Below, in pieces: positions 1-64,000 of a stretch of 64,000 nucleotides of DNA (position 1 is the stretch's first letter; each line of letters starts with the position of its first letter). The stretch comes from Cladocopium goreaui. Lineage: Eukaryota; Sar; Dinophyceae; Suessiales; Symbiodiniaceae. The stretch is taken from positions 1-64,000 of the forward strand of contig CAMXCT020001084.1 of the NCBI GenBank assembly GCA_947184155.2. The letters run 5' to 3'. The notes under the pieces are model-generated. The model was not told the DNA's origin, made no database searches, and saw only the letters and a list, made by a program, of their open reading frames with translations. Position numbers and translations under genes: made by a program.

Positions 1-1429
1 GGGACCCTGATTTTATAGTGCATAAAATGGTGGTACCCAGCCCCCCCCCCTGTGGCACCTCTAAAAAATCAAAAAAACACCCATACCACCATGATTAATG
101 ATCTATAAAATCAAAAAATATATAAACCCACCAAAAACACCCAAAAAACACGAGTGTCTATAAAATCAGGGTCACCAACGTACCGTTGGACAGCCTTTTA
201 AGGCAACATAACAGGTCTATAAAATCAAAAGTTCAATGACCCCCACTTTGAGGATTCAATTTCTGGATCCGGAAGATGCAAATGTTGCACTGGAACCTTT
301 TGATTTTATAGTGGTTATTGTTGTCCCTTTACTTTTTGATTTTATAGATCTGTTCCCATATTATAGTCTTATTATGTCTTAGTATGTCTTAGTTCTATGA
401 TGTTCTATGATGTTTTATGTAGTTCAAGAGTCTCTCACCAAAGGTATCCCCTTGCATATTGGGGGGGAACCCTGGAGCCGCTGATTTTATAGCTATAATT
501 TGGTGGGGCGCAGCCCCCCGATAACCCTGTCATTTCTATAAAATCAAAGTGTCCAGCCGTACACAGGGATGCACAAAGCTATAAAATCTAACAAGTATAG
601 ACTGCCCCCCAATACTGCAAAATGCCTATAAAATCAGGACACAACCTTGAAAAAATTCCCTTTTAAAGAAAAAATATGAATCCCAAAGATCACTATAAAA
701 TTCAGGACTGGGTTACCTCATTTTGATGGCAGCTCTCTCAGAGATTGTGAGCCGTATTTTTTGGGGGGGGCTACCAACCATGATTTTATAGCAGAGAGAT
801 CCCCTTGTGAATTTCAAGAGTCTCCCAGAGACCGCCATTTTATAGAGGTACCTGGTTTCCACTATAAGGGTACATTCTGGGAATCTTTCTTAAACCAGGA
901 TAAAAACAAGATTGCAAGAAATACGACTCTATAAAATCAAAAAACAAAAAATACCACATGAATACACATGCCTGTTTGTAACCACCAAAGTTCCCTATAA
1001 AATCTAGATACCGGGTGCAGGTTTTTTCCTTGAAGGTCATCTACCTGGTCCAGTACAAAATCAGGATCTCCAAGATGGTGGCTTTACAAAGTCTGTTGAA
1101 ACATGTGCACCCTTACTATTGGGGTACCTGGTCTCTGATGTTATAGTTATAGTGGAACTATTTGAAAGAGATGTCAATACAAGCTGGACCCGGGCCTTTG
1201 ATTTTATAGAAAAGTTTCTTTTGGGATGGTTGTGGCTTGGGATACCATCAATTTCCATAGTTTGCTGAATCAGGTTCAATTAAATGAAAACAAACACCAG
1301 AACTTGGAAAACAATTGCCATTTTGGGAAACTTTTTGGCACCGGGATTGTTGAAGCAAAATTTCCAGATGAAATCGAAAACTTAGTCACTGGTCCCTATG
1401 AGTTATCAGTTATCCATTTCGGAGTGCTG

Positions 1430-2545
1430 TTGTGCCTCACTATATGGAAAGCTTTATATAAAGATGTTGGAAGCGAGTAATGACCCAATTTTGGAATTTA
1501 GCGCGGCGGGAGGTTACACTTTTAATTTTAAAGAGAGAGAGAGAGAGATTTGGCCCATATTGACGCCGATCACACGCACTACGTACCCCCAATGATTTCT
1601 GAACTATCTGTGGAAAGGGAACGTGAACACGCGCAGTGCTCAAGCAAAAACTCTCTATAAAATCGACAAATTAGTCTCTACTTGGGTGTCCTTCAAACCT
1701 GAACTGTCCATTTTGGAGTCCTGCGGTCCGCGGCGCCTTGCGGTATAGAAAGTGGCAAGGATGTTTGGGGCATGTATTGACCAAATTTTGGAGTTTAGAG
1801 GGCCAGGAGGTGGGAAACATATGTAAAGAGTCCATTTTCTGGAACTTTTTGAATCTTTTTGATTTTATAGAGGCAATGAGTCCATATTGAAGCCGAGTAC
1901 ATGCACCAAGTACCCCTACTGATTTCCGAATGATCCCCAATCCGTCCCAATTTCAAGCTGCTGAAAGGCAACGTCAACACGCGCAGTTCTCAAGCACAAC
2001 CTCTCTATAAAATCGACAAGTTAGTCGCTACCGGGGGGCCTTTCAAACCTGAACTGTCCATTTTGGAGTCCTGCTGTGCCTCACGATATGGAAAGGGGCA
2101 AGGATGTTTACTGACCAAATTTTGGAGTTTAGAGTCTAGAGCTCAAGGAGGCGGGAAACATATAAACAGAGTCCAGTTTCTGGAACTTTTTGAACCTTTT
2201 TGATTTTATAAAGACAATGGGTCCACATTGAAGCCCAGTACATGCACGTACCCCCACTGATTCCGAATCATCCCCAATCCGTCCCAATTTCAAGCTATGG
2301 GAATGGAAAAGCAACGTCAACACGCACAGTGCTCAAGCAAAACCTCTCTATAAAATCAAAAAAATCTTTGTTTGGGGGTCCTTCAAGCCTGAACTGTCCA
2401 TTTTGGAGTCCTGCTGTGCCTAACGATATGGACAGTGGCAAAGATGTTTGAGGCGTGTATTGACCAAATTTTGGAGTTAGAGGGCAAGGAGGCGGGAAAC
2501 ATATGAACAGAGTCCAATTTCTGGAACTTTTTGATTTTATAGCGG
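1430..2545. repeat. Tandem repeat, about 300-350 bp unit, 3-4 copies
   Basis: Each copy contains the same ordered landmarks: TTGACCAAATTTTGGAGTTTAGA, then a GGCGGGAAACATAT-type stretch, a GATTTTATAG motif, a region matching CCCCAATCCGTCCCAATTTCAAGC, a CTATAAAATC motif, and TGTCCATTTTGGAGTCCTGC. The first landmark starts near 1481 (degenerate), 1778, 2109 and 2460. No reading frame is conserved between copies, so this is a non-coding duplication. Confidence 0.8.
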
Positions 2546-3244
2546 CCGCATTCTCAAAGGCACAACCTTAAAAAAAGAACCAACAAAAAAATAATGTTTT
2601 TTTTTTGGGAAGGGCTCCCAAGAGGTACCTGAAACCATCTAGAACTAGTTTGAAACCATCTCTATCTATCCATCTGTCTGTTTCTCTTTCTCTCCCTCGC
2701 TCTCTCTATCATATCTATCTATCGATTATATTCTCATTATCTCTAAGATGTGGATCACCTCAATAACTATCGCATTAGTCAGCTGCTGTATTGGCAGCTT
2801 GTTAGACGCATTCCCCGTCGGTCTTGATAAAGATGTTAGCGGGATGCGGAGATCGGTTACACAACAAATTTATCTCAAAAACCTTCCCTCTATTACGTCA
2901 GGATCAGTGGGCCAACAAATCAGAACCATGCCAAAATAAAAAACATCTCTATAAAGGTCAGGTGCCTGGGCCCCCCTGAATTGGTCATAAGCCACATGTT
3001 GGCCTACAAATGGTTTACAAAAGGCCTTCTATGAAATCAGATCTTTATTTTTGTATTCTTTTTGGACGCTTTGTGCACAGACCTCATCTGACTAAAATTT
3101 CCATTTCAAACAATACATGGGTACTACCATTAAATATATATATTTATATGTGATTATATATGTATATAGGAAATAGAAAGGGGTATGCAGAGAACATAAA
3201 CACCATACGCCAAACAACAAAGAGGGTAGGCATTTTGATTTTAT

Positions 3245-4362
3245 AGATAGTGGGCCATGATTTGATGTGATTTGCATTGCTTGCCTTGCTAACCAGCACC
3301 CCCTGGTCAACTTGCAGGCTTTAATTTGAGCCAACCAACCAACACCGTATCTATAATATTAAAAACATTTGAAGACTATCAAATACTATCAAACAACACC
3401 AGAGGAAACCTATAAAATTAAAACAAAAAACAAGATCATCCATTTGTTAGTCCAAAATAAACCCACTATAAAATCATAACGCACAGCCTCCTCCAATCTG
3501 TTGCCCCCCAAAAAAGTCCCACTATAAAATCAAAACACACAGCCTCCTCCAATCTGTTACTTCAAAAATAGATCCACTATAAAATCAAAATTTATGCCTT
3601 TGCATTCCTTGTTCACAATCAATCATTCTATTCTATGAAATCAAAGTGTACAGTCCCCACGAAAAACATGAGATGTTGAATACTTGTTTTGTGACCACTT
3701 TTTGGACCAGGTGATTGCAATACTCTTATGATTATGGGGAACGCTTGCGCGCCTGATTTATAGCTGAAATACCCGAGGGGATATCAAAACAATCAGGCAA
3801 TTATTGTTCTGACGTGTTAGTGTCAGCCAGGATGTTACATGAACCCCCAGGATATTTATCTAATGTATTCCAAGGATGTGTGCATGATTCATTGAAGCAT
3901 CATTGACCGTGATTTGATGGGATTTGCATAGATTTACATTGTTTGCCTTGCTAACCAGCACCCCCTGGTCAGCTTGCAGGCTTTAATTTGACCACAGTGT
4001 CACACGGAGTCTACAATATCAAAAACATTTGAACACGATCAAACAACACCAATGACAACCTATAAAATCAAAAAACCACAACACAATCATCCATTGTTAC
4101 TCCACAAACCAAAACACTATAAAATCAAAAACACAGCCTCCTCCAATCTGTTGCGTCAAGAATAGATCAACTATAAAATCAAAACTTCTTCCATTGCATT
4201 CCTTGTTCACAACCAATCACTTTATTCTATAGTCAAAGTGCACAACCCCCCCCAAAAAAATAAAACATGAAATTTCGGAATTTTGTTTTGTGACCACTTT
4301 TTGGACCAGGTGACCGCTATAATTTTCTGATTATGGGGGACGCTTGCGTGCCTGATTTATTC
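3245..4362. repeat. Two-copy direct duplication, about 0.5 kb
   Basis: Bases 3,245-3,768 and 3,910-4,362 match over most of their length. Shared landmarks are CCTTGCTAACCAGCACCCCC, AAAAACATTTGAA, the CACAGCCTCCTCCAATCTGTT block and GACCACTTTTTGGACCAGGTGA. Both copies end in a GCTTGCG(C/T)GCCTGATTTAT stretch. Copies differ by many substitutions and small indels, so the duplication is not recent. No coding function is seen. Confidence 0.8.
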
Positions 4363-5335
4363 GATGGGGACACGGCAGGGTGTTTGATAGTCACCTGACC
4401 CTACCCCTGGGCCAAGCTAGTTTTTGAGCAAAATGGAAATGGTGTGCGATTGACAATTAGTCATATAAACTTATATATATATATATAAATATAATTGTAT
4501 ATATATATATAAATCAGACAAACAATGACACACATATATTATATAGCAAACATATGCAAACATCAGCAAACCATCACAAACCAACCTGCTTGTCAGATAC
4601 TATCACTATAAAATCAAAAAGCTCAAGCACAACTTTTATATCTATAAAATCAAAAAGTCAACCTCCAGTGAAACGTGTCCACTTCAGTCCACTTTCAACA
4701 TAGTAATCACTATAAAATCAAAAGGGAGGGGGGGTACCCTGTACTTGCACCAGTCTATAAAATCAAAAAGCCGGGACCCCAATGTTTTCTGACAACAAAA
4801 TGTTTACATAAAAAATCAGTTTATACGGACCCTGGCGTCCTTGATTTTATAGAGGATTCCCGGAGGAGGATTGTGATATTGTAATTATATTGAATAGTGT
4901 AGTTGCTCACTGTAGTTCAGCACTGAAATTTACTGATGGTCCATTCCTGGACAACTGCACCATCTGGGATTGGTGAAATGTGGAAGTAACATGCAAATCG
5001 CTGTTCCGACCTGCTTGGAAGATCCGCAAAATTGAATCCCAAACAAAGAAGCATGTTCTCTTATCTGTAAGTATCTATCGGCCACCAACCACATTTTTGT
5101 GCGTATCATGAACCTCGCTGTCACGACAGTGGAATCAGTCTTCCCCCAATCCGTCTCTCACAAAGGGAAATTGATTCGCAGATCGACAGGTTGCAAGAAG
5201 GCCATGGGTCCAAAATGTCAATTCTGTGCTTGCAACTAAAAGTTTCAAATTCAATCCACGAACTGACTATTAGTTTGGTGGCCGAGTATCAAAATCACGT
5301 CTATCCGCGTTTAAGTTTATGTATATGACGTTTAT
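4363..5335. other. Non-coding spacer with a short TA tract
   Basis: A TA-rich microsatellite occupies about 4,470-4,515. The remainder holds the last copies of the CTATAAAATC motif (to 4,850) and then about 480 bases in which I see no supported gene. The short frames here have no recognisable domain. Confidence 0.5.
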
Positions 5336-5948
5336 CCGCCGACCCCGCCGACGGCAAGGGGGAGCGCGTCAGAGAAGACATGAGAAGACATTACAATCAG
5401 CCAGGGGCAAGAAATGATGAGAGCAACCTGCAAGAGCCAGTTTCTTGCCCGTTCAGAAAGCAACGTTAGGCAGAGGCAGCCGCGGGCCGAATGCCTGGTC
5501 CGTCCTTCAGTGCCATGGCGCGTCGCTGTGGCGAGGCCAAGGTTTTGGAGGCTTGAAGGCTGCAATTTGGAGCTAGTTCTTTGTTAGGCACTACAGGCCG
5601 TTGTGCGGAGGCCCGTTCCGTCCTTCACTGCCATGCTGTTTGAATGTGGCAAAGCCGCTCTTTTCGAGCTTTGGCAGCTGGACGTTTCGAGGCTTGGCGG
5701 ATCAGGCAGTCAGGCAACAAGAGCAAAAAGGGAGAGAAACAAAAGCAAGAAGGCAGGAGAAAGCGGAGAGCAAAAAGACCGCTACTTTCTTGTAGGGGCA
5801 GAAAGCGACGTTAGGCACTACAGGCCGTTGCCTGGAGGCCCGTTCCGTCCTTCACTGCCATGCTGTTTGAGTGTGGCGAACCGCTCTTTTCGAGCCTTGG
5901 CAGCTGGACGTTTCGAGGCTTGGCGGATCAGGCAGTCAGGCAGCAAGA
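5336..5948. repeat. Left part of a ~225-bp tandem array (target repeat)
   Basis: Two good units and a degenerate first one. Each unit runs through GACGTTAGGCACTACAGGCC, CTTCACTGCCATGCTGTTTG, GCAGCTGGACGTTTCGAGGC and GGCGGATCAGGCAGTCAGGC, followed by a purine-rich AAGCAAGAAGGCAGGAGAAA stretch. The same units reappear at 33,463-34,430 in the same orientation. Several frames stay open across units because unit lengths and composition allow it, but no domain is recognisable. The last unit is interrupted at 5,948 by the putative transposon. Confidence 0.8.
5945..5948. other. Left target site duplication AAGA
   Basis: The left flank reads GGCAGTCAGGCAGC-AAGA and is followed directly by the terminal repeat. 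The right terminus is followed by AAGA-GCAAGAAGGCGAG. An undisturbed copy of the target repeat at 33,681-33,705 reads GCAGC-AAGA-GCAAGAAGG with a single AAGA, so the four bases were duplicated on insertion. Confidence 0.85.
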
Positions 5949-5979
5949 AAGCCAGTGCCAGGGCATTTGGGTATTTCAT
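5949..5979 (+). repeat. Left terminal inverted repeat (31 bp)
   Basis: Begins AAGCCAGTGCCAGGGCATTT and continues to TATTTCAT. It is the exact reverse complement of 33,432-33,462. Beyond base 31 the two ends are still similar for about 20 bases (CTTGGGGTTTTCAT against CATTTGGTGCTTTCAC) and then diverge. Confidence 0.88.
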
Positions 5980-6013
5980 GTGTACTTGGGGTTTTCATTT
6001 TGGATGATGGCAA

Positions 6014-6640
6014 TGTGGCAAGCTCTACGCAAGGACTCTGCAAAAGATTTCTACCATGGACTTACCCTATTATGCAAGGACCCTGGTAACAAAAAACCTA
6101 CCATGGATTGAATGGTAGGATGGCAAGCTTTGTGCAAGGACCATGCGAAAGATTTCTACCATGGATGGTAAGCTCTATGCAAGGATTCTGCAAAAGACCT
6201 CTACAATGGATTTGCTCTATGCAAGGACTCTGATAAAACAAATCGCCACCATGGATTGGATGGTAAGATGGCAAGCTTTGTGCAAGGGCCATGTAAAGAT
6301 TTCTATCATGGATGGTAAGCTCTACGCAAGGACTCTGCAAAAGATCTCTACAATGGATTTGCTCTATGCAAGGACTCTGGTAAAAAAAAAACTCTACCAT
6401 GAATTGGATGGTTAGATGGCAAGCTTTGTGCAAGGACCATTTCTACCATGGATGGTAAGCTCTATGCAAGGACTTTGCAAAAGATCTCTACAATGGATTT
6501 GCTCTATGCAAGGACTCTGGTAAAAAAACTCTACCATGGATTGGATGGTAAGATGGCAAGCTTTGTGCAAGGACCATGTAAAGATTTCTACCATGGATGG
6601 TAAGCTCTACACAAGGACTATATATGCAAAAGATATCTAC
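6014..6640 (+). repeat. Left subterminal tandem array, ~147-bp unit
   Basis: Four tandem units begin with GGCAAGCTTTGTGCAAGGACC-type sequence at about 6,122, 6,270, 6,417 and 6,554, preceded by a partial copy from 6,014. Each unit has shorter internal repeats built on GCTCTATGCAAGGACTCTG and TCTACCATGGATGG. The same sequence occurs in opposite orientation at 33,045-33,245. Arrays of this kind near transposon ends often serve as transposase binding sites; that role is inferred. Long frames here are repeat artefacts. Confidence 0.82.
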
Positions 6641-6767
6641 AATATAGAAGCTTTTGAATGTACTTACTACCTAAATGTGTATGGCAACGTAAATAGTTCT
6701 GGCATTCCCCACGCACAAGTATTATACCAAGTCACCTACCACCTATTGTTTCCCTGTCAGTACACAC

Positions 6768-7115
6768 AATATATAATTATACGTATAAATAAGTAAATAT
6801 ATATAAATAAATATATATATATATAATATTTGGAAAACTAGTTGTATTTATGTAAATATAATAATATATATATGTATAATATATATGTATATACATGATA
6901 TAAAATAAATAAATATATATATATATATACTTATTTTTAATAAATTATATCATGTATATATATATATATATGTAAATATATATATATATATACATGATAT
7001 AATTTATTATATATAAGTATATATATATATGATATATTATATTTATATGAACATATAAATAAATAAATAAATATATATATCAATGCTGAATATGCAAATA
7101 TATATTTATATGTGT
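6768..7115. repeat. AT-rich microsatellite tract
   Basis: Almost pure TA and ATAAATA repeats. It lies just inside the left subterminal array. A similar but shorter tract lies just inside the right array at 32,798-32,873. Confidence 0.85.
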
Positions 7116-8450
7116 ATGTTTTTAAGTCTCCATACCCCAAAATAGCCACAAGAAGAAGTAGGAAGTGACATGAAGGTATTGAATTTGATTTCCGGTACAA
7201 TGGACATGTATGCGCAACCTAGCAAACTCACACTTGCATTCACACATGCTTCTGTTTTTGCCCACACATCTTCCTCCCTTTTTTAACATCAGACTTTCAA
7301 CATGTGGCATGAACTTCACAAACTCAAAGTCAAGCACGTGGTTTACCTGTCAGCTTGTCATATTTTATATTGGCCAGAAGGCAAATGATGCATTAAGATA
7401 GTTTGTTGTGAAATTCAACAAGTCTCTTGATAGTTCTTTTTGATGCAGCATTTGAAACAAATACAATGGTTTCAGGAAAATTTTAATCATGGAAAGTCAC
7501 TTCAAGCTGTTCCAATGATCACCTGTAATTGCTTCACCTGCTACCTTTTGCACCTACTACTTCTTAATGGCAAACCATCAATCAATGTTAGTCCACATGA
7601 TACTAATGGAAAGTCGCCTGTCACTTACTGCCACAACTTGTTACATTAGAAACTCACCTGTCACCTGTCATCCACTAGTGCGTCCCACTGACAGCCAACC
7701 TATATTCTATGTCAGTGGAAAGCCACTCACTGTAACCTAAAATGTTTAAAAGGAAAGCCATCTCCTGACTCCTGCTTTTTGGCCTGCTATGTTGGCCCTG
7801 CCATTGGTGATGCAGACTTCTTTGGGCAAGGCCAGCGCCCAAGAGCACCATTTGGAAAAAGGAAGTGATTGTCATTTCAGTCTGAGGGGATGCAGCTGTG
7901 GGCATTTACAATAAGAAACAAAACGATACCACAGAATGTTACTTCAGCAAAGCATTTGTTTTTATGAATTCATGTCACCATGCCACAAAAAATGATAGAC
8001 AGTGATGCCATCACTTCACCATATTTGTTGGCCAAGCCACTGCTAGGATGGCTTCACAGGAGAATCAGCCATCCTCATGCGACGTAGCTGGCTCAGCAAT
8101 GCCCAGAGAGGATGCCCTTTTAAATTTAACATCCCCCTCATGGGAAAAAAGGGCCATCCCCCCCAAGAAGAAATTTACAAGTCAAATTCATGCAGTTTCA
8201 ACCTTCCCGTGACCATTCTGAATCTGTTTTGTGTCAGTGGCCTGCTCTGAACTTAGGTTAATGCATTATGGTCACGTGACCCAGCAGCTTTGATTCCGAT
8301 GCCAAGTTCAAGTTTGTCACTTTCAGTTTCAACCTTTGTTTTGATGCTTTGGATGTTGCATTTGAATTTGCCACGCAGCCATTATAAGATCTATATAGGG
8401 ATTTCACCTGTCATCTGTCACCTGTCATTTGTCCTAATGTCGCACCCAAT
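7116..8450. other. No supported gene
   Basis: Several TCACCTGTCA motifs (for example 7,655-7,675 and 8,405-8,425) but no frame with convincing exon character. It may hold the 5' region or early introns of the gene whose exons appear from about 8,450. Confidence 0.4.
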
Positions 8451-8805
8451 GTCGCGGTCACAGAAGCCATTCAGGAAGATTTGGAAAAGTCCATTGATGA
8501 GCAGTGATGAGATGAACCTATGGTTTCCTGCCTTTAAACCTGAGGATGTGAAGTTGGAGACGAGCCTGAATTGAAATTAATTTCAAACTTTGTAGCTGTT
8601 TGAGTCTAAGCTCCATCAAAGAAATGATGCACTTTGAGTCTTGCTTCAGGATCACACCACTGAGTTCGGATGCTGCTTTGGCGGAAAGGATGCGATTGGC
8701 ATTGGGAACAGGGGCTTTCGAAGACCAGATCATCACCCCGTTGTTCCCAGACGAGTTCAAGTTCGGAGTGATCATGAAAGACAACCAGACAATGAAGTTG
8801 CAGGT
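8451..8805 (+). CDS. Exons of an unknown protein (gene 1, first recognisable part)
   Basis: Two protein-like stretches in different frames. The first (about 8,451-8,570) encodes a segment ending FPAFKPEDVKLE. The second (about 8,590-8,805) reads from SSIKEMMHFESCF to FGVIMKDNQTMKLQ and ends at CAG followed by GTAGTT, a good donor. I recognise no domain. Frame change and the splice signal imply an intron between them. The start codon is not identifiable, and these are probably internal exons of a longer gene running to about 15.4 kb. Confidence 0.45.
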
Positions 8806-8954
8806 AGTTATGTTTGACAATTGACATTTGCATTTGCCGGGGCTTTGAAAACAAGAAAAAGTGATTCAAATGATTGACATGTACTTGGACATAGTCAGCT
8901 TATCATACTAAGATGCAAGATTTTCCAGATTTGGATTGATTTTTTTCCAGGTAC

Positions 8955-10162
8955 AAGCATCACTGGCAAGGCTCGGCTTGAATCCCAGAGTTTGTTCCAC
9001 AAGCTGTCATCAGTCACCTGTCCATCAAAGGTCACCTGTCTATCAAAGAGTCTATGCAGCTGATTTCAATTTCCATGTATGATCATTTTTTTTTGCAGGT
9101 GATCCTGAGGAGTGCTTGTCTCAGTGAAGACGTTTTTCATGTCCCTTGGACTTGTCACTTGGTGTTTGGGGAAGAGTTTCAAGTCAGGATGTGGCCAAGA
9201 TGGGAGCAGACAAGGACTTCCGTAAGCAAGCAATGCAGTTTACTTCATCACCATTGACTGCAACTTGCCAGCTGTGTGCAGTTTCCCTTGGTGAGTTTCA
9301 GTGGCAGGATTCCGAACATCAACGTCATGATTCATCATGGATTGGTGTGGGGCTTGGGTTTTGGGAATCATTTCACTGTTGCAACATCAAAGCTGTAATG
9401 TATTTATTTTGGAAAGATTTTCAGGCAAGTATTCTGCAGTGTTGCATTTTGTGAAGGGTTGATTCATTTGGATCCTGCATGCAGGTGCTGAACTACCCAG
9501 TCTGCAGCTTGATTGACTTCAGTGACCTGTCTTTTAGCTTTCTTTCTTGTCATTCCGGTCACCTTGCAAGATCTAAGATTTTGTCATGCAATTTATGTTG
9601 GAAATTTTTGCCAGGTGCAAACATCACAGGCTCGGCTTGAATCTCAGAGTTTGTTCCACAAGCTGTCATCAGTCACCTGTCCATCAAAGTCACCAGTCAC
9701 CTGTCTATCAAAGAGTCTGCGCAGCTGATTTCAATTTCCATGTATGATCATTTTTTTTTGCAGGTGATCCTGAGGAGTGCTTGTCTCAGTGAAGACGTTT
9801 TTCATGTCCCTTGGACTTGTCACTTGGTGTTTGGGGAAGAGTTTCAAGTCAGGATGTGGCCAAGATGGGAGCAGACAAGGACTTCCGTAAGCAAGCAATG
9901 CAGTTTACTTCATCACCATTGACTGCAACTTGCCAGCTGTGTGCAGTTTCCCTTGGTGACTTTCAGTGGCAGGATTCCGAACATCAACGTCATGATTCAT
10001 CATGGATTGGTGTGGGGCTTGGGTTTTGGGAATCATTTCACTGTTGCAACATCAAAGCTGTAATGTATTTATTTTGGAAAGATTTGCAGGCAAGTATTCT
10101 GCAGTGTTGCATTTTGTGAAGGGTTGATGCATTTGGATTTTGCATGCAGGTGCTGAACTGCC
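8955..10162 (+). repeat. Direct duplication of an exon-containing segment (~545 bp, 665-bp offset)
   Basis: Bases 8,955-9,497 and 9,617-10,162 are nearly identical. Both include GGCTCGGCTTGAAT, a GCAGGTGATCCTGAGGAGTG stretch, AAGATGGGAGCAGACAAGGA and TGCATGCAGGTGCTGAACT. Protein-like pieces are preserved in both copies: an ARLESQSLFHKLS stretch, a SSQDVAKMGADKDFRKQAMQ stretch and a NINVMIHHGLVWGLGFGNHF stretch. The gene therefore seems to have a duplicated exon cassette, which could create repeated protein modules or mutually exclusive exons. Confidence 0.75.
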
Positions 10163-10261
10163 AAGCCTCGTCAGATCCACAGCATTGTCAAGAGTCCGTC
10201 GTGGAGTGAAGTGCTGAATGTTTGTTTTGGCTGATGCATTGCAAGTGTCCCTCATGCGTTT

Positions 10262-10474
10262 TTGGCTGGCATTTGGCCCCAGTCTTCTGTCATTTCAGAC
10301 TCGTCGCCTGTCACTAGCCAATTTGGCATCCGCTGTCCAATGGCCAAGCGCAGCCTGTCCCAGGAGACCTTAGATCTGGCATTTCTGTTCACAAAGGTTT
10401 TCCCAGAACTCACAGTGCAGGACTCATGGTCCACAACGGCATCGAGCCATTCTGAGGCAGGATTTCTGCAGTGA
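10262..10474 (+). CDS. Exon of unknown protein (gene 1)
   Basis: A protein-like stretch around FGIRCPMAKRSLSQETLDLA followed by FLFTKVFPELTVQDSW. No known domain. It follows the duplicated exon cassette in the same strand and is probably part of the same gene. Exon limits are uncertain. Confidence 0.4.
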   Translation: MAGIWPQSSVISDSSPVTSQFGIRCPMAKRSLSQETLDLAFLFTKVFPELTVQDSWSTTASSHSEAGFLQ

Positions 10475-11780
10475 CTGTGCTGTAGTGTTTGATGGATGTA
10501 AGACACTTTTTTCTTTGATCCCAGGGAGATCACAAGCGGTGCCGGGTCGATGTCCAGATCTCATCCAAGCTCATGTGTGGTGCAGTGTTTGGTACATTTA
10601 CCTTTAGGAAGTTTGAATCCAATTAGCATGCGGTTTGAATACATTAGCACGGAATACTACATCGTTGCAAGTTGTCATTTGCTTGGCCCAGGTGCCACCA
10701 CCACCTCCCTTCTTCATCGAAAAGGTCTTTTGTGTTCAGATCTCAGATCATGATTTCAATGATTTCATTTGAGATCATGATTTTCAGTCCTTCTTAATAA
10801 GATGTGGTAAATTTCCTGTTGGTTTCGGCCGGGGCCAGGAACCCCAAAAGAACCGAGATGTTGTAAAACTCGGTCTTTTTCAAGTTTGAATTTTCCCCTG
10901 GGTTTTGGTGACCCAACCCCAGCAGGAAATTTAGAAATAAGATGTTTTCAGGCCAGACCAAAATCGAAGGCCCAGAAGAAGCCAATGGAGGCATGGGGGT
11001 TTCGCTCAAAACTGAGCGGTTTCGATTTGTCTAGTTGGTTGAGGAAAGTGTGAGGTCGGTTATTTTGTATTTTATTGTTTTGCTTGGGAACTTGATTTAC
11101 ATTAGATGGGTGTTGAGAGTTAGCTTGATGAAAGAAAGGAGGTTACAGTTTGTTTAGGGAGTGTTGTTGAACTGTGTCGACAGGTGATTGAGGTCATCTG
11201 ATGGTGTGAGTGACAGGTGATCGAGAGGTCATTGGACCTGAAATTCACGGTCTATATGTTGAAGGCACCTGGAAACTGAAGTTGATGCACGTGAAACTTG
11301 AAGCTTGTTGGTGTCATTAGCTTGAACTTGATGCCAGATTTTGACGAGCAACTCAGAGGCGCGCAGTCATCATATGTCATCTGTCCATGTTGAGGTCATT
11401 GGCAACATTATTTTCAATGTTCAAGCCATTGGCATGCATCAACATTATTTTGTTTTCTTGGGCAGGACATCATGGCAAAGCGATGGCAAGCATTGCTTGA
11501 GGGCCCCTAAAGAAGTGGCCTCTTTTAGATCCGCCTTTTTCCCACAGGCACTTTAAAACTCTGTTAACTCTTTGCTGTGAGCAGAGAAAAAGTTTGATAA
11601 AGCAGCATCAGCATGTTGACAGACAATTTTTCCAATGACAAGTTAACCATGTTTTCTGTCATCTGTCTTCTGTCACCTGTCAGTTTCTTGTTGCCCAGGT
11701 TGACCATTGAACTTTTGCCAGCACCTCATTGCTTGCAGTGTGAATGTTTCTTTTTTGCATGTCATGCAAGTTGTTCTTGG
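10475..11780. other. Probable intron or spacer
   Basis: No convincing exon. Contains scattered GACAGGTGA motifs near 11,180-11,225 and 11,675. Confidence 0.35.
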
Positions 11781-11860
11781 GATGATGATGATGATGCTGA
11801 TGATGATGAGGAGGACGATGATGATGATGATGATGATGTTGATGATGATGATGATGATAG
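11781..11860 (+). repeat. GATGAT microsatellite
   Basis: Repeats of GAT and GATGAC over about 80 bases. Read on the plus strand this gives a poly-Asp stretch and on the minus strand poly-His; both are best explained by the microsatellite. Confidence 0.8.
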
Positions 11861-12057
11861 TGTGATGTCATGTTCATTGTGTCGGGGTCTGCCCGGCAAA
11901 TCTGCTTAGGCTGAAGCCTTCGCCTTTACTTGCCTTTGATGCCAGGCACTTTCTGTGAGAATTTCATGTGGTTTCGAATGGTGAATGATTGCAGCAAATG
12001 CCACCACATGCACAATGATATGTTTTTGTTTGTGCAGCAATTTTGTTTCAAAGCCCG

Positions 12058-12700
12058 CTGTTGTTTTTGACTTGCGCACTTGCAACCCAAGCTTTGTTTG
12101 TTGCAAAGATGGGTGAATGGGCCGAATGCTTGGAGGTTGGGAACCCAGAGCCAACCGATGAGGCACCAGCTTTGACATTAGTCAACCACTTGTGGTGGCA
12201 ACTCCTCAGCCCCCATCTGAAAACGGCTGGCAACATCATCAGCACCTACTACGCGGAAGATCCTGAGGTGTATTTCAAGAAACAAAGGAACGATAGGCAC
12301 TTGGACTTCCATGAGTTGGGATACCCTCAGAACTGGGGGACGGCCTCACCCGCATTTGCCATGGCCCTTGTGTGCCCACAGCTTCGCTACCTGTCTCACG
12401 ATGTGAGGCATCGGGTTCTCGAAGTTTGGCTGTGGCGTGCCACAACATCTCAGTGTTGGCTCGAGTCAAAGACCTTTGTGGAGTCATTGACACAGACGAT
12501 TTGCAAGTTGATCCATACAGGATGGTTCTTGCAGCTCCCAACGGGCTTGAAAACGCTCGAGAGTTTGGAAGAGTTGCTGAAGATCCGTGAAGCATTCGTG
12601 CATAGATTGAGGAGTTCACGACTGGCTCCAGGGGTCCAAGGGATTGAGGATTTGCTCACCTGTCACCTGTCCACAGTCAACCAGTTGGTCCTGACTTCGA
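12058..12700 (+). CDS. Exon(s) of unknown protein (gene 1)
   Basis: A continuous frame of about 210 residues with good protein character: MGEWAECLEVGNPEPTDEAP, then a HLWWQLLSPHLKTAGNIIST segment, a DRHLDFHELGYPQNWGTASP segment and a helical region ending LEELLKIREAFVHRLRSS. The frame continues upstream without an ATG, so it is an internal exon. I recognise no domain. It runs into a repetitive stretch at 12,700. Confidence 0.5.
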
Positions 12701-12905
12701 GGCCTTGGTCTCAAAGGTATCAGGAAGAGGTGACTAGGACCGGATCGACATCGTACCCATGGACTACGACCAATGGATCTACTTGGGAGCCTTGGCATCA
12801 GGAAGAGGTGACTACGATGGGATCGACATCGAACCGATGGACTTCGAGAGGTGGCCGGACCGACGTCGAACCCATGGACTTCGGATCTACTTGGGGCCCA
12901 TGGCA
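12700..12905 (+). repeat. Short tandem repeat within or after an exon
   Basis: Two to three degenerate units of roughly 65-80 bases sharing CAGGAAGAGGTGACTA, GGATCGACATCG and CCCATGGACT. The open frame (Gly-Ser-Thr and Trp rich) is a product of the repeat. Confidence 0.6.
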
Positions 12906-13847
12906 ATAACTTCGGAGCCTTGGGATGGATGGAATGCGACTTCTGAACGTTGAAGTTGGTGACAGGTGACTTCGAAATCCCATGACAGGTGACTTCGACA
13001 AGTAATTAATAATCTTTTTCAGCCTAAGGCTAGTCTTGTCTTCTTGAGCTTGAAGACCGGCATTGAAAATGCCATCGAAATCCCATGTGGCTCAAAAAAA
13101 TCCACTTCATTCTGCAGTTCTGCAGGGCATTCACGAGTGGGAGCGGGCAAGCGGATGTTGAGTTCCAAGCACGTTCACTGTCTCATTTAAATTCATATCA
13201 GCCCATGTGCCATCTACATGTCAGCAGCAGCTGAAGAACCATGACATCATGAAACGGCATGTTGATGTACAAAATAAGTCAACTATATAAAGCTATGCCA
13301 ATCGATGAAAGCTTCCATGCTTATTTTCACAGTTGAGACAGTACTTGAGACAGTTAATAATTGACTGCAAAGCTTGAAGTAAAAAATATATCAACCATAT
13401 CAACTGAAAACTTATGGTCACATGTTTGGCTGCAGTAAAATAAAGCATGTGAAACCCTCACCTGTCACCTATCATTTGTCATCTGTCACCTGTCTCATTT
13501 TGCAGCCATGGCTGGGACTGGGCAAATGGTTTTTATGGCAATGGGTGCTGAAGAGGAGTACATGTGGCGCCGACAGAAACGTCATAGCCTGATTGGTATT
13601 TTTGCTGATGTTTTCCACTGACTTCTTTTCACTACAGCGCTGATACTTTTTGTCACCTTCCATCTGATTCATTGAGGTCTGGGACGAGAGATCATGGGCG
13701 ACGTTTTGAACAGCAAGTTCAGGGGCTATGTGCATCAGTCACTTGATGTGACTTGGCATTGCCTTACATGTTCATTGTCACAGATTGTTCATTTGATGTG
13801 CATTGATGTGCATTCATTGTCACAGACTGTTCCCTGATTCCTCTAAG
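12906..13847. other. Probable intron or spacer
   Basis: TGACAGGTGACTTCGA appears twice (12,958-12,990) and a TCACCTGTCA cluster lies at 13,458-13,495. No frame is convincing. Confidence 0.35.
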
Positions 13848-14110
13848 GTCCGTGGATTCGCAAAGAGCAACCCAGCCAAGTCTGTGAAGCGAGGGGGGCA
13901 GATCTTGGATTGTGAGGTGCAGATTTTTTTTTTTATCTGACATGTGTGGCATGAAGTTCATTTTGTGTGACATGAAGTTCATTTTGTTATTCAAACTATT
14001 CCTGCAGGTTCAAGACATGCTGATTGAGCAGAAGGAGATCATTGCGTGCGCGCTCTATGTGGTGGAGTGCGCGAAGATCCTGAAGTACCACCACAAGATA
14101 ACGTGGGTGG
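13848..14110 (+). CDS. Two exons of unknown protein (gene 1)
   Basis: The first (about 13,848-13,918) encodes VRGFAKSNPAKSVKRGGQIL and ends in Glu. After an intron ending TTCCTGCAG, the second (14,009-14,107) encodes VQDMLIEQKEIIACALYVVE followed by CAKILKYHHKITW. The acceptor has the CAG|G form typical of dinoflagellates. No domain recognised. Confidence 0.5.
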
Positions 14111-14884
14111 TCTTCCTCCTGACATGTCACTTTGCCTGCATGGGAACTGCATGTGTTTGTGTAAAACAATGGTTTCAAAATCAAACATGATGATGTGACT
14201 GGATTGTATGGGATACTGATCCAATAAGATGTCCTTAGGTAATTTCCTTCACATGTCACCTGTCACATGTCAGCCTTATGCATTTTCACACTTAGGTTCA
14301 GCTGGCAAGCATCGGTCTGCTATGGTGGCAGTGCTGGCAGCCTTCATGTTGGATGAGCTTGTCTTCTTGCCATCTTACCACACGTTTCTTGGCAGGGCAT
14401 TTTTTGGTTGAGACATGACTGAGACAGTTGACATGAGGTTTCACATGTTGACATGTTTCAATTGTTGGGTTGAGACAGTTGACATTGACTGAGACATGTG
14501 GTTTCACATGTTTTGGTCCGAGGCTGTCATCAGAGCCATGGGAAGTGAAAGAGGATACTTTGAGCCCGAAATGCATTCAGATCCTCAAGGCAACTTGGCT
14601 GAAATAGGAACTTTACACATTCATTGCTTGTGTCCCTGATCACTATATGTGGCTTCTATATATATAATGTCTTTGACACCCCAACTTCCGATTACTCTTT
14701 ATTCTTTGAAGGCCAGCACATGTTCCATTCAATCACGTTATTATCTGCTGTCTTCTGTCATTACTTGCTCCAAGCTTTCTTGGATGATGGAGGTGATGAT
14801 GATTTTAGAGCAAAGACTACGATCTTCAACCCAAGCTACAGCATAGTTTTCATGATAATGATATAGCTACTATGATCTTCGACC

Positions 14885-15205
14885 AAAGTAGTTTGAAATT
14901 TGCTCAGAAGCTGAGGACGCCCAGGCAGCAGCAGGAGCACTTGATGCAGCAGCAGCAGCAGCAGATGGAGCAAATCGATCATCAGCTGCACAGCCAGCAG
15001 ATGCCAAGCCTGCAATCCCAGGCAAGTTTGTTTGGTTTGTTAGTTTGGTTTCTTCTGGAGATCTGTTTGTTTGGTTTGTTTGGCCCCCTGGCGCAGATGA
15101 TCTGCAGCAACAGTTGCAAGCAGCTTGCGCGCCGGTGTACTTTGCCCTGAAGAATCTGCCGGTGCAAGAGGCATCATACGTGGCTCCTTGGAAGAACAAC
15201 ATACT
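14885..15205 (+). CDS. Gln-rich exons of unknown protein (gene 1)
   Basis: A first exon contains a Gln-rich helix (RQQQEHLMQQQQQQMEQIDH) ending near 15,018 at CCAG|GCAAG. A second exon (about 15,095-15,200), in another frame, reads ADDLQQQLQAACAPVYFALK and then NLPVQEASYVAPW. The sequence between is rich in TTTGTTTGGTTTG and looks intronic. The Gln-rich helix may form a coiled coil. Confidence 0.5.
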
Positions 15206-15329
15206 TGAAAAACATATTGAAAAACTTATTGAAGCTTGTCTATTTGTTTCTTGGTTGTACTCTTACAATGTGACAGGTGCTTTCCACAAGACATATCATT
15301 CATGTTCAGCCCAAGTTCTTAGGCTTTGT

Positions 15330-15413
15330 TGGGCCTGGCAACTTTCTCCGATGATGGCCGCAAGTTCGCGCTGGCAATCCTGCATGCCCTCCAACGCCAC
15401 CCGTCTGCAATTT
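15330..15413 (+). CDS. Exon of unknown protein, possible C-terminus (gene 1)
   Basis: Encodes LATFSDDGRKFALAILHALQ then RHPSAI and a TGA at about 15,411-15,413. The TGA overlaps a TGACAGGTGA motif, so it may be a real stop or the start of an intron. Confidence 0.35.
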
Positions 15414-15419
15414 GACAGG

Positions 15420-15605
15420 TGATGTGGAGTGTAACAGGTGACATTGCATGACAAGTTTTCAACACTTGACAGGTGACAGGTGGTGTTGCATGACAAGTTT
15501 TCAACACTTGACAGGTGACAGGTGGTGTTGCATGACAAGTTTTGAACATGTGACAGGTGACAGGTGGTGTTGCATGACAAGTTTTGAACATGTGACAGGT
15601 GAGGC
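15420..15605 (+). repeat. 42-bp tandem repeat carrying the GACAGGTGAC motif
   Basis: Four units with CATGACAAGTTTT starting at 15,447, 15,489, 15,531 and 15,573, each followed by a TGACAGGTGACAGGTGGTGT stretch. It shows that the dispersed motif can amplify locally. Confidence 0.9.
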
Positions 15606-16302
15606 TGATCCGGATAAAAAGAGGTGCAGCTGCTGCCAAAGCCATAATGTCAGAGTAATGGTGTCTACTGTCAACTGTTTGCTGTCTCCTGTCACTGCCA
15701 ATGTCTCCTGTCAGGTGGGGTTCGCCCGACGCTGCCATCACTGGCCATTGCCGTGAGAAGATGAAGCTGTTGACTGCCCGTCATTGGACAACATCAACGG
15801 GGCAAGAGCACCCAAAGCGTAGGCGTTGAGGAAGAAGTTGAGGAAGAAAAATTGTGGGTGTTGTGTGCTGCTCTACTTTGTGCTTCTGTAGATTGCACTC
15901 TTTGCCAGTCTTCGGTAGATTGCATGTGGATGTCATGTCGTTTTTTGGCGATTCCTGTGGGAGGCATTTTATTCCAGATGAGCATGTCCTGCTCTCAAAT
16001 CCACTGTCGAAGTGATGCAGTTGTCTCCAAGACATCTTCTCTTTACATCAGCTGTCTGCTTTCTAATGGGTTGACTTGACTTGAACTTGAGCTTGATTCT
16101 CTTGTTTTTGTTTTTTGTTTTTATTCAGAGATCTCATGACAATGAGCCTCATGTGCTACCGAGTCATGTGCTACCTTCAACCGAACCTCCACTAATTCAC
16201 TGCCCGAAACTCAGATTCAGTATCAGGTGTTGCATGGTTTTGCACACTGAAAAAGTTTCTTGTGCAAATGCCATCAGTTCAGATTCAATGATGTGCACAG
16301 TG

Positions 16303-16396
16303 CGTATATATATATATATATATATATCTTTATATATATATATACATACAATATATATATATATAAACATACATATATATATATTATATATAATAT
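16303..16396. repeat. TA microsatellite
   Basis: Nearly uninterrupted TATATA runs. Confidence 0.9.
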
Positions 16397-16424
16397 AAAT
16401 AAACATTTAAAACATCTATTGAAA

Positions 16425-16745
16425 ATAGATAGGTAGATAGATAGGTAGATAGGTAGATAGGTACATAGGTAGATAGGTAGATAGGTAGATAGGTAGATAG
16501 GTAGGTAAATAGATAGATAGATAGATTAGTCAGGTAGGTAGGTACATGGATAGATAGATAAATAGGTAGCAAGACAAATAGGTAGACAGATGAATAGACA
16601 GATAGATAGACAGATAAGTAAACAGATAAGTAGATACACAGATGAGTAGATAGACAAACATGTAGAAAGAATAGAAATATATTAGATAAATTGGTAGATG
16701 GATAGATAGGTAGATAGATAAGTAGAAAACCAGGTAGCAAGAAAA
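16425..16745. repeat. GATAGGTA / GATA microsatellite
   Basis: GATAGGTA and GATAGATA tetranucleotide repeats with mutations. The long minus-strand frames rich in Ser-Ile-Tyr-Leu are repeat translations, not genes. Confidence 0.9.
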
Positions 16746-17037
16746 CAAGTTTGTAGATAAAAAAAGGTCTCAGCTGCACTGGGGACCTTGGGTGGTAGTC
16801 CAAAAACTGCTGGGTAATTCCTGGGAGTGAGAAAGACAAACCATACAAACGGAAGTCAAACCATAGAAACATTGCGGACCTATTGCTGCCATACAAAAAT
16901 ATATAGATTTCAACTGCAAAGAGTTGTCCAAATTGCCTTGGGAGTGCCAAAGTTGGAAGCCCAAACACAAGAAAGAAATCGGTTCTCACAGACTTGAGTT
17001 TTTTTTTGCAAAACCCAAACCAAGAGGAAATTTACAA
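16746..17037. other. Unique spacer between microsatellites
   Basis: About 290 bases of non-repetitive sequence with no supported exon. Confidence 0.4.
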
Positions 17038-17399
17038 CGATAGATAGATAGACAGCAAGAAAGAAGAAAATAAAGCAAGGAAGAATGAAAGGAAGGAAGA
17101 AAGCACGATATTAGATAAATAGATTGAAAGATAGATCAATAGAAAGAAAGAAAGGTATTACATTGATAGAGAGACAGATAGGTAGATAGATAGACAGATA
17201 GGTAGATAGATAGATTGGCATTGAAAATGCCCAGATTTGATGTAACTTTTAGATTAAAAAAACTAGATAGATAGATAGATAGATAGATGGATAGATAGAT
17301 AGATAGCCAAACAGATAGATAGATAGATAGATAGATAGAAAGACAAATCCACAGATTAGTTAGGTAGGTAGAAAGATAGATAAATAGAAAGATAATGCG

Positions 17400-17442
<43 letters not shown>

Positions 17443-17457
17443 AAGATACTGCGAGAG

Positions 17458-17504
<47 letters not shown>

Positions 17505-17550
17505 GAGATAGAGAGATAGAGAGATAGAGAGATAGAGAGATAGATAGTGA
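17038..17550. repeat. GATA microsatellite
   Basis: Long runs of GATA with GAGA interruptions, broken once by a 60-base unique stretch near 17,215-17,265. Confidence 0.9.
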
Positions 17551-18107
17551 AATGGGATTCTTACAAAGCGCGTTGCAGAAGGGGTTGGATGATTATACAA
17601 GATGTCCAGACGCATGAGTCCCAAGTCATCCTTGGGAAGCCCCACGTCATTGAATCTAGATATTGTATACATACATGTATTTACATACACAACTTTACTC
17701 TGTGTCGAGACCTTCAGTGATGGGTGTTGAAAAACCATCCAGTCCTATGATTTTGTGTCTTTTACTACCAATTGAAAGATGGGTTAGTAACAGCTTCACT
17801 TTTAAACTATTACCCCAATTTTCTGGCACTGACTTCTGAGGGAATCACTTAGCTTGTTCAGTACTGCCTGTTCCTGAACCTGGCTGCTGATTATTGAGAA
17901 AGTTCTTGGCATGACAGGTGTCAAACTTTGAAAGTTTAAGTTACTTGTCGTTTAAGTCACTTGTCGTGTAACTGACTGGGAAGTAATGTTCTGCAGCACT
18001 AGTTCTCAAACAACATAAATGCCAATATTTGAAAAACTAGAGATCTTGGAGACAAAGTGTTGCAGAACATTAATTCCTCAAGAGATCTTTGACAACTACG
18101 GTTGCTC
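17551..18107. other. Spacer, no supported gene
   Basis: Unique sequence with one GACAGGTGTC motif (about 17,913) and no convincing exon. Confidence 0.35.
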
Positions 18108-19445
18108 CCAAATCCCAGATCCTCGGTTGCCCCAAAACCCAGATCCTCGGTTAGCCCAAATCCCAGATCCTCGGTTACCCCAAATCCCAGATCCTCGGTT
18201 ACCCCAAATCCCAGATCCTCGGTTACTCTTCGGTTTTCCCAAATCCCAGATCCTCGGTTACTCCTTGGTTTTCCCAAATCCCAGATCCTCGGTAACTATG
18301 GGCATGTTTTGTGTCCCAGATCCTCGGTTACTCCTCGGTTTTCCCAAATCCCAGATCCTCGGTTACTCCAAATCCCAGATCCTCGGTAACTATGGGCATG
18401 TTTTGTGTCCCAGATCCTCGGTTACTCTTCGGTTTTCCCAAATCCCAGATCCTCGGTTACTCCTTGGTTTTCCCAAATCCCAGATCCTCGGTAACTATGG
18501 GCATGTTTTGTGTCCCAGATCCTCGGTTACTCCTTGGTTTTCTCAAATCCCAGATCCTCGGTTACTCCAAATCCCAGATCCTCGGTAACTATGGGCATGT
18601 TTTATGTCCCAGATCCTCGGTTACTCCTCGGTTTTCCCAAATCCCAGATCCTCGGTTACTCCAAATCCCAGATCCTCGGTAACTATGGGCATGTTTTGTG
18701 TCCCAGATCCTCGGTAACTGGGAGTTGCCTAAGATATGGGCATGTTTTGTGTCCCAGATCCCCTCAAATCCCAGATCCTCGGTTACCCCAAATCCCAGAT
18801 CCTCGGTTACTCCTTGGTTTTCCCAAATCCCAGATCCTCGGTAACTGGGAGTTGCCTAAGATATGGGCAGGTTTTGTGTCCCAGATCCTCGGTAACTGGG
18901 AGTTGCCTAAGATATGGGCAGGTTTTGTGTCCCAGATCCCCTCAAATCCCAGATCCTCGGTTACCCCAAATCCCAGATCCTCGGTTACTCCAAATCCCAG
19001 ATCCTCGGTAACTATGGGCATGTTTTGTGTCCCAGATCCTCGGTAACTGGGAGTTGCCTAAGATATGGGCATGTTTTGTGTCCCAGAGCCCCTCAAATCC
19101 CAGATCCTCGGTTACCCCAAATCCCAGATCCTCGGTTACTCCTTGGTTTTCCCAAATCCCAGATCCTCGGTAACTGGGAGTTGCCTAAGATATGGGCAGG
19201 TTTTGTGTCCCAGATCCTCGGTAACTGGGAGTTGCCTCAGAAATGGGCAGGTTTTGTGTCCCAGATCCTCGGTAACTGGGAGTTGCCTAAGATATGGGCA
19301 GGTTTTGTGTCCCAGATCCTCGGTAACTGGGAGTTGCCTCAGAAATGGGCATGTTTTGTGTCCCAGATCCTCGGTAACTGGGAGTTGCCTAAGATATGGG
19401 CATGTTTTGTGTCCCAGATCCCCGGCAACTGGGAGTTGCCTCAGA
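18108..19445 (+). repeat. Minisatellite built on CCCAGATCCTCGGT
   Basis: More than 40 copies of the core CCCAGATCCTCGGT, joined by a few alternative linkers: TACTCCAAAT, TACTCCTTGGTTTTCCCAAAT, AACTATGGGCATGTTTTGTGT and AACTGGGAGTTGCCTAAGAT. The linkers recur in ordered combinations, giving higher-order units. All three plus frames stay open over hundreds of bases as Pro-Arg-Ser or Ser-Gln-Ile-Leu-Gly repeats, but this follows from unit length and lack of stops; I see no sign of selection on one frame. Confidence 0.9.
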
Positions 19446-19499
19446 CATGTAGTATATATTTGGGCAAGGTCCAGGCAACCTGTCTATTTTTGGGGTTGG

Positions 19500-20040
19500 G
19501 CTGTCATACAAAGATTTAGACAGGCAACTCAGAGTTGCCTGGTGTCATGGGGGGTCAAGTCAATATATTTTTGAGCTAACATGCCTGAAAATGAATTGAT
19601 GTAACCCTCCATGACCACCGGCAACTCAGAGTTGCCTGTCTATTTTTCAGGTTAACTTCAGATTCCCAGAAATAGACAGGTTGCAGCAGCCTTGTGAACT
19701 CAGGTTGGGGGTAAAGTCAATATATTTTTGGAGATAACATGCCTGAAAATGAATTGATGTAACCCTCCAGACCACCGGCAACTCAGAGTTACCTGTCTAT
19801 TTTTCAGGTTAACTTCAGATTCCCAGAAATAGACAGGTTGCAACTAGTTGCAACAGCCTTGTGAACTCAGGTTGGGGGTCAAGTCAATATATTTTTGAGA
19901 TAACATGCCTGAAAATGAATTGATGTAACCCTCCAGACCACCGGCAACTCAGAGTTACCTGTCTATTTTTCAGGTTAACTTCAGATTCCCAGAAATAGAC
20001 AGGTTGCAACTAGTTGCAACAGCCTTGTGAACTCAGGTCG
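19500..20040 (+). repeat. ~160-bp tandem repeat with internal hairpins
   Basis: Three units with GTCAATATATTTTTG near 19,559, 19,716 and 19,883 (offsets about 157 and 167). Each contains GGCAACTCAGAGTT(G/A)CC, an almost perfect palindrome, and a second inverted pair, ACCTGTCTATTT against AAATAGACAGGT, about 20-25 bases apart. A related palindrome, CAGGCAACTCAGAGTTGCCT, precedes the first unit at 19,522. Confidence 0.85.
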
Positions 20041-20204
20041 AACGAGCAAGCCTGCAGTGGGTGCCCTCAGTGGTATGAAGTATCAACTGTCATTTGTCAA
20101 GATCTGACATGTCATGTCACTAATTGCCATTGCCACCACCTCTCAAGACGGTCACCTGTCAGTGTCATTGTCACTGAAAATTTCACACTTGATTTGTTAA
20201 TCGC

Positions 20205-22025
20205 CATGTCGGCCATCACGAATGAGTTTGTGGTGGCCCCTGAATTGTGGCAAGTCTCCTTGCACAACCATGTGAAAGTCTTGTACCAGGAGTGCTGCCC
20301 TACCATGTTTCAAGTTTATTTCAACTTCAATTTCACTTTCAAGTGCTTCCCTGCACAGGAGTGCACGACCACCAGGGAGCTCTTGGCTACGAAGATCGCA
20401 GGCTTGACTTTGCCAAGTGCGGTTGAGGACGTGAAGGCAGAGATTGCCAGCATGTTCAAGGCTTTGAGTGGGGAAGATTCTTGGAGACATGTAGGCTTTC
20501 ATGCGCCTTAAAGTCAGTCAGTCAGTGTGAGTTTTGGTGTGAATTATTCGCACATCTCAGGATGATGAAGCAGCATCTCAGTTTGCAAGCGAGTCAGTGG
20601 ACCACACTTTGAAAAGCTGTTCGGAGGGCATGGTGTCTAGTTCCATGCCGCACATGTTTCGATGGGACGCATCATCCTTATGGCTTCCCAGCTGCAGATA
20701 ATCTTCAGACAGTCATGGACAGATGACAATATGTCAGTGTGAAGTTTTGACAATATGACAGATGACAATATGACAGTCATGTGTGCATCTAGCAATCAGG
20801 AGTGGCTCAAGCTGTGAAGCAGCCAACATCATCGGCACCGCCAACTCAATCATCACTTCAGGGTTCAGGGCAGAAGAAACCATTGTCTCAAGGGATTTGC
20901 CATCCAGCCTTGGAGAATTGGGATCTTGTCGGCTTGGTGATGGAGTCAAACGAGCATTGGCTTGCAAACTTGTGCCACTAGGCTTCATGTATGTTTTGAT
21001 TTGATATGTTTGAACTTCACAATGTGTTGTTGTAATGTCACTTTGACCTGAGGTGGTGTCTGATGAGATCTGAAATTGAGCAGGGAAAGCTGGGCACGGA
21101 TCACACAGCCTTGCAGATTTTCAAGACCCTCTTGAAGGTTCCCACCCTATGGGAAGGCACGGCATCCACCAATGACTCTTTGATTCAGCAGGCATTCCGC
21201 CAGAATGTCAAAGGCAGTATGATCAAACCTCTGAGCTGCATTCAATGGTGTGACTTGGTTCTTGTCGCTGCATACCCTGATGGGGATGTCCAGCAGCTGC
21301 TGAGTTTTGAGAACCGTTTGGCCAGAAAGGAGGTTGGCAAGCGGTTGGTAAAAACTTTCGAGAGCTTGCTGTGTGGCTTCGACAGCAAGGTGAATGCTGA
21401 GGGCATTGTAGTTGGACAGAAACAGGTGCCTTGAAGAGCATTCAGCTGCTTTACTTCCTTCTTGTTTTTCAGAAAAGTCATCTCAGTTTTTTGTAATTTG
21501 TAATTTGTAAAGGGCGACTTTTTTGTGCCCAAAAAGGGTTCCAAAAACAGGACAAAAAGTCGCCAGTAAAAATCCCAAACCAAAAGGAAAATTACTTTCA
21601 GTCTTCAAGTTTTCAGCTTCAAGTTTTCAAAGGCCGTGAAGAGACGACGTGTCAAGAGGACACAGGACAGTGGAAAGCAAGACTCAAACGCAGAGTTGGC
21701 TGTGAAGGATCGTGAGATCAAGATCGGCACCACAAAGCAGACGGCAATCAAGAATGTGTTGAATTACTGCACGTTCGAAAGCTATCGTGCTTTGCAGTGT
21801 CATCTGTCATTCTTCTCGGAGTCATCTGTCAATGAGTCTGTATTGTCCTGGAAACATTTGTGGCCAACATCAATGCCTGCTGATGGAATGTTCCCATCCG
21901 AAGCCGAAGAGTATGCTCGCAGAGCAGGCGCCGCTGCTGCCGCCAAGTTGGTGCCCCCCCGGCTGATGTGCTTTTGCTCAAAAAATAGTTTTATATATGT
22001 ATATCTAAGTGTATATATACATATG

Positions 22026-22056
<31 letters not shown>

Positions 22057-25000
22057 GTGTGTATATACATGTGTTTATATATATATATACATTTTTAATA
22101 TTTATATTTAATATATATATAGTGTTTATTTATTCATTTGTTGGTACTGATTATTCACTTTCATATATTGTTGTTCATTCCAAAATCATCCAAGGTCAAA
22201 GCAGTTGGAGTTTGGTGGAGAATTATCACCAGAAGATCACAACCTGATCATGGACAAGATCATTAGCATCCAGGAGGACACCCTTTCCAACCACGATGGA
22301 TCTTCCAAGGTCACTGTTGATCAGTTGTGGACCTACCGCTTTGTTGTTACATCATGGACCCGTGGCATTGCAGACTGCTGCTCCGCTGACCTGAAGTCCA
22401 CTGACTTTGAGAATGTCAAGGATGCAGTGCTCAAAGGTGATGCCACTTGCTCGCATCAAGGTTTGTTCTTTGTATCCATTGGACTTGTAGAATCTCTGAG
22501 TTATTTGAATCTAGGCCCTTGACGGACAGATCAAGATGTGCATCAAGCAATGGCCCATGGCTTGGAATGTCACCATGCTTCCAGACGTGGCTGCGTTGGC
22601 GACTGATCAAGCAGCAGCCCACGAAGACAAAGAGAATCTCATTGAAACAGCTGAGCGAGAAGAGTGGATCTTCGGCCAAGTTTATGGATCTTCGACCAAG
22701 TTGTTTTGATAGCTTTTGGTGCATCCAGCTGTGGTTTAAGGACAGCAAAGCTTCGTTCAATGGAGGCCAAGCTTGCAGTTGACCAACGGCTTCTGTCGTC
22801 CATGAGCACAGGACGTCAGACTCAGAGTTACTTACTCTGTCAAGCAAGTCATCAACTGTTGATATTGAAATTGATGATGTAAATATATTAAACATAATAT
22901 GTGAATAAACATATTTAATAAACATATTTAATAAACATATTTAATAAACATATTTAATAAATAGTGCTCTTGGTTTCGTGATGCTGTCGTCTTCTGTTCA
23001 CCTGCAGGATTTGAGACTTTGCAAGACTGCCTCGACTGGCTGTCATGCAAGAAGAAGCTGGCTCTTGCAAAGACAGCTCAGGAGTTGGTGCAGAAGTACC
23101 AGGAGATGCAGAGCCCAGTGTGTGAACTGAATGACATGGCCGAACTGCCAGGGCAATATGCCACAGTATCTTCAAAGGTTACTGCCCATATCAAGGGCAA
23201 GAAGCTGGTGGTGGCAATCTGCGACTTCAATGTGCCTGGCGTTCCTTGATTTGAATCATTCTGGACCTGCATTGTTCTTTGTGATCTTTTTCACCCTAAG
23301 GCGCGGAATTCCTTGATCCAGCCAAAGTTGATCACGGGCTTGGCCAACTTGTGCCGAACACAAGGCTTCAATTACTGTGGACACTGTGACAGTGTCAAGT
23401 TAAATTCATGTTTTGATTCTTGGCTTCACCATGTTTAACCAGAAATCTGCAGGCGTGGAGCAAACTGTGGTTCTTGCGACTATGGCAAGTCGGTCAAAGG
23501 AAGAGAGTCAGGCAGATCCACTTGAGGATTTTGTTGAATTTTGCAGGGGCATGAAAAGTATTGGATTCGGAGCACAGATTCCTTGGAACCAATGTCTAAG
23601 TGTCCCCGGTGAAGAGCATCTCGGCTTTGATCAAGTTACAGGTGACAGGTAACAGGAGATAGTAGTTGACTTGGAAGTGTCAGCCAGTGTGACAGTGTGA
23701 CAGGTGACTCAGACTCAGTCAGTGTGATTTGCAAACTCGCGACAGGTGACTTTGAAATGTATCTGTGAACTCAGGTCATACACGCAGCAGCAATGGGATT
23801 TCACTGCCAGTGGCAGGCTCTTTTTCCTCTACAATGACCTGGAGAGCGCAACTGCTGATAATCACTTTGCTTCGTTGAGTGAGTTGGCAAGGACGGGACG
23901 GGTTCCCAATGCCACGCTGATCTCCTCTCAAGACATGGTCCAAATTGGGACGCCGGGGGGCTCTGAGCGCACAACTGTTCGGTACATGCCATCAACAAGG
24001 TCGGCTCAAAAGGGTAGTGATGCCAGCTTCCAGCTGTACAAGACACTGTTGAGCACAAGCAAACTTCGGAAGCCACACCTCACAGGGCTGTTGAAGCCAA
24101 ATGACGAGGTTCATCTGGTGGACATTCACCCCTATGTCGGGGACCACTGTTTGGCCACCATGCTGATGAAAGACGAACTGCCAAGTGGAGTTGCTATCAA
24201 GCACTTCCTAGTGCAGTTAAACAACTTGAAGGCGTCCGTCCAGGCAGCTGAATGGTGTGTCAAGCGATTGGGTCATTGGCTGGCACAGCGCTGGATGAAA
24301 CACGAACTGAAGTTGGAGCTCGATGGCAAGACAGTCAGCCCAGACATTGATTGCCAAGTTCTTTGCTTGCATGTGTTTTTCTTCAAAGGTTCATTGTTCA
24401 TGTACTTTATGTGAAGGATTTCTGATTTTTTGAGGGTTTCGATTTTCTGTTTCTGAGGCTTTGTCGGAAGAGGATGTGAAGCACCTCAAGTCCTTGAATG
24501 GGGTGTGGGATGCTTATGAAGGAGTCCGTGCTCTTGGCGCCAAGTTGAAGGTTTGCCAGATCTCTGGATCTGCTGTTGTCATCATGTCACCTGTCAAAGC
24601 TGAATTTCAGCAAGCTCCTCACTTCATTCGTGAAAGGTTTGAAGCTGTGGAGAAAGAGCACTTTGAGATGTATGGAGAGCTTTTGAAGTCCAAGTTGACA
24701 CCAGAGGCAGGCTCAACACCCTCTTCAGGGACCTTGGATCCACGTCCCATTGCAAATGGGGCAGAGGCAGACATACCGGCTGAGACCATGCCAGCCTTTG
24801 AAAGCGAAGCCAAGGTCCGAGAAAAGTACAACATCAAAGTAGAGTGCAAAGCATTTGACCCCAAGAATGTGATCCTTTTGGTTTCTGAGACAGGTGTGGC
24901 ATTCATCTACAGCAAGGAGGCTGTGACTTTGAAGCGTGGGATGCGACTTGGGGGTTCTGGCAGTGGCAAGTTGGTTCAGGGAGATGAGTGTGGCATCAAG

Positions 25001-25566
25001 TTCGAACTTGGCTCTGACAGAGATCTTCTCGAGGCGATTTTTTCATGTTACTTTTCCATGATTTTTGTAATGGTTTTTGACATGTAAGGACATGACTCAG
25101 ACGGACAGGTGACATGCAAACGGATTGTAATTGACAGGTGAATCTTGGCTCCAACGCCGATGATGAGGACGAGGACAGCAGCAAGTGCAAGAGAGGATCT
25201 TTCTACATGTTGGCCAAAGACTTGATGAAGAATTCTCCAGCAACGGAGATCAGCCTCACAGGATACAAGGTTGTTTCCAAAGGAGATGCAGCACTGGGCG
25301 ATCATGGCTACGACCTGACAGCAGAGGAGGGCACTTCTTGGGGCTTTGTGGCCAAGGACAAGGATCCTAAGAGCTTCTCTTCGGGCAATGCATTCCGACC
25401 TTTGGCTCAGCAGCCCAAGCCATTGCACCCCAATTTCACATGGATGTGGAGGTGCAACTGGCATGCGGTCCATGCCAAATTGAGCATCAAGAAACCCTTT
25501 CTCACTGTGAACCGGGACGTGAAACTCGAAGCCAATAAGCCAGTCAAGGTTGTCAAGGAAGATTGA
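20205..25566 (+). CDS. Many-exon unknown protein (gene 2)
   Basis: About 17 exons, joined by my reading of frames and AG|G acceptors. It probably starts at ATG 20,205 (MSAITNEFVVAPELWQVSLH). Exons lie near 20,358-20,495, 20,558-20,695, 20,790-20,985, 21,063-21,425, 21,633-21,795, 21,810-21,945, 22,199-22,433, 22,516-22,675, 22,690-22,850, 23,008-23,230, 23,302-23,395 (with a YCGHC pair that could bind metal), 23,455-23,545, 23,547-23,650, 23,776-24,355, 24,458-25,033 and 25,139-25,566 (stop TGA, preceded by VKVVKED). The last intron begins GAG|GCGATT, a GC donor, and ends GACAG|GTGAAT inside a TGACAGGTGA motif. The product would be over 1,200 residues. I recognise no family. It lies upstream of the methyltransferase and transposase on the same strand and could be element cargo. 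Confidence 0.6.
21990..22130. repeat. TA-rich microsatellite in an intron
   Basis: TATA and TATGTA repeats between two exons of gene 2; the frame reading through it is intronic. Confidence 0.8.
22897..22962. repeat. Short AT-rich tandem repeat
   Basis: About four to five copies of a 13-base AACATATTTAATA unit in an intron of gene 2. Confidence 0.85.
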
Positions 25567-25873
25567 GAGAGATCAAGTGATCGTCATGAGCGGCATGCAG
25601 TCTTTGCCTGTTTGTGAGTGTATAGCTTGGTTGGCTAGTTTTTCACTCTAATTTCCATGGCAAAGCCACTGCTTTTCAGCATTGTCCAGCTGAACCTCAA
25701 ACAAACCTGGGGGAAAAAGATCAGAACAAAACACTGTCAGCCAACTTTCAACTGTGAAATTCCTTGTGTTCTGGCATTCTTCATAGGCATGGCCTCATCT
25801 CATTCCTTTTTCATTTGCCGCAGCCACCAGTCAGCAGTCTCAGTCGCCACCTGTCAGTATTAGGTCTTGTCCA

Positions 25874-26727
25874 ATGGCGGGCCAGGCAGCGTTTGACTTT
25901 GTTTTCAAGGAGATGATCCCTGAAGGGGCGAAGAAGGATGCCAAACCTTCAACTTCACAGGAAGAGTCACCTGTTTCCGCAAAGAAGGTTTCTTTGAAGT
26001 GGCGCCCTGCAGTCAGCGATCTTGCTTCCGAGGATGAGAAGGATCCATGCGTTGATGGGCAGCCCAGTTGTTCATGGGGGAGTCTCGCCAAGGCTTCTTC
26101 CAAGACTTCTCTCTCATTGCAAGTTGAAGATGAGAAGTTTCAAGTCCAGCTGGCATTGGAAGATGGCAAGCTCGCATTGGAAGATGAAGTGAACAAGAAG
26201 CATGATGATGACACTGCCCCTTCTGGCAGCAGCAAGCAGCCTGCCTGCAAAAAGAAGCTTGCCACTGCCTGTCAAAAAAAACCTGCCAGCAAGAAGACAG
26301 ATAAGCCTAAGGGTGAGGAGTGCAAAAAGAAAGTCAAAGCAAGTCCCTGCACAAAGAAAAGCTATAAAGTCCAGACAGATGAGCGCAAGACCTTCGCCAA
26401 TCGAACCTGTCCTCCCGGGCCTGAAGGCTCTACGAGATTCGAGGCAATCAAGAAGGCTTACAATGAAGTGATCAAGGAGAGGATCTCCAGGAACCAAGAG
26501 GTGGGCTTCTGTTTGTTAGCATTGACAGTCAAGGTTTTCCACAGTCACAATCATATGATTTTTGTTTTGAAACCCATCACTGGCAGGCTTTGTTCTGGAC
26601 CTTTTGTCGCAAGACATGGGAGGGGAAGGAGTTGGCCTTGCACGAGTACGAGACGGTCGCAAAGGAGGCTGCTGAGACGTGGCTTGAAACAGATGGCCAA
26701 GAATGGCTTTTGGATAACGTGGGTTGA
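25874..26727 (+). CDS. Two-exon Lys-rich protein of unknown function (gene 3)
   Basis: Exon 1 runs from ATG 25,874 to 26,500, exon 2 from 26,587 to the TGA at 26,725-26,727, giving about 255 residues. The junction is AACCAAGAG|GTGGGC and GGCAG|GCTTTG. The N-terminal half is acidic and low complexity; residues ~115-165 are a Lys/Cys-rich basic tract (QPACKKKLATACQKKPASKK and following). The C-terminal part is a compact helical region: RFEAIKKAYNEVIKERISRN, then ALFWTFCRKTWEGKELALHE and AAETWLETDGQEWL. The basic tract suggests nucleic acid or nuclear association. It lies between gene 2 and the methyltransferase; I infer, weakly, an accessory role. Family not recognised. Confidence 0.65.
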
Positions 26728-27101
26728 AAGGCCTTTGGGGCCTGGGGTATTGCACATTGGATTCTTCAATCCTTTTTGTGCCTTTAAATCTCTGCGTCAC
26801 CTGTCGGTGTCACCTGTCACACTGTCGGTGTCACCGGTCGGTGTGACCAACTTCTTGGCTTCTTGATGGAAAAAGTTTAGGGCATCCAGTGCACCCGGCA
26901 TTGATTTCAAGAAGATTGTGATTTTCCAACGTTTGCCATTTGATATTTTCCACCCTGATCGATCCAGTGATTCCGGGTCAAGGCGACTCCAGTGGCATCC
27001 TTCAACTTCAAGGCAGCTGCAGTTTGTGGCTTGAATTGAAGTTTCGGTTTCCAAATGGTCATAGAATGATGTCAGTTCAGTTGTTACTGTTGTGTTTTCA
27101 G

Positions 27102-27113
27102 TTTTGGCTCAAG
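27102..27113 (+). other. Possible relic of the dinoflagellate spliced leader
   Basis: TTTTGGCTCAAG is identical to the last 12 bases of the 22-base dinoflagellate spliced leader (which ends GCCATTTTGGCTCAAG). It lies 40 bases before the ATG of the methyltransferase gene. Such genomic relics arise when trans-spliced mRNA is reverse transcribed and reinserted. A 12-base match in 64 kb is unlikely by chance but not impossible. Confidence 0.45.
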
Positions 27114-27153
27114 CCATGTATAGTCATTTGTCATCTGTCATTAGTCACCTGTC

Positions 27154-29301
27154 ATGAGCTCCACAGAGACCGAGAAGTCTGAGCCCGAAAGGCCAGTCTC
27201 AGTGCCAGGACGAGCACGTGGGAAGGGACGTGGCCGGGGCAAAAGGCCAGCACCTGCAAGTGCTAACAGCCGACCATCGACCCAGGCCAAGGTTGAAGAC
27301 CATCATGGTAGTGACAATGAAATTTCTACCTCCAGTTCAGATCAGTCTGAAGAATCCAAGCGCATTGCAGCTGCTGCTTCTTCTTGGGAAGAGCATGGGA
27401 AAACTGGAAGACGGAAGGCTCCATCATGCCCACAGGAGATGGTTGAAACATGTTGAATGGTTTCATTTGTTTAAAGGAGGTGGCTGAAATGTGTTGAAGT
27501 TGAAATGTTTTCTGTTGATTTTTCTTGCATGTTTTACACAGCATGTATCCTCCCAGGAGCCTGATTCTGAAGACGACGGTCCTACTTCTGAAACCAGCCT
27601 CAACATGATGAACTTTCTGCGCGCTGCTGCCAAATGTCTTCAACCTGATTGTGTGGAACTTGTGAGAAGAACTTTTTCTGAGAAAGAGTTGTCCCTTGGT
27701 GAGTTTTGCGCTGGAATGGCCACAGGGACCATTTGTGCTGCTGCCATCTCCCGAGTTCTAGAAGAAGAACATGGCCTTTCAGTTCGAATTCGCACAGCTT
27801 TCTACACAGAATGTGTCCCATGGAAGCAGCAGATCATCCAGAGGGTCCATGAGGCAGTGGATGGCAAGACCAAGTTCAATTTGATTTCCAGGACAGGTGA
27901 CCTGGTTTCAAAACCAGAACAGATGACTTGCGATATTGCCGTCAAGGCCATTGAATGTGACGATATTTCAACATTGAGCTCGACTCCACGTGGTGTCATG
28001 GATTGCAAGGGCAAGAGCGGATCCAGCTTTGTGCCTTTGATTAAATGATCCAATATGATCCAATCTATTTGTTGAAACATCTGAATGAGCGACTTGATAT
28101 TTACCCATCTCAGGTTGAGTTTCTCGGCTGGCTGAAAAGCCTTGAGTGGAGTTCTCGGCCAAGATTTATTGTCATCGAGTGCGTCGCAGCATTAGCCAAG
28201 CTTCGCAAGGTGGTGCGAGAGCGTGGGACCACAGTTGTGAAAGAGCAGCTTTCTGAACTGGGCTTTTGCGGTATCTTCAAGGCTACTTGTCACTGATTGA
28301 ATTTGGTTGTTATGTTCAACATTTGCATTTTGTATGCGCTGAATAGTTTGCACCCTGCAGGTTATAAACAGCAAGAATTTCGGGGTTCCACAGTCACGAT
28401 CCCGTTCCTGGGGTGTCTTTGTGAGATTGGATGCTGGCTTGGGCTACTTGGCTTCAATTTCGCGGGGTTGTTTTTTCAGTGGCAGGCATTCTGCGCATGC
28501 AATACGCAGTTGAGGCACTGTGGGGATAGCATTGCACATGTCCCAGCTGGAGAAGATCTGGCGCATGATCCATGGGTGTGAAAAGCCTCCGGAATCTTTG
28601 GAGCGGATTTTGAGCAAGGGCTTGAATGCAGGCATAGAGGACCTGCACAGCACCAGTTGCAACCTGAAGGAGCCAAGCAAAAACACACAGAAGAAAGAGA
28701 GTCTTAAACATCAAAATTTGGTGACCTTTTCTAAGGTTTTGATTGGTGGTGTCTGCTGTCAAGGGGTGATGTAGTGATGCAGTGATGCGTCAAGGGGTTC
28801 TAGGTTTAACAGTTTCCAAGGAAATGGAGAGCCTATCACTCCAACTTTGTCAAGCAGCATGACCTGAGCCCGTCCGACTTGCAGCATCCATTCTCCAGTG
28901 TCATCAAGGAACAAGGCAGTGGCATTGGATTGACAGAGCGTGAAATTGATGCCAGTGTTTTGGCTCTTGCACTGATGGGAAAGAAGAACTCCCTTGGGAA
29001 GCTGCTGGTCGCCCCAGTTGGCGACAGCTTACAATTTATGAAATTTCGTTCACAAGTGCACCCCTGCGTTTTGCCAAGCAAAAAATATTTATACTTGAAG
29101 GGGAACATGGCGACTGTGAACAAGTCTCCTGTCTTGCCGTTCCTGCTGCAGGGGCTCTCAATAGAAGAGCTTAAGATGTGCGGTCTGGACGATGGTGTTC
29201 CATTCAAGCATGCCCAGGATTTAGCTGGCAATGCGTTCACCGCAAATGTATTTGCGAGCATTTTGCTCAGCATCCTGTTGCATTACTCACATAACAGCTA
29301 G
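27154..29301 (+). CDS. C5-cytosine DNA methyltransferase, divergent
   Basis: Six exons: 27,154-27,435, 27,557-28,030, 28,114-28,281, 28,361-about 28,450, about 28,515-28,720 and 28,813-29,301 (TAG). Most junctions are phase 0. Donors are GA (CACAG|GAGATG), GT (AGCTTT|GTGCCT) and GC (TTCAAG|GCTACT). The N-terminus is a basic Gly/Arg/Ser-rich tail. Motifs of the family in order: motif I LSLGEFCAGMATGT; an acidic residue in AFYTECVPWK (motif II); a motif IV equivalent AVKAIECDDIS, with Cys in an ECD rather than PCQ setting; IVIECV for the ENV motif; NFGVPQSRSRSWGVFV (motif VIII); LSIEELKMCGLDDG and QDLAGNAFTANV (motifs IX-X). It would methylate cytosine in DNA. The junction between exons 4 and 5 (28,450-28,520) does not join cleanly, with an in-frame TGA at 28,511, so it may be frameshifted. 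Enzyme family: confident; activity: uncertain. Confidence 0.8.
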
Positions 29302-29581
29302 ACCTGAGGGCTGTGGGGAAAAATGATGGACACAAACTTTTTTGTCACCTCTTTCACAATGCTTCGATTGGAGAACAGTGGGCCAACTGTTGTTCATTGA
29401 TGTTTTTCCTGGGAGCTTTTACGGCTTAGATAACACCATGAAGAGTTCTTTGTGACAGGTTGTGACAGGTGGTAGGGACAGCAAGGTATTGACAGGCGAC
29501 AGTCAGAGGACACATGTTGAACTAGGAAGTTTGGAATCTAAAAAGGACAATAGATTTGGTAAGCCTGCAACCTGCCATGAC

Positions 29582-32061
29582 ATGGTCAGTAGCTCGACTT
29601 CAACTGAGAACAGTGATGCTGGAGGCAACATTCAGCAGATTCTAGATGTTGAAGCAAAGCCAAGGGCAAAGGCAAAACCCAGAACAAAACCTGTGCGCCT
29701 TGTCCAGCACAGCCTAGCGGACAAGGCAGCCAGTTCCCAGCAGAGTTTCCTGTTGACATTTCACCAGAAATTGGAAAAGGCAATCGAGCTTGGCAAAGGC
29801 TGCCTGTCATGTGGCCAGGACTGTTTGGAAAGGGTCAAATCATTTCGTTTGAAGTTATGTGATTGGCGACGAGAATTTCAAAGTCTCAGCTCTGATGTCC
29901 AAGATCGTGAGCTGCTGTGGATTTTTGGTCGGGGCCGCCCAGATCAAAAAGCAGTGGAACCAGTGCTGAGATCCAGGCAGCCATCTGACAGTGCATCAGC
30001 ATCTACAGAGCAATCTCCAAATGAGCTGCAGCAAGTGATCAGCACGTCTACTTCTGGGAGCGACCAGGAAGTTTTGAATTTGACATGCGATGATACAGAT
30101 GTTCCGAATTCTCTGAGCCAATCAGGCCCTGCTTGTGCATCTGGAAATAAGCGGAAGTACACTGCACGCAAGACAAAAAGCAAGACCTTGTCAGTCCAAC
30201 TTCAGGGAATCTTGTGCGAGGAGAGCTGTTTTGTTTGCGTGGGCACTGCAAAATTCTTGCTGGGAATCGGTTCCGGCCGCTATGCTAGAGTTTCTCTGGT
30301 TTGTTTGCTTATGTTTTGTTTTTTTGCTTTGGATGTGACTGTGGTGGTTTGTTGAGAACTACCATTGGGGAGCAACTTGACACTGAGGTTCTTGGAGGCC
30401 ATGCGGATCAAAGATTGAAAGGAAACAGGCTTCCTCAAGCACCTCACCACGAGCAGCTGGATACATGTATGCGATTTCTTCAGCTGCGATATCACCATGA
30501 TGGTGAGAGCTTGCCAGACAGATTCCATTTTGAGGAGGTGCCATCATTGCAAAGAGGACCATTTCTTCTCACATCAGTGACGGACAACAAACCTGCACCT
30601 GCAGAAAGTAGTTCCGATTCAGCTTCAAGCATGTCACAGGCTCAATGGGATGAGCAGGATGCACGGAAGCTGGCAACTTTGTCTCTCAGGCAGCTACTCA
30701 CAGACACCCCTTTCAACAATTCACTGACAGGCCCAGGAGCTGGAGCAGCCCCGCGCAGATGGCTTGGCGTGGTGAAGCCCCAGATCTTGTTTGAGATGAT
30801 GTTACGGTGGCACAAGGAGAATTATGCCGGAAAGAAAGCACCATCTTTTACCACTTTCCGACGTGCGCTTCAAGGATCCAAACAATTTTTGGCTTTTCGA
30901 AAATCTTCAGGGCAACATGCAGTTTGTGACCAATGCACTTGGTTCAAACGTGAGCTGAAAAGGGTGAAGGCCCTTCATTTGCGGAACAGACTCATCCAGG
31001 AATACGCGGAGCACCTCTTGCAGAACTGGCGTGACAGAGCTGCTGACAGTGCATGGACAGCATTGGCTTTTGAAACAAGAGCATTGAGTGTCTCATCCAA
31101 TGTTCGAAGTCATCCGTCATCTGTCCTTGTCATCAGGTCAGACGGCTTGGACCAAGCCAAACATAAAGTTCCCAGGGCTCATGTCAAGTCCAAAACGTTT
31201 GATGAAGTTATTCGCCCAGCTTGCCATGTACAACTTATTTGGGTTCATGGTCATGGCTTCAGCCTGTCAGTGGGAGACCCCGATGTTTGCAAAGACACCT
31301 GCAACCATGTGGATGCACTGGCGAGGTGTTTGTCTTGGGTGCATGACATCACAGGGATACCCCGACAGGTATTTCTGTTGTTAGACAACACCGCTCGGGA
31401 CAACAAAAACTCAAAGATGCTTCGCTTCTGGTTGAAATTGACTGCACTGGGTGTCATTGACACTTGCAATATCGGTTTCCCGATAAAAGGCCACACCCAC
31501 ACATGCTTGGACGCAGTGGGTGGCCAGGCAGTGACAAGATGCAGTCATGAAACTTTTGAGACGGCCCAGGAATTGGTCGAGGTTTATCAACGTTTTTTGG
31601 ATGATGCTTCATTGGAAACATCTTGCTACTTCCGGAAAGCATGGAAGCACGATTCAGGCCCAGAGTGGGACAAGTGGCTGGAAGAGATACCAGTCACCCT
31701 GACTGGCCTGACAGGCCCCAAGGCTCCACACCTCTTCAGGATCTTGAAGCGAAAAATGCTGTCAATGAAAGACTTAGACAGCCTTCAATATGAATTTGCC
31801 CCAGGCCATCCAGAAGACATTCTGCTGTTATGTCATATGTTTGAGTCTTCACCAAAGCCCTTTCAAGCAGAGGTGGCAATCCGAGCAGAGTCCTTGCCAG
31901 GGCTTATTTCACGGCTCACATGGCAGCCTTCTGGAGAGCACCCTCGGAGGCATGTAGCTTGGAAGATTCGCAATGAAGTGAAAGTGAAGGCAGATGCTGC
32001 ATTTGCAAAGCATCTTGAACTTGTTTTGTCCAGTTTTTTTTCTTTGTCACAAAAAGAATAA
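29582..32061 (+). CDS. Transposase-like protein, D-D-D RNase H-type core (DUF7869-like)
   Basis: Exon 1 runs from ATG 29,582 (MVSSSTSTENSDAGG) to about 30,289; exon 2 from about 30,373 to the TAA at 32,061, total near 800 residues. Exon 1 has a CLSCGQDC pair and a basic KRKYTARKTKSK stretch. Exon 2 has a VCDQC metal-binding-like motif with a following helix, then three conserved acidic blocks: VIRSDGLDQAKHKVP (Asp at 31,141), FLLLDNTARDNKN (Asp at 31,384) and IKGHTHTCLDAV (Asp at 31,510). The LDN...DNKN and GHTH...D blocks are hallmarks of the transposase-like domain that databases call DUF7869. Spacing suggests a DDD nuclease fold that cuts and joins element ends. It is the gene closest to the right terminus. 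No internal stop interrupts exon 2, so it may be functional. Start and intron limits are inferred. Confidence 0.8.
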
Positions 32062-32110
32062 CTGACAGTTGACAGTTGACAGTTGACAGATTTTTTTAGA
32101 GAGAACTGAC

Positions 32111-32404
32111 AGTTGACTGAGGCAAGCTATCAGCCAGAAGGCCCACGCCTTCTTGACTGGATGGATCACTGGGACATTGAGACGAGAACCGCATCCTGCG
32201 CAGTATTCATTTTTGCAGCAAAGTGCATATCAGTCACAGTCACCTGTCCCTGTCACCCTGAACCCTTTTCGGCAGACCGCTCCGCGACCAATCCGCATTG
32301 TTCAAACAGATGGTTCACATCATGATGCAGCAGATGTCGAAGATGATGCAGAATGTGTCGTCATGCGAGAGAATGGCATTGAAGTGGAGCAAGACTTGCA
32401 GTGA
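32111..32404 (+). CDS. Possible C-terminal exons of the transposase
   Basis: After four tandem TGACAGTTGA-type repeats (32,060-32,120), one frame reads ASYQPEGPRLLDWMDHWDIE and, after a frame change near 32,205-32,240, another reads PRPIRIVQTDGSHHDAADVE to a TGA at 32,402. They look like short exons downstream of the transposase. They may replace the TAA-ended C-terminus by splicing, or form a separate small transcript. Confidence 0.35.
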
Positions 32405-32797
32405 GTTGCTGGAAACAAAGTGTAAAGCTGCAGCAGCATTTTCTTGGAGCTCCTAGTTGGAAATAAAGTTGCTGTAAACCTCACAGCTCCTAGTGTCATG
32501 TTGTTTTTTGTTTCTTCGATGATGAACCATTTTCTTGCGCAGGTTTCGGGCTACATCTGACAGTCTTCTTCTCAGCTAACTGTCTCCTGTCTAGTGGATT
32601 TTTTTGCGCCTTGCTTGTTCTCAGGTGCAAACCTTGGGTGTCACAGTCTTCTGTCACAGTCTTCTGCGAAAACGAAAAAAATCGTCTACGGGAAATTGAC
32701 AGCTCAGGGGACAGGGAACGGATACTTGACAGGTGACAGAGATTGAAATCACGAGGCTATATGACAGGTGACAGGTGACAGAAATCATGAGGCAGAA
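32405..32797. other. 3' spacer with GACAGGTGAC motifs
   Basis: No exon recognised. TGACAGGTGACAG motifs lie at 32,729 and 32,762-32,775. Confidence 0.4.
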
Positions 32798-32873
32798 CTA
32801 ATATATAATATATAATATATAATATATAATATATAATTATATAATAATATATAATTATATATAATATATAATG
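32798..32873. repeat. AT-rich tract near right end
   Basis: Repeated TATAATA and ATATAAT units, mirroring the AT tract at 6,768-7,115 inside the left end. Confidence 0.85.
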
Positions 32874-33011
32874 TTCCTATAGGCTCAAGATATTTAATGT
32901 CTAAATGGTAGTAGTCAACCTTAGTAAAAAAAAATGATAACTGCACCTTGATGGCAAGTCAAGGGCATCTTGGCTAGGACTTTCCATACGGCTGATAACC
33001 TCTGATGGCAT

Positions 33012-33044
33012 TACGCGGAGCACCTCTTGCAGAACTGGCGTGAC
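33012..33044 (+). other. Fragment of the transposase coding sequence
   Basis: Thirty-three bases beginning TACGCGGAGCACCTCTTGCA are identical to 31,003-31,035 inside transposase exon 2 (encoding part of YAEHLLQNWRD). They are embedded in the right subterminal repeat region. Confidence 0.9.
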
Positions 33045-33245
33045 TTGCATAGAGCAAATCCATTGTAGAGATCTTTTGCAGAGTCCTTGCATAGAGCTTA
33101 CCATCCATGGTAGAAATGGTCCTTGCACAAAGCTTGCCATCTAACCATCCAATCCATGGTAGAGGTTTTTTTTAACCAGAGTCCTTGCATAGAGCAAATC
33201 CATTGTAGAGATCTTTTGCAGAATCCTTGCATAGAGCTTTCCATA
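33045..33245 (-). repeat. Right subterminal tandem array (inverted copy of left array)
   Basis: GTCCTTGCATAGAGCAAATC and TCTTTTGCAGAGTCCTTGCA units are the reverse complement of the GCAAGGACTCTGCAAAAGAT units at 6,014-6,640. About one and a half units are present, so the right array is shorter. Between this array and the terminus (32,945-33,400) a GGGCATCT(T/C)GGCT ... CATA(C/T)GGCTGATAACTTC segment is also present twice. Confidence 0.82.
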
Positions 33246-33431
33246 CGTCACTTTAACCTCTGATGGCATTAAATACTTGCACCACTTGAAATGAAGACCC
33301 TGTCTGGTATTTGCAAGGGCATCTCGGCTGGAACTTTCCATATGGCTGATAACTTCCTGATGGCCTTAAGTAGCACCGTAATAATAGGAGCTTTTGGCAT
33401 GCCAGGGCCATAGTGAAAGCACCAAATGCAA

Positions 33432-33462
33432 ATGAAATACCCAAATGCCCTGGCACTGGCTT
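33432..33462 (-). repeat. Right terminal inverted repeat (31 bp)
   Basis: Ends CCCTGGCACTGGCTT, the exact reverse complement of the left terminus. It is followed directly by AAGA. Confidence 0.88.
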
Positions 33463-33466
33463 AAGA
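33463..33466. other. Right target site duplication AAGA
   Basis: Second copy of the 4-bp duplication, followed by GCAAGAAGGCGAGAAAC exactly as in uninterrupted target repeats at 33,690 and 33,909. Confidence 0.85.
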
Positions 33467-34430
33467 GCAAGAAGGCGAGAAACAAAAGCAAGAAGGCAGG
33501 AGAAAGCGGAGAGCAAAAAGACTGCTACTTTCTTGTAGGGGCAGAAAGCGACGTTAGGCACTACAGGCCGTTGCCTGGAGGCCCGTTCCATCCTTCACTG
33601 CCATGCTGTTTGAGTGTGGCGAACCGCTCTTTTCGAGCCTTGGCAGCTGGACGTTTCGAGGCTTGGCGGATCAGGCAGTCAGGCAGCAAGAGCAAGAAGG
33701 CGAGAAACAAAAGCAAGAAGGCAGGAGAAAGCGGCAGCAAGAGCAAAAAGACCGCTACTTTCTTGTAGGGGCAGAAAGCGACGTTAGGCACTACAGGCCG
33801 TTGCCCGGAGGCCTTCACTGCCATGCTGTTTGAGTGTGGCGAACCGCTCTTTCGTGCTTTGGCAGCTGGACGTTTCGAGGCTTGGCGGATCAGGCAGTCA
33901 GGCAGCAAGAGCAAGAAGGCGAGAAACAAAAGCAAGAAGGCAGGAGAAAGCGGCGGCAAGAGCAAAAAGACAGCTAGTTTCTTGTAGCTGCAGAAAGCGA
34001 CGTTAGGCACTACAGGCCGTTGCCCGGAGGCCCGTTCCATCCTTTACTGCCACGCCGTTTGAGAGTGGCGAAGCTGCTCTTTTCGAGCCTTGGCAGCTGG
34101 ACGATTTGGATTCGTTGTTCAGGAAAGGCCTCCGACCGGGCCTGTCGGCAGGGTTCTGCTTAGTTGAGACGTACCCCCGCTGTTTGAGTGTAGCGAATCC
34201 GCTCTTTTCGACCCTTGGCACCTGGCATTTCGAGGCTTGGCGGCGGGTTGTCCAGCACCGGGCAGCAAGAGCAAGAAGGCAAGACAAAAGCAAGAAGGCA
34301 GGAGAAAGCGGCAGCAAGAGCAAAAAGACAGCTAGTTTCTTGTAGCTGCAGAAAGCGACGTTAGGCACTACAGGCCGTTGCCAGGAGGCCTGTTCCTTCC
34401 TTCACTGCCACGCTGTTTGAGTGTCTCATT
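33463..34430. repeat. Right part of the ~225-bp tandem target array
   Basis: Four units with GACGTTAGGCACTACAGG near 33,549, 33,779, 33,997 and 34,358, in the same orientation as 5,336-5,948. The third-to-fourth interval is longer because of an inserted unique stretch near 34,100-34,190. Purine-rich AGCAAGAAGGC tracts vary in length between units. Confidence 0.85.
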
Positions 34431-34435
34431 GGTTC

Positions 34436-34800
34436 CAGGCGGAGCCCCTTTATTTAAAATTTGAATCTCCCACCCATCAGCCTGGGTCTCCACAAATCTC
34501 TCCAGAGCCAGGCTCCCAGGGCCGCGGCAAACGGCGCATGCCTCTGTTGGTGATGAGCTGATCTTCCAAGCATCCCGTGGGTCGTTCGCTTTCAACATCC
34601 AACTTGAATTTTGCCACCAAATTTTGAAGGCCAGGGCTAGTTGTGGGTACTTTGATCCAGGTTTGCTCATCAGAAAATGGAGCAGGTCACAAATTCTTCC
34701 GAGCGTCCCAAACGATCCCTTTTGTCTCTGGGCCCACCTGGGGGCCAAAGCCCAAGTCCTTGTGGCAAAATCCCAACCTCGGAAGACATCAATAAAGCCG
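34436..34800 (-). pseudogene. Minus-strand coding remnant, unknown protein
   Basis: A minus-strand frame with clear protein character: IDVFRGWDFATRTWALAPRW, then GRICDLLHFLMSKPGSKYPQ, then LALAFKIWWQNSSWMLKAND and a C-terminal TQADGWEIQILNKGAPPG stretch that runs into the target repeat at 34,430. No start codon or domain was identified. Most likely an exon or a gene fragment cut by the repeat array. Confidence 0.4.
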
Positions 34801-34871
34801 CAAGAAGGGCTGATACTACGGTGAATACTGTGAACTCCAAAACCAGCCCCGACTGCTTCGTGTCACCGTAG

Positions 34872-35605
34872 TCTTTTTCTTCTTCTTCTTCTTCTTTCTT
34901 CTTCTTCTTTTTCTTCTTCTTGTTTGTCTTCTTCTTCCTCTTCCTTCTTCTTCTTCTTTCATATTATTTTTATTCTTCTTATTTTTTCTTCTTCTTCTTC
35001 TTCTTCTTATTGTTCTTCCTTCTTCTTCTTCTGCTTCTTCTTCTTCTTCTTATTCTTCTTATTCTTCCTTCTTCTTCTTCTTCTTCTTCTTCTTCATGTT
35101 CTTCTTCTTCCTTCTTCTTCTTCTTTCTTCTTCTTCTTCTTCCTTCTTCTTCTTCTTCATTCTTCTTGTTCTTCTTCCTTCTTCTTCTTCCTTCTTCTTC
35201 TTCCTTCTTCTTCTTCTTCTTTCTTATGTTTCTTCTTCTTCTTTTTTCTTCTTATTCTTCTTCTTCTTCTTATTCTTCTTCTTCTTCCTTCTTCTTCTTA
35301 TTCTTCTTTCTTTTTCTTCTTCTTCTTCTTTTTCTTCTTCTTCTTCTTCTTTTTCTTCTTCCTTCTTCTTCTTCTTCTTCTTCTTCTTCCTTCTTCTTCT
35401 TCTTCGTCTTCTTCTTCTTCTTCCTTCTTCTTCTTCTTCATTCTTCTTTTTATTCTTCCTTCTTCTTCTTCTTCCTTATTCTTTTTCTTCTTCTTCTTCT
35501 TCTTCTTCGTCTTCTTCTTCGTCTTCTTTTTCTTCTTCTTCCTTCTTCTTCTTCCTTCTTCTTCTTCTCCTTCCTTCTTCTTCTTCTTCTTCCTCCTTCT
35601 TCTTC
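34872..35605 (+). repeat. CTT/TTC microsatellite, ~730 bp
   Basis: Almost pure pyrimidine tract of TTC repeats with C, A or G interruptions. All three plus frames are open as poly-Phe, poly-Ser or poly-Leu and should not be called genes. It ends in a CATCATCAT run. Confidence 0.95.
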
Positions 35606-38130
35606 ATCATCATCATCATCACGATCACCGCCGTCATCCTGATCATCGCCAACCAGTTCGCAAGTCCCGCAGGTGTTTTTCTTCCCTATTGTCCTCCTCC
35701 CGCGTGGATCTGAGGGCATGGACTGCTGCATCTTGTGTATGGCGTCGTGGTGATGATGCCTCGTCCATAGGAGGTCCCAAATCTGATGGCCGGGGAAGCC
35801 TGGGGAATGATTGGCAAAGTGCCAAATCAAAAATCGAATTGAAATAAATTAAATAACTGTAAGGTGGTAGATAGACTGCCATACGTCAAGTATTTCTTGG
35901 ATGGGTCCTTTAGAAGGACTTTGAGATCAACTCCCATCTATTTCAAACATTGGACTCATTAGATTTTATGAATGTATGTACATTTACACGTGTGCCTGGG
36001 ATTACGGGATATCATATGTGTGCCTGGGTAGGTTTGTGAGGTGCCATATATACCTGCATTATACCATAATATACCTATATGATCCTACACACACGCAGCA
36101 TCATTCAAGTATAGGAAAGACAGGGTTGGCTTTCGTCAAGCCCTTCCCCAGCTCTGCCTGCTGGGACAGATCTTCGCAGACTGGCAAGAATGGCCTCGAT
36201 TTACTCCAGCTGGGACTGGGATCAATCCCACGATAATTAATGTGCAACCATCATTCAACTAACGTACATACTGTAGATGTTCGGCAAATATACTGTATAA
36301 TCTTTGGAAAAATCAAAGCTTGGCTCGATTGTGGAAGTGCTGTACTATTGCTCAACAGCCATGTTTTACCAAAGCAGTTTGAACAGCTTGACAAACAGTT
36401 CCAAGCAAACAAAACCGATTTACATTGCAGAAAAACCGATAAAGTCATACAAAAATGCGCTTTTTACTGTCAAAGGAGGAGCAATGAAGTGCCACTCAGA
36501 TTCTCCATTCAAAACGGGCATGGCGTGCAACCACTGGCATGAGATCTCCAGGATAGCTTCACAACCCCCTGCAGCTTGGAGCGATGCCGAGCTGGATCAA
36601 TTGGCTCAACTTGCCGAAACACCACCTTGGCAGCTGTGATTGGCACCTGGTCGTCATGACTATTGGCATTGGTGTACGCTGGTTGGAACTGATTCCTTTG
36701 AACGTACGCCTGACTGCATCATGGGGTGACATGTGGTAGCATAGATCCCTAACAAAGCTCAAGCTACATTGTAAACCTCTTAAAAATATTAAAAAATTAG
36801 TCTGATCAAGTCAAGCTGTATGGCAGTGGAACAACAAGCCAGGCTCTTCATGCTCAGAAGGCCTGCCAAACACTGCCGGAGTCGTTCGAATCAGCAGCCC
36901 GTGGCCTGCTCAGATTTGTGTTCCAGAGCGATCACCCGTCCCTCGAGACACTTCAAACGACCCTTTAAGCTTGAGATAAAAAAGACTGAGTAAAAAGTGG
37001 GCTGTCTCCATGAAGAGCTAATAAAATCCACTAGATGCATCATAATTAATACATCTAGATACCAGTAGACTGCTATCATCTGTCATCCATGGTGAAAAAA
37101 GTTATGGCAAGGTCCCCTACCCCATCATAGCGCGCCGCACAGTCCGTGGCGTCGGTAGCACTGAGATGCTGGTGCCAAAGCGCTCCGTCTGGAGCTTCGT
37201 TGGAGCCCTGACATCCAACATGCGGGGAATCATGATAAAATACATCAATAGAATCCAATAGAATCAATATGTACTTCAATAGATCAGGACATCTAAAGTG
37301 CATTACGTAGGGTAATGCTTCGATATGATATGACAAACTTGTTTTGACTGCAGGGCAAGATGCCTGGCAATGCGCATGGCTCGACCGGAGGTGTGGCAAT
37401 GAAGTTCAACAATCACAGACAGTGCGTTTGCCACTGCATGTTGCCATCATCTGTATGTTTTCTGTGGACAAATTCCCACCTGTCGGCCTTGGTTGTCCTA
37501 GCTGATGAACTTTGGCTCTGGACTTCCCGGAGAGCGTAACATGCCAAGCGCAGATTGTGCAGAGCATCACAACACCATGATGTGCGATGGAAACGATACC
37601 AACTGCTTTCGCTCTGACAAAAAGTTGATGTCATTTTGAGGTCCGAAGTATTGCAAAAAGTTAAGTGGGTCAAGTCAAGTACTGCTGGTTGTACAAAACA
37701 GGAAATTAAAAAAGAGATCCCGCACACCATATGCATTAACGGTGCAAAATCACTCCAAATTATCGCGGAAAGTCAATGCTTGCGGGCTGGGGCGCTACAC
37801 CTTGGCTACGGGATATTTTGCCTGCAAATCAGTACAAGTACGGCGCGAATATTTGCTTGGCCTGCACGCAGAACCTGTTTGGTCAGCTTGGCCCAAGAAG
37901 GCAAACTTTTCCACCAGCAGTCAAGGCTGATAAGTCCTTGGTACCTTGTTTTTGCTGACCACTTCGCTTGGTGCTTGATGGCATGCCACGCAACAGAAAA
38001 GAAGCGAACAAAGCAACTCATGCTCAATCCTGAGGCGGGGTGAAAATCTTTAAGTGGGCAAGCGAAGGCTTTTATGAACCCTGCGAAGGCAAAACGAAAA
38101 CACTGGCAGTTTGTTAGTGTGGAGGAGCAT
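35606..38130. other. Mostly unassigned unique DNA
   Basis: No gene can be supported with confidence. Protein-like pieces on the plus strand are YKNALFTVKGGAMKCHSDSP leading to WSDAELDQLAQLAETPPWQL and a TGA (36,449-36,639), a NQYKYGANICLACTQNLFGQ stretch (about 37,826-37,950) and VKIFKWASEGFYEPCEGKTK (about 38,041-38,105). They could be exons of one plus-strand gene with undefined introns. Confidence 0.4.
36449..36639 (+). CDS. Possible 3' exon of unknown gene
   Basis: The frame encodes a segment with balanced composition ending SRIASQPPAAWSDAELDQLA and QLAETPPWQL before TGA. No family recognised. Support is codon-like composition only. Confidence 0.25.
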
Positions 38131-38319
38131 GAGTACCCTGCACATTTATTCGCACTGTGTTCAATGTGTTCCCCTTCGACAATTCCCACTCACAATCATG
38201 CATAGACCCCATGCCAAATCTGAAGAACTTCTGACAACCGCGCCGCATGGTGTGAAAACTCCAAGATCTCAGGCATCCACACATCGTTTCCAATGTGCAT
38301 CCACCAGCCAATATCACCC
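38131..38319 (-). repeat. Truncated array unit at the left edge
   Basis: GAGTACCCTGCACATTTATT onward matches 42,371-42,540 of unit 1 and 63,828-64,000 of unit 4. It then jumps at ATATCACCC|GCTGC to the start of unit 1. It is the remnant of a type-1/4 unit with about 2.9 kb deleted at the junction. It contains a copy of a minus-strand exon reading GCQKFFRFGMGSMHDCEWEL. Confidence 0.8.
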
Positions 38320-39164
38320 GCTGCTTGTGATATTAGTTGTGTTTTTCTGGCGTGGCTCGGCACGAGCATCTGCACATTTCTTTCCGCGCTCCAGTTCCAT
38401 TCTGCGCAGATCTGTGTAGGACTTTGCCGTCACTCTGTGGGAACTGGGACTCAACCAAGTCGCTGAGAAACTCAGCGAGAAAGGGTGAAACCTGTGCTCT
38501 GTGAGGGCCATGATCACGCCCAATGGGCTGGAGGCTCAAGAACATGTTGCCGAGGTATCAACGATGTCACAGGTTAACAAGTCAAGGTCCACTACCATGA
38601 AGTAACATTCATGAGTTGTGCTAACACACGGCCCGGATATGTATATCATATTAATCAATATAAATCATATATGTGATATGTGTATTAAGTGTATTTAATA
38701 TTATTTAATATTACATAGATGCCATTTGAGTCACCAACAGGGACGGGCACACTAGCATTGGCATCATCTGCTGCCCCATTTTTGAGCTGCGAAAATCTAC
38801 CTGATGGCCAAGGTACTCACTGCCATTCCTGCAACAGAATCGAACAGTAAAAGTTTGAAAAAAAAAGAGCCGTTCCCTTCAGTCCGAAATGATTTTGCAC
38901 ATGTTCGTGACTGGTTTGATTCCAACATGTTCAAACTGTCATTCTCTTCAGAGGGAAGTCGACGCAGAGCTGGTTGAGGAATCCACCTGAGGAATCCTAC
39001 ACAGCTGTGAGAACCAACAAAACTAGAAATCCATAGAAATCCAACATATTCCAACTAACATCGCATCTCCAGTTCCACAGTCTATTTTGCAACTTCCAAC
39101 ACTGTGTGTCCTTGCTTCACCCTGCGTGCATCCGATCATTTGGATGACTTTGTGATTGAGATTG

Positions 39165-39200
39165 GGTTAGTCCGGTTAGTCCGGTTAGTCCGGTTAGTCA
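39165..39200. repeat. GGTTAGTCC minisatellite (unit 1; also 2-4)
   Basis: Four 9-bp copies here, five at 46,274-46,318, four at 53,394-53,429 and four at 60,588-60,623. It lies next to the [13 protein letters not shown] exon. Confidence 0.9.
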
Positions 39201-40962
39201 GTTTCTTCAGCTCCTTCATGCCAAGCTCTTCTAGAAGCTCATCTGCCAAGCTTTTCTTTGGCAAACAACCGATGCCTTGCTTGCCTCGGAACGTGAAACG
39301 CCGATTCGGGATATGATTCAGCCACAAGTGCCAGGTCCAGTCACAGCATTTGCCAACGATGGAAGCTTCTGGCCAAACATGGGGAGGTTTTGTCCAAATT
39401 TCCCAACACTTGGAGAATACAGGGAAAAGCATGCGTACTATATATCTATATGCTATATACATCAAATGCCTTGAGCACCAAGACCCAGCAAAATTCCTGG
39501 GGCCAAACTTGCACAAAAAATGAACCCTCTGTTTGTGACTGGAAACCTGGGGTATTTATCTTGTAAACCAGTACGTAATTTGTACTCAACCCGTACTTTA
39601 CCAATACCGACCGATACTTTGAAACGGTGTTTCGTAGTTTTCTTGTTTTCTCGAATTTGTTGCAAATCTCGTCAAGAATTGCCTAGGACTATGGAATAGA
39701 GTCTTCTGGACCTCCTGGTGCACTTCTATTTTCCGAACAACGTGGGACTCCTTCAACAGGTTGCGGGATTCCTTTCAACAGGTTGTGATTTCATTTTGTG
39801 CGTTCCCTTTTAAAGAGCGCAACGTCTCTTTGAGAGGGATGCGTTTACAGAGACCTTCAACATGCGCGAACTTCGTTTGAAAAATGTAGTAGTGCACTTT
39901 ATTAGAAAGGTACGTTGAAAAAGTAGAACCCGTTTATGCAGTACTCTTTCGAAAGGGTATGGTACTCCTTAAAGCAAAATTTGGTAGAAGTGTGTGTGTG
40001 TACTATTTCTTCCGAAAAGGTGAACAATGTGATGGGAAAGAGTGCAACATGCACTTCGGACCATGAACATTGTCAGAAAGTAGAATTCTATGTATGCAGG
40101 ACTCTTTTTGTTAAGAAAGGTATCGTAGGTAACATGCCCTTCCGGATGAATGCAACATGTGAGTAAAGAATGCGATATCCATGTGTAGAAATTAAGTAGA
40201 TATTTCCTTCAAGAAGCTATTGCCTTGCAAAAAATGAATAAAGGAATTGACATGATCTTTTCCAAGGAGTACTGCATTTGTGCATTGGTTATTGCATTTG
40301 TTTGACAGGAATGCTATGGGTTAAAACCAAACACACCGCATACTGTGCAGGATTTTCGCCTTTTAAAGGGATACCCATTGAAGGAAGACTGGATTTGTTG
40401 ACAGAAAGACTCCACTTCGAACATTTCACCGTTTTGGGGGAATGCTCCATATATCTCCCTATTTTCCAGGCATACTGCTTCTTGAAGGAAGGCCTGTCTC
40501 AAAGGAAGACCACCGCTCGTGAAGGAAAAATCGCTGTCTCTGAATTTAAAATGTTCCTTTAAAAAAAGTGGAATATTTCATGTGTGTGTGTATGTTTATT
40601 GAATACTGCGATTTTTCAACAGGAAGTCTGTATGCACAAGAAAGGCAGAATAGTTTGAAAGGAAGACTGCACTTCCTCAAAATAAAACACTGCACCTTTT
40701 GAGGGCATGCCTCATGTTTTCATAGATGCTGGCCCGGAAGACTGCTTTCTCATAGCTACTTTACGAATCTTTAAGATAAATTGCGTTATGTGGTGAAACA
40801 ATTTCTCAATCCTTTTGGTTCCTTCAAAATCCATCGTAAAGAAGCCACAACTACCTGCTCTCCCTCTTTCAATCTCACTTCTGCAATCTTTCACAACCAC
40901 TGGGCCACTGGGTGCCAAGCATTTGTGCGCATACCACACGACGGGCTGCCCATTTGACATTT

Positions 40963-41388
40963 TCACTTTGAAGTCACCTTGAGAAGTTGTGACTGAGCTT
41001 TGCAACGTTCACAGGATACATGAAACTGCATGTTACATTGAAAGTTAGGTAGCCATAGGTAGCCCGGGAAGAGACATGCTCCCTGGGGGCTCGCTATGAT
41101 GCTGATTTCACACATGCAACATTTCAGTCGCTGTCTAAATCGTATGAATTTGGACAAGTTGCCATCTTCATCAAAGCCCTCCACAGTTCCCATGGTCTCG
41201 CATAAGTGCACTCGGTCACCAATGGATGTGAGACGTTCGATCACACCTCGCTCATGCGGGAAAACCACTGGGAACTTGGGAAAGTTCATACAGATTCTAC
41301 GGATTTCATGAGGGCAGCCGGGCTTGCCGGGCTTGCCGGGCTTGCCGGGCTTGCCGGGCTTGCCGGGCTTGCCACTGCCATCATGCAA
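40963..41388 (-). CDS. Exon with IGDRV ... [10 protein letters not shown] module, unit 1
   Basis: Same exon; in this unit the Gly-Lys-Pro tract (six repeats) is in frame with it. Trp in unit 2 is Leu here (DEDGNLSKF). Confidence 0.45.
   Translation of the reverse strand: MHDGSGKPGKPGKPGKPGKPGKPGCPHEIRRICMNFPKFPVVFPHERGVIERLTSIGDRVHLCETMGTVEGFDEDGNLSKFIRFRQRLKCCMCEISIIASPQGACLFPGYLWLPNFQCNMQFHVSCERCKAQSQLLKVTSK
41320..41373. repeat. GGGCTTGCC minisatellite, unit 1 (6 copies)
   Basis: Six exact 9-bp copies. The equivalent arrays in units 2, 3 and 4 are at 48,474-48,553 (8 plus a short copy), 55,553-55,650 (10 plus short) and 62,783-62,826 (3 exact, one variant, one short). Confidence 0.95.
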
Positions 41389-42124
41389 TCGATATCAAAG
41401 GCGTTCTTGGCCTTTCAAATCATCTAACCACCCAACAGACTGTTTCCACAGAGCGTCTAATGTGTCTATGAAGTTCAAGGGGCGAAAGGTTCCCAAGATT
41501 TCCATAGACCATCTGACCAAGGGTTTGGAGATGCTGTCACAACATGTCACAACTTGATTTCACCCTATGGAGACGGTGCACAAACTTCGAAAGGTTTTGA
41601 ACCTCCCAAAACTATCCACTGATGTCCAGAAATCTATCCACGGCATCCGATGGCAGCAAGCACCAAACCCACCCAAACCCCAAGTCATCAGTTCATGCAA
41701 CGACGAGCAGCATCGGGGCCAAGCGCTTCGGAGTTGGTTAGGCTTCACCACCACCGGGTCATCTGCCAGGACGCTTCGAAGAAAATGCATATCTTGGAGG
41801 TAACAGAAGACTGGTGGCACATCTTGGCTCTATGTTTCAAGTATCATATAGGGACATAGATACGTTATGCATATTGGATCATATTGGCATATTTATGTAC
41901 TGGTATGTACTTTATACATCTTTATACTACCACATCCATAAATGTGGCAAACATGTGGGACTAGGACACTGGGAGGAAATATGTGTCACCATCTTTTGAC
42001 GTGTCTCTGAACATGAAACCTTTGGAACTATTGGAACTCTTGTTGCATGTATGATCTTTTCCGATTTAATCCAAGATTTGGAACCCGTCCGCTCCTGGCC
42101 CCCACGTTCCAGCAAACGGATGCG

Positions 42125-42144
42125 GAAGTCATTGGCTTCGACCA
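42125..42144. other. 20-bp inversion in type-A units
   Basis: GAAGTCATTGGCTTCGACCA is the exact reverse complement of 49,263-49,282 in unit 2. Unit 4 has the same inverted version at 63,578-63,597. A further ~35 bases of the unit 2 sequence are missing next to it. Confidence 0.85.
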
Positions 42145-42171
42145 TATTATCCGGTCTCCAACACTGAGAGC

Positions 42172-42246
42172 CTTCCTGCCCGGCTCAGATCTTCTACGCC
42201 AAGAACTATATATTCTTCGCGTAGAAAATCTGCGCCGGGCAGGAAG
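42172..42246. repeat. Hairpin: inverted duplication in unit 1
   Basis: Arms of 28 bases (42,172-42,199 and 42,219-42,246) pair with two mismatches, and the loop pairs for five more bases (AAGAA with TTCTT). The same structure is at 63,625-63,699 in unit 4. Units 2 and 3 have only the right arm. Confidence 0.9.
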
Positions 42247-43074
42247 AGTTCGGAAGAACAGCAAATGCTGGCAATGTCGGCAGCCAAGACTGATCCACAC
42301 GTATCAGTCCACGTTGAATCTTACACTGTCTTGCTATGTCAACTATGTCTTACTATCTGATCAAAGCTGACGAGTACCCTGCACATTTATTCGCAGTGTG
42401 TTCAATGTGTTCCCCTTCGACAATTCCCACTCACAATCATGCATAGACCCCATGCCAAACCTGAAGAACTTCTGACAGCCGCGCCGCATGGTGTGAAAAC
42501 AACTCCAAGATCTCAGGCATCCACCAGCCAATATCACCACAACCACGCTTGACCCCAGCATTCCTCTGCCCGATGGTGCTTGATATTTTTGTGCCACTAA
42601 TAGTCACTACAGTAACAGACTCAGAATGCAAAACCTCTACTAGTGCTCCTAGAAAGTATCCAACGGATCTGTAACAACACATTGGAAGACTTCGCAAATG
42701 AGTTGTTCGGTGTTGTTGGACATCCGATTTCTGCAGTTGCAATGTTGGACTGGTTGGGATGCGTAGTCTACACTGTCGTTCCCGAACTTGCAGCCACATG
42801 CTGCATCAGGTAGCCATCGTCTTCCCATCGTCGGTGAAGACCGGAAGGTCTCCGTCTTCGTCCACACCAACAATTGTCGCTTTCGTTCCGCCGGGATGAC
42901 TTCATGGCATGACGATACGACATGCAAGAAACTGCAAGCACCAAATCCAATCCATGTCCTGCATGAGAAGTTCCGACACTTGCATGTGCTAGGATGTGCC
43001 AGGGCGTGTGTGAGCCACACTCTGCTTTGAGACTGAGGTCCCTGACAAACATCCGGGATTCTCCCACCCACGGT

Positions 43075-43147
43075 GCTGTGATACACAGGAGCGTGGAGTA
43101 TGATTATGACCTATTCAGTCATACTCCACGCTCCTGTGTATCACAGC
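43075..43147. repeat. Hairpin: 29-bp perfect inverted duplication in unit 1
   Basis: GCTGTGATACACAGGAGCGT begins an arm (43,075-43,103) that is the exact reverse complement of 43,119-43,147, around a 15-base loop. Units 2 and 3 carry only the right arm. Confidence 0.95.
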
Positions 43148-44154
43148 GTCACATGCCGAAGTGTCTTGCTGCGCCGAACCCAACAACGAAGCACCGAAAA
43201 ATATGCATTGAGCATAGTCAGGTGCGCCGGGTGCGCCAGGTGGGCCTTGGTCCATCGATCCAGCCCGCTCGACAGGCTTCAAATGGTTTCAACTCTTTGG
43301 CGACCTGGCACAGTTCATGTTTCAGACATGCCTTGGCCCATTTGGAGTCGTATTGTAAGGACGTTAAAAATGGCTCAAATGCCACCCTTTCCATTTTCAG
43401 CACCTTTCAATCAACTGCGTTCTTTCCGGGTTGCCCAAATATATTGCCAAAAATGTCTCATCGTAGATGCTTTGGGTCTCACAAATCTTCTTAGAATGAG
43501 CAGATTCCACGTGGTCTACTACTGTTTGAAAGCTGCTCAAGTAATTCATTGGTTTCCATTGGTTTCCCATGTTTTTCCTGTCTGTGGCCATGAGTTGGAA
43601 GTTGAAGGCCAGGCTGGCAGCAAAAGGAGTGCAGCACAGACCTAGGATGTTCTTTTTATTACCCGTCTAGGACTCAGGTGTGCATTGCCAAGCTTCAGGA
43701 TTCAGCACCAAGGATTTTTTTGTCATCCAGACCTTCTTTCCATCTTGCGCTTCACGCTTCGAAACACCTCGTGGCAAGTGAGCAAGCTGCACTGGTCATC
43801 AGCTGCACTCAGAAGCTCAATCTTAAGAGGATCTTACAAAAGCGGTGAGGACATGTGACAATGCACCGGATAAATGAGTCCCACGTAATTCAAATATAGT
43901 TGCAAAGTATTGCAAAGAAATCTCAAGTAATCTTTAGTAATCCATCTATCTCAGACCTCAACCCCAAAAACATCCAAAAACTGTAATCGTCACATGGCTC
44001 CGAAACACCACTGGGGCTCCAAACGCAACGACGTCAGCAGCGTGCCCCGCGCTCTTCCATTCCCCTGAGCAGCCCGGCGTCGGCGGCACGTCCTGGAGAT
44101 CAAATCTGCGGGCCGATGTCAATCAACTCAACACACACTTTTCAGCAAAAGCAT

Positions 44155-44529
44155 TCAGAAACCGACGCCCTCGTCTGACTTTATCCCCTTTTCATCCCTT
44201 TTCCGTCTAAAACATCTTGAAAACACGTTGGGAACAGTAAAACAGATTCCTGAAGATTCATTCATCCACTCAATCCACTTTCCGGTCCTCAGGAATACCA
44301 TGAAAAGCAAACAGATGATCACGGGGAGGAGAACTGGGATCAGTTCTCCACCTTGGATGCGAAACAGAAATGCCAGGAACTTGATGTGGAATGCGGAAGA
44401 GCATACTTTCTCAGCCATGGAATCCAAACATTCTGCAATCAAACCACGGCCCCAGATACACCCCAAAGTCCAAGCAGAAACCGAGCAAGGAATGCAAACA
44501 TGTCTCCAGAAAGGATTGGCAGAACACAT
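44155..44529 (-). CDS. Exon with a transmembrane segment, unit 1
   Basis: Same exon as at 51,248-51,622, differing at very few positions (Glu for Lys just before the helix), so it is under constraint or recently duplicated. Confidence 0.4.
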   Translation of the reverse strand: MCSANPFWRHVCIPCSVSAWTLGCIWGRGLIAECLDSMAEKVCSSAFHIKFLAFLFRIQGGELIPVLLPVIICLLFMVFLRTGKWIEWMNESSGICFTVPNVFSRCFRRKRDEKGIKSDEGVGF

Positions 44530-45469
44530 ATACCGTATACCCCCTAACTGCTACGAGCTGCGTTGGGCGGAAGGAACTGAAACCTTCACAGGTTTCACTT
44601 CAGCGATGGCTTGTGGGCAAGCAAGGCCGAATGCAAGGCAACTGATGCGTGTCTGAATACATGCTGAATGGGATATCAAGTCAAGAAACAGCTAATAACT
44701 TCGGGAGTCGTGAGGAAAGGAATCCACAAGGCCAGAAATCTATTGGACTGACCAAAACAAGGCAGAGGCCACGGCCTTCGTCGATGAAACAATAAGAACA
44801 AATCTCCCTTGTTTGATTGGATCTACTACTACCATTTGAAGGACAAAAACAGGCTGTAGGCAAATGTAGGCAAATGTGAGTCTCACAGCAGAGCCGAGAG
44901 TCCGGGAAGAAAACGAAATCCTGCATCAGGCAGAACCTCAGTTCTTCTCGCTTGTGTGCGGCGTCTCAGTCAACATGTTCGTCCTGGAGTCAACCGTAAC
45001 CTCCTTGAAGGTCTCAAAGCATCACGATCGAAGAAAACAAAGCGATTCCCACAAATCGATACAAATAGTCCCAATGATTGCATATTACCTTGATGATGCT
45101 TGATGATTCTGCCCAGTCTAAGTTGTGGAGAACCAGTGCGTTAAATTTCAACGTGAGGCTCTTCAGACTTCCAAGTGTTTTGGCTGCGTTTCTGGCTACT
45201 CCGGGTGGCTCTGAGTCCCGCAGCACTCACAGGGGACCAAAAGAAAGGCCAGAAAGTGCTTCAAACGAACCAACGGCTGCGAAAACGGAGCAAAAAGTGG
45301 AGCCATGGACCATGTCAAGCAATGTCAATTTCCATCGTACAGTAGAAAACTTGGCTTCACAAAAAAAAAATGCCTAATTGACACGGGTTTTGCTCCGCCT
45401 CAGGGCAGGGTTTGGCCACAATCTGGAAATCAGGTGAAATCAACCTCCGTGTTCTCGCTGCTTGTGATA

Positions 45470-48400
45470 TTAGTTGTGTTTTTCTGGCGTGGCTCGGCAC
45501 GAGCATCTGCACATTTCTTTCCGCGCTCCAGTTCCATTCTGCGCAGATCTGTGTAGGACTTTGCCGTCACTCTGTGGGAACTGGGACTCAACCAAGTCGC
45601 TGAGAAACTCAGCGAGAAAGGGTGAAACCTGTGCTCTGTGAGGGCCAGCATCATGCCCAACGGGCTGGAGGCTCAAGAACATGTTGCCGAGGCATCACCG
45701 ATGTCACAGGTTAACAAGTCAAGGTCCACTACCATGAAGTAACATTCATGAATTATGCCAACTAACGGCCCGGATATGTATATCATATAAATCAATATAA
45801 ATCAATATAAATCATATAATTATGTGTATTAAGTGTATATAATGTTATAGATACCATTTGAGTCACCAACAGGGACGGGCACACTAACATTGGTACCATC
45901 CGCTGCCCCAATTTTTGAGCTGCGAAAATCTACCTGATGGCCCAGGTACTCACCATTCCTGCAGCAGAATCGAACAGTAAAAGTTTGAAAAAAAAAGAGC
46001 CGTTCCCTTCAGTCCGAAATGATTTTTGCACATGTTCGTGACTGGTTTGATTCCAACATGAGGGAAGTCGACGCAGAGCTGGTTGAGGAATCCACCTGAG
46101 GAATCCTACACAGCTGTGAGAACCAACAAAACTAGAAATCCATAGAAATCCAACATATTCCAACTAACATCGCATCTCCAGTTCCACAGTCTATTTTGCA
46201 ACTTCCAACACTGTGTGTCCTTGCTTCACCCTGCGTGCATCCGATCATTTGGATGACTTTGTGATTGAGATTGGGTTAGTCCGGTTAGTCCGGTTAGTCC
46301 GGTTAGTCCGGTTAGTCCCAGTTTCTTCAGCTCCTTCATGCCAAGCTCTTCTAGAAGCTCATCTGCCAAGCTTTTCTTCGGCAAACAACCGATGCCTTGC
46401 TTGCCTCGGCTGAAACATGACAAACATATGACAAACATTGTGAACATGAAACGCCGATTCGGGATATGATTCAGCCACAAGTGCCAGGTCCAGTCACAGC
46501 ATTTGCCAACGATGGAAGCTACTGGCCAAACATGGGGAGGTTTTGTCCAAATTTCCCATCACTTGGAGAATACAGGGAAAAGCATGCGTACTATATATCT
46601 ATATGCTATATACATCAAATGCCTTGAGCACCAAGACCAGCAAAATTCCTGGGGCCAAACTTGCGCAAAAAATGAACCCTCTGTTTGTGACTGGAAACCT
46701 GGGGTATTTATCTTGTAAACCAATACGTAATTTGTACTCAACCGGTACTTTGCCAATACCGACCGATACTTTGAAACGGTGTTTCGTAGTTTTCTTGTTT
46801 TCTCGAATTTGTTGCAAATCTCGTCAAGAATTGCCTAGGACTATGGAATAGAGTCTTCTGGACCTCCTGGTGCACTTCTATTTCCGAACAGCGTGGGACT
46901 CCTTCAAAAGGTTGTGGGATTCCCTTCAACAGGTTGTGATTTCATTTTGTGCGTTCCCTTTAAAAGAGCGCAACGTCTCTTTGAGAGGGATGCTTTTACA
47001 GAGACCTTCAACATGTGCGAATTTCGTTTGAAAAGGGTAGTAGTGCACTTTATTAGAAAGGTACGTTGAAAAAGTAGAACCCGTTTATGCAGTACTCTTT
47101 CGAAAGGGTATGGTACTCCTTAAAGCAAAATTTGGTAGAAGTGTGTGTGTGTGTGTGTATACTATTTCTTCTGAAAAGGTGGACAGTGTGATGGGAAAGG
47201 GTGCAACATGCACTTCGGACCATGAACATTGCTAGAAAGTAGAATTCTATGTATGCAGGACTCTTTTTGTTAAGAAAGCGTGGTATCGTAGGTAACATGC
47301 CCTTCCGGATGAATGCAACATGTGAGTAAAGAATGCGATATCCATGTGTAGAAATTAAGTAGATATTTCCTTCAAGAAGCTATTGCCTTGCAAAAAATGA
47401 ATAAAGGAATTGACATGATCTTTTCCAAGGAGTACTGCAATTGTGCATTGGCTATTGCATTTGTTTGACAGGAATGCTACAGGTTAAAACTAAACACACC
47501 GCATACTGTGCAGGATGTTCGCCTTTTAAAGGGATACCCATTGAAGGAAGACTGGATTTGTTGACAGAAAGACTCCACTTCGAACATTTCACCATTTTGG
47601 GGGAATGTTCCATATTTTCCAGGCATACTGCTTCTTGAAGGAAGGCCTGTCTAAAGGAAGACCACCGCTCGTGAAGGAAAAATCGTTGTCTCTGAATTTA
47701 AAATGTTCCTTTAAAAAAATTGGGATATTGCATGTGTGTGTGTATGTTTATTGAATACTGCGACTTTTCGACAGGAAGTCTGTATGCACAAGAAGAAAGG
47801 CAGAATAGTTTGAAAGGAAGACTGCACTTCCTCAAAATAAAACACTGCACCTTTTGAGGGCATGCCTCATGTTTTCATAGATGCTGGCCCGGAAGACTGC
47901 TTTCTCATAGCTACTTTAAGAATCTTTAAGATAAATTGGTTATGTGGTGATACAATTTCTCAATCCTTTTGGTTCCTTCAAAATCCATCGTAAAGAAGCC
48001 ACAACTACCTGCTCTCCCTCTTTCAATCTCACTTCTGCAATCTTTCACAACCACTGGGCCACTGGGTGCCAAGCATTTGTGCGCATACCACACGACGGGC
48101 TGCCCATTTGACATTTTCACTTTGAAGTCACCTTGAGAAGTTGTGACTGAGCTTTGCAACGTTCACAGGATACATGAAACTGCATGTTACATTGAAAGTT
48201 AGGTAGCCATAGGTAGCCCGGGAAGAGACATGCTCCCTGGGGGCTCGCTATGATGCTGATTTCACACATGCAACATTTCAGTCGCTGTCTAAATCGTATG
48301 AATTTGGACCAGTTGCCATCTTCATCAAAGCCCTCCACAGTTCCCATGGTCTCGCATAAGTGCACTCGGTCACCAATGGATGTGAGACGTTCGATCACAC

Positions 48401-51400
48401 CTCGCTCATGCGGGAAAACCACTGGGAACTTGGGAAAGTTCATACAGATACTACGGATTTCATGAGGGCAGCCGGGCTTGCCGGGCTTGCCGGGCTTGCC
48501 GGGCTTGCCGGGCTTGCCGGGCTTGCCGGGCTTGCCGGGCTTGCCGGGCTGCCACTGCCATCATGCAATCGATATCAAAGGCGTTCTTGGCCTTTCAAAT
48601 CATCTAACCACCCAACAGACTGTTTCCACAGAGCGTCTAATGTGTCTATGAAGTTCAAGGGGCGAAAGGTTCCCAAGATTTCCATAGACCATCTGACCAA
48701 CCAAGGGTTTTGAGATGCTGTAGCAGCAACATGTCACAACTTGATTTCACCCTATGGAGACGGTGCGCAAACTTCGAAAATGTCCAGAAATCTATCCACG
48801 GCATCCGATGGCAGCAAGCACCAAACCCACCCAAACCCCAAGTCATCAGTTCATGCAACGACGAGCAGCATCGGGGCCAAGCGCTTCGGAGTTGGTTAGG
48901 CTTCACCACCACGGGGTCATCTGCCAGGACGCTTCGAGGAACATGCATATCTTTGAGGTAACAGAAGACTGGTGGCATAATGGTGGCATATCTTGGCTCT
49001 ATAGTATCTTTCAAGTATCATACATGGATATAGACATGTTGTGTAAGTTATGTATGTACTTCACACAACCACATCCATAAATGTGGCAAAAATGCGTGAC
49101 TAGGACACTGGGAGGAAATATGTGTCGCCATCTTTTGACGTGTCTCTGAACATGAAACCTTTGGAACTACTGTTGCATTTATGATCTTTTCTGGTTCAAT
49201 CCAAGATTTGGAACCCGTCCGCTCCTGGCCCCCACGTTCCAACAAACGGATGCGCACCCATGTGGTCGAAGCCAATGACTTCGGCCACTTCTTCTCTCCT
49301 GGTGTTGAAGACCCGGTCTCCAACACTGATTGCCTTCCGGCAATTCTTTGCATAGAAAATCTGAGCCGGGCAGGAAGAGTTCGGAAGAACAGCAAATGCT
49401 GGCAATGTCGGCAGCCAAGACTGAACCACACCTATCAGTCCCATGTTGAGTCTTACACTTACACTGTCTTGCTATGTCAACTATGTCTTACTATCTGATC
49501 ATTGTCCCCACTGCGTAATTACGAACGAATCCAATTGTGCAGTTGGATGGAACTCGTACATGTACAACTACGCGGAATGGCACAATGCTCTACCAATGTG
49601 CTTGATATTTCGGTGTCACTACAATAACATTCGCATATTGACAACAGACTCAGAATGCAAAACCTCTACTAGTGCTCCTAGAAAGTATCCAACGGATCTG
49701 CAACAACACATTGGAAGACTTTGCAAATGAGTTGATAGTTAAGTTCGATGTTGTTTGGACGTCCGATTTCTGCAGTTGCAATGTTGGACTGGTTGGGATG
49801 CGTGGTCCACACTGCCGTTCCCGAACTTGCAGCCACATGCTGCATCAGGTAACCATCGTCTTCCCATCGTCGGTGAAGACAGGAAGGTCTCCGTCTTCGT
49901 CCACGCCGACGATTGTCGCTTTCGTTCCGCCTGGGATGACTTCATGGCATGACGATACGACATGCAAGAAAGTGCAAGCACCAAATCCAATCCATGCCCT
50001 GCATGAAACCCTGGGAAACCACAAGTTTCGACACTTGCATGTGCCAGGGCGTGCCAGGGCGTGCCAGGGCGTGCCAGGGCGTGCCAGGGCGTACGTATGT
50101 GAGCCACACTCTGCTTTGAGACTAAGGTCCCCGACAAACATCGGTCACTCTGCCACCCACCGTGAATATGTTGAGATCGTACTCCACGCTCCTGTGTATC
50201 ACAGCACCGTCACATGCCGAAGCGTCTTGCTGCGCCGAACCCCAACAACGAAGCACGGAAACATGCATCGAGCATAGCTGGGGTGCGCCGGGTGCGCTGG
50301 GTGCGCCGGGTGCGCCTTGGGCCATCGATCCAGGGCTGCATGGCCCGCTCGATGGGCTTCAACACGGCTGTGGCGACCTGGCACAGTTCATGTTTCAGAC
50401 CTGCCTTGACCCATTTGTCATACTGTAAGGCTCTGTAACGACGTTAAAAATGGCTCAAATGCGTCAAAGGCAAGTGGTGCTCACAACCACTCTTTCTTTC
50501 AGCACCTTTTAGGCGAATGCCTTGTTGCTTGGTTGCCATAAGATTGCCGAAAATGTTTCATCGTAGATGATTTGGATCATTTTAGAACTTGCAAGGAATT
50601 TACTTAAAGCTTGCAAACAAGACGGTTGGCACCGTCTCACAAATCTTGTTAGAATGAGCAGATTCCACGTGGTCTACTACTGTTTGAAAGCTGCTCAAGT
50701 AATTCATTGGTTTCCATTGGTTTCCCATGTTTTTCCTGTCTGTGGCCATGAGTTGGAAGTTGAAGGCCAGGCTGGCAGCAAAAGGAGCTTCAGGATTCCA
50801 GCACCAAGGATTTTTTTGTCATCCAGACCTTCTTTCCATCTTGCGCACGCTTCGAAACACCTCGTGGCAAGTGAGCAAGCTGCACTGGTCATCAGCTGCA
50901 CTCAGAAGCTCAATCTTAAGAGGATCTTACAAAAGCGGTGAGGACATGTGACAATGCACCGGATAAATGAGTCCCACGTAATTCAAATATAGTTGCAAAG
51001 TATTGCAAAGAAATCTCAAGTAATCTTTAGTAATCCATCTATCTCAGACCTCAACCCCAAAAACATCCAAAAACTGTAATCGTCACATGGCTCCGAAACA
51101 CCACTGGGGCTCCAAACGCAACGACGTCAGCAGCGTGCCCCGCGCTCTTCCATTCCCCTGAGCAGCCCGGCGTCGGCGGCACGTCCTGGAGATCAAATCT
51201 GCGGGCCGATGTCAATGAACTCAACACACACTTTTCAGCAAAAGCATTCAGAAACCGACGCCCTCGTCTGACTTTATCCCCTTTTCATCCCTTTTCCGTC
51301 TAAAACACCTTGAAAACACGTTGGGAACAGTAAAACAGATTCCTGAAGATTCATTCATCCACTCAATCCACTTTCCGGTCCTCAGGAATACCATGAAAAG

Positions 51401-52316
51401 CAAACAGATGATCACGGGGAGGAGAACTGGGATCAGTTTTCCACCTTGGATGCGAAACAGAAACGCCAGGAACTTGATGTGGAATGCGGAAGAGCATACT
51501 TTCTCAGCCATGGAATCCAAACATTCTGCAATCAAACCACGGCCCCAGATACACCCCAAAGTCCAAGCAGAAACCGAGCAAGGAATGCAAACATGTCTCC
51601 AGAAAGGATTGGCAGAACACATATACCGTATACCCCCTAACTGCTACGAGCTGCGTTGGGCGGAAGGAACTGAAACCTTCACAGGTTTCACCTCGGCGAT
51701 GGCTTGTGGGCAAGCAAGGCCTAATGCAAGGCAACGGATGCGTGTCTGAATACATGCTGAATGGGATATCAAGTCAAGAAACAGCTAATAACTTCGGGAG
51801 TCGTGAGGAAAGGAATCCACAAGGCCAGAAATCTATTGGACTGACCAAAACAAGGCAGAGGCCACGGCCTTCGTCGATGAAACAAGAACAAATCTCCCTT
51901 GTTTGATTGGATCTACTACTACCATTTGAAGGACAAAAACAGGCTGTAGGCAAATGTAGGCAAATGTGAGTCTCACAGCAGAGCCGAGAGTCCGGGAAGA
52001 AAACGAAATCCTGCATCAGGCAGAACCTCAGTTCTTCTCGCTTGTGTGCGGCGTCTCAGTCAACATGTTCGTTCTGGAGTCAACCGTAACCTCCTTGAAG
52101 GTCTCAAAGCATCACGATCGAAGAAAACAAAGCGATTCCCACAAATCGATACAAATAGTCCCAATGATTGCATATTACCTTGATGATGCTTGATGATTCT
52201 GCCCAGTCTAAGTTGTGGAGAACCAGTGCCTTAAATTTAAACGTGAGGCTCTTCAGACTTCCAAGTGTTTTGGCTGCGTTTCTGGCTACTCCGGGTGGCT
52301 CTGAGTCCCGCAGCAC
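45470..52316 (-). CDS. Minus-strand multi-exon gene, unit 2 copy
   Basis: Exons in order of transcription: 52,200-52,316 ([20 protein letters not shown]), about 52,030-52,090 ([20 protein letters not shown]), 51,290-51,600 (with a membrane helix), about 50,830-50,930 ([20 protein letters not shown]), about 50,300-50,430 ([20 protein letters not shown]), 49,848-49,935, 49,199-49,370, 48,760-49,000, 48,120-48,480, 47,930-48,125, 46,320-46,410 ([20 protein letters not shown]), 46,060-46,120 and 45,480-45,650 ([20 protein letters not shown]). No ATG or stop is certain. The strand is inferred from conserved frames and CAG|G acceptors. I do not recognise the family. Three exons share a G-D-R-V ... 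GFDEDG module, suggesting a protein built from repeats. Confidence 0.5.
48117..48480 (-). CDS. Exon with IGDRV ... [10 protein letters not shown] module, unit 2
   Basis: Reads [20 protein letters not shown], then [20 protein letters not shown] and [20 protein letters not shown], followed by a Cys-rich stretch (KCCMCEI). The exon is present and open in all four units. Upstream it joins the GGGCTTGCC minisatellite, read as Gly-Lys-Pro in unit 1, so the exon may begin with a variable collagen-like tract or the repeat may be intronic. Confidence 0.5.
48474..48553. repeat. GGGCTTGCC minisatellite, unit 2
   Basis: Eight 9-bp copies and a final 8-bp copy lacking a T, which shifts the Gly-Lys-Pro frame relative to the following exon. 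Confidence 0.95.
49199..49372 (-). CDS. Exon with SVGDRVFN ... VIGFD module, unit 2
   Basis: A CGGCTCAG acceptor is followed by [20 protein letters not shown], then [20 protein letters not shown] and a stop after GADGFQILD. The unit 3 copy (56,325-56,498) is the same. In units 1 and 4 this exon is destroyed by a hairpin insertion and a 20-base inversion. Confidence 0.5.
49845..49938 (-). CDS. Exon with VGVDEDGD module, unit 2
   Basis: After a CCCAG|GCGGAACG acceptor the frame reads [20 protein letters not shown] followed by DGKTMVT. The same exon is at 56,968-57,061 in unit 3. In unit 1 (near 42,892) one base is missing and the acceptor reads CCCGGCGG, which removes the AG. Confidence 0.45.
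50041..50090. repeat. GTGCCAGGGC minisatellite, unit 2
   Basis: Five exact 10-bp copies; unit 3 has two (57,168-57,187) and unit 1 one good copy (about 42,991). Confidence 0.92.
51248..51622 (-). CDS. Exon with a transmembrane segment, unit 2
   Basis: Encodes [20 protein letters not shown], then a hydrophobic helix [20 protein letters not shown] and [19 protein letters not shown]. The copy at 44,155-44,529 is nearly identical; unit 3 (58,460-58,790) has small deletions, including one just before the helix. The helix suggests a membrane protein or signal anchor. Confidence 0.45.
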   Translation of the reverse strand: MCSANPFWRHVCIPCSVSAWTLGCIWGRGLIAECLDSMAEKVCSSAFHIKFLAFLFRIQGGKLIPVLLPVIICLLFMVFLRTGKWIEWMNESSGICFTVPNVFSRCFRRKRDEKGIKSDEGVGF

Positions 52317-52579
52317 TCACAGGGGACCAAAGGAAAGGCCAGAAAGTGCTTCAAACGAACCAACGGCTGCGAAAACGGAGCAAAAAGTGGAGCCATGGAC
52401 CATGTCAAGCAATGTCAATTTCCATCGTACAGTAGAAAACTTGGTTTCACAAAAAAAAAAAATGCCTAATTGACACGGGTCTTGCTCCGCCTCAGGGCAG
52501 GGTTTGGCCACAATCTGGAAATCAGGTTGTGATATTAGTTGTGAAATCCGTGTTCTCGCATGTTCTCGCTGCTTGTGAT

Positions 52580-55500
52580 ATTAGTTGTGTTTTTCTGGCA
52601 TGGCTCGGCACGAGCATCTGAGCATCTGCACATTTCTTTCCGCGCTCCAGTTCCATTCTGCGCAGATCTGTGTAGGACTTTGCCATCACTCTGTGGGAAC
52701 TGGGACTCAACCAAGTCGCTGAGAAACTCAGCGAGAAAGGGTGAAACCTGTGCTCTGTGAGGGCCATGATCATGCCCAGCGGGCTGGAGGCTCAAGAGCA
52801 TGTTGCCGAGGCATCAACGATGCCACAGGTTAACAAGTCAAGGTCCACTATCATGAAATAACATTCATGAGTTATGCCAACTAACGGCCCGGATATGTAT
52901 ATCATATAAATCAATATAAATCATATATGTGTATTAAGTGTATTTAATGTAATTATTTAATATTATATAGATGCCATTTGAGTCACCAACAGGGACGGGC
53001 ACACTAACATTGGTATCATCCGCTGCCCCAATTTTTGAGCTGCGAAAATCTACCTGATGGCCCAGGTACTCACCATTCCTGCAGCAGAATCGAACAGTAA
53101 AAGTTTGAAAAAAAAAGAGCCGTTCCCTTCAGTCCGAAATGATTTTTGCACATGTTCGTGACTGGTTTGATTCCAACATGAGGGAAGTCGACGCAGAGCT
53201 GGTTGAGGAATCCACCTGAGGAATCCTACACAGCTGTGAGAACCAACAAAACTAGAAATCCATAGAAATCCAACATATTCCAACTAACATCGCATCTCCA
53301 GTTCCACAGTCTATTTTGCAACTTCCAACACTGTGTGTCCTTGCTTCACCCTGCGTGCATCCGATCATTTGGATGACTTTGTGATTGAGATTGGGTTAGT
53401 CCGGTTAGTCCGGTTAGTCCGGTTAGTCCCAGTTTCTTCAGCTCCTTCATGCCAAGCTCTTCTAGAAGCTCATCTGCCAAGCTTTTCTTTGGCAAACAAC
53501 CGATGCCTTGCTTGCCTCGGCTGAAACATGATAAACATATGACAAACATTGTGAACGTGAAACGCCGATTCGGGATATGATTCAGCCACAAGTGCCAGGT
53601 CCAGTCACGGCATTTGCCAACGATGGAAGCTACTGGCCAAACATGGGCAGGTTTTGTCCAAATTTCCCATCACTTGGAGAATACAGGGAAAAGCATGCGT
53701 ACTATATGCTATATTATACATCAAATGCCTTGAGCACCAAGACCCAGCAAAATTCCTGGGGCCAAACTTGCGCAAAAAAAAATAGAACTACAATAGAACC
53801 CTTGTTTGTGACTGGAAACCTGTGGCATTTATCTTGTAAACCAGTACGTAATTTGTACTCAACCGGTACTTTGCCAATACCGACCGATACTTTGAAACGG
53901 TGTTTCGTAGTTTTCTTGTTTTCTCGAATTTGTTGCAAATCCCGTCAAGAATTGCCTAGGACTATGGAATAGAGTCTTCTGGACCTCCTGGTGCACTTCT
54001 ATTTTCCGAACAGCGTGGGACTCCTTCAAAAGGTTGTGGGATTCCCTTCAACAGGTTGTGATTTCATTTTGTGCGTTCCCTTTAAAAGAGCGCAACGAGA
54101 CCTTCAACATGCGCGAAATTTGTTTGAAAAATGTAGTAGTGCACTTTATTAGAAAGGTACGTTGAAAAAGTAGAACCCGTTTATGCAGTACTCTTTCGAA
54201 AGGGTATGGTACTCCTTAAAGCAAAATTTGGTAGAAGTGTGTGTGTGTGTATACTATTTCTTCCGAAAAGGTGGACAGTGTGATGGGAAAGGGTGCAACA
54301 TGCACTTCGGACCATGAACATTGCTAGAAAGTAGAATTCTATGTATGCAGGACTCTTTTTGTTAAGAAAGCGTGGTATCGTAGGTAACATGCTCTTCCGG
54401 ATGAATGCAACATGTGAGTAAAGAATGCGATATCCATGTGTAGAAATTAAGTAGATATTTCCTTCAAGAAGCTATTGCCTTGCAAAAAATGAATAAAGGA
54501 ATTGACATGATCTTTTCCAAGGAGTACTGCATTTGTGCATTGGTTATTGCATTTGTTTGACAGGAATGCTATGGGTTCAAACCAAACACACCGCATACTG
54601 TGCAGGATTTTCGCCTTTTAAAGGGATACCCATTGAAGGAAGACTGGATTTGTTGACAGAAAGACTCCACTTCGAACATTTCACCATTTTGAGGGAATGT
54701 TCCATATTTTCCAGGCATACTGCTTCTTGAAGGAAGGCCTGTCTAAAGGAAGACCACCACTTGTGAACGAAAAATCGTTGTCTCTGAATTTAAAATGTGC
54801 CTTCCAAAAAAGTGGGATATTGCATGTGTGTGTATGTTTATTGAATACTGCGACTTTTCGACAGGAAGTCTGTATGCACAAGAAGAAAGGCAGAATAGTT
54901 TGAAAGGAAGACTGCACTTCTTCAAAATAAACACTACACCTTTTGAGGGCATGCCTCATGTTTTCATAGATGCTGGCCCGGAAGACTGCTTTCTCATAGC
55001 TACTTTAAGAATCTTTAAGATAAATTGCGTTATGTGGTGATACAATTTCTCAATCCTTTTGGTTCCTTCAAAATCCATCGTAAAGAAGCCACAACTACCT
55101 GCTCTCCCTCTTTCAATCTCACTTCTGCAATCTTTCACAACCACTGGGCCACCATTTGTGCGCATACCACACGACGGGCTGCCCATTCGACATTTTCACT
55201 TTGAAGTCACCTTGAGAAGTTGTGACTGAGCTTTGCAACGTTCACAGGATACATGAAACTGCATGTTACATTGAAAGTTAGGTAGCCATAGGTAGCCCAG
55301 GAAGAGACATGCTCCCTGGGGGCTCGCTATGATGCTGATTTCACACATGCAACATTTCAGTCGCTGTCTAAATCGTATGAATTTGGACCAGTTGCCATCT
55401 TCATCAAAGCCCTCCACAGTTCCCATGGTCTCGCATAAGTGCACTCGGTCACCAATGGATGTGAGACGTTCGATCACACCTCGCTCATGCGGGAAAACCA

Positions 55501-58500
55501 CTGGGAACTTGGGAAAGTTCATACAGATACTACGGATTTCATGAGGGCAGCCGGGCTTGCCGGGCTTGCCGGGCTTGCCGGGCTTGCCGGGCTTGCCGGG
55601 CTTGCCGGGCTTGCCGGGCTTGCCGGGCTTGCCGGGCTTGCCGGGCTGCCACTGCCATCATGCAATCGATATCAAAGGCGTTCTTGGCCTTTCAAATCAT
55701 CTAACCACCCAACAGACTGTTTCCACAGAGCGTCTAATGTGTCTATGAAGTTCAAGGGGCGAAAGGTTCCCAAGATTTCCATAGACCATCTGACCAACCA
55801 AGGGTTTTGAGATGCTGTAGCAGCAACATGTCACAACTTGATTTCACCCTATGGAGACGGTGCACAAACTTCGAAAGGCTTTGAACCTCCCAAAACTATC
55901 CACTGATGTCCAGAAATCTATCCACGGCATCCGATGGCAGCAAGCACCAAACCCACCCAAACCACAAGTCATCAGTTCATGCAACGACGAGCAGCATCGG
56001 GGCCAAGCGCTTCGGAGTTGGTTAGGCTTCACCACCACGGGGTCATCTGCCAGGACGCTTCGAGGAAAATGCATATCTTTAAGGTAACAGAAGACTGGTG
56101 GCATAATGGTGGCATATCTTGGCTCTATAGTATCTTTCAAGTATCATACATGGATATAGACACGTTATGTACGTTATGTATGTACTTCACACAACCACAT
56201 CCATAAATGTGGCAAAAATGCGTGACTAGGACACTGGGAGGAAATATGTGGCGCCATCTTTTAACGTGTCTCTGAACATGAAACCTTCGGAACTACTGTT
56301 GCATTTATGATCTTTTCTGATTCAATCCAAGATTTGGAACCCGTCCGCTCCTGGCCCCCACGTTCCAACAAACGGATGCGCACCCATGTGGTCGAAGCCA
56401 ATGACTTCGGCCACTTCTTCTCTCCTGGTGTTGAAGACCCGGTCTCCAACACTGATTGCCTTCCGGCAATTCTTTGCATAGAAAATCTGAGCCGGGCAGG
56501 AAGAGTTCGGAAGAACAGCAAATGCTGGCAATGTCGGCAGCCAAGACTGAACCACATCTATCAGTCCCATGGTGAGTCTTACACTTACACTGTCTTACTA
56601 TGTCAACTATGTCGTACTATCTGATCACTGTCACAATTGCGTAATTACAAGTGCATCCAATTGTGCAGTTGGGTGGAATTCGTACCTGTACAGCTACGCG
56701 GAATGGCACAATGCTCTACCAATGTGCTTGATATTTTTGTGTCACTACAATAACATTCACATATTGACAACAGACTCGGAATGCAAAACCTCTACTAGTG
56801 CTCCTAGAAAGTATCCAACGGATCTGCAACAACACATTGGAAGACTTTGCAAATGAGTTGATAATTAAGTTTGATGTTGTTTGGACGTCCGATTTCTGCA
56901 GTTGCAATGTTGGACTGGTTGGGATGCGTGGTCCACACTGCCGTTCCCGAACTTGCAGCCACATGCTGCATCAGGTAACCATCGTCTTCCCATCGTCGGT
57001 GAAGACAGGAAGGTCTCCGTCTTCGTCCACGCCGACGATCGTCGCTTTCGTTCCGCCTGGGATGACTTCACGGCATGACGATACGACATGCAAGAAACTG
57101 CAAGCACCAAATCCAATCCATGTCCTGCATGAAACCCTGGGAAACCACAAGTTTCGACACTTGCATGTGCCAGGGCGTGCCAGGGCGTATGTGAGCCACA
57201 CTCTGCTTTGAGACTAAGGTCCCCGACAAACATCGGTCACTCTGCCACCCACCGTGAATATGTTGAGATCGTACTCCACGCTCCTGTGTATCACAGCACC
57301 GTCACATGCCGAAGCGTCTTACGAAGCACCGAAAAATGCATCGAGCATAGGTGGGGTGCGCCGGGTGCGCCGGGTGCGCCGGGTGCGCTGGGTGCGCCGG
57401 GTGCGCCTTGGGCCATCGATCCAGGGCTGCATGGCCCGCTCGATGGGCTTCAACACGGCTGTGGCGACCTGGCACAGTTCATGTTTCAGACCTGCCTTGA
57501 CCCATTTGTCATACTGTGTCATACTGTAAGGCTCTGTAACACGTTAAAAATGGCTCAAATGCGTCAAAGGCAAGTGGTGCTCACAACCACTCTTTCCATT
57601 TTCAGCACCTTTCAGCCAAATGCCTTGTTGCTTGGTTGCCATAAGATTGCCGAAAATGTTTCATCGTAGATGATTTGGATCACTTTAGAACTTGCAAGGA
57701 ATTTATTTAAAGCTTGCAAACAAGACGGTTGGCACCGTCTCACAAATCTTGTTAGAATGAGCAGATTCCACGTGGTCTACTACTGTTTGAAAGCTGCTCA
57801 AGTAATTCATTGGTTTCCATTGGTTTCCCATGTTTTTCCTGTCTGTGGCCATGAGTTGGAAGTTGAAGGCCAGGCTGGCAGCAAAAGGAGTGCAGCACAG
57901 ACCTAGGATGTTCTTTTTATTACCCGTGTAGGACTCAGGTGTGCATTGCCAAGCTTCAGGATTCCAGCACCAAGGATTTTTTGTCATCCACACCTTCTGT
58001 CCATCTTGCGCTTCACGCCTCGAAACACCTCGTGGCAAGTGAGCAAGCTGCACTGGTCATCAGCTGCACTCAGAAGTTCAATCTTGAGAGGATCTTACAA
58101 AAGCGGTGAGGATGTGACAACGCATCCGATAAATGAGTCCCACGTAATTCAAATATAGTTGCAAAGTATTGCAAAGAAATCTCAAGTAATCTTTAGTAAT
58201 CCATCTATCTCAGACCTCAACCCCAAAAACATCCAAAAACTGTAATCGTCACATGGCTCCGAAACACCACTGGGGCTCCAAACGCAACGACGTCAGCAGC
58301 GTGCCCCGCGCTCTTCCATTCCCCTGAGCAGCCCTGCGTCGGCGGCACGTCCTGGAGATCAAATGTGCGGGCCGATGTCAATCAACTCAACACACACTTT
58401 TCAGCAAAAGCATTCAGAAACCAACGCCCTCGTCTGACTTTATCCCCTTTTCATCCCTTTTCCGTCTAAAACACCTTTAAAACACGTTGGGAGCAGTAAA

Positions 58501-59469
58501 ACAGATTCCTGAAGATTCATTCATCCACTCAATCCACTTTCCGGTCCTCAGGAATACCATGAAAAGCAAACAGATGATCACGGGGAGGAGAACTGGGAGT
58601 TCTCCTCCTTGGATGCGAAACAGAAACGCCAGGAACTTGAGAATGCGGAAGAGCATACTTTCTCAGCCATGGAATCCAAACATTCTGCAATCAAACCACG
58701 GCCCCAGATACACCCCAAAGTCCAAGCAGAAACCGAGCAACGAATGCAAACATGTCTCCAGAAAGGATTGACATATACCGTATACCCCCTAACTGCTACG
58801 AGCTGCGTTGGGCGGAAGGAACTGAAACCTTCACAGGTTTCACCTCGGCGATGGCTTGTGGGCAAGCAAGGCCGAATGCAAGGCAACGGATGCGTGTCTG
58901 AATACATGCTGAATGGGATATCAAGTCAAGAAACAGCTAATAACTTTGGGAATCGTGAGGAAAGGAATCTACAAGGCCAGAAATCTATTGGACTGACCAA
59001 AACAAGGCAGAGGCCACGGCCTTCGTCGATGAAACAAGAACAAATCTCCCTTCTTTGATTGGATCTAGCATTTGAAGGAGAAAAACAGGCTGTAGGCAAA
59101 TGTAGGCAAATGTGAGTCTCACAGCTGAGCCGAGAGTCCGGGAAGAAAACGAAATCCTGCATCAGGCAGAACCTCAGTTCTTCTCGCTTGTGTGCGCGCG
59201 CGTCTCAGTCAACATGTTCGTCCTGGAGTCAACCGTAACCTCCTTGAAGGTCTCAAAGCATCACGATCGAAGAAAACAAAACGATTTCCACAAATCGATA
59301 CAAATAGATACAAATAGTCCCAATGATTGCATATTACCTTGCTTGCTGATTCTGCCCAGTCTAAGTTGTGGAGAACCAGTGCCTTAAATTTCAACGTGAG
59401 GCTCTTCAGACTTCCAAGTGTTTTGGCTGCGTTTCTGGCTACTCCGGGTGGCTCTGAGTCCCGCAGCAC
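52580..59469 (-). CDS. Minus-strand multi-exon gene, unit 3 copy
   Basis: Exon order as in unit 2. The [22 protein letters not shown] and [20 protein letters not shown] exons are open. The transmembrane exon has two small deletions (near 58,600 and 58,640) and another near 58,770, so this copy may produce a different N-terminal region or be decaying. Confidence 0.45.
55196..55560 (-). CDS. Exon with IGDRV ... [10 protein letters not shown] module, unit 3
   Basis: Same exon as in unit 2, including the Trp in DEDGNWSKF; open throughout. Confidence 0.5.
55553..55650. repeat. GGGCTTGCC minisatellite, unit 3
   Basis: Ten 9-bp copies and a final 8-bp copy. Confidence 0.95.
56325..56498 (-). CDS. 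Exon with SVGDRVFN ... VIGFD module, unit 3
   Basis: Same sequence and acceptor as 49,199-49,372, with full conservation of the module. Confidence 0.5.
57354..57408. repeat. GGGTGCGCC minisatellite, unit 3
   Basis: About six 9-bp copies next to the KHELCQVA exon. Unit 2 has about four (50,281-50,317); unit 1 has about three degenerate ones (43,220-43,246). Confidence 0.85.
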
Positions 59470-59890
59470 TCACAAGGGACCAGAAGAAACGCCAGGAAGT
59501 GCTTCAAACGAACCAACGGCTGCGAAAATGGAGCAAAGTGGAGCCATGGACCATGTCAAGCAATGTCAATTTCCATCGTACAGTAGAAAACTTGGTTTCA
59601 CAAAAAAAAATGCCTAATTGACACGGGTCTTGCTCCGCCTCAGGGCAGGGTTTGGCCACATTCTGGAAAACAGGTGAAATCAACCTCCGTGTTCTCGCAT
59701 GTTCTCGCTGCTTGTGATATTAGTTGTGTTTTTCTGGCATGGCTCGGCACGAGCATCTGAGCATCTGCACATTTCTTTCCGCGCTCCAGTTCCATTCTGC
59801 GCAGATCTGTGTAGGACTTTGCCGTCACTCTGTGGGAACTGGGACTCAACCAAGTCGCTGAGAAACTCAGCGAGAAAGTCGCTGACTTGT

Positions 59891-60059
59891 TAACTTGTGA
59901 CATCGTTGATGCCTCGGCAACATGTTCTTGAGCCTCCAGCCGGTTGGGCATGATGATGGCCCTCACAGAGCACAGTGTGCTCTGTGAGGGCCATCATCAT
60001 GCCCAACCGGCTGGAGGCTCAAGAACATGTTGCCGAGGCATCATCGATGTCAAAGGTTA
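59891..60059. repeat. Large palindrome in unit 4 (~84-bp arms, 1-base spacer)
   Basis: Centred on base 59,975. Positions 59,898-59,974 pair with 59,976-60,052 with one mismatch, and a few more pairs extend to 59,891/60,059. Other units have only the right half. Confidence 0.95.
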
Positions 60060-62425
60060 CCATGAAGTAACATTCATGAACTATGCCAACTCACGGCCCG
60101 GATATGTATATCATATCATATAAATCATATATGTGTATTAAGTGTATTTAATATTACATAGATGCCATTTGAGTCACCAACAGGGACGGGCACACTAGCA
60201 TTGGTATCATCAGCTGCCCCATTTTTGAGCTGCGAAAATCTACCTGATGGCCAAGGTACTCACTGCCATTCCTGCAACAGAATCGAACGTTAAAACTTTG
60301 GAAAAAAAAAGAGCCGTTCCGCTCAGTCCGAAATGATTTTTGCACATGTTCGTGACTGGCTTGATTCCAACATGAGGGAAGTCGACGCAGAGCTGGTTGA
60401 GGAATCTACCTGAGGAATCCTACACAGCTGTGAGAACCAACAAAACTAGAAATCCATAGAAATCCAACATATTCCAACTAACATCGCATCTCCAGTTCCA
60501 CAGTCTATTTTGCAACTTCCAACACTGTGTGTCCTTGCTTCACCCTGCGTGCATCCGATCATTTGGATGACTTTGTGATTGAGATTGGGTTAGTCCGGTT
60601 AGTCCGGTTAGTCCGGTTAGTCCCAGTTTCTTCAGCTCCTTCATGCCAAGCTCTTCTAGAAGCTCATCTGCCAAGCTTTTCTTTGGCAAACAACCGATGC
60701 CTTGCTTGCCTCGGAACGTGAAACGCCGATTCGGGATATGATTCAGCCACAAGTGCCACTTTGTTCTGCATGTGACAAAGGCGGTCCAGTCACAGCATTT
60801 GCCAACGATGGAAGCTACTGGCCAAACATGGGCAGGTTTTGTCCAAATTTCCCAACACTTGGAGAACACAGGGAAAAGCATGCGTACTATATGCTATATA
60901 CATCAAATGCCTTGAGCACCAAGACCCAGCAAAATTCCTGGGGCCAAACTTGCACAAAAAATGAACCCTCTGTTTGTGACTGGAAACCTGGGGTATTTAT
61001 CTTGTAAACCAGTACGTAATTTGTACTCAACCCGTACTTTACCAATACCGACCGATACTTTGAAACGGTGTTTCGTAGTTTTCTTGTTTTCTCGAATTTG
61101 TTGCAACTCTCGTCAAGAATTGCCTAAGACTATCGAATAGAGTCTTCTGGACCTCCTGGTGCACTTCTATTTTCCGAACAACGTGGGACTCCTTCAACAG
61201 GTTGCGGGATTCCTTTCAACAGGTTGTGATTTCATTTTGTGCGTTCCCTTTTAAAGAGCGCAACGTCTCTTTGAGAGGGATGCTTTTACAGAGACCTTCA
61301 ACATGCGCGAACTTCGTTTGAAAAATGTAGTAGTGCACTTTATTAGAAAGGTACGTTGAAAAAGTAGAACCCGTTTATGCAGTACTCTTTCGAAAGGGTA
61401 TGGTACTCCTTAAAGCAAAATTTGGTAGAAGTGTGTGTGTGTGTACTATTTCTTCCGAAAAGGTGAACAATGTGATGGGAAAGAGTGCAACATGCACTTC
61501 GGACCATGAACATTGTCAGAAAGTAGAATTCTATGTATGCAGGACTCTTTTTGTTAAGAAAGGTATCGTAGGTAACATGCCCTTCCGGATGAATGCAACA
61601 TGTGAGTAAAGAATGCGATATCCCTGTGTGGAAATTAAGTAGATATTTCCTTCAAGAAGCTATTGCCTTGCAAAAAATGAATAAAGGAATTGACATGATC
61701 TTTTCCAAGGAGTACTGCATTTGTGCATTGGTTATTGCATTTGTTTGACAGGAATGCTATGGGTTAAAACCAAACACACCGCATACTGTGCAGGATTTTC
61801 GCCTTTTAAAGGGATACCCATTGAAGGAAGACTGGATTTGTTGACAGAAAGACTCCACTTCGAACATTTCACCGTTTTGGGGGAATGCTCCATATATCTC
61901 CCTATTTTCCAGGCATACTGCTTCTTGAAGGAAGGCCTGTCTCAAAGGAAGACCACCGCTTGTGAACGAAAAATCGCTGTCTCTGAATTTAAAATGTTCC
62001 TTTAAAAAAAGTGGAATATTTCATGTGTGTGTGATTGTGTGTGTGTATGTTTATTGAATACTGCGATTTTTCGACAGGAAGTCTGTATGCACAAGAAAGG
62101 CAGAATAGTTTGAAAGGAAGACTGCACTTCCTCAAAATAAAACACTGCACCTTTTGAGGGCATGCCTCATGTTTTCATAGATGCTGGCCCGGAAGACTGC
62201 TTTCTCATAGCTACTTTACGAATCTTTAAGATAAATTGCGTTATGTGGTGAAACAATTTCTCAATCCTTTTGGTTCCTTCAAAATCCATCGTAAAGATCC
62301 ACAATTACGCATGCAGCCACAACTACCTGCTCTCTTTTCTCAGTCTCACTTCTGCAATCTTTCACAACCACTGGGTGCCAAGCATTTGTGCGCATACCAC
62401 ACGACGGGCTGCCCATTAGACATTT

Positions 62426-62790
62426 TCACTTTGAAGTCACCTTGAGAAGTTGTGACTGAGCTTTGCGACGTTCACAGGATACATGAAACTGCATGTTACA
62501 TTGAAAGTTAGGTAGCCATAGGTAGCCCAGGAAGAGACATGCTCCCTGGGGGCTCGCTATGATGCTGATTTCACACATGCAACATTTCAGTCGCTGTCTA
62601 AATCGTATGAATTTGGACAAGTTGCCATCTTCATCAAAGCCCTCCACAGTTCCCATGGTCTCGCATAAGTGCACTCGGTCACCAATGGATGTGAGACGTT
62701 CGATCACACCTCGCTCATGCGGGAAAACCACTGGGAACTTGGGAAAGTTCATACAGATTCTACGGATTTCATGAGGGCAGCCGGGCTTGC
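62426..62790 (-). CDS. Exon with IGDRV ... [10 protein letters not shown] module, unit 4
   Basis: Same exon, Leu variant as in unit 1, with a CERRKAQ change near its end; open throughout. Confidence 0.45.
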
Positions 62791-62826
62791 CGGGCTTGCC
62801 GGGCTTGCCGGGCTTGCGGGGCTGCC
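62783..62826. repeat. GGGCTTGCC minisatellite, unit 4
   Basis: Three exact copies, one GGGCTTGCG variant and one 8-bp copy. Confidence 0.95.
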
Positions 62827-64000
62827 ACTGCCATCATGCAATCGATATCAAAGGCGTTCTTGGCCTTTCAAATCATCTAACCACCCAACAGACTGTTTCC
62901 ACAGAGCGTCTAATGTGTCTATGAAGTTCAAGGGGCGAAAGGTTCCCAAGATTTCCATAGACCATCTGACCAAGGGTTTGGAGATGCTGTCACAACATGT
63001 CACAACTTGATTTCACCCTATGGAGACGGTGCACAAACTTCGAAAGGTTTTGAACCTCCCAAAACTATCCACTGATGTCCAGAAATCTATCCACGGCATC
63101 CGATGGCAGCAAGCACCAAACCCACCCAAACCCCAAGTCATCAGTTCATGCAACGACGAGCAGCATCGGGGCCAAGCGCTTCGGAGTTGGTTAGGCTTCA
63201 CCACCACCGGGTCATCTGCCAGGACGCTTCGAAGAAAATGCATATCTTGGAGGTAACAGAAGACTGGTGGCACATCTTGGCTCTATGTTTCAAGTATCAT
63301 ATAGGGACATAGATACGTTATGCATATTGGATCATATTGGCATATTTATGTACTGGTATGTACTTTATACATCTTTATACTACCACATCCATAAATGTGG
63401 CAAACATGTGGGACTAGGACACTGGGAGGAAATATGTGTCACCATCTTTTGACGTGTCTCTGAACATGAAACCTTTGGAACTATTGGAACTCTTGTTGCA
63501 TGTATGATCTTTTCCGATTTAATCCAAGATTTGGAACCCGTCCGCTCCTGGCCCCCACGTTCCAGCAAACGGATGCGGAAGTCATTGGCTTCGACCATAT
63601 TATCCGGTCTCCAACACTGAGAGCCTTCCTGCCCGGCTCAGATCTTCTACGCCAAGAACTATATATTCTTCGCGTAGAAAATCTACGCCGGGCAGGAAGA
63701 GTTCGGAAGAACAGCAAATGCTGGCAATGTCGGCAGCCAAGACTGATCCACACGTATCAGTCCACGTTGAATCTTACACTGTCTTGCTATGTCAACTATG
63801 TCTTACTGTCTGATCACAGCTGACGAGTACCCTGCACATTTATTCGCAGTGTGTTCAATGTGTTCCCCTTCGACAATTCCCACTCACAATCATGCATAGA
63901 CCCCATGCCAAACCTGAAGAACTTCTGACAGCCGCGCCGCATGGTGTGAAAACAACTCCAAGATCTCAGGCATCCACCAGCCAATATCACCACAACCACG

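Follow-up and report, generated by a model that had tools for sequence, protein, structure and literature searches.

A mobile 27.5-kb inverted-repeat element of Cladocopium goreaui encoding a probable DUF7869 transposase and a predicted C5 cytosine methyltransferase

The dinoflagellate Cladocopium goreaui carries a family of mobile elements whose ends move as a unit, which generate 4-bp target-site duplications and which contain a set of genes of which three are found together in two diverged families. The copy described here occupies 27.5 kb (5949..33462) of contig CAMXCT020001084.1 (C1084), within the 64,000-nt stretch of DNA that was analysed (the window). The favoured reading, given a probability of roughly 0.78, is that of a young family of giant terminal-inverted-repeat transposons in which a DUF7869 protein would serve as transposase with the product of a second gene (gene A) as its partner, a methyltransferase would tune silencing or transposition, and 11-kb forms would be mobilised in trans.

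Element ends and target site

The features that delimit the element are as follows.

5949..5979, plus strand: left 31-bp terminal inverted repeat
33432..33462, minus strand: right 31-bp terminal inverted repeat
5945..5948, no strand: left target-site duplication AAGA
33463..33466, no strand: right target-site duplication AAGA
33463..34103, plus strand: flanking tandem array of uninterrupted 219-bp units
6016..6619, plus strand: left subterminal repeat region

Inspection of the sequence places the outer limits of the termini at 5949 and 33462, and the preliminary description of a perfect 31-bp inverted pair with AAGA on both outer sides is correct to the base. From the base composition, about 3e-14 exact matches to the terminal 31-mer are expected in the window. 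Inverted repeats continue inwards from the termini into the subterminal regions, for example between 6312-6512 and 33044-33244, which are 97% identical over 201 bp. Joining the flanks minus one AAGA had been said to restore the unit of the surrounding array, and the resulting 40-bp string indeed recurs within two intact units, at 33672 and 33891. The observed/expected ratio of CpG is 0.42 in the element compared to 0.66 for the remaining sequence of the window, which counts in favour of the reading above. Rfam families have no match in the window at the gathering threshold.

Copies across the genome

A genome-wide search for the terminus had been suggested in the preliminary description. In the 1.17-Gb genome, exact matches to its first 15 bases number 15 in the forward and 15 in the reverse orientation, compared with 0 and 2 when the motif is read backwards as a control. 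Nine convergent pairs can be formed from these matches, five of them 27-28 kb and four about 11 kb long. The inverted termini are perfect over 31 to 154 bp in all nine. Six pairs are flanked by perfect 4-bp duplications, each a different word (AAGA, AGTG, CTAG, TGGT, CCAT and CCTT), for which the chance probability is 3e-13 assuming equally likely bases. The five long copies, including that of the window, are colinear, with 96-99% identity of the four others over aligned bases (gaps aside), and show a mosaic structure among themselves. The interior between the termini thus recurs as a whole, and together with the distinct 4-bp words in six of the nine pairs this supports the earlier proposal that the internal genes moved as one unit. 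Inverted termini in a eukaryote can therefore delimit a mobile unit that is 27 kb long and carries genes.

The 11-kb copies lack two large internal segments of the long form:

approximately 8856..16771, no strand: deletion 1, absent from the 11-kb derivatives (element coordinates 2907 and 10824)
approximately 22695..30611, no strand: deletion 2, absent from the 11-kb derivatives (element coordinates 16746 and 24664)

Both deletion junctions are identical to the base in the four 11-kb copies, which lie at four loci and each have a duplication of their own. These copies form a single deletion lineage, whose unchanged junctions at four sites show that the two ends move together as one unit. Deletion 2 takes out the downstream portion of gene A, the methyltransferase gene and the N-terminal part of the DUF7869 gene, whose reading frame is continuous in relatives, which indicates that the long form is ancestral. 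Short solo elements with the same termini and their own duplications had been named as an observation that would speak against a single large transposon; the four two-ended short elements found are copies of this element that have lost internal segments, and thus support its mobility.

The remaining three pairs (C348, C1942 and C2090, all long) have unequal flanks and no duplication, and two of them have one flank in common with another copy. The left flank of C348 matches that of C1084 (97-99.7% over 5.9 kb), one right flank is common to C1942 and C3093, and another to C1527 and C2643. Such common flanks and absent duplications would be in keeping with segmental duplication or an assembly artefact rather than transposition. 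However, six copies combine different flanks with matching 4-bp words, four of these being the short form with its identical junctions, and an intact array unit adjoins the C1084 copy, which makes this explanation very unlikely. The three long pairs with unequal flanks appear to be recombinants or products of mis-joining.

A composite origin, in which two short inverted-terminus elements captured host genes and the middle is passenger DNA, could account for two contigs (C3680 and C1994) where 30 or 45 bp of a terminus end alone beside unrelated DNA, with no partner end within about 4.4 kb. Against this, exact terminus matches include no short complete element, and all ten near-identical copies of gene A and all ten of the methyltransferase gene lie on the same ten contigs, every one of which bears the terminus. 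The same three genes are moreover grouped again in a diverged family (below), and a composite origin appears extremely unlikely. Four of the 12 single terminus matches (C339, C1010, C1064 and C6198) fit the 15-mer alone and were dropped as chance. Some copies of the element are damaged: methyltransferase exon 2 of C348 carries a frameshift of 8 bp, gene A of C2090 has an 80-bp deletion, and the last methyltransferase exon of C5327 is interrupted by a stop.

Gene content

The right half of the element contains the following features, all on the plus strand.

20206..25566, plus strand: gene A, orphan protein of about 1000 aa, several introns, exact splice sites inferred
25874..26760, plus strand: possible gene D, lysine-rich protein, uncertain
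27102..27113, plus strand: TTTTGGCTCAAG, 12-base spliced-leader tail
27154..29301, plus strand: predicted C5 cytosine DNA methyltransferase gene, spliced (PF00145, relatives, motifs), with inferred splice sites; exons approximately 27154-27441, 27557-28034, 28114-28281, 28360-28465, small ones to about 28750, and 28825-29301
29582..32404, plus strand: DUF7869 (PF25273) gene; exons approximately 29582-30225, 30346-32034 and 32114-32404, start and splice sites inferred

The DUF7869 protein is probably a DDD transposase. Four aspartates (D266, D269, D347 and D389) do not vary across the 18 rows of the alignment, comprising the window and 17 of 20 relatives; among loci of the same genome D347 and D389 are kept in all 20 fetched, and D266 and D269 in the 18 with an open frame that spans them. 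All five long copies have an open exon 2, with a dN/dS of about 0.26-0.30, a value derived from only 2-15 changes per pair. For exon 1, the changes between copies (1 synonymous versus 4-8 others) give no sign of purifying selection. A search of solved structures with the single protein gave no match at E up to 1, and the profile retrieved three cryptochromes at 0.53 which were judged not credible. PF25273 is the sole named Pfam family matched, also when the 18 aligned rows are used. The term transposase is accordingly based on the residue pattern, the association with the element and exclusion. At least 150 matches to the domain are present in this genome; 20 fetched loci of about 3.5 kb from other DUF7869 families contained no exact inverted repeats at least 13 bp long and spaced by 800 bp or more. 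The domain, a curated Pfam entry yet one that carries no function, would hereby gain a probable one.

The second recognisable protein is, by family match and motifs, a C5 cytosine DNA methyltransferase. The usual C5 methyltransferase motif is PCQ, and at its position the predicted protein has ECDD[IV]S. This motif, which includes C232, is conserved together with ECVA, PQSR.R and GNAF in 12 aligned sequences (the element and 11 of 19 relatives), the exception being the annotated model of P0021, which lacks the ECVA stretch. The spliced model matches PF00145 with an E value of 3.9e-8 and is 64% identical to P0021 (Durusdinium trenchii) over 99%. The sole copy of TTTTGGCTCAAG in the window, which corresponds to the tail of the dinoflagellate spliced leader, lies 40 bp before the methyltransferase ATG.

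Gene A has no Pfam match, and its start is backed by P0040 of EukProt (76% over 34% of the query). Copy types diverge by about 10% in the segment of the possible gene D, which contains a stop in three of the four other long copies. Across the element, S/N in 129 ORF comparisons has a median of 0.81, and the left half (about 6.6-20 kb) gives no clear coding signal. Short ORFs of this half, some with S/N below the median, were rejected as genes on account of few changes and gaps, as was the ORF at 12.1-12.9 kb (266 aa from its ATG), which shows neither a Pfam match nor a purifying signal.

A diverged second family

Homologues of the methyltransferase, gene A and DUF7869 occur together on one strand at eight further loci, with 37-40% identity. 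Ten of 11 gene A homologues (37-39%) are followed by DUF7869 at a distance of 3.1-3.2 kb in the same orientation, and eight of 13 methyltransferase homologues (40%) sit 5.5-6.2 kb upstream of a second-family gene A, again on the same strand. The other five have no gene A match within 7 kb, and the gene A-DUF7869 pair of C489 has no methyltransferase among the matches listed. Colinear internal genes without the termini would have counted against the transposon; the homologues co-occur, but their different order and their identity of 37-40% mark a related family, with no termini found in the stretches covered, rather than the same colinear block. Because the three genes are also grouped in this family, the methyltransferase looks like a long-kept component.

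Proposed mechanism

In the proposed mechanism the 31-bp termini and subterminal repeats would be the binding sites of the DUF7869 protein, which would insert the element through a 4-bp staggered cut, with the gene A product as its putative conserved partner. Catalysis and excision, and with them a cut-and-paste mode, are predicted. The cytosines methylated by the built-in C5 methyltransferase would most likely be those of the element, and this may tune silencing or transposition, while the non-autonomous 11-kb versions would be mobilised in trans. The element may thus represent a little-known kind of mobile element that could mark or hide its own DNA, and the question of why a mobile element carries the type of enzyme normally used for its silencing becomes testable. 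A more far-reaching and tentative reading, judged somewhat short of an even chance, is that these elements represent a new superfamily of giant eukaryotic DNA transposons, in which a DUF7869 protein acts as DDD transposase, gene A is an obligate partner and a core C5 methyltransferase, retained through deep divergence and a changed gene order, writes the element's own epigenetic mark.

Comparison with known mobile elements

Polintons and Mavericks have inverted termini and short duplications. Like the present element they are giant and contain several genes, with a size of 15-25 kb, up to 40 kb (PMC6431247), and a virus-derived origin (Polinton/Maverick, polinton-like virus or virophage provirus) would explain the size, inverted termini and short duplications alike. 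When the entire element is scanned against Pfam in six frames (12 translations, with stops written as X), however, DUF7869 alone exceeds the cut-off and no PolB, integrase, protease, ATPase or capsid is matched, although such scans may miss split genes, as happened with the methyltransferase itself; three weak matches below the cut-off are Cornifin, PKD_5 and SR-25. In viral contigs, none of 19 (DUF7869) and 64 (methyltransferase) candidate stretches was confirmed as a relative and the 21-base terminus has no exact match. The duplication is moreover 4 bp as opposed to the 6 bp given for Polintons in PMC10045372, and a viral origin appears extremely unlikely.

Cut-and-paste DNA transposons offer a closer parallel. 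Sola makes 4-bp duplications, and piggyBac and Teratorn duplicate TTAA. Ginger, AcademX, piggyBac and Kolobok are listed with 4-bp duplications in the literature, that of Kolobok being TTAA. The element shares with such transposons the inverted termini, the fixed 4-bp duplication, a single putative DDD/E-like protein and deleted non-autonomous derivatives. It differs in its 27 kb, in DUF7869 taking the place of a named transposase and in the conserved methyltransferase and gene A, and its target words are never TTAA, unlike those of piggyBac, Kolobok and Teratorn. It might nevertheless belong to a named DDE superfamily, Sola being one with 4-bp duplications, and differ in its larger size and extra genes. 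Ginger1, some Ginger2 and AcademX are credited with the same duplication length in the literature, and the function-free status of PF25273 also leaves room for this assignment. Neither the element nor the 18 aligned DUF7869 rows match a Pfam transposase family, and the assignment is considered unlikely; it concerns the name of the transposase and is compatible with the favoured reading of a young giant transposon family.

Starships and other fungal giant cargo transposons are likewise large multi-gene mobile units. Starships are classified by their tyrosine recombinase, according to PMC12134995, and neither this enzyme (Starship or Crypton) nor a reverse transcriptase has a Pfam match in the six-frame scan of the element. 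The gene set, described earlier as unlike that of known giant elements, fits no giant element type compared here. Among the titles and abstract openings of literature on DUF7869, methyltransferase-bearing DNA transposons and dinoflagellate inverted-repeat elements, a sample with few subscription papers or preprints, none names the element.

In PMC5890265, methyltransferase genes are described as unusually abundant in Symbiodinium genomes, and SymbioLINE-Dnmt and SymbioDIRS-Dnmt3 as Symbiodinium retrotransposons with intronless methyltransferases. The present element resembles these as dinoflagellate mobile DNA carrying a predicted C5 cytosine methyltransferase, but differs in that its methyltransferase gene has introns and the element has inverted termini. 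In dinoflagellates, a cytosine methyltransferase thus appears to have been long kept on a DNA transposon and not on retrotransposons alone.

Element ends and copies in the genome

The preliminary description had bounded a transposon caught inside a tandem array, and its coordinates proved exact: the inverted termini are perfect over 31 bp with outer ends at 5949 and 33462, AAGA stands outside both, and the 40-bp string made by joining the flanks minus one AAGA recurs at 33672 and 33891 in intact 219-bp array units. Subterminal repeats on the left (6016-6619) have inverted counterparts on the right (33044-33244), 97% identical over 201 bp. A long TCT microsatellite (34872-35605) adjoins the array, and positions 39000-64000 hold a head-to-tail repeat with a unit of about 7.1 kb, the units being 90-97% similar for long distances and containing internal repeats of 9 and 22 bp; this region gave no Rfam match, and 36-50.5 kb contains no open frame above 211 aa.

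An exact search of the assembly (1,165,616,438 bases, 6,202 contigs) with the first 15 terminus bases returned 30 matches (15 forward, 15 reverse; 0 and 2 in the control), which form nine convergent pairs. Five are long (26,966-28,033 bp; contigs C1084, which holds the window, C348, C1942, C2090 and C3093) and four short (10,986-11,266 bp; C1680, C1780, C2643 and C2657), numbers that are lower bounds given exact terminus matching. Among the 12 unpaired matches, the presence of gene A and the methyltransferase gene (see below) on C2292, C4010, C4566, C4976 and C5327 identifies the matches there as ends of additional long copies, and the one on C1527 duplicates the right flank of C2643. Solitary terminus pieces of 30 and 45 bp at C3680:307249-307278 and C1994:16107-16151 lie beside unrelated DNA, with no partner end found within about 4.4 kb, and are possibly aborted insertions or deletion scars. 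The remaining four were discarded as chance matches, agreement being limited to the 15-mer.

Target-site duplications and mosaic copies

A perfect 4-bp duplication flanks six of the nine pairs, no two alike (AAGA, AGTG, CTAG, TGGT, CCAT, CCTT). The three pairs that lack one are all long: C348 (AAGA/TTGG), C1942 (CACT/TAAG) and C2090 (AGTT/TCTC). The left flank of C348 is that of C1084 (97-99.7% over 5.9 kb), and one flank of C1942 matches C3093 (100% over 600 bp). Comparison between copies shows the long ones to be mosaics: C348 differs from C1084 by 0-0.9% on the left, to about 16.9 kb of the window, and its right part belongs to the C3093 type; for C2090, the difference from C1084 is 0-0.5% at the right end and large on the left. 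Unequal flanks and mosaicism are explained either by recombination between copies or by switching in the assembly. Segments 25949-26949 and 10949-11949 occur in two versions among the long copies, 10% and 24% different, amid much neighbouring sequence that differs by about 1-3%, a sign of exchange between element lineages.

Gene content

Three genes of the element are considered:

20206-25566, gene A, an orphan of about 1000 aa
27154-29301, spliced C5 cytosine DNA methyltransferase gene
about 29582-32404, DUF7869 gene in three exons (PF25273, E 1.5e-14)

A search of 5.8 billion proteins, with the best 8000 candidates scored, found 20 relatives of the DUF7869 protein. D266, D269, D347 and D389 are invariant across 18 aligned rows (17 of these relatives plus the window); within the genome itself D347 and D389 are kept in all 20 DUF7869 loci fetched, as are D266 and D269 at each of the 18 loci with an open frame covering them. 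The spacing of these residues (D269-D347, 78; D347-D389, 42) would fit a DDD transposase. Exon 2 is open in all five long copies, between which its dN/dS is 0.26-0.30 on few changes; in exon 1 amino-acid changes exceed silent ones (1.19-2.38). Elsewhere, two divergently oriented DUF7869 genes lie about 4 kb apart (C3328:37679-42358, C1785:121885-126539); their family counts at least nine near-identical members (loci L046-L053 and L055) and may be a further element type carrying a pair of such genes.

No Pfam match was found for the methyltransferase exons taken singly; the spliced model matches PF00145 (E 3.9e-8) and a Durusdinium trenchii protein (64% over 99%). Twelve aligned sequences, from the element and 11 of its 19 relatives, carry ECDD[IV]S in the PCQ position, ECVA, PQSR.R and GNAF; the ECVA stretch is absent from the D. 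trenchii model as annotated. In a tree of 18, the element sequence falls in a clade with P0021, the D. trenchii protein, and a second relative, P0022 (support 100/100). Exon 2 of the C348 copy has an 8-bp frameshift. A 12-base motif, which we take to resemble a spliced leader, lies 40 bp before the ATG. The probable host is accordingly a dinoflagellate close to Symbiodiniaceae.

For gene A, the protein search gave a single relative. Four of five long copies have its exon 24446-25021 open and the fifth, C2090, has an 80-bp deletion there; a stop at 23740 in the four long copies other than that of the window falls at a position read as intron. The frame of gene D (from 25874) has a stop in three of the four other long copies; whether gene D and the left half of the element are coding is uncertain.

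Association of the three genes

Genome-wide, the gene A exon is matched 25 times: near-identical ones at ten loci (C2090 as two pieces), 11 at 37-39% and three weaker. The last methyltransferase exon likewise has 25 matches, ten at 99-100% (including one interrupted by a stop, on C5327), 13 full-length at 40% and two partial. The ten near-identical loci of each lie on the same contigs, all ten with a terminus. Among the 11 diverged gene A homologues, ten are followed at 3.1-3.2 kb by a same-strand DUF7869 match; that at C348:223674 has none among the matches listed (at least 150). Eight of the 13 methyltransferase homologues at 40% have such a gene A 5.5-6.2 kb downstream of them, both genes on one strand; one (C348:244471) is 20 kb from gene A, and four are on contigs without a gene A match (C4868, C1963, C2543, C3368). 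The partial match on C4317 fits the same arrangement, and the gene A-DUF7869 pair on C489 has no methyltransferase among the matches listed.

The order in this second family, which is known from its genes, is methyltransferase, gene A, DUF7869, and in the window gene A, methyltransferase, DUF7869. That two diverged families share the three genes in different order argues for the methyltransferase as a functional component of the element rather than a passenger carried by chance. At C2375:65149-76269 and C5109:314639-325756, a gene A homologue of low identity (29%) lies about 10.3 kb downstream of a same-strand DUF7869 match, possibly a third family.

Deletion derivatives

Each of the four short copies lacks two segments of about 7.9 kb that the long element has, with breakpoints at identical bases in all four. 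The second deletion ends within the DUF7869 frame; relatives have this frame unbroken, so the long form is ancestral. A single deletion product lies at four places, each with a different duplication, and therefore the short form moved. The enzymes would presumably have been supplied in trans; the short copies retain the putative catalytic portion of the DUF7869 reading frame, which is open in three of four.

Viral origin and methylation

A viral origin was rejected, since Pfam on 12 translations of the element, which together span its six frames, yielded DUF7869 alone above cut-off (Cornifin, PKD_5 and SR-25 fell below theirs), with no viral family, and the viral contigs searched held no relative. 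Such an unspliced scan may miss split genes; the methyltransferase appears solely after splicing. Methyltransferases are carried by dinoflagellate retrotransposons, and DNA transposons encoding one are reported from marine viruses (PMC5890265). As judged by titles and the starts of abstracts, no description of the element was found in the literature, other related papers being PMC6431247, PMC10045372, PMC9587614, PMC11071193 and PMC9783078.

The observed/expected ratio of CpG is 0.41-0.44 in each of the nine copies; elsewhere in the window, the one window compared, it is 0.66. TpG and CpA are in excess in the copies. This depletion is consistent with earlier methylation of cytosines in the element, by whatever enzyme.
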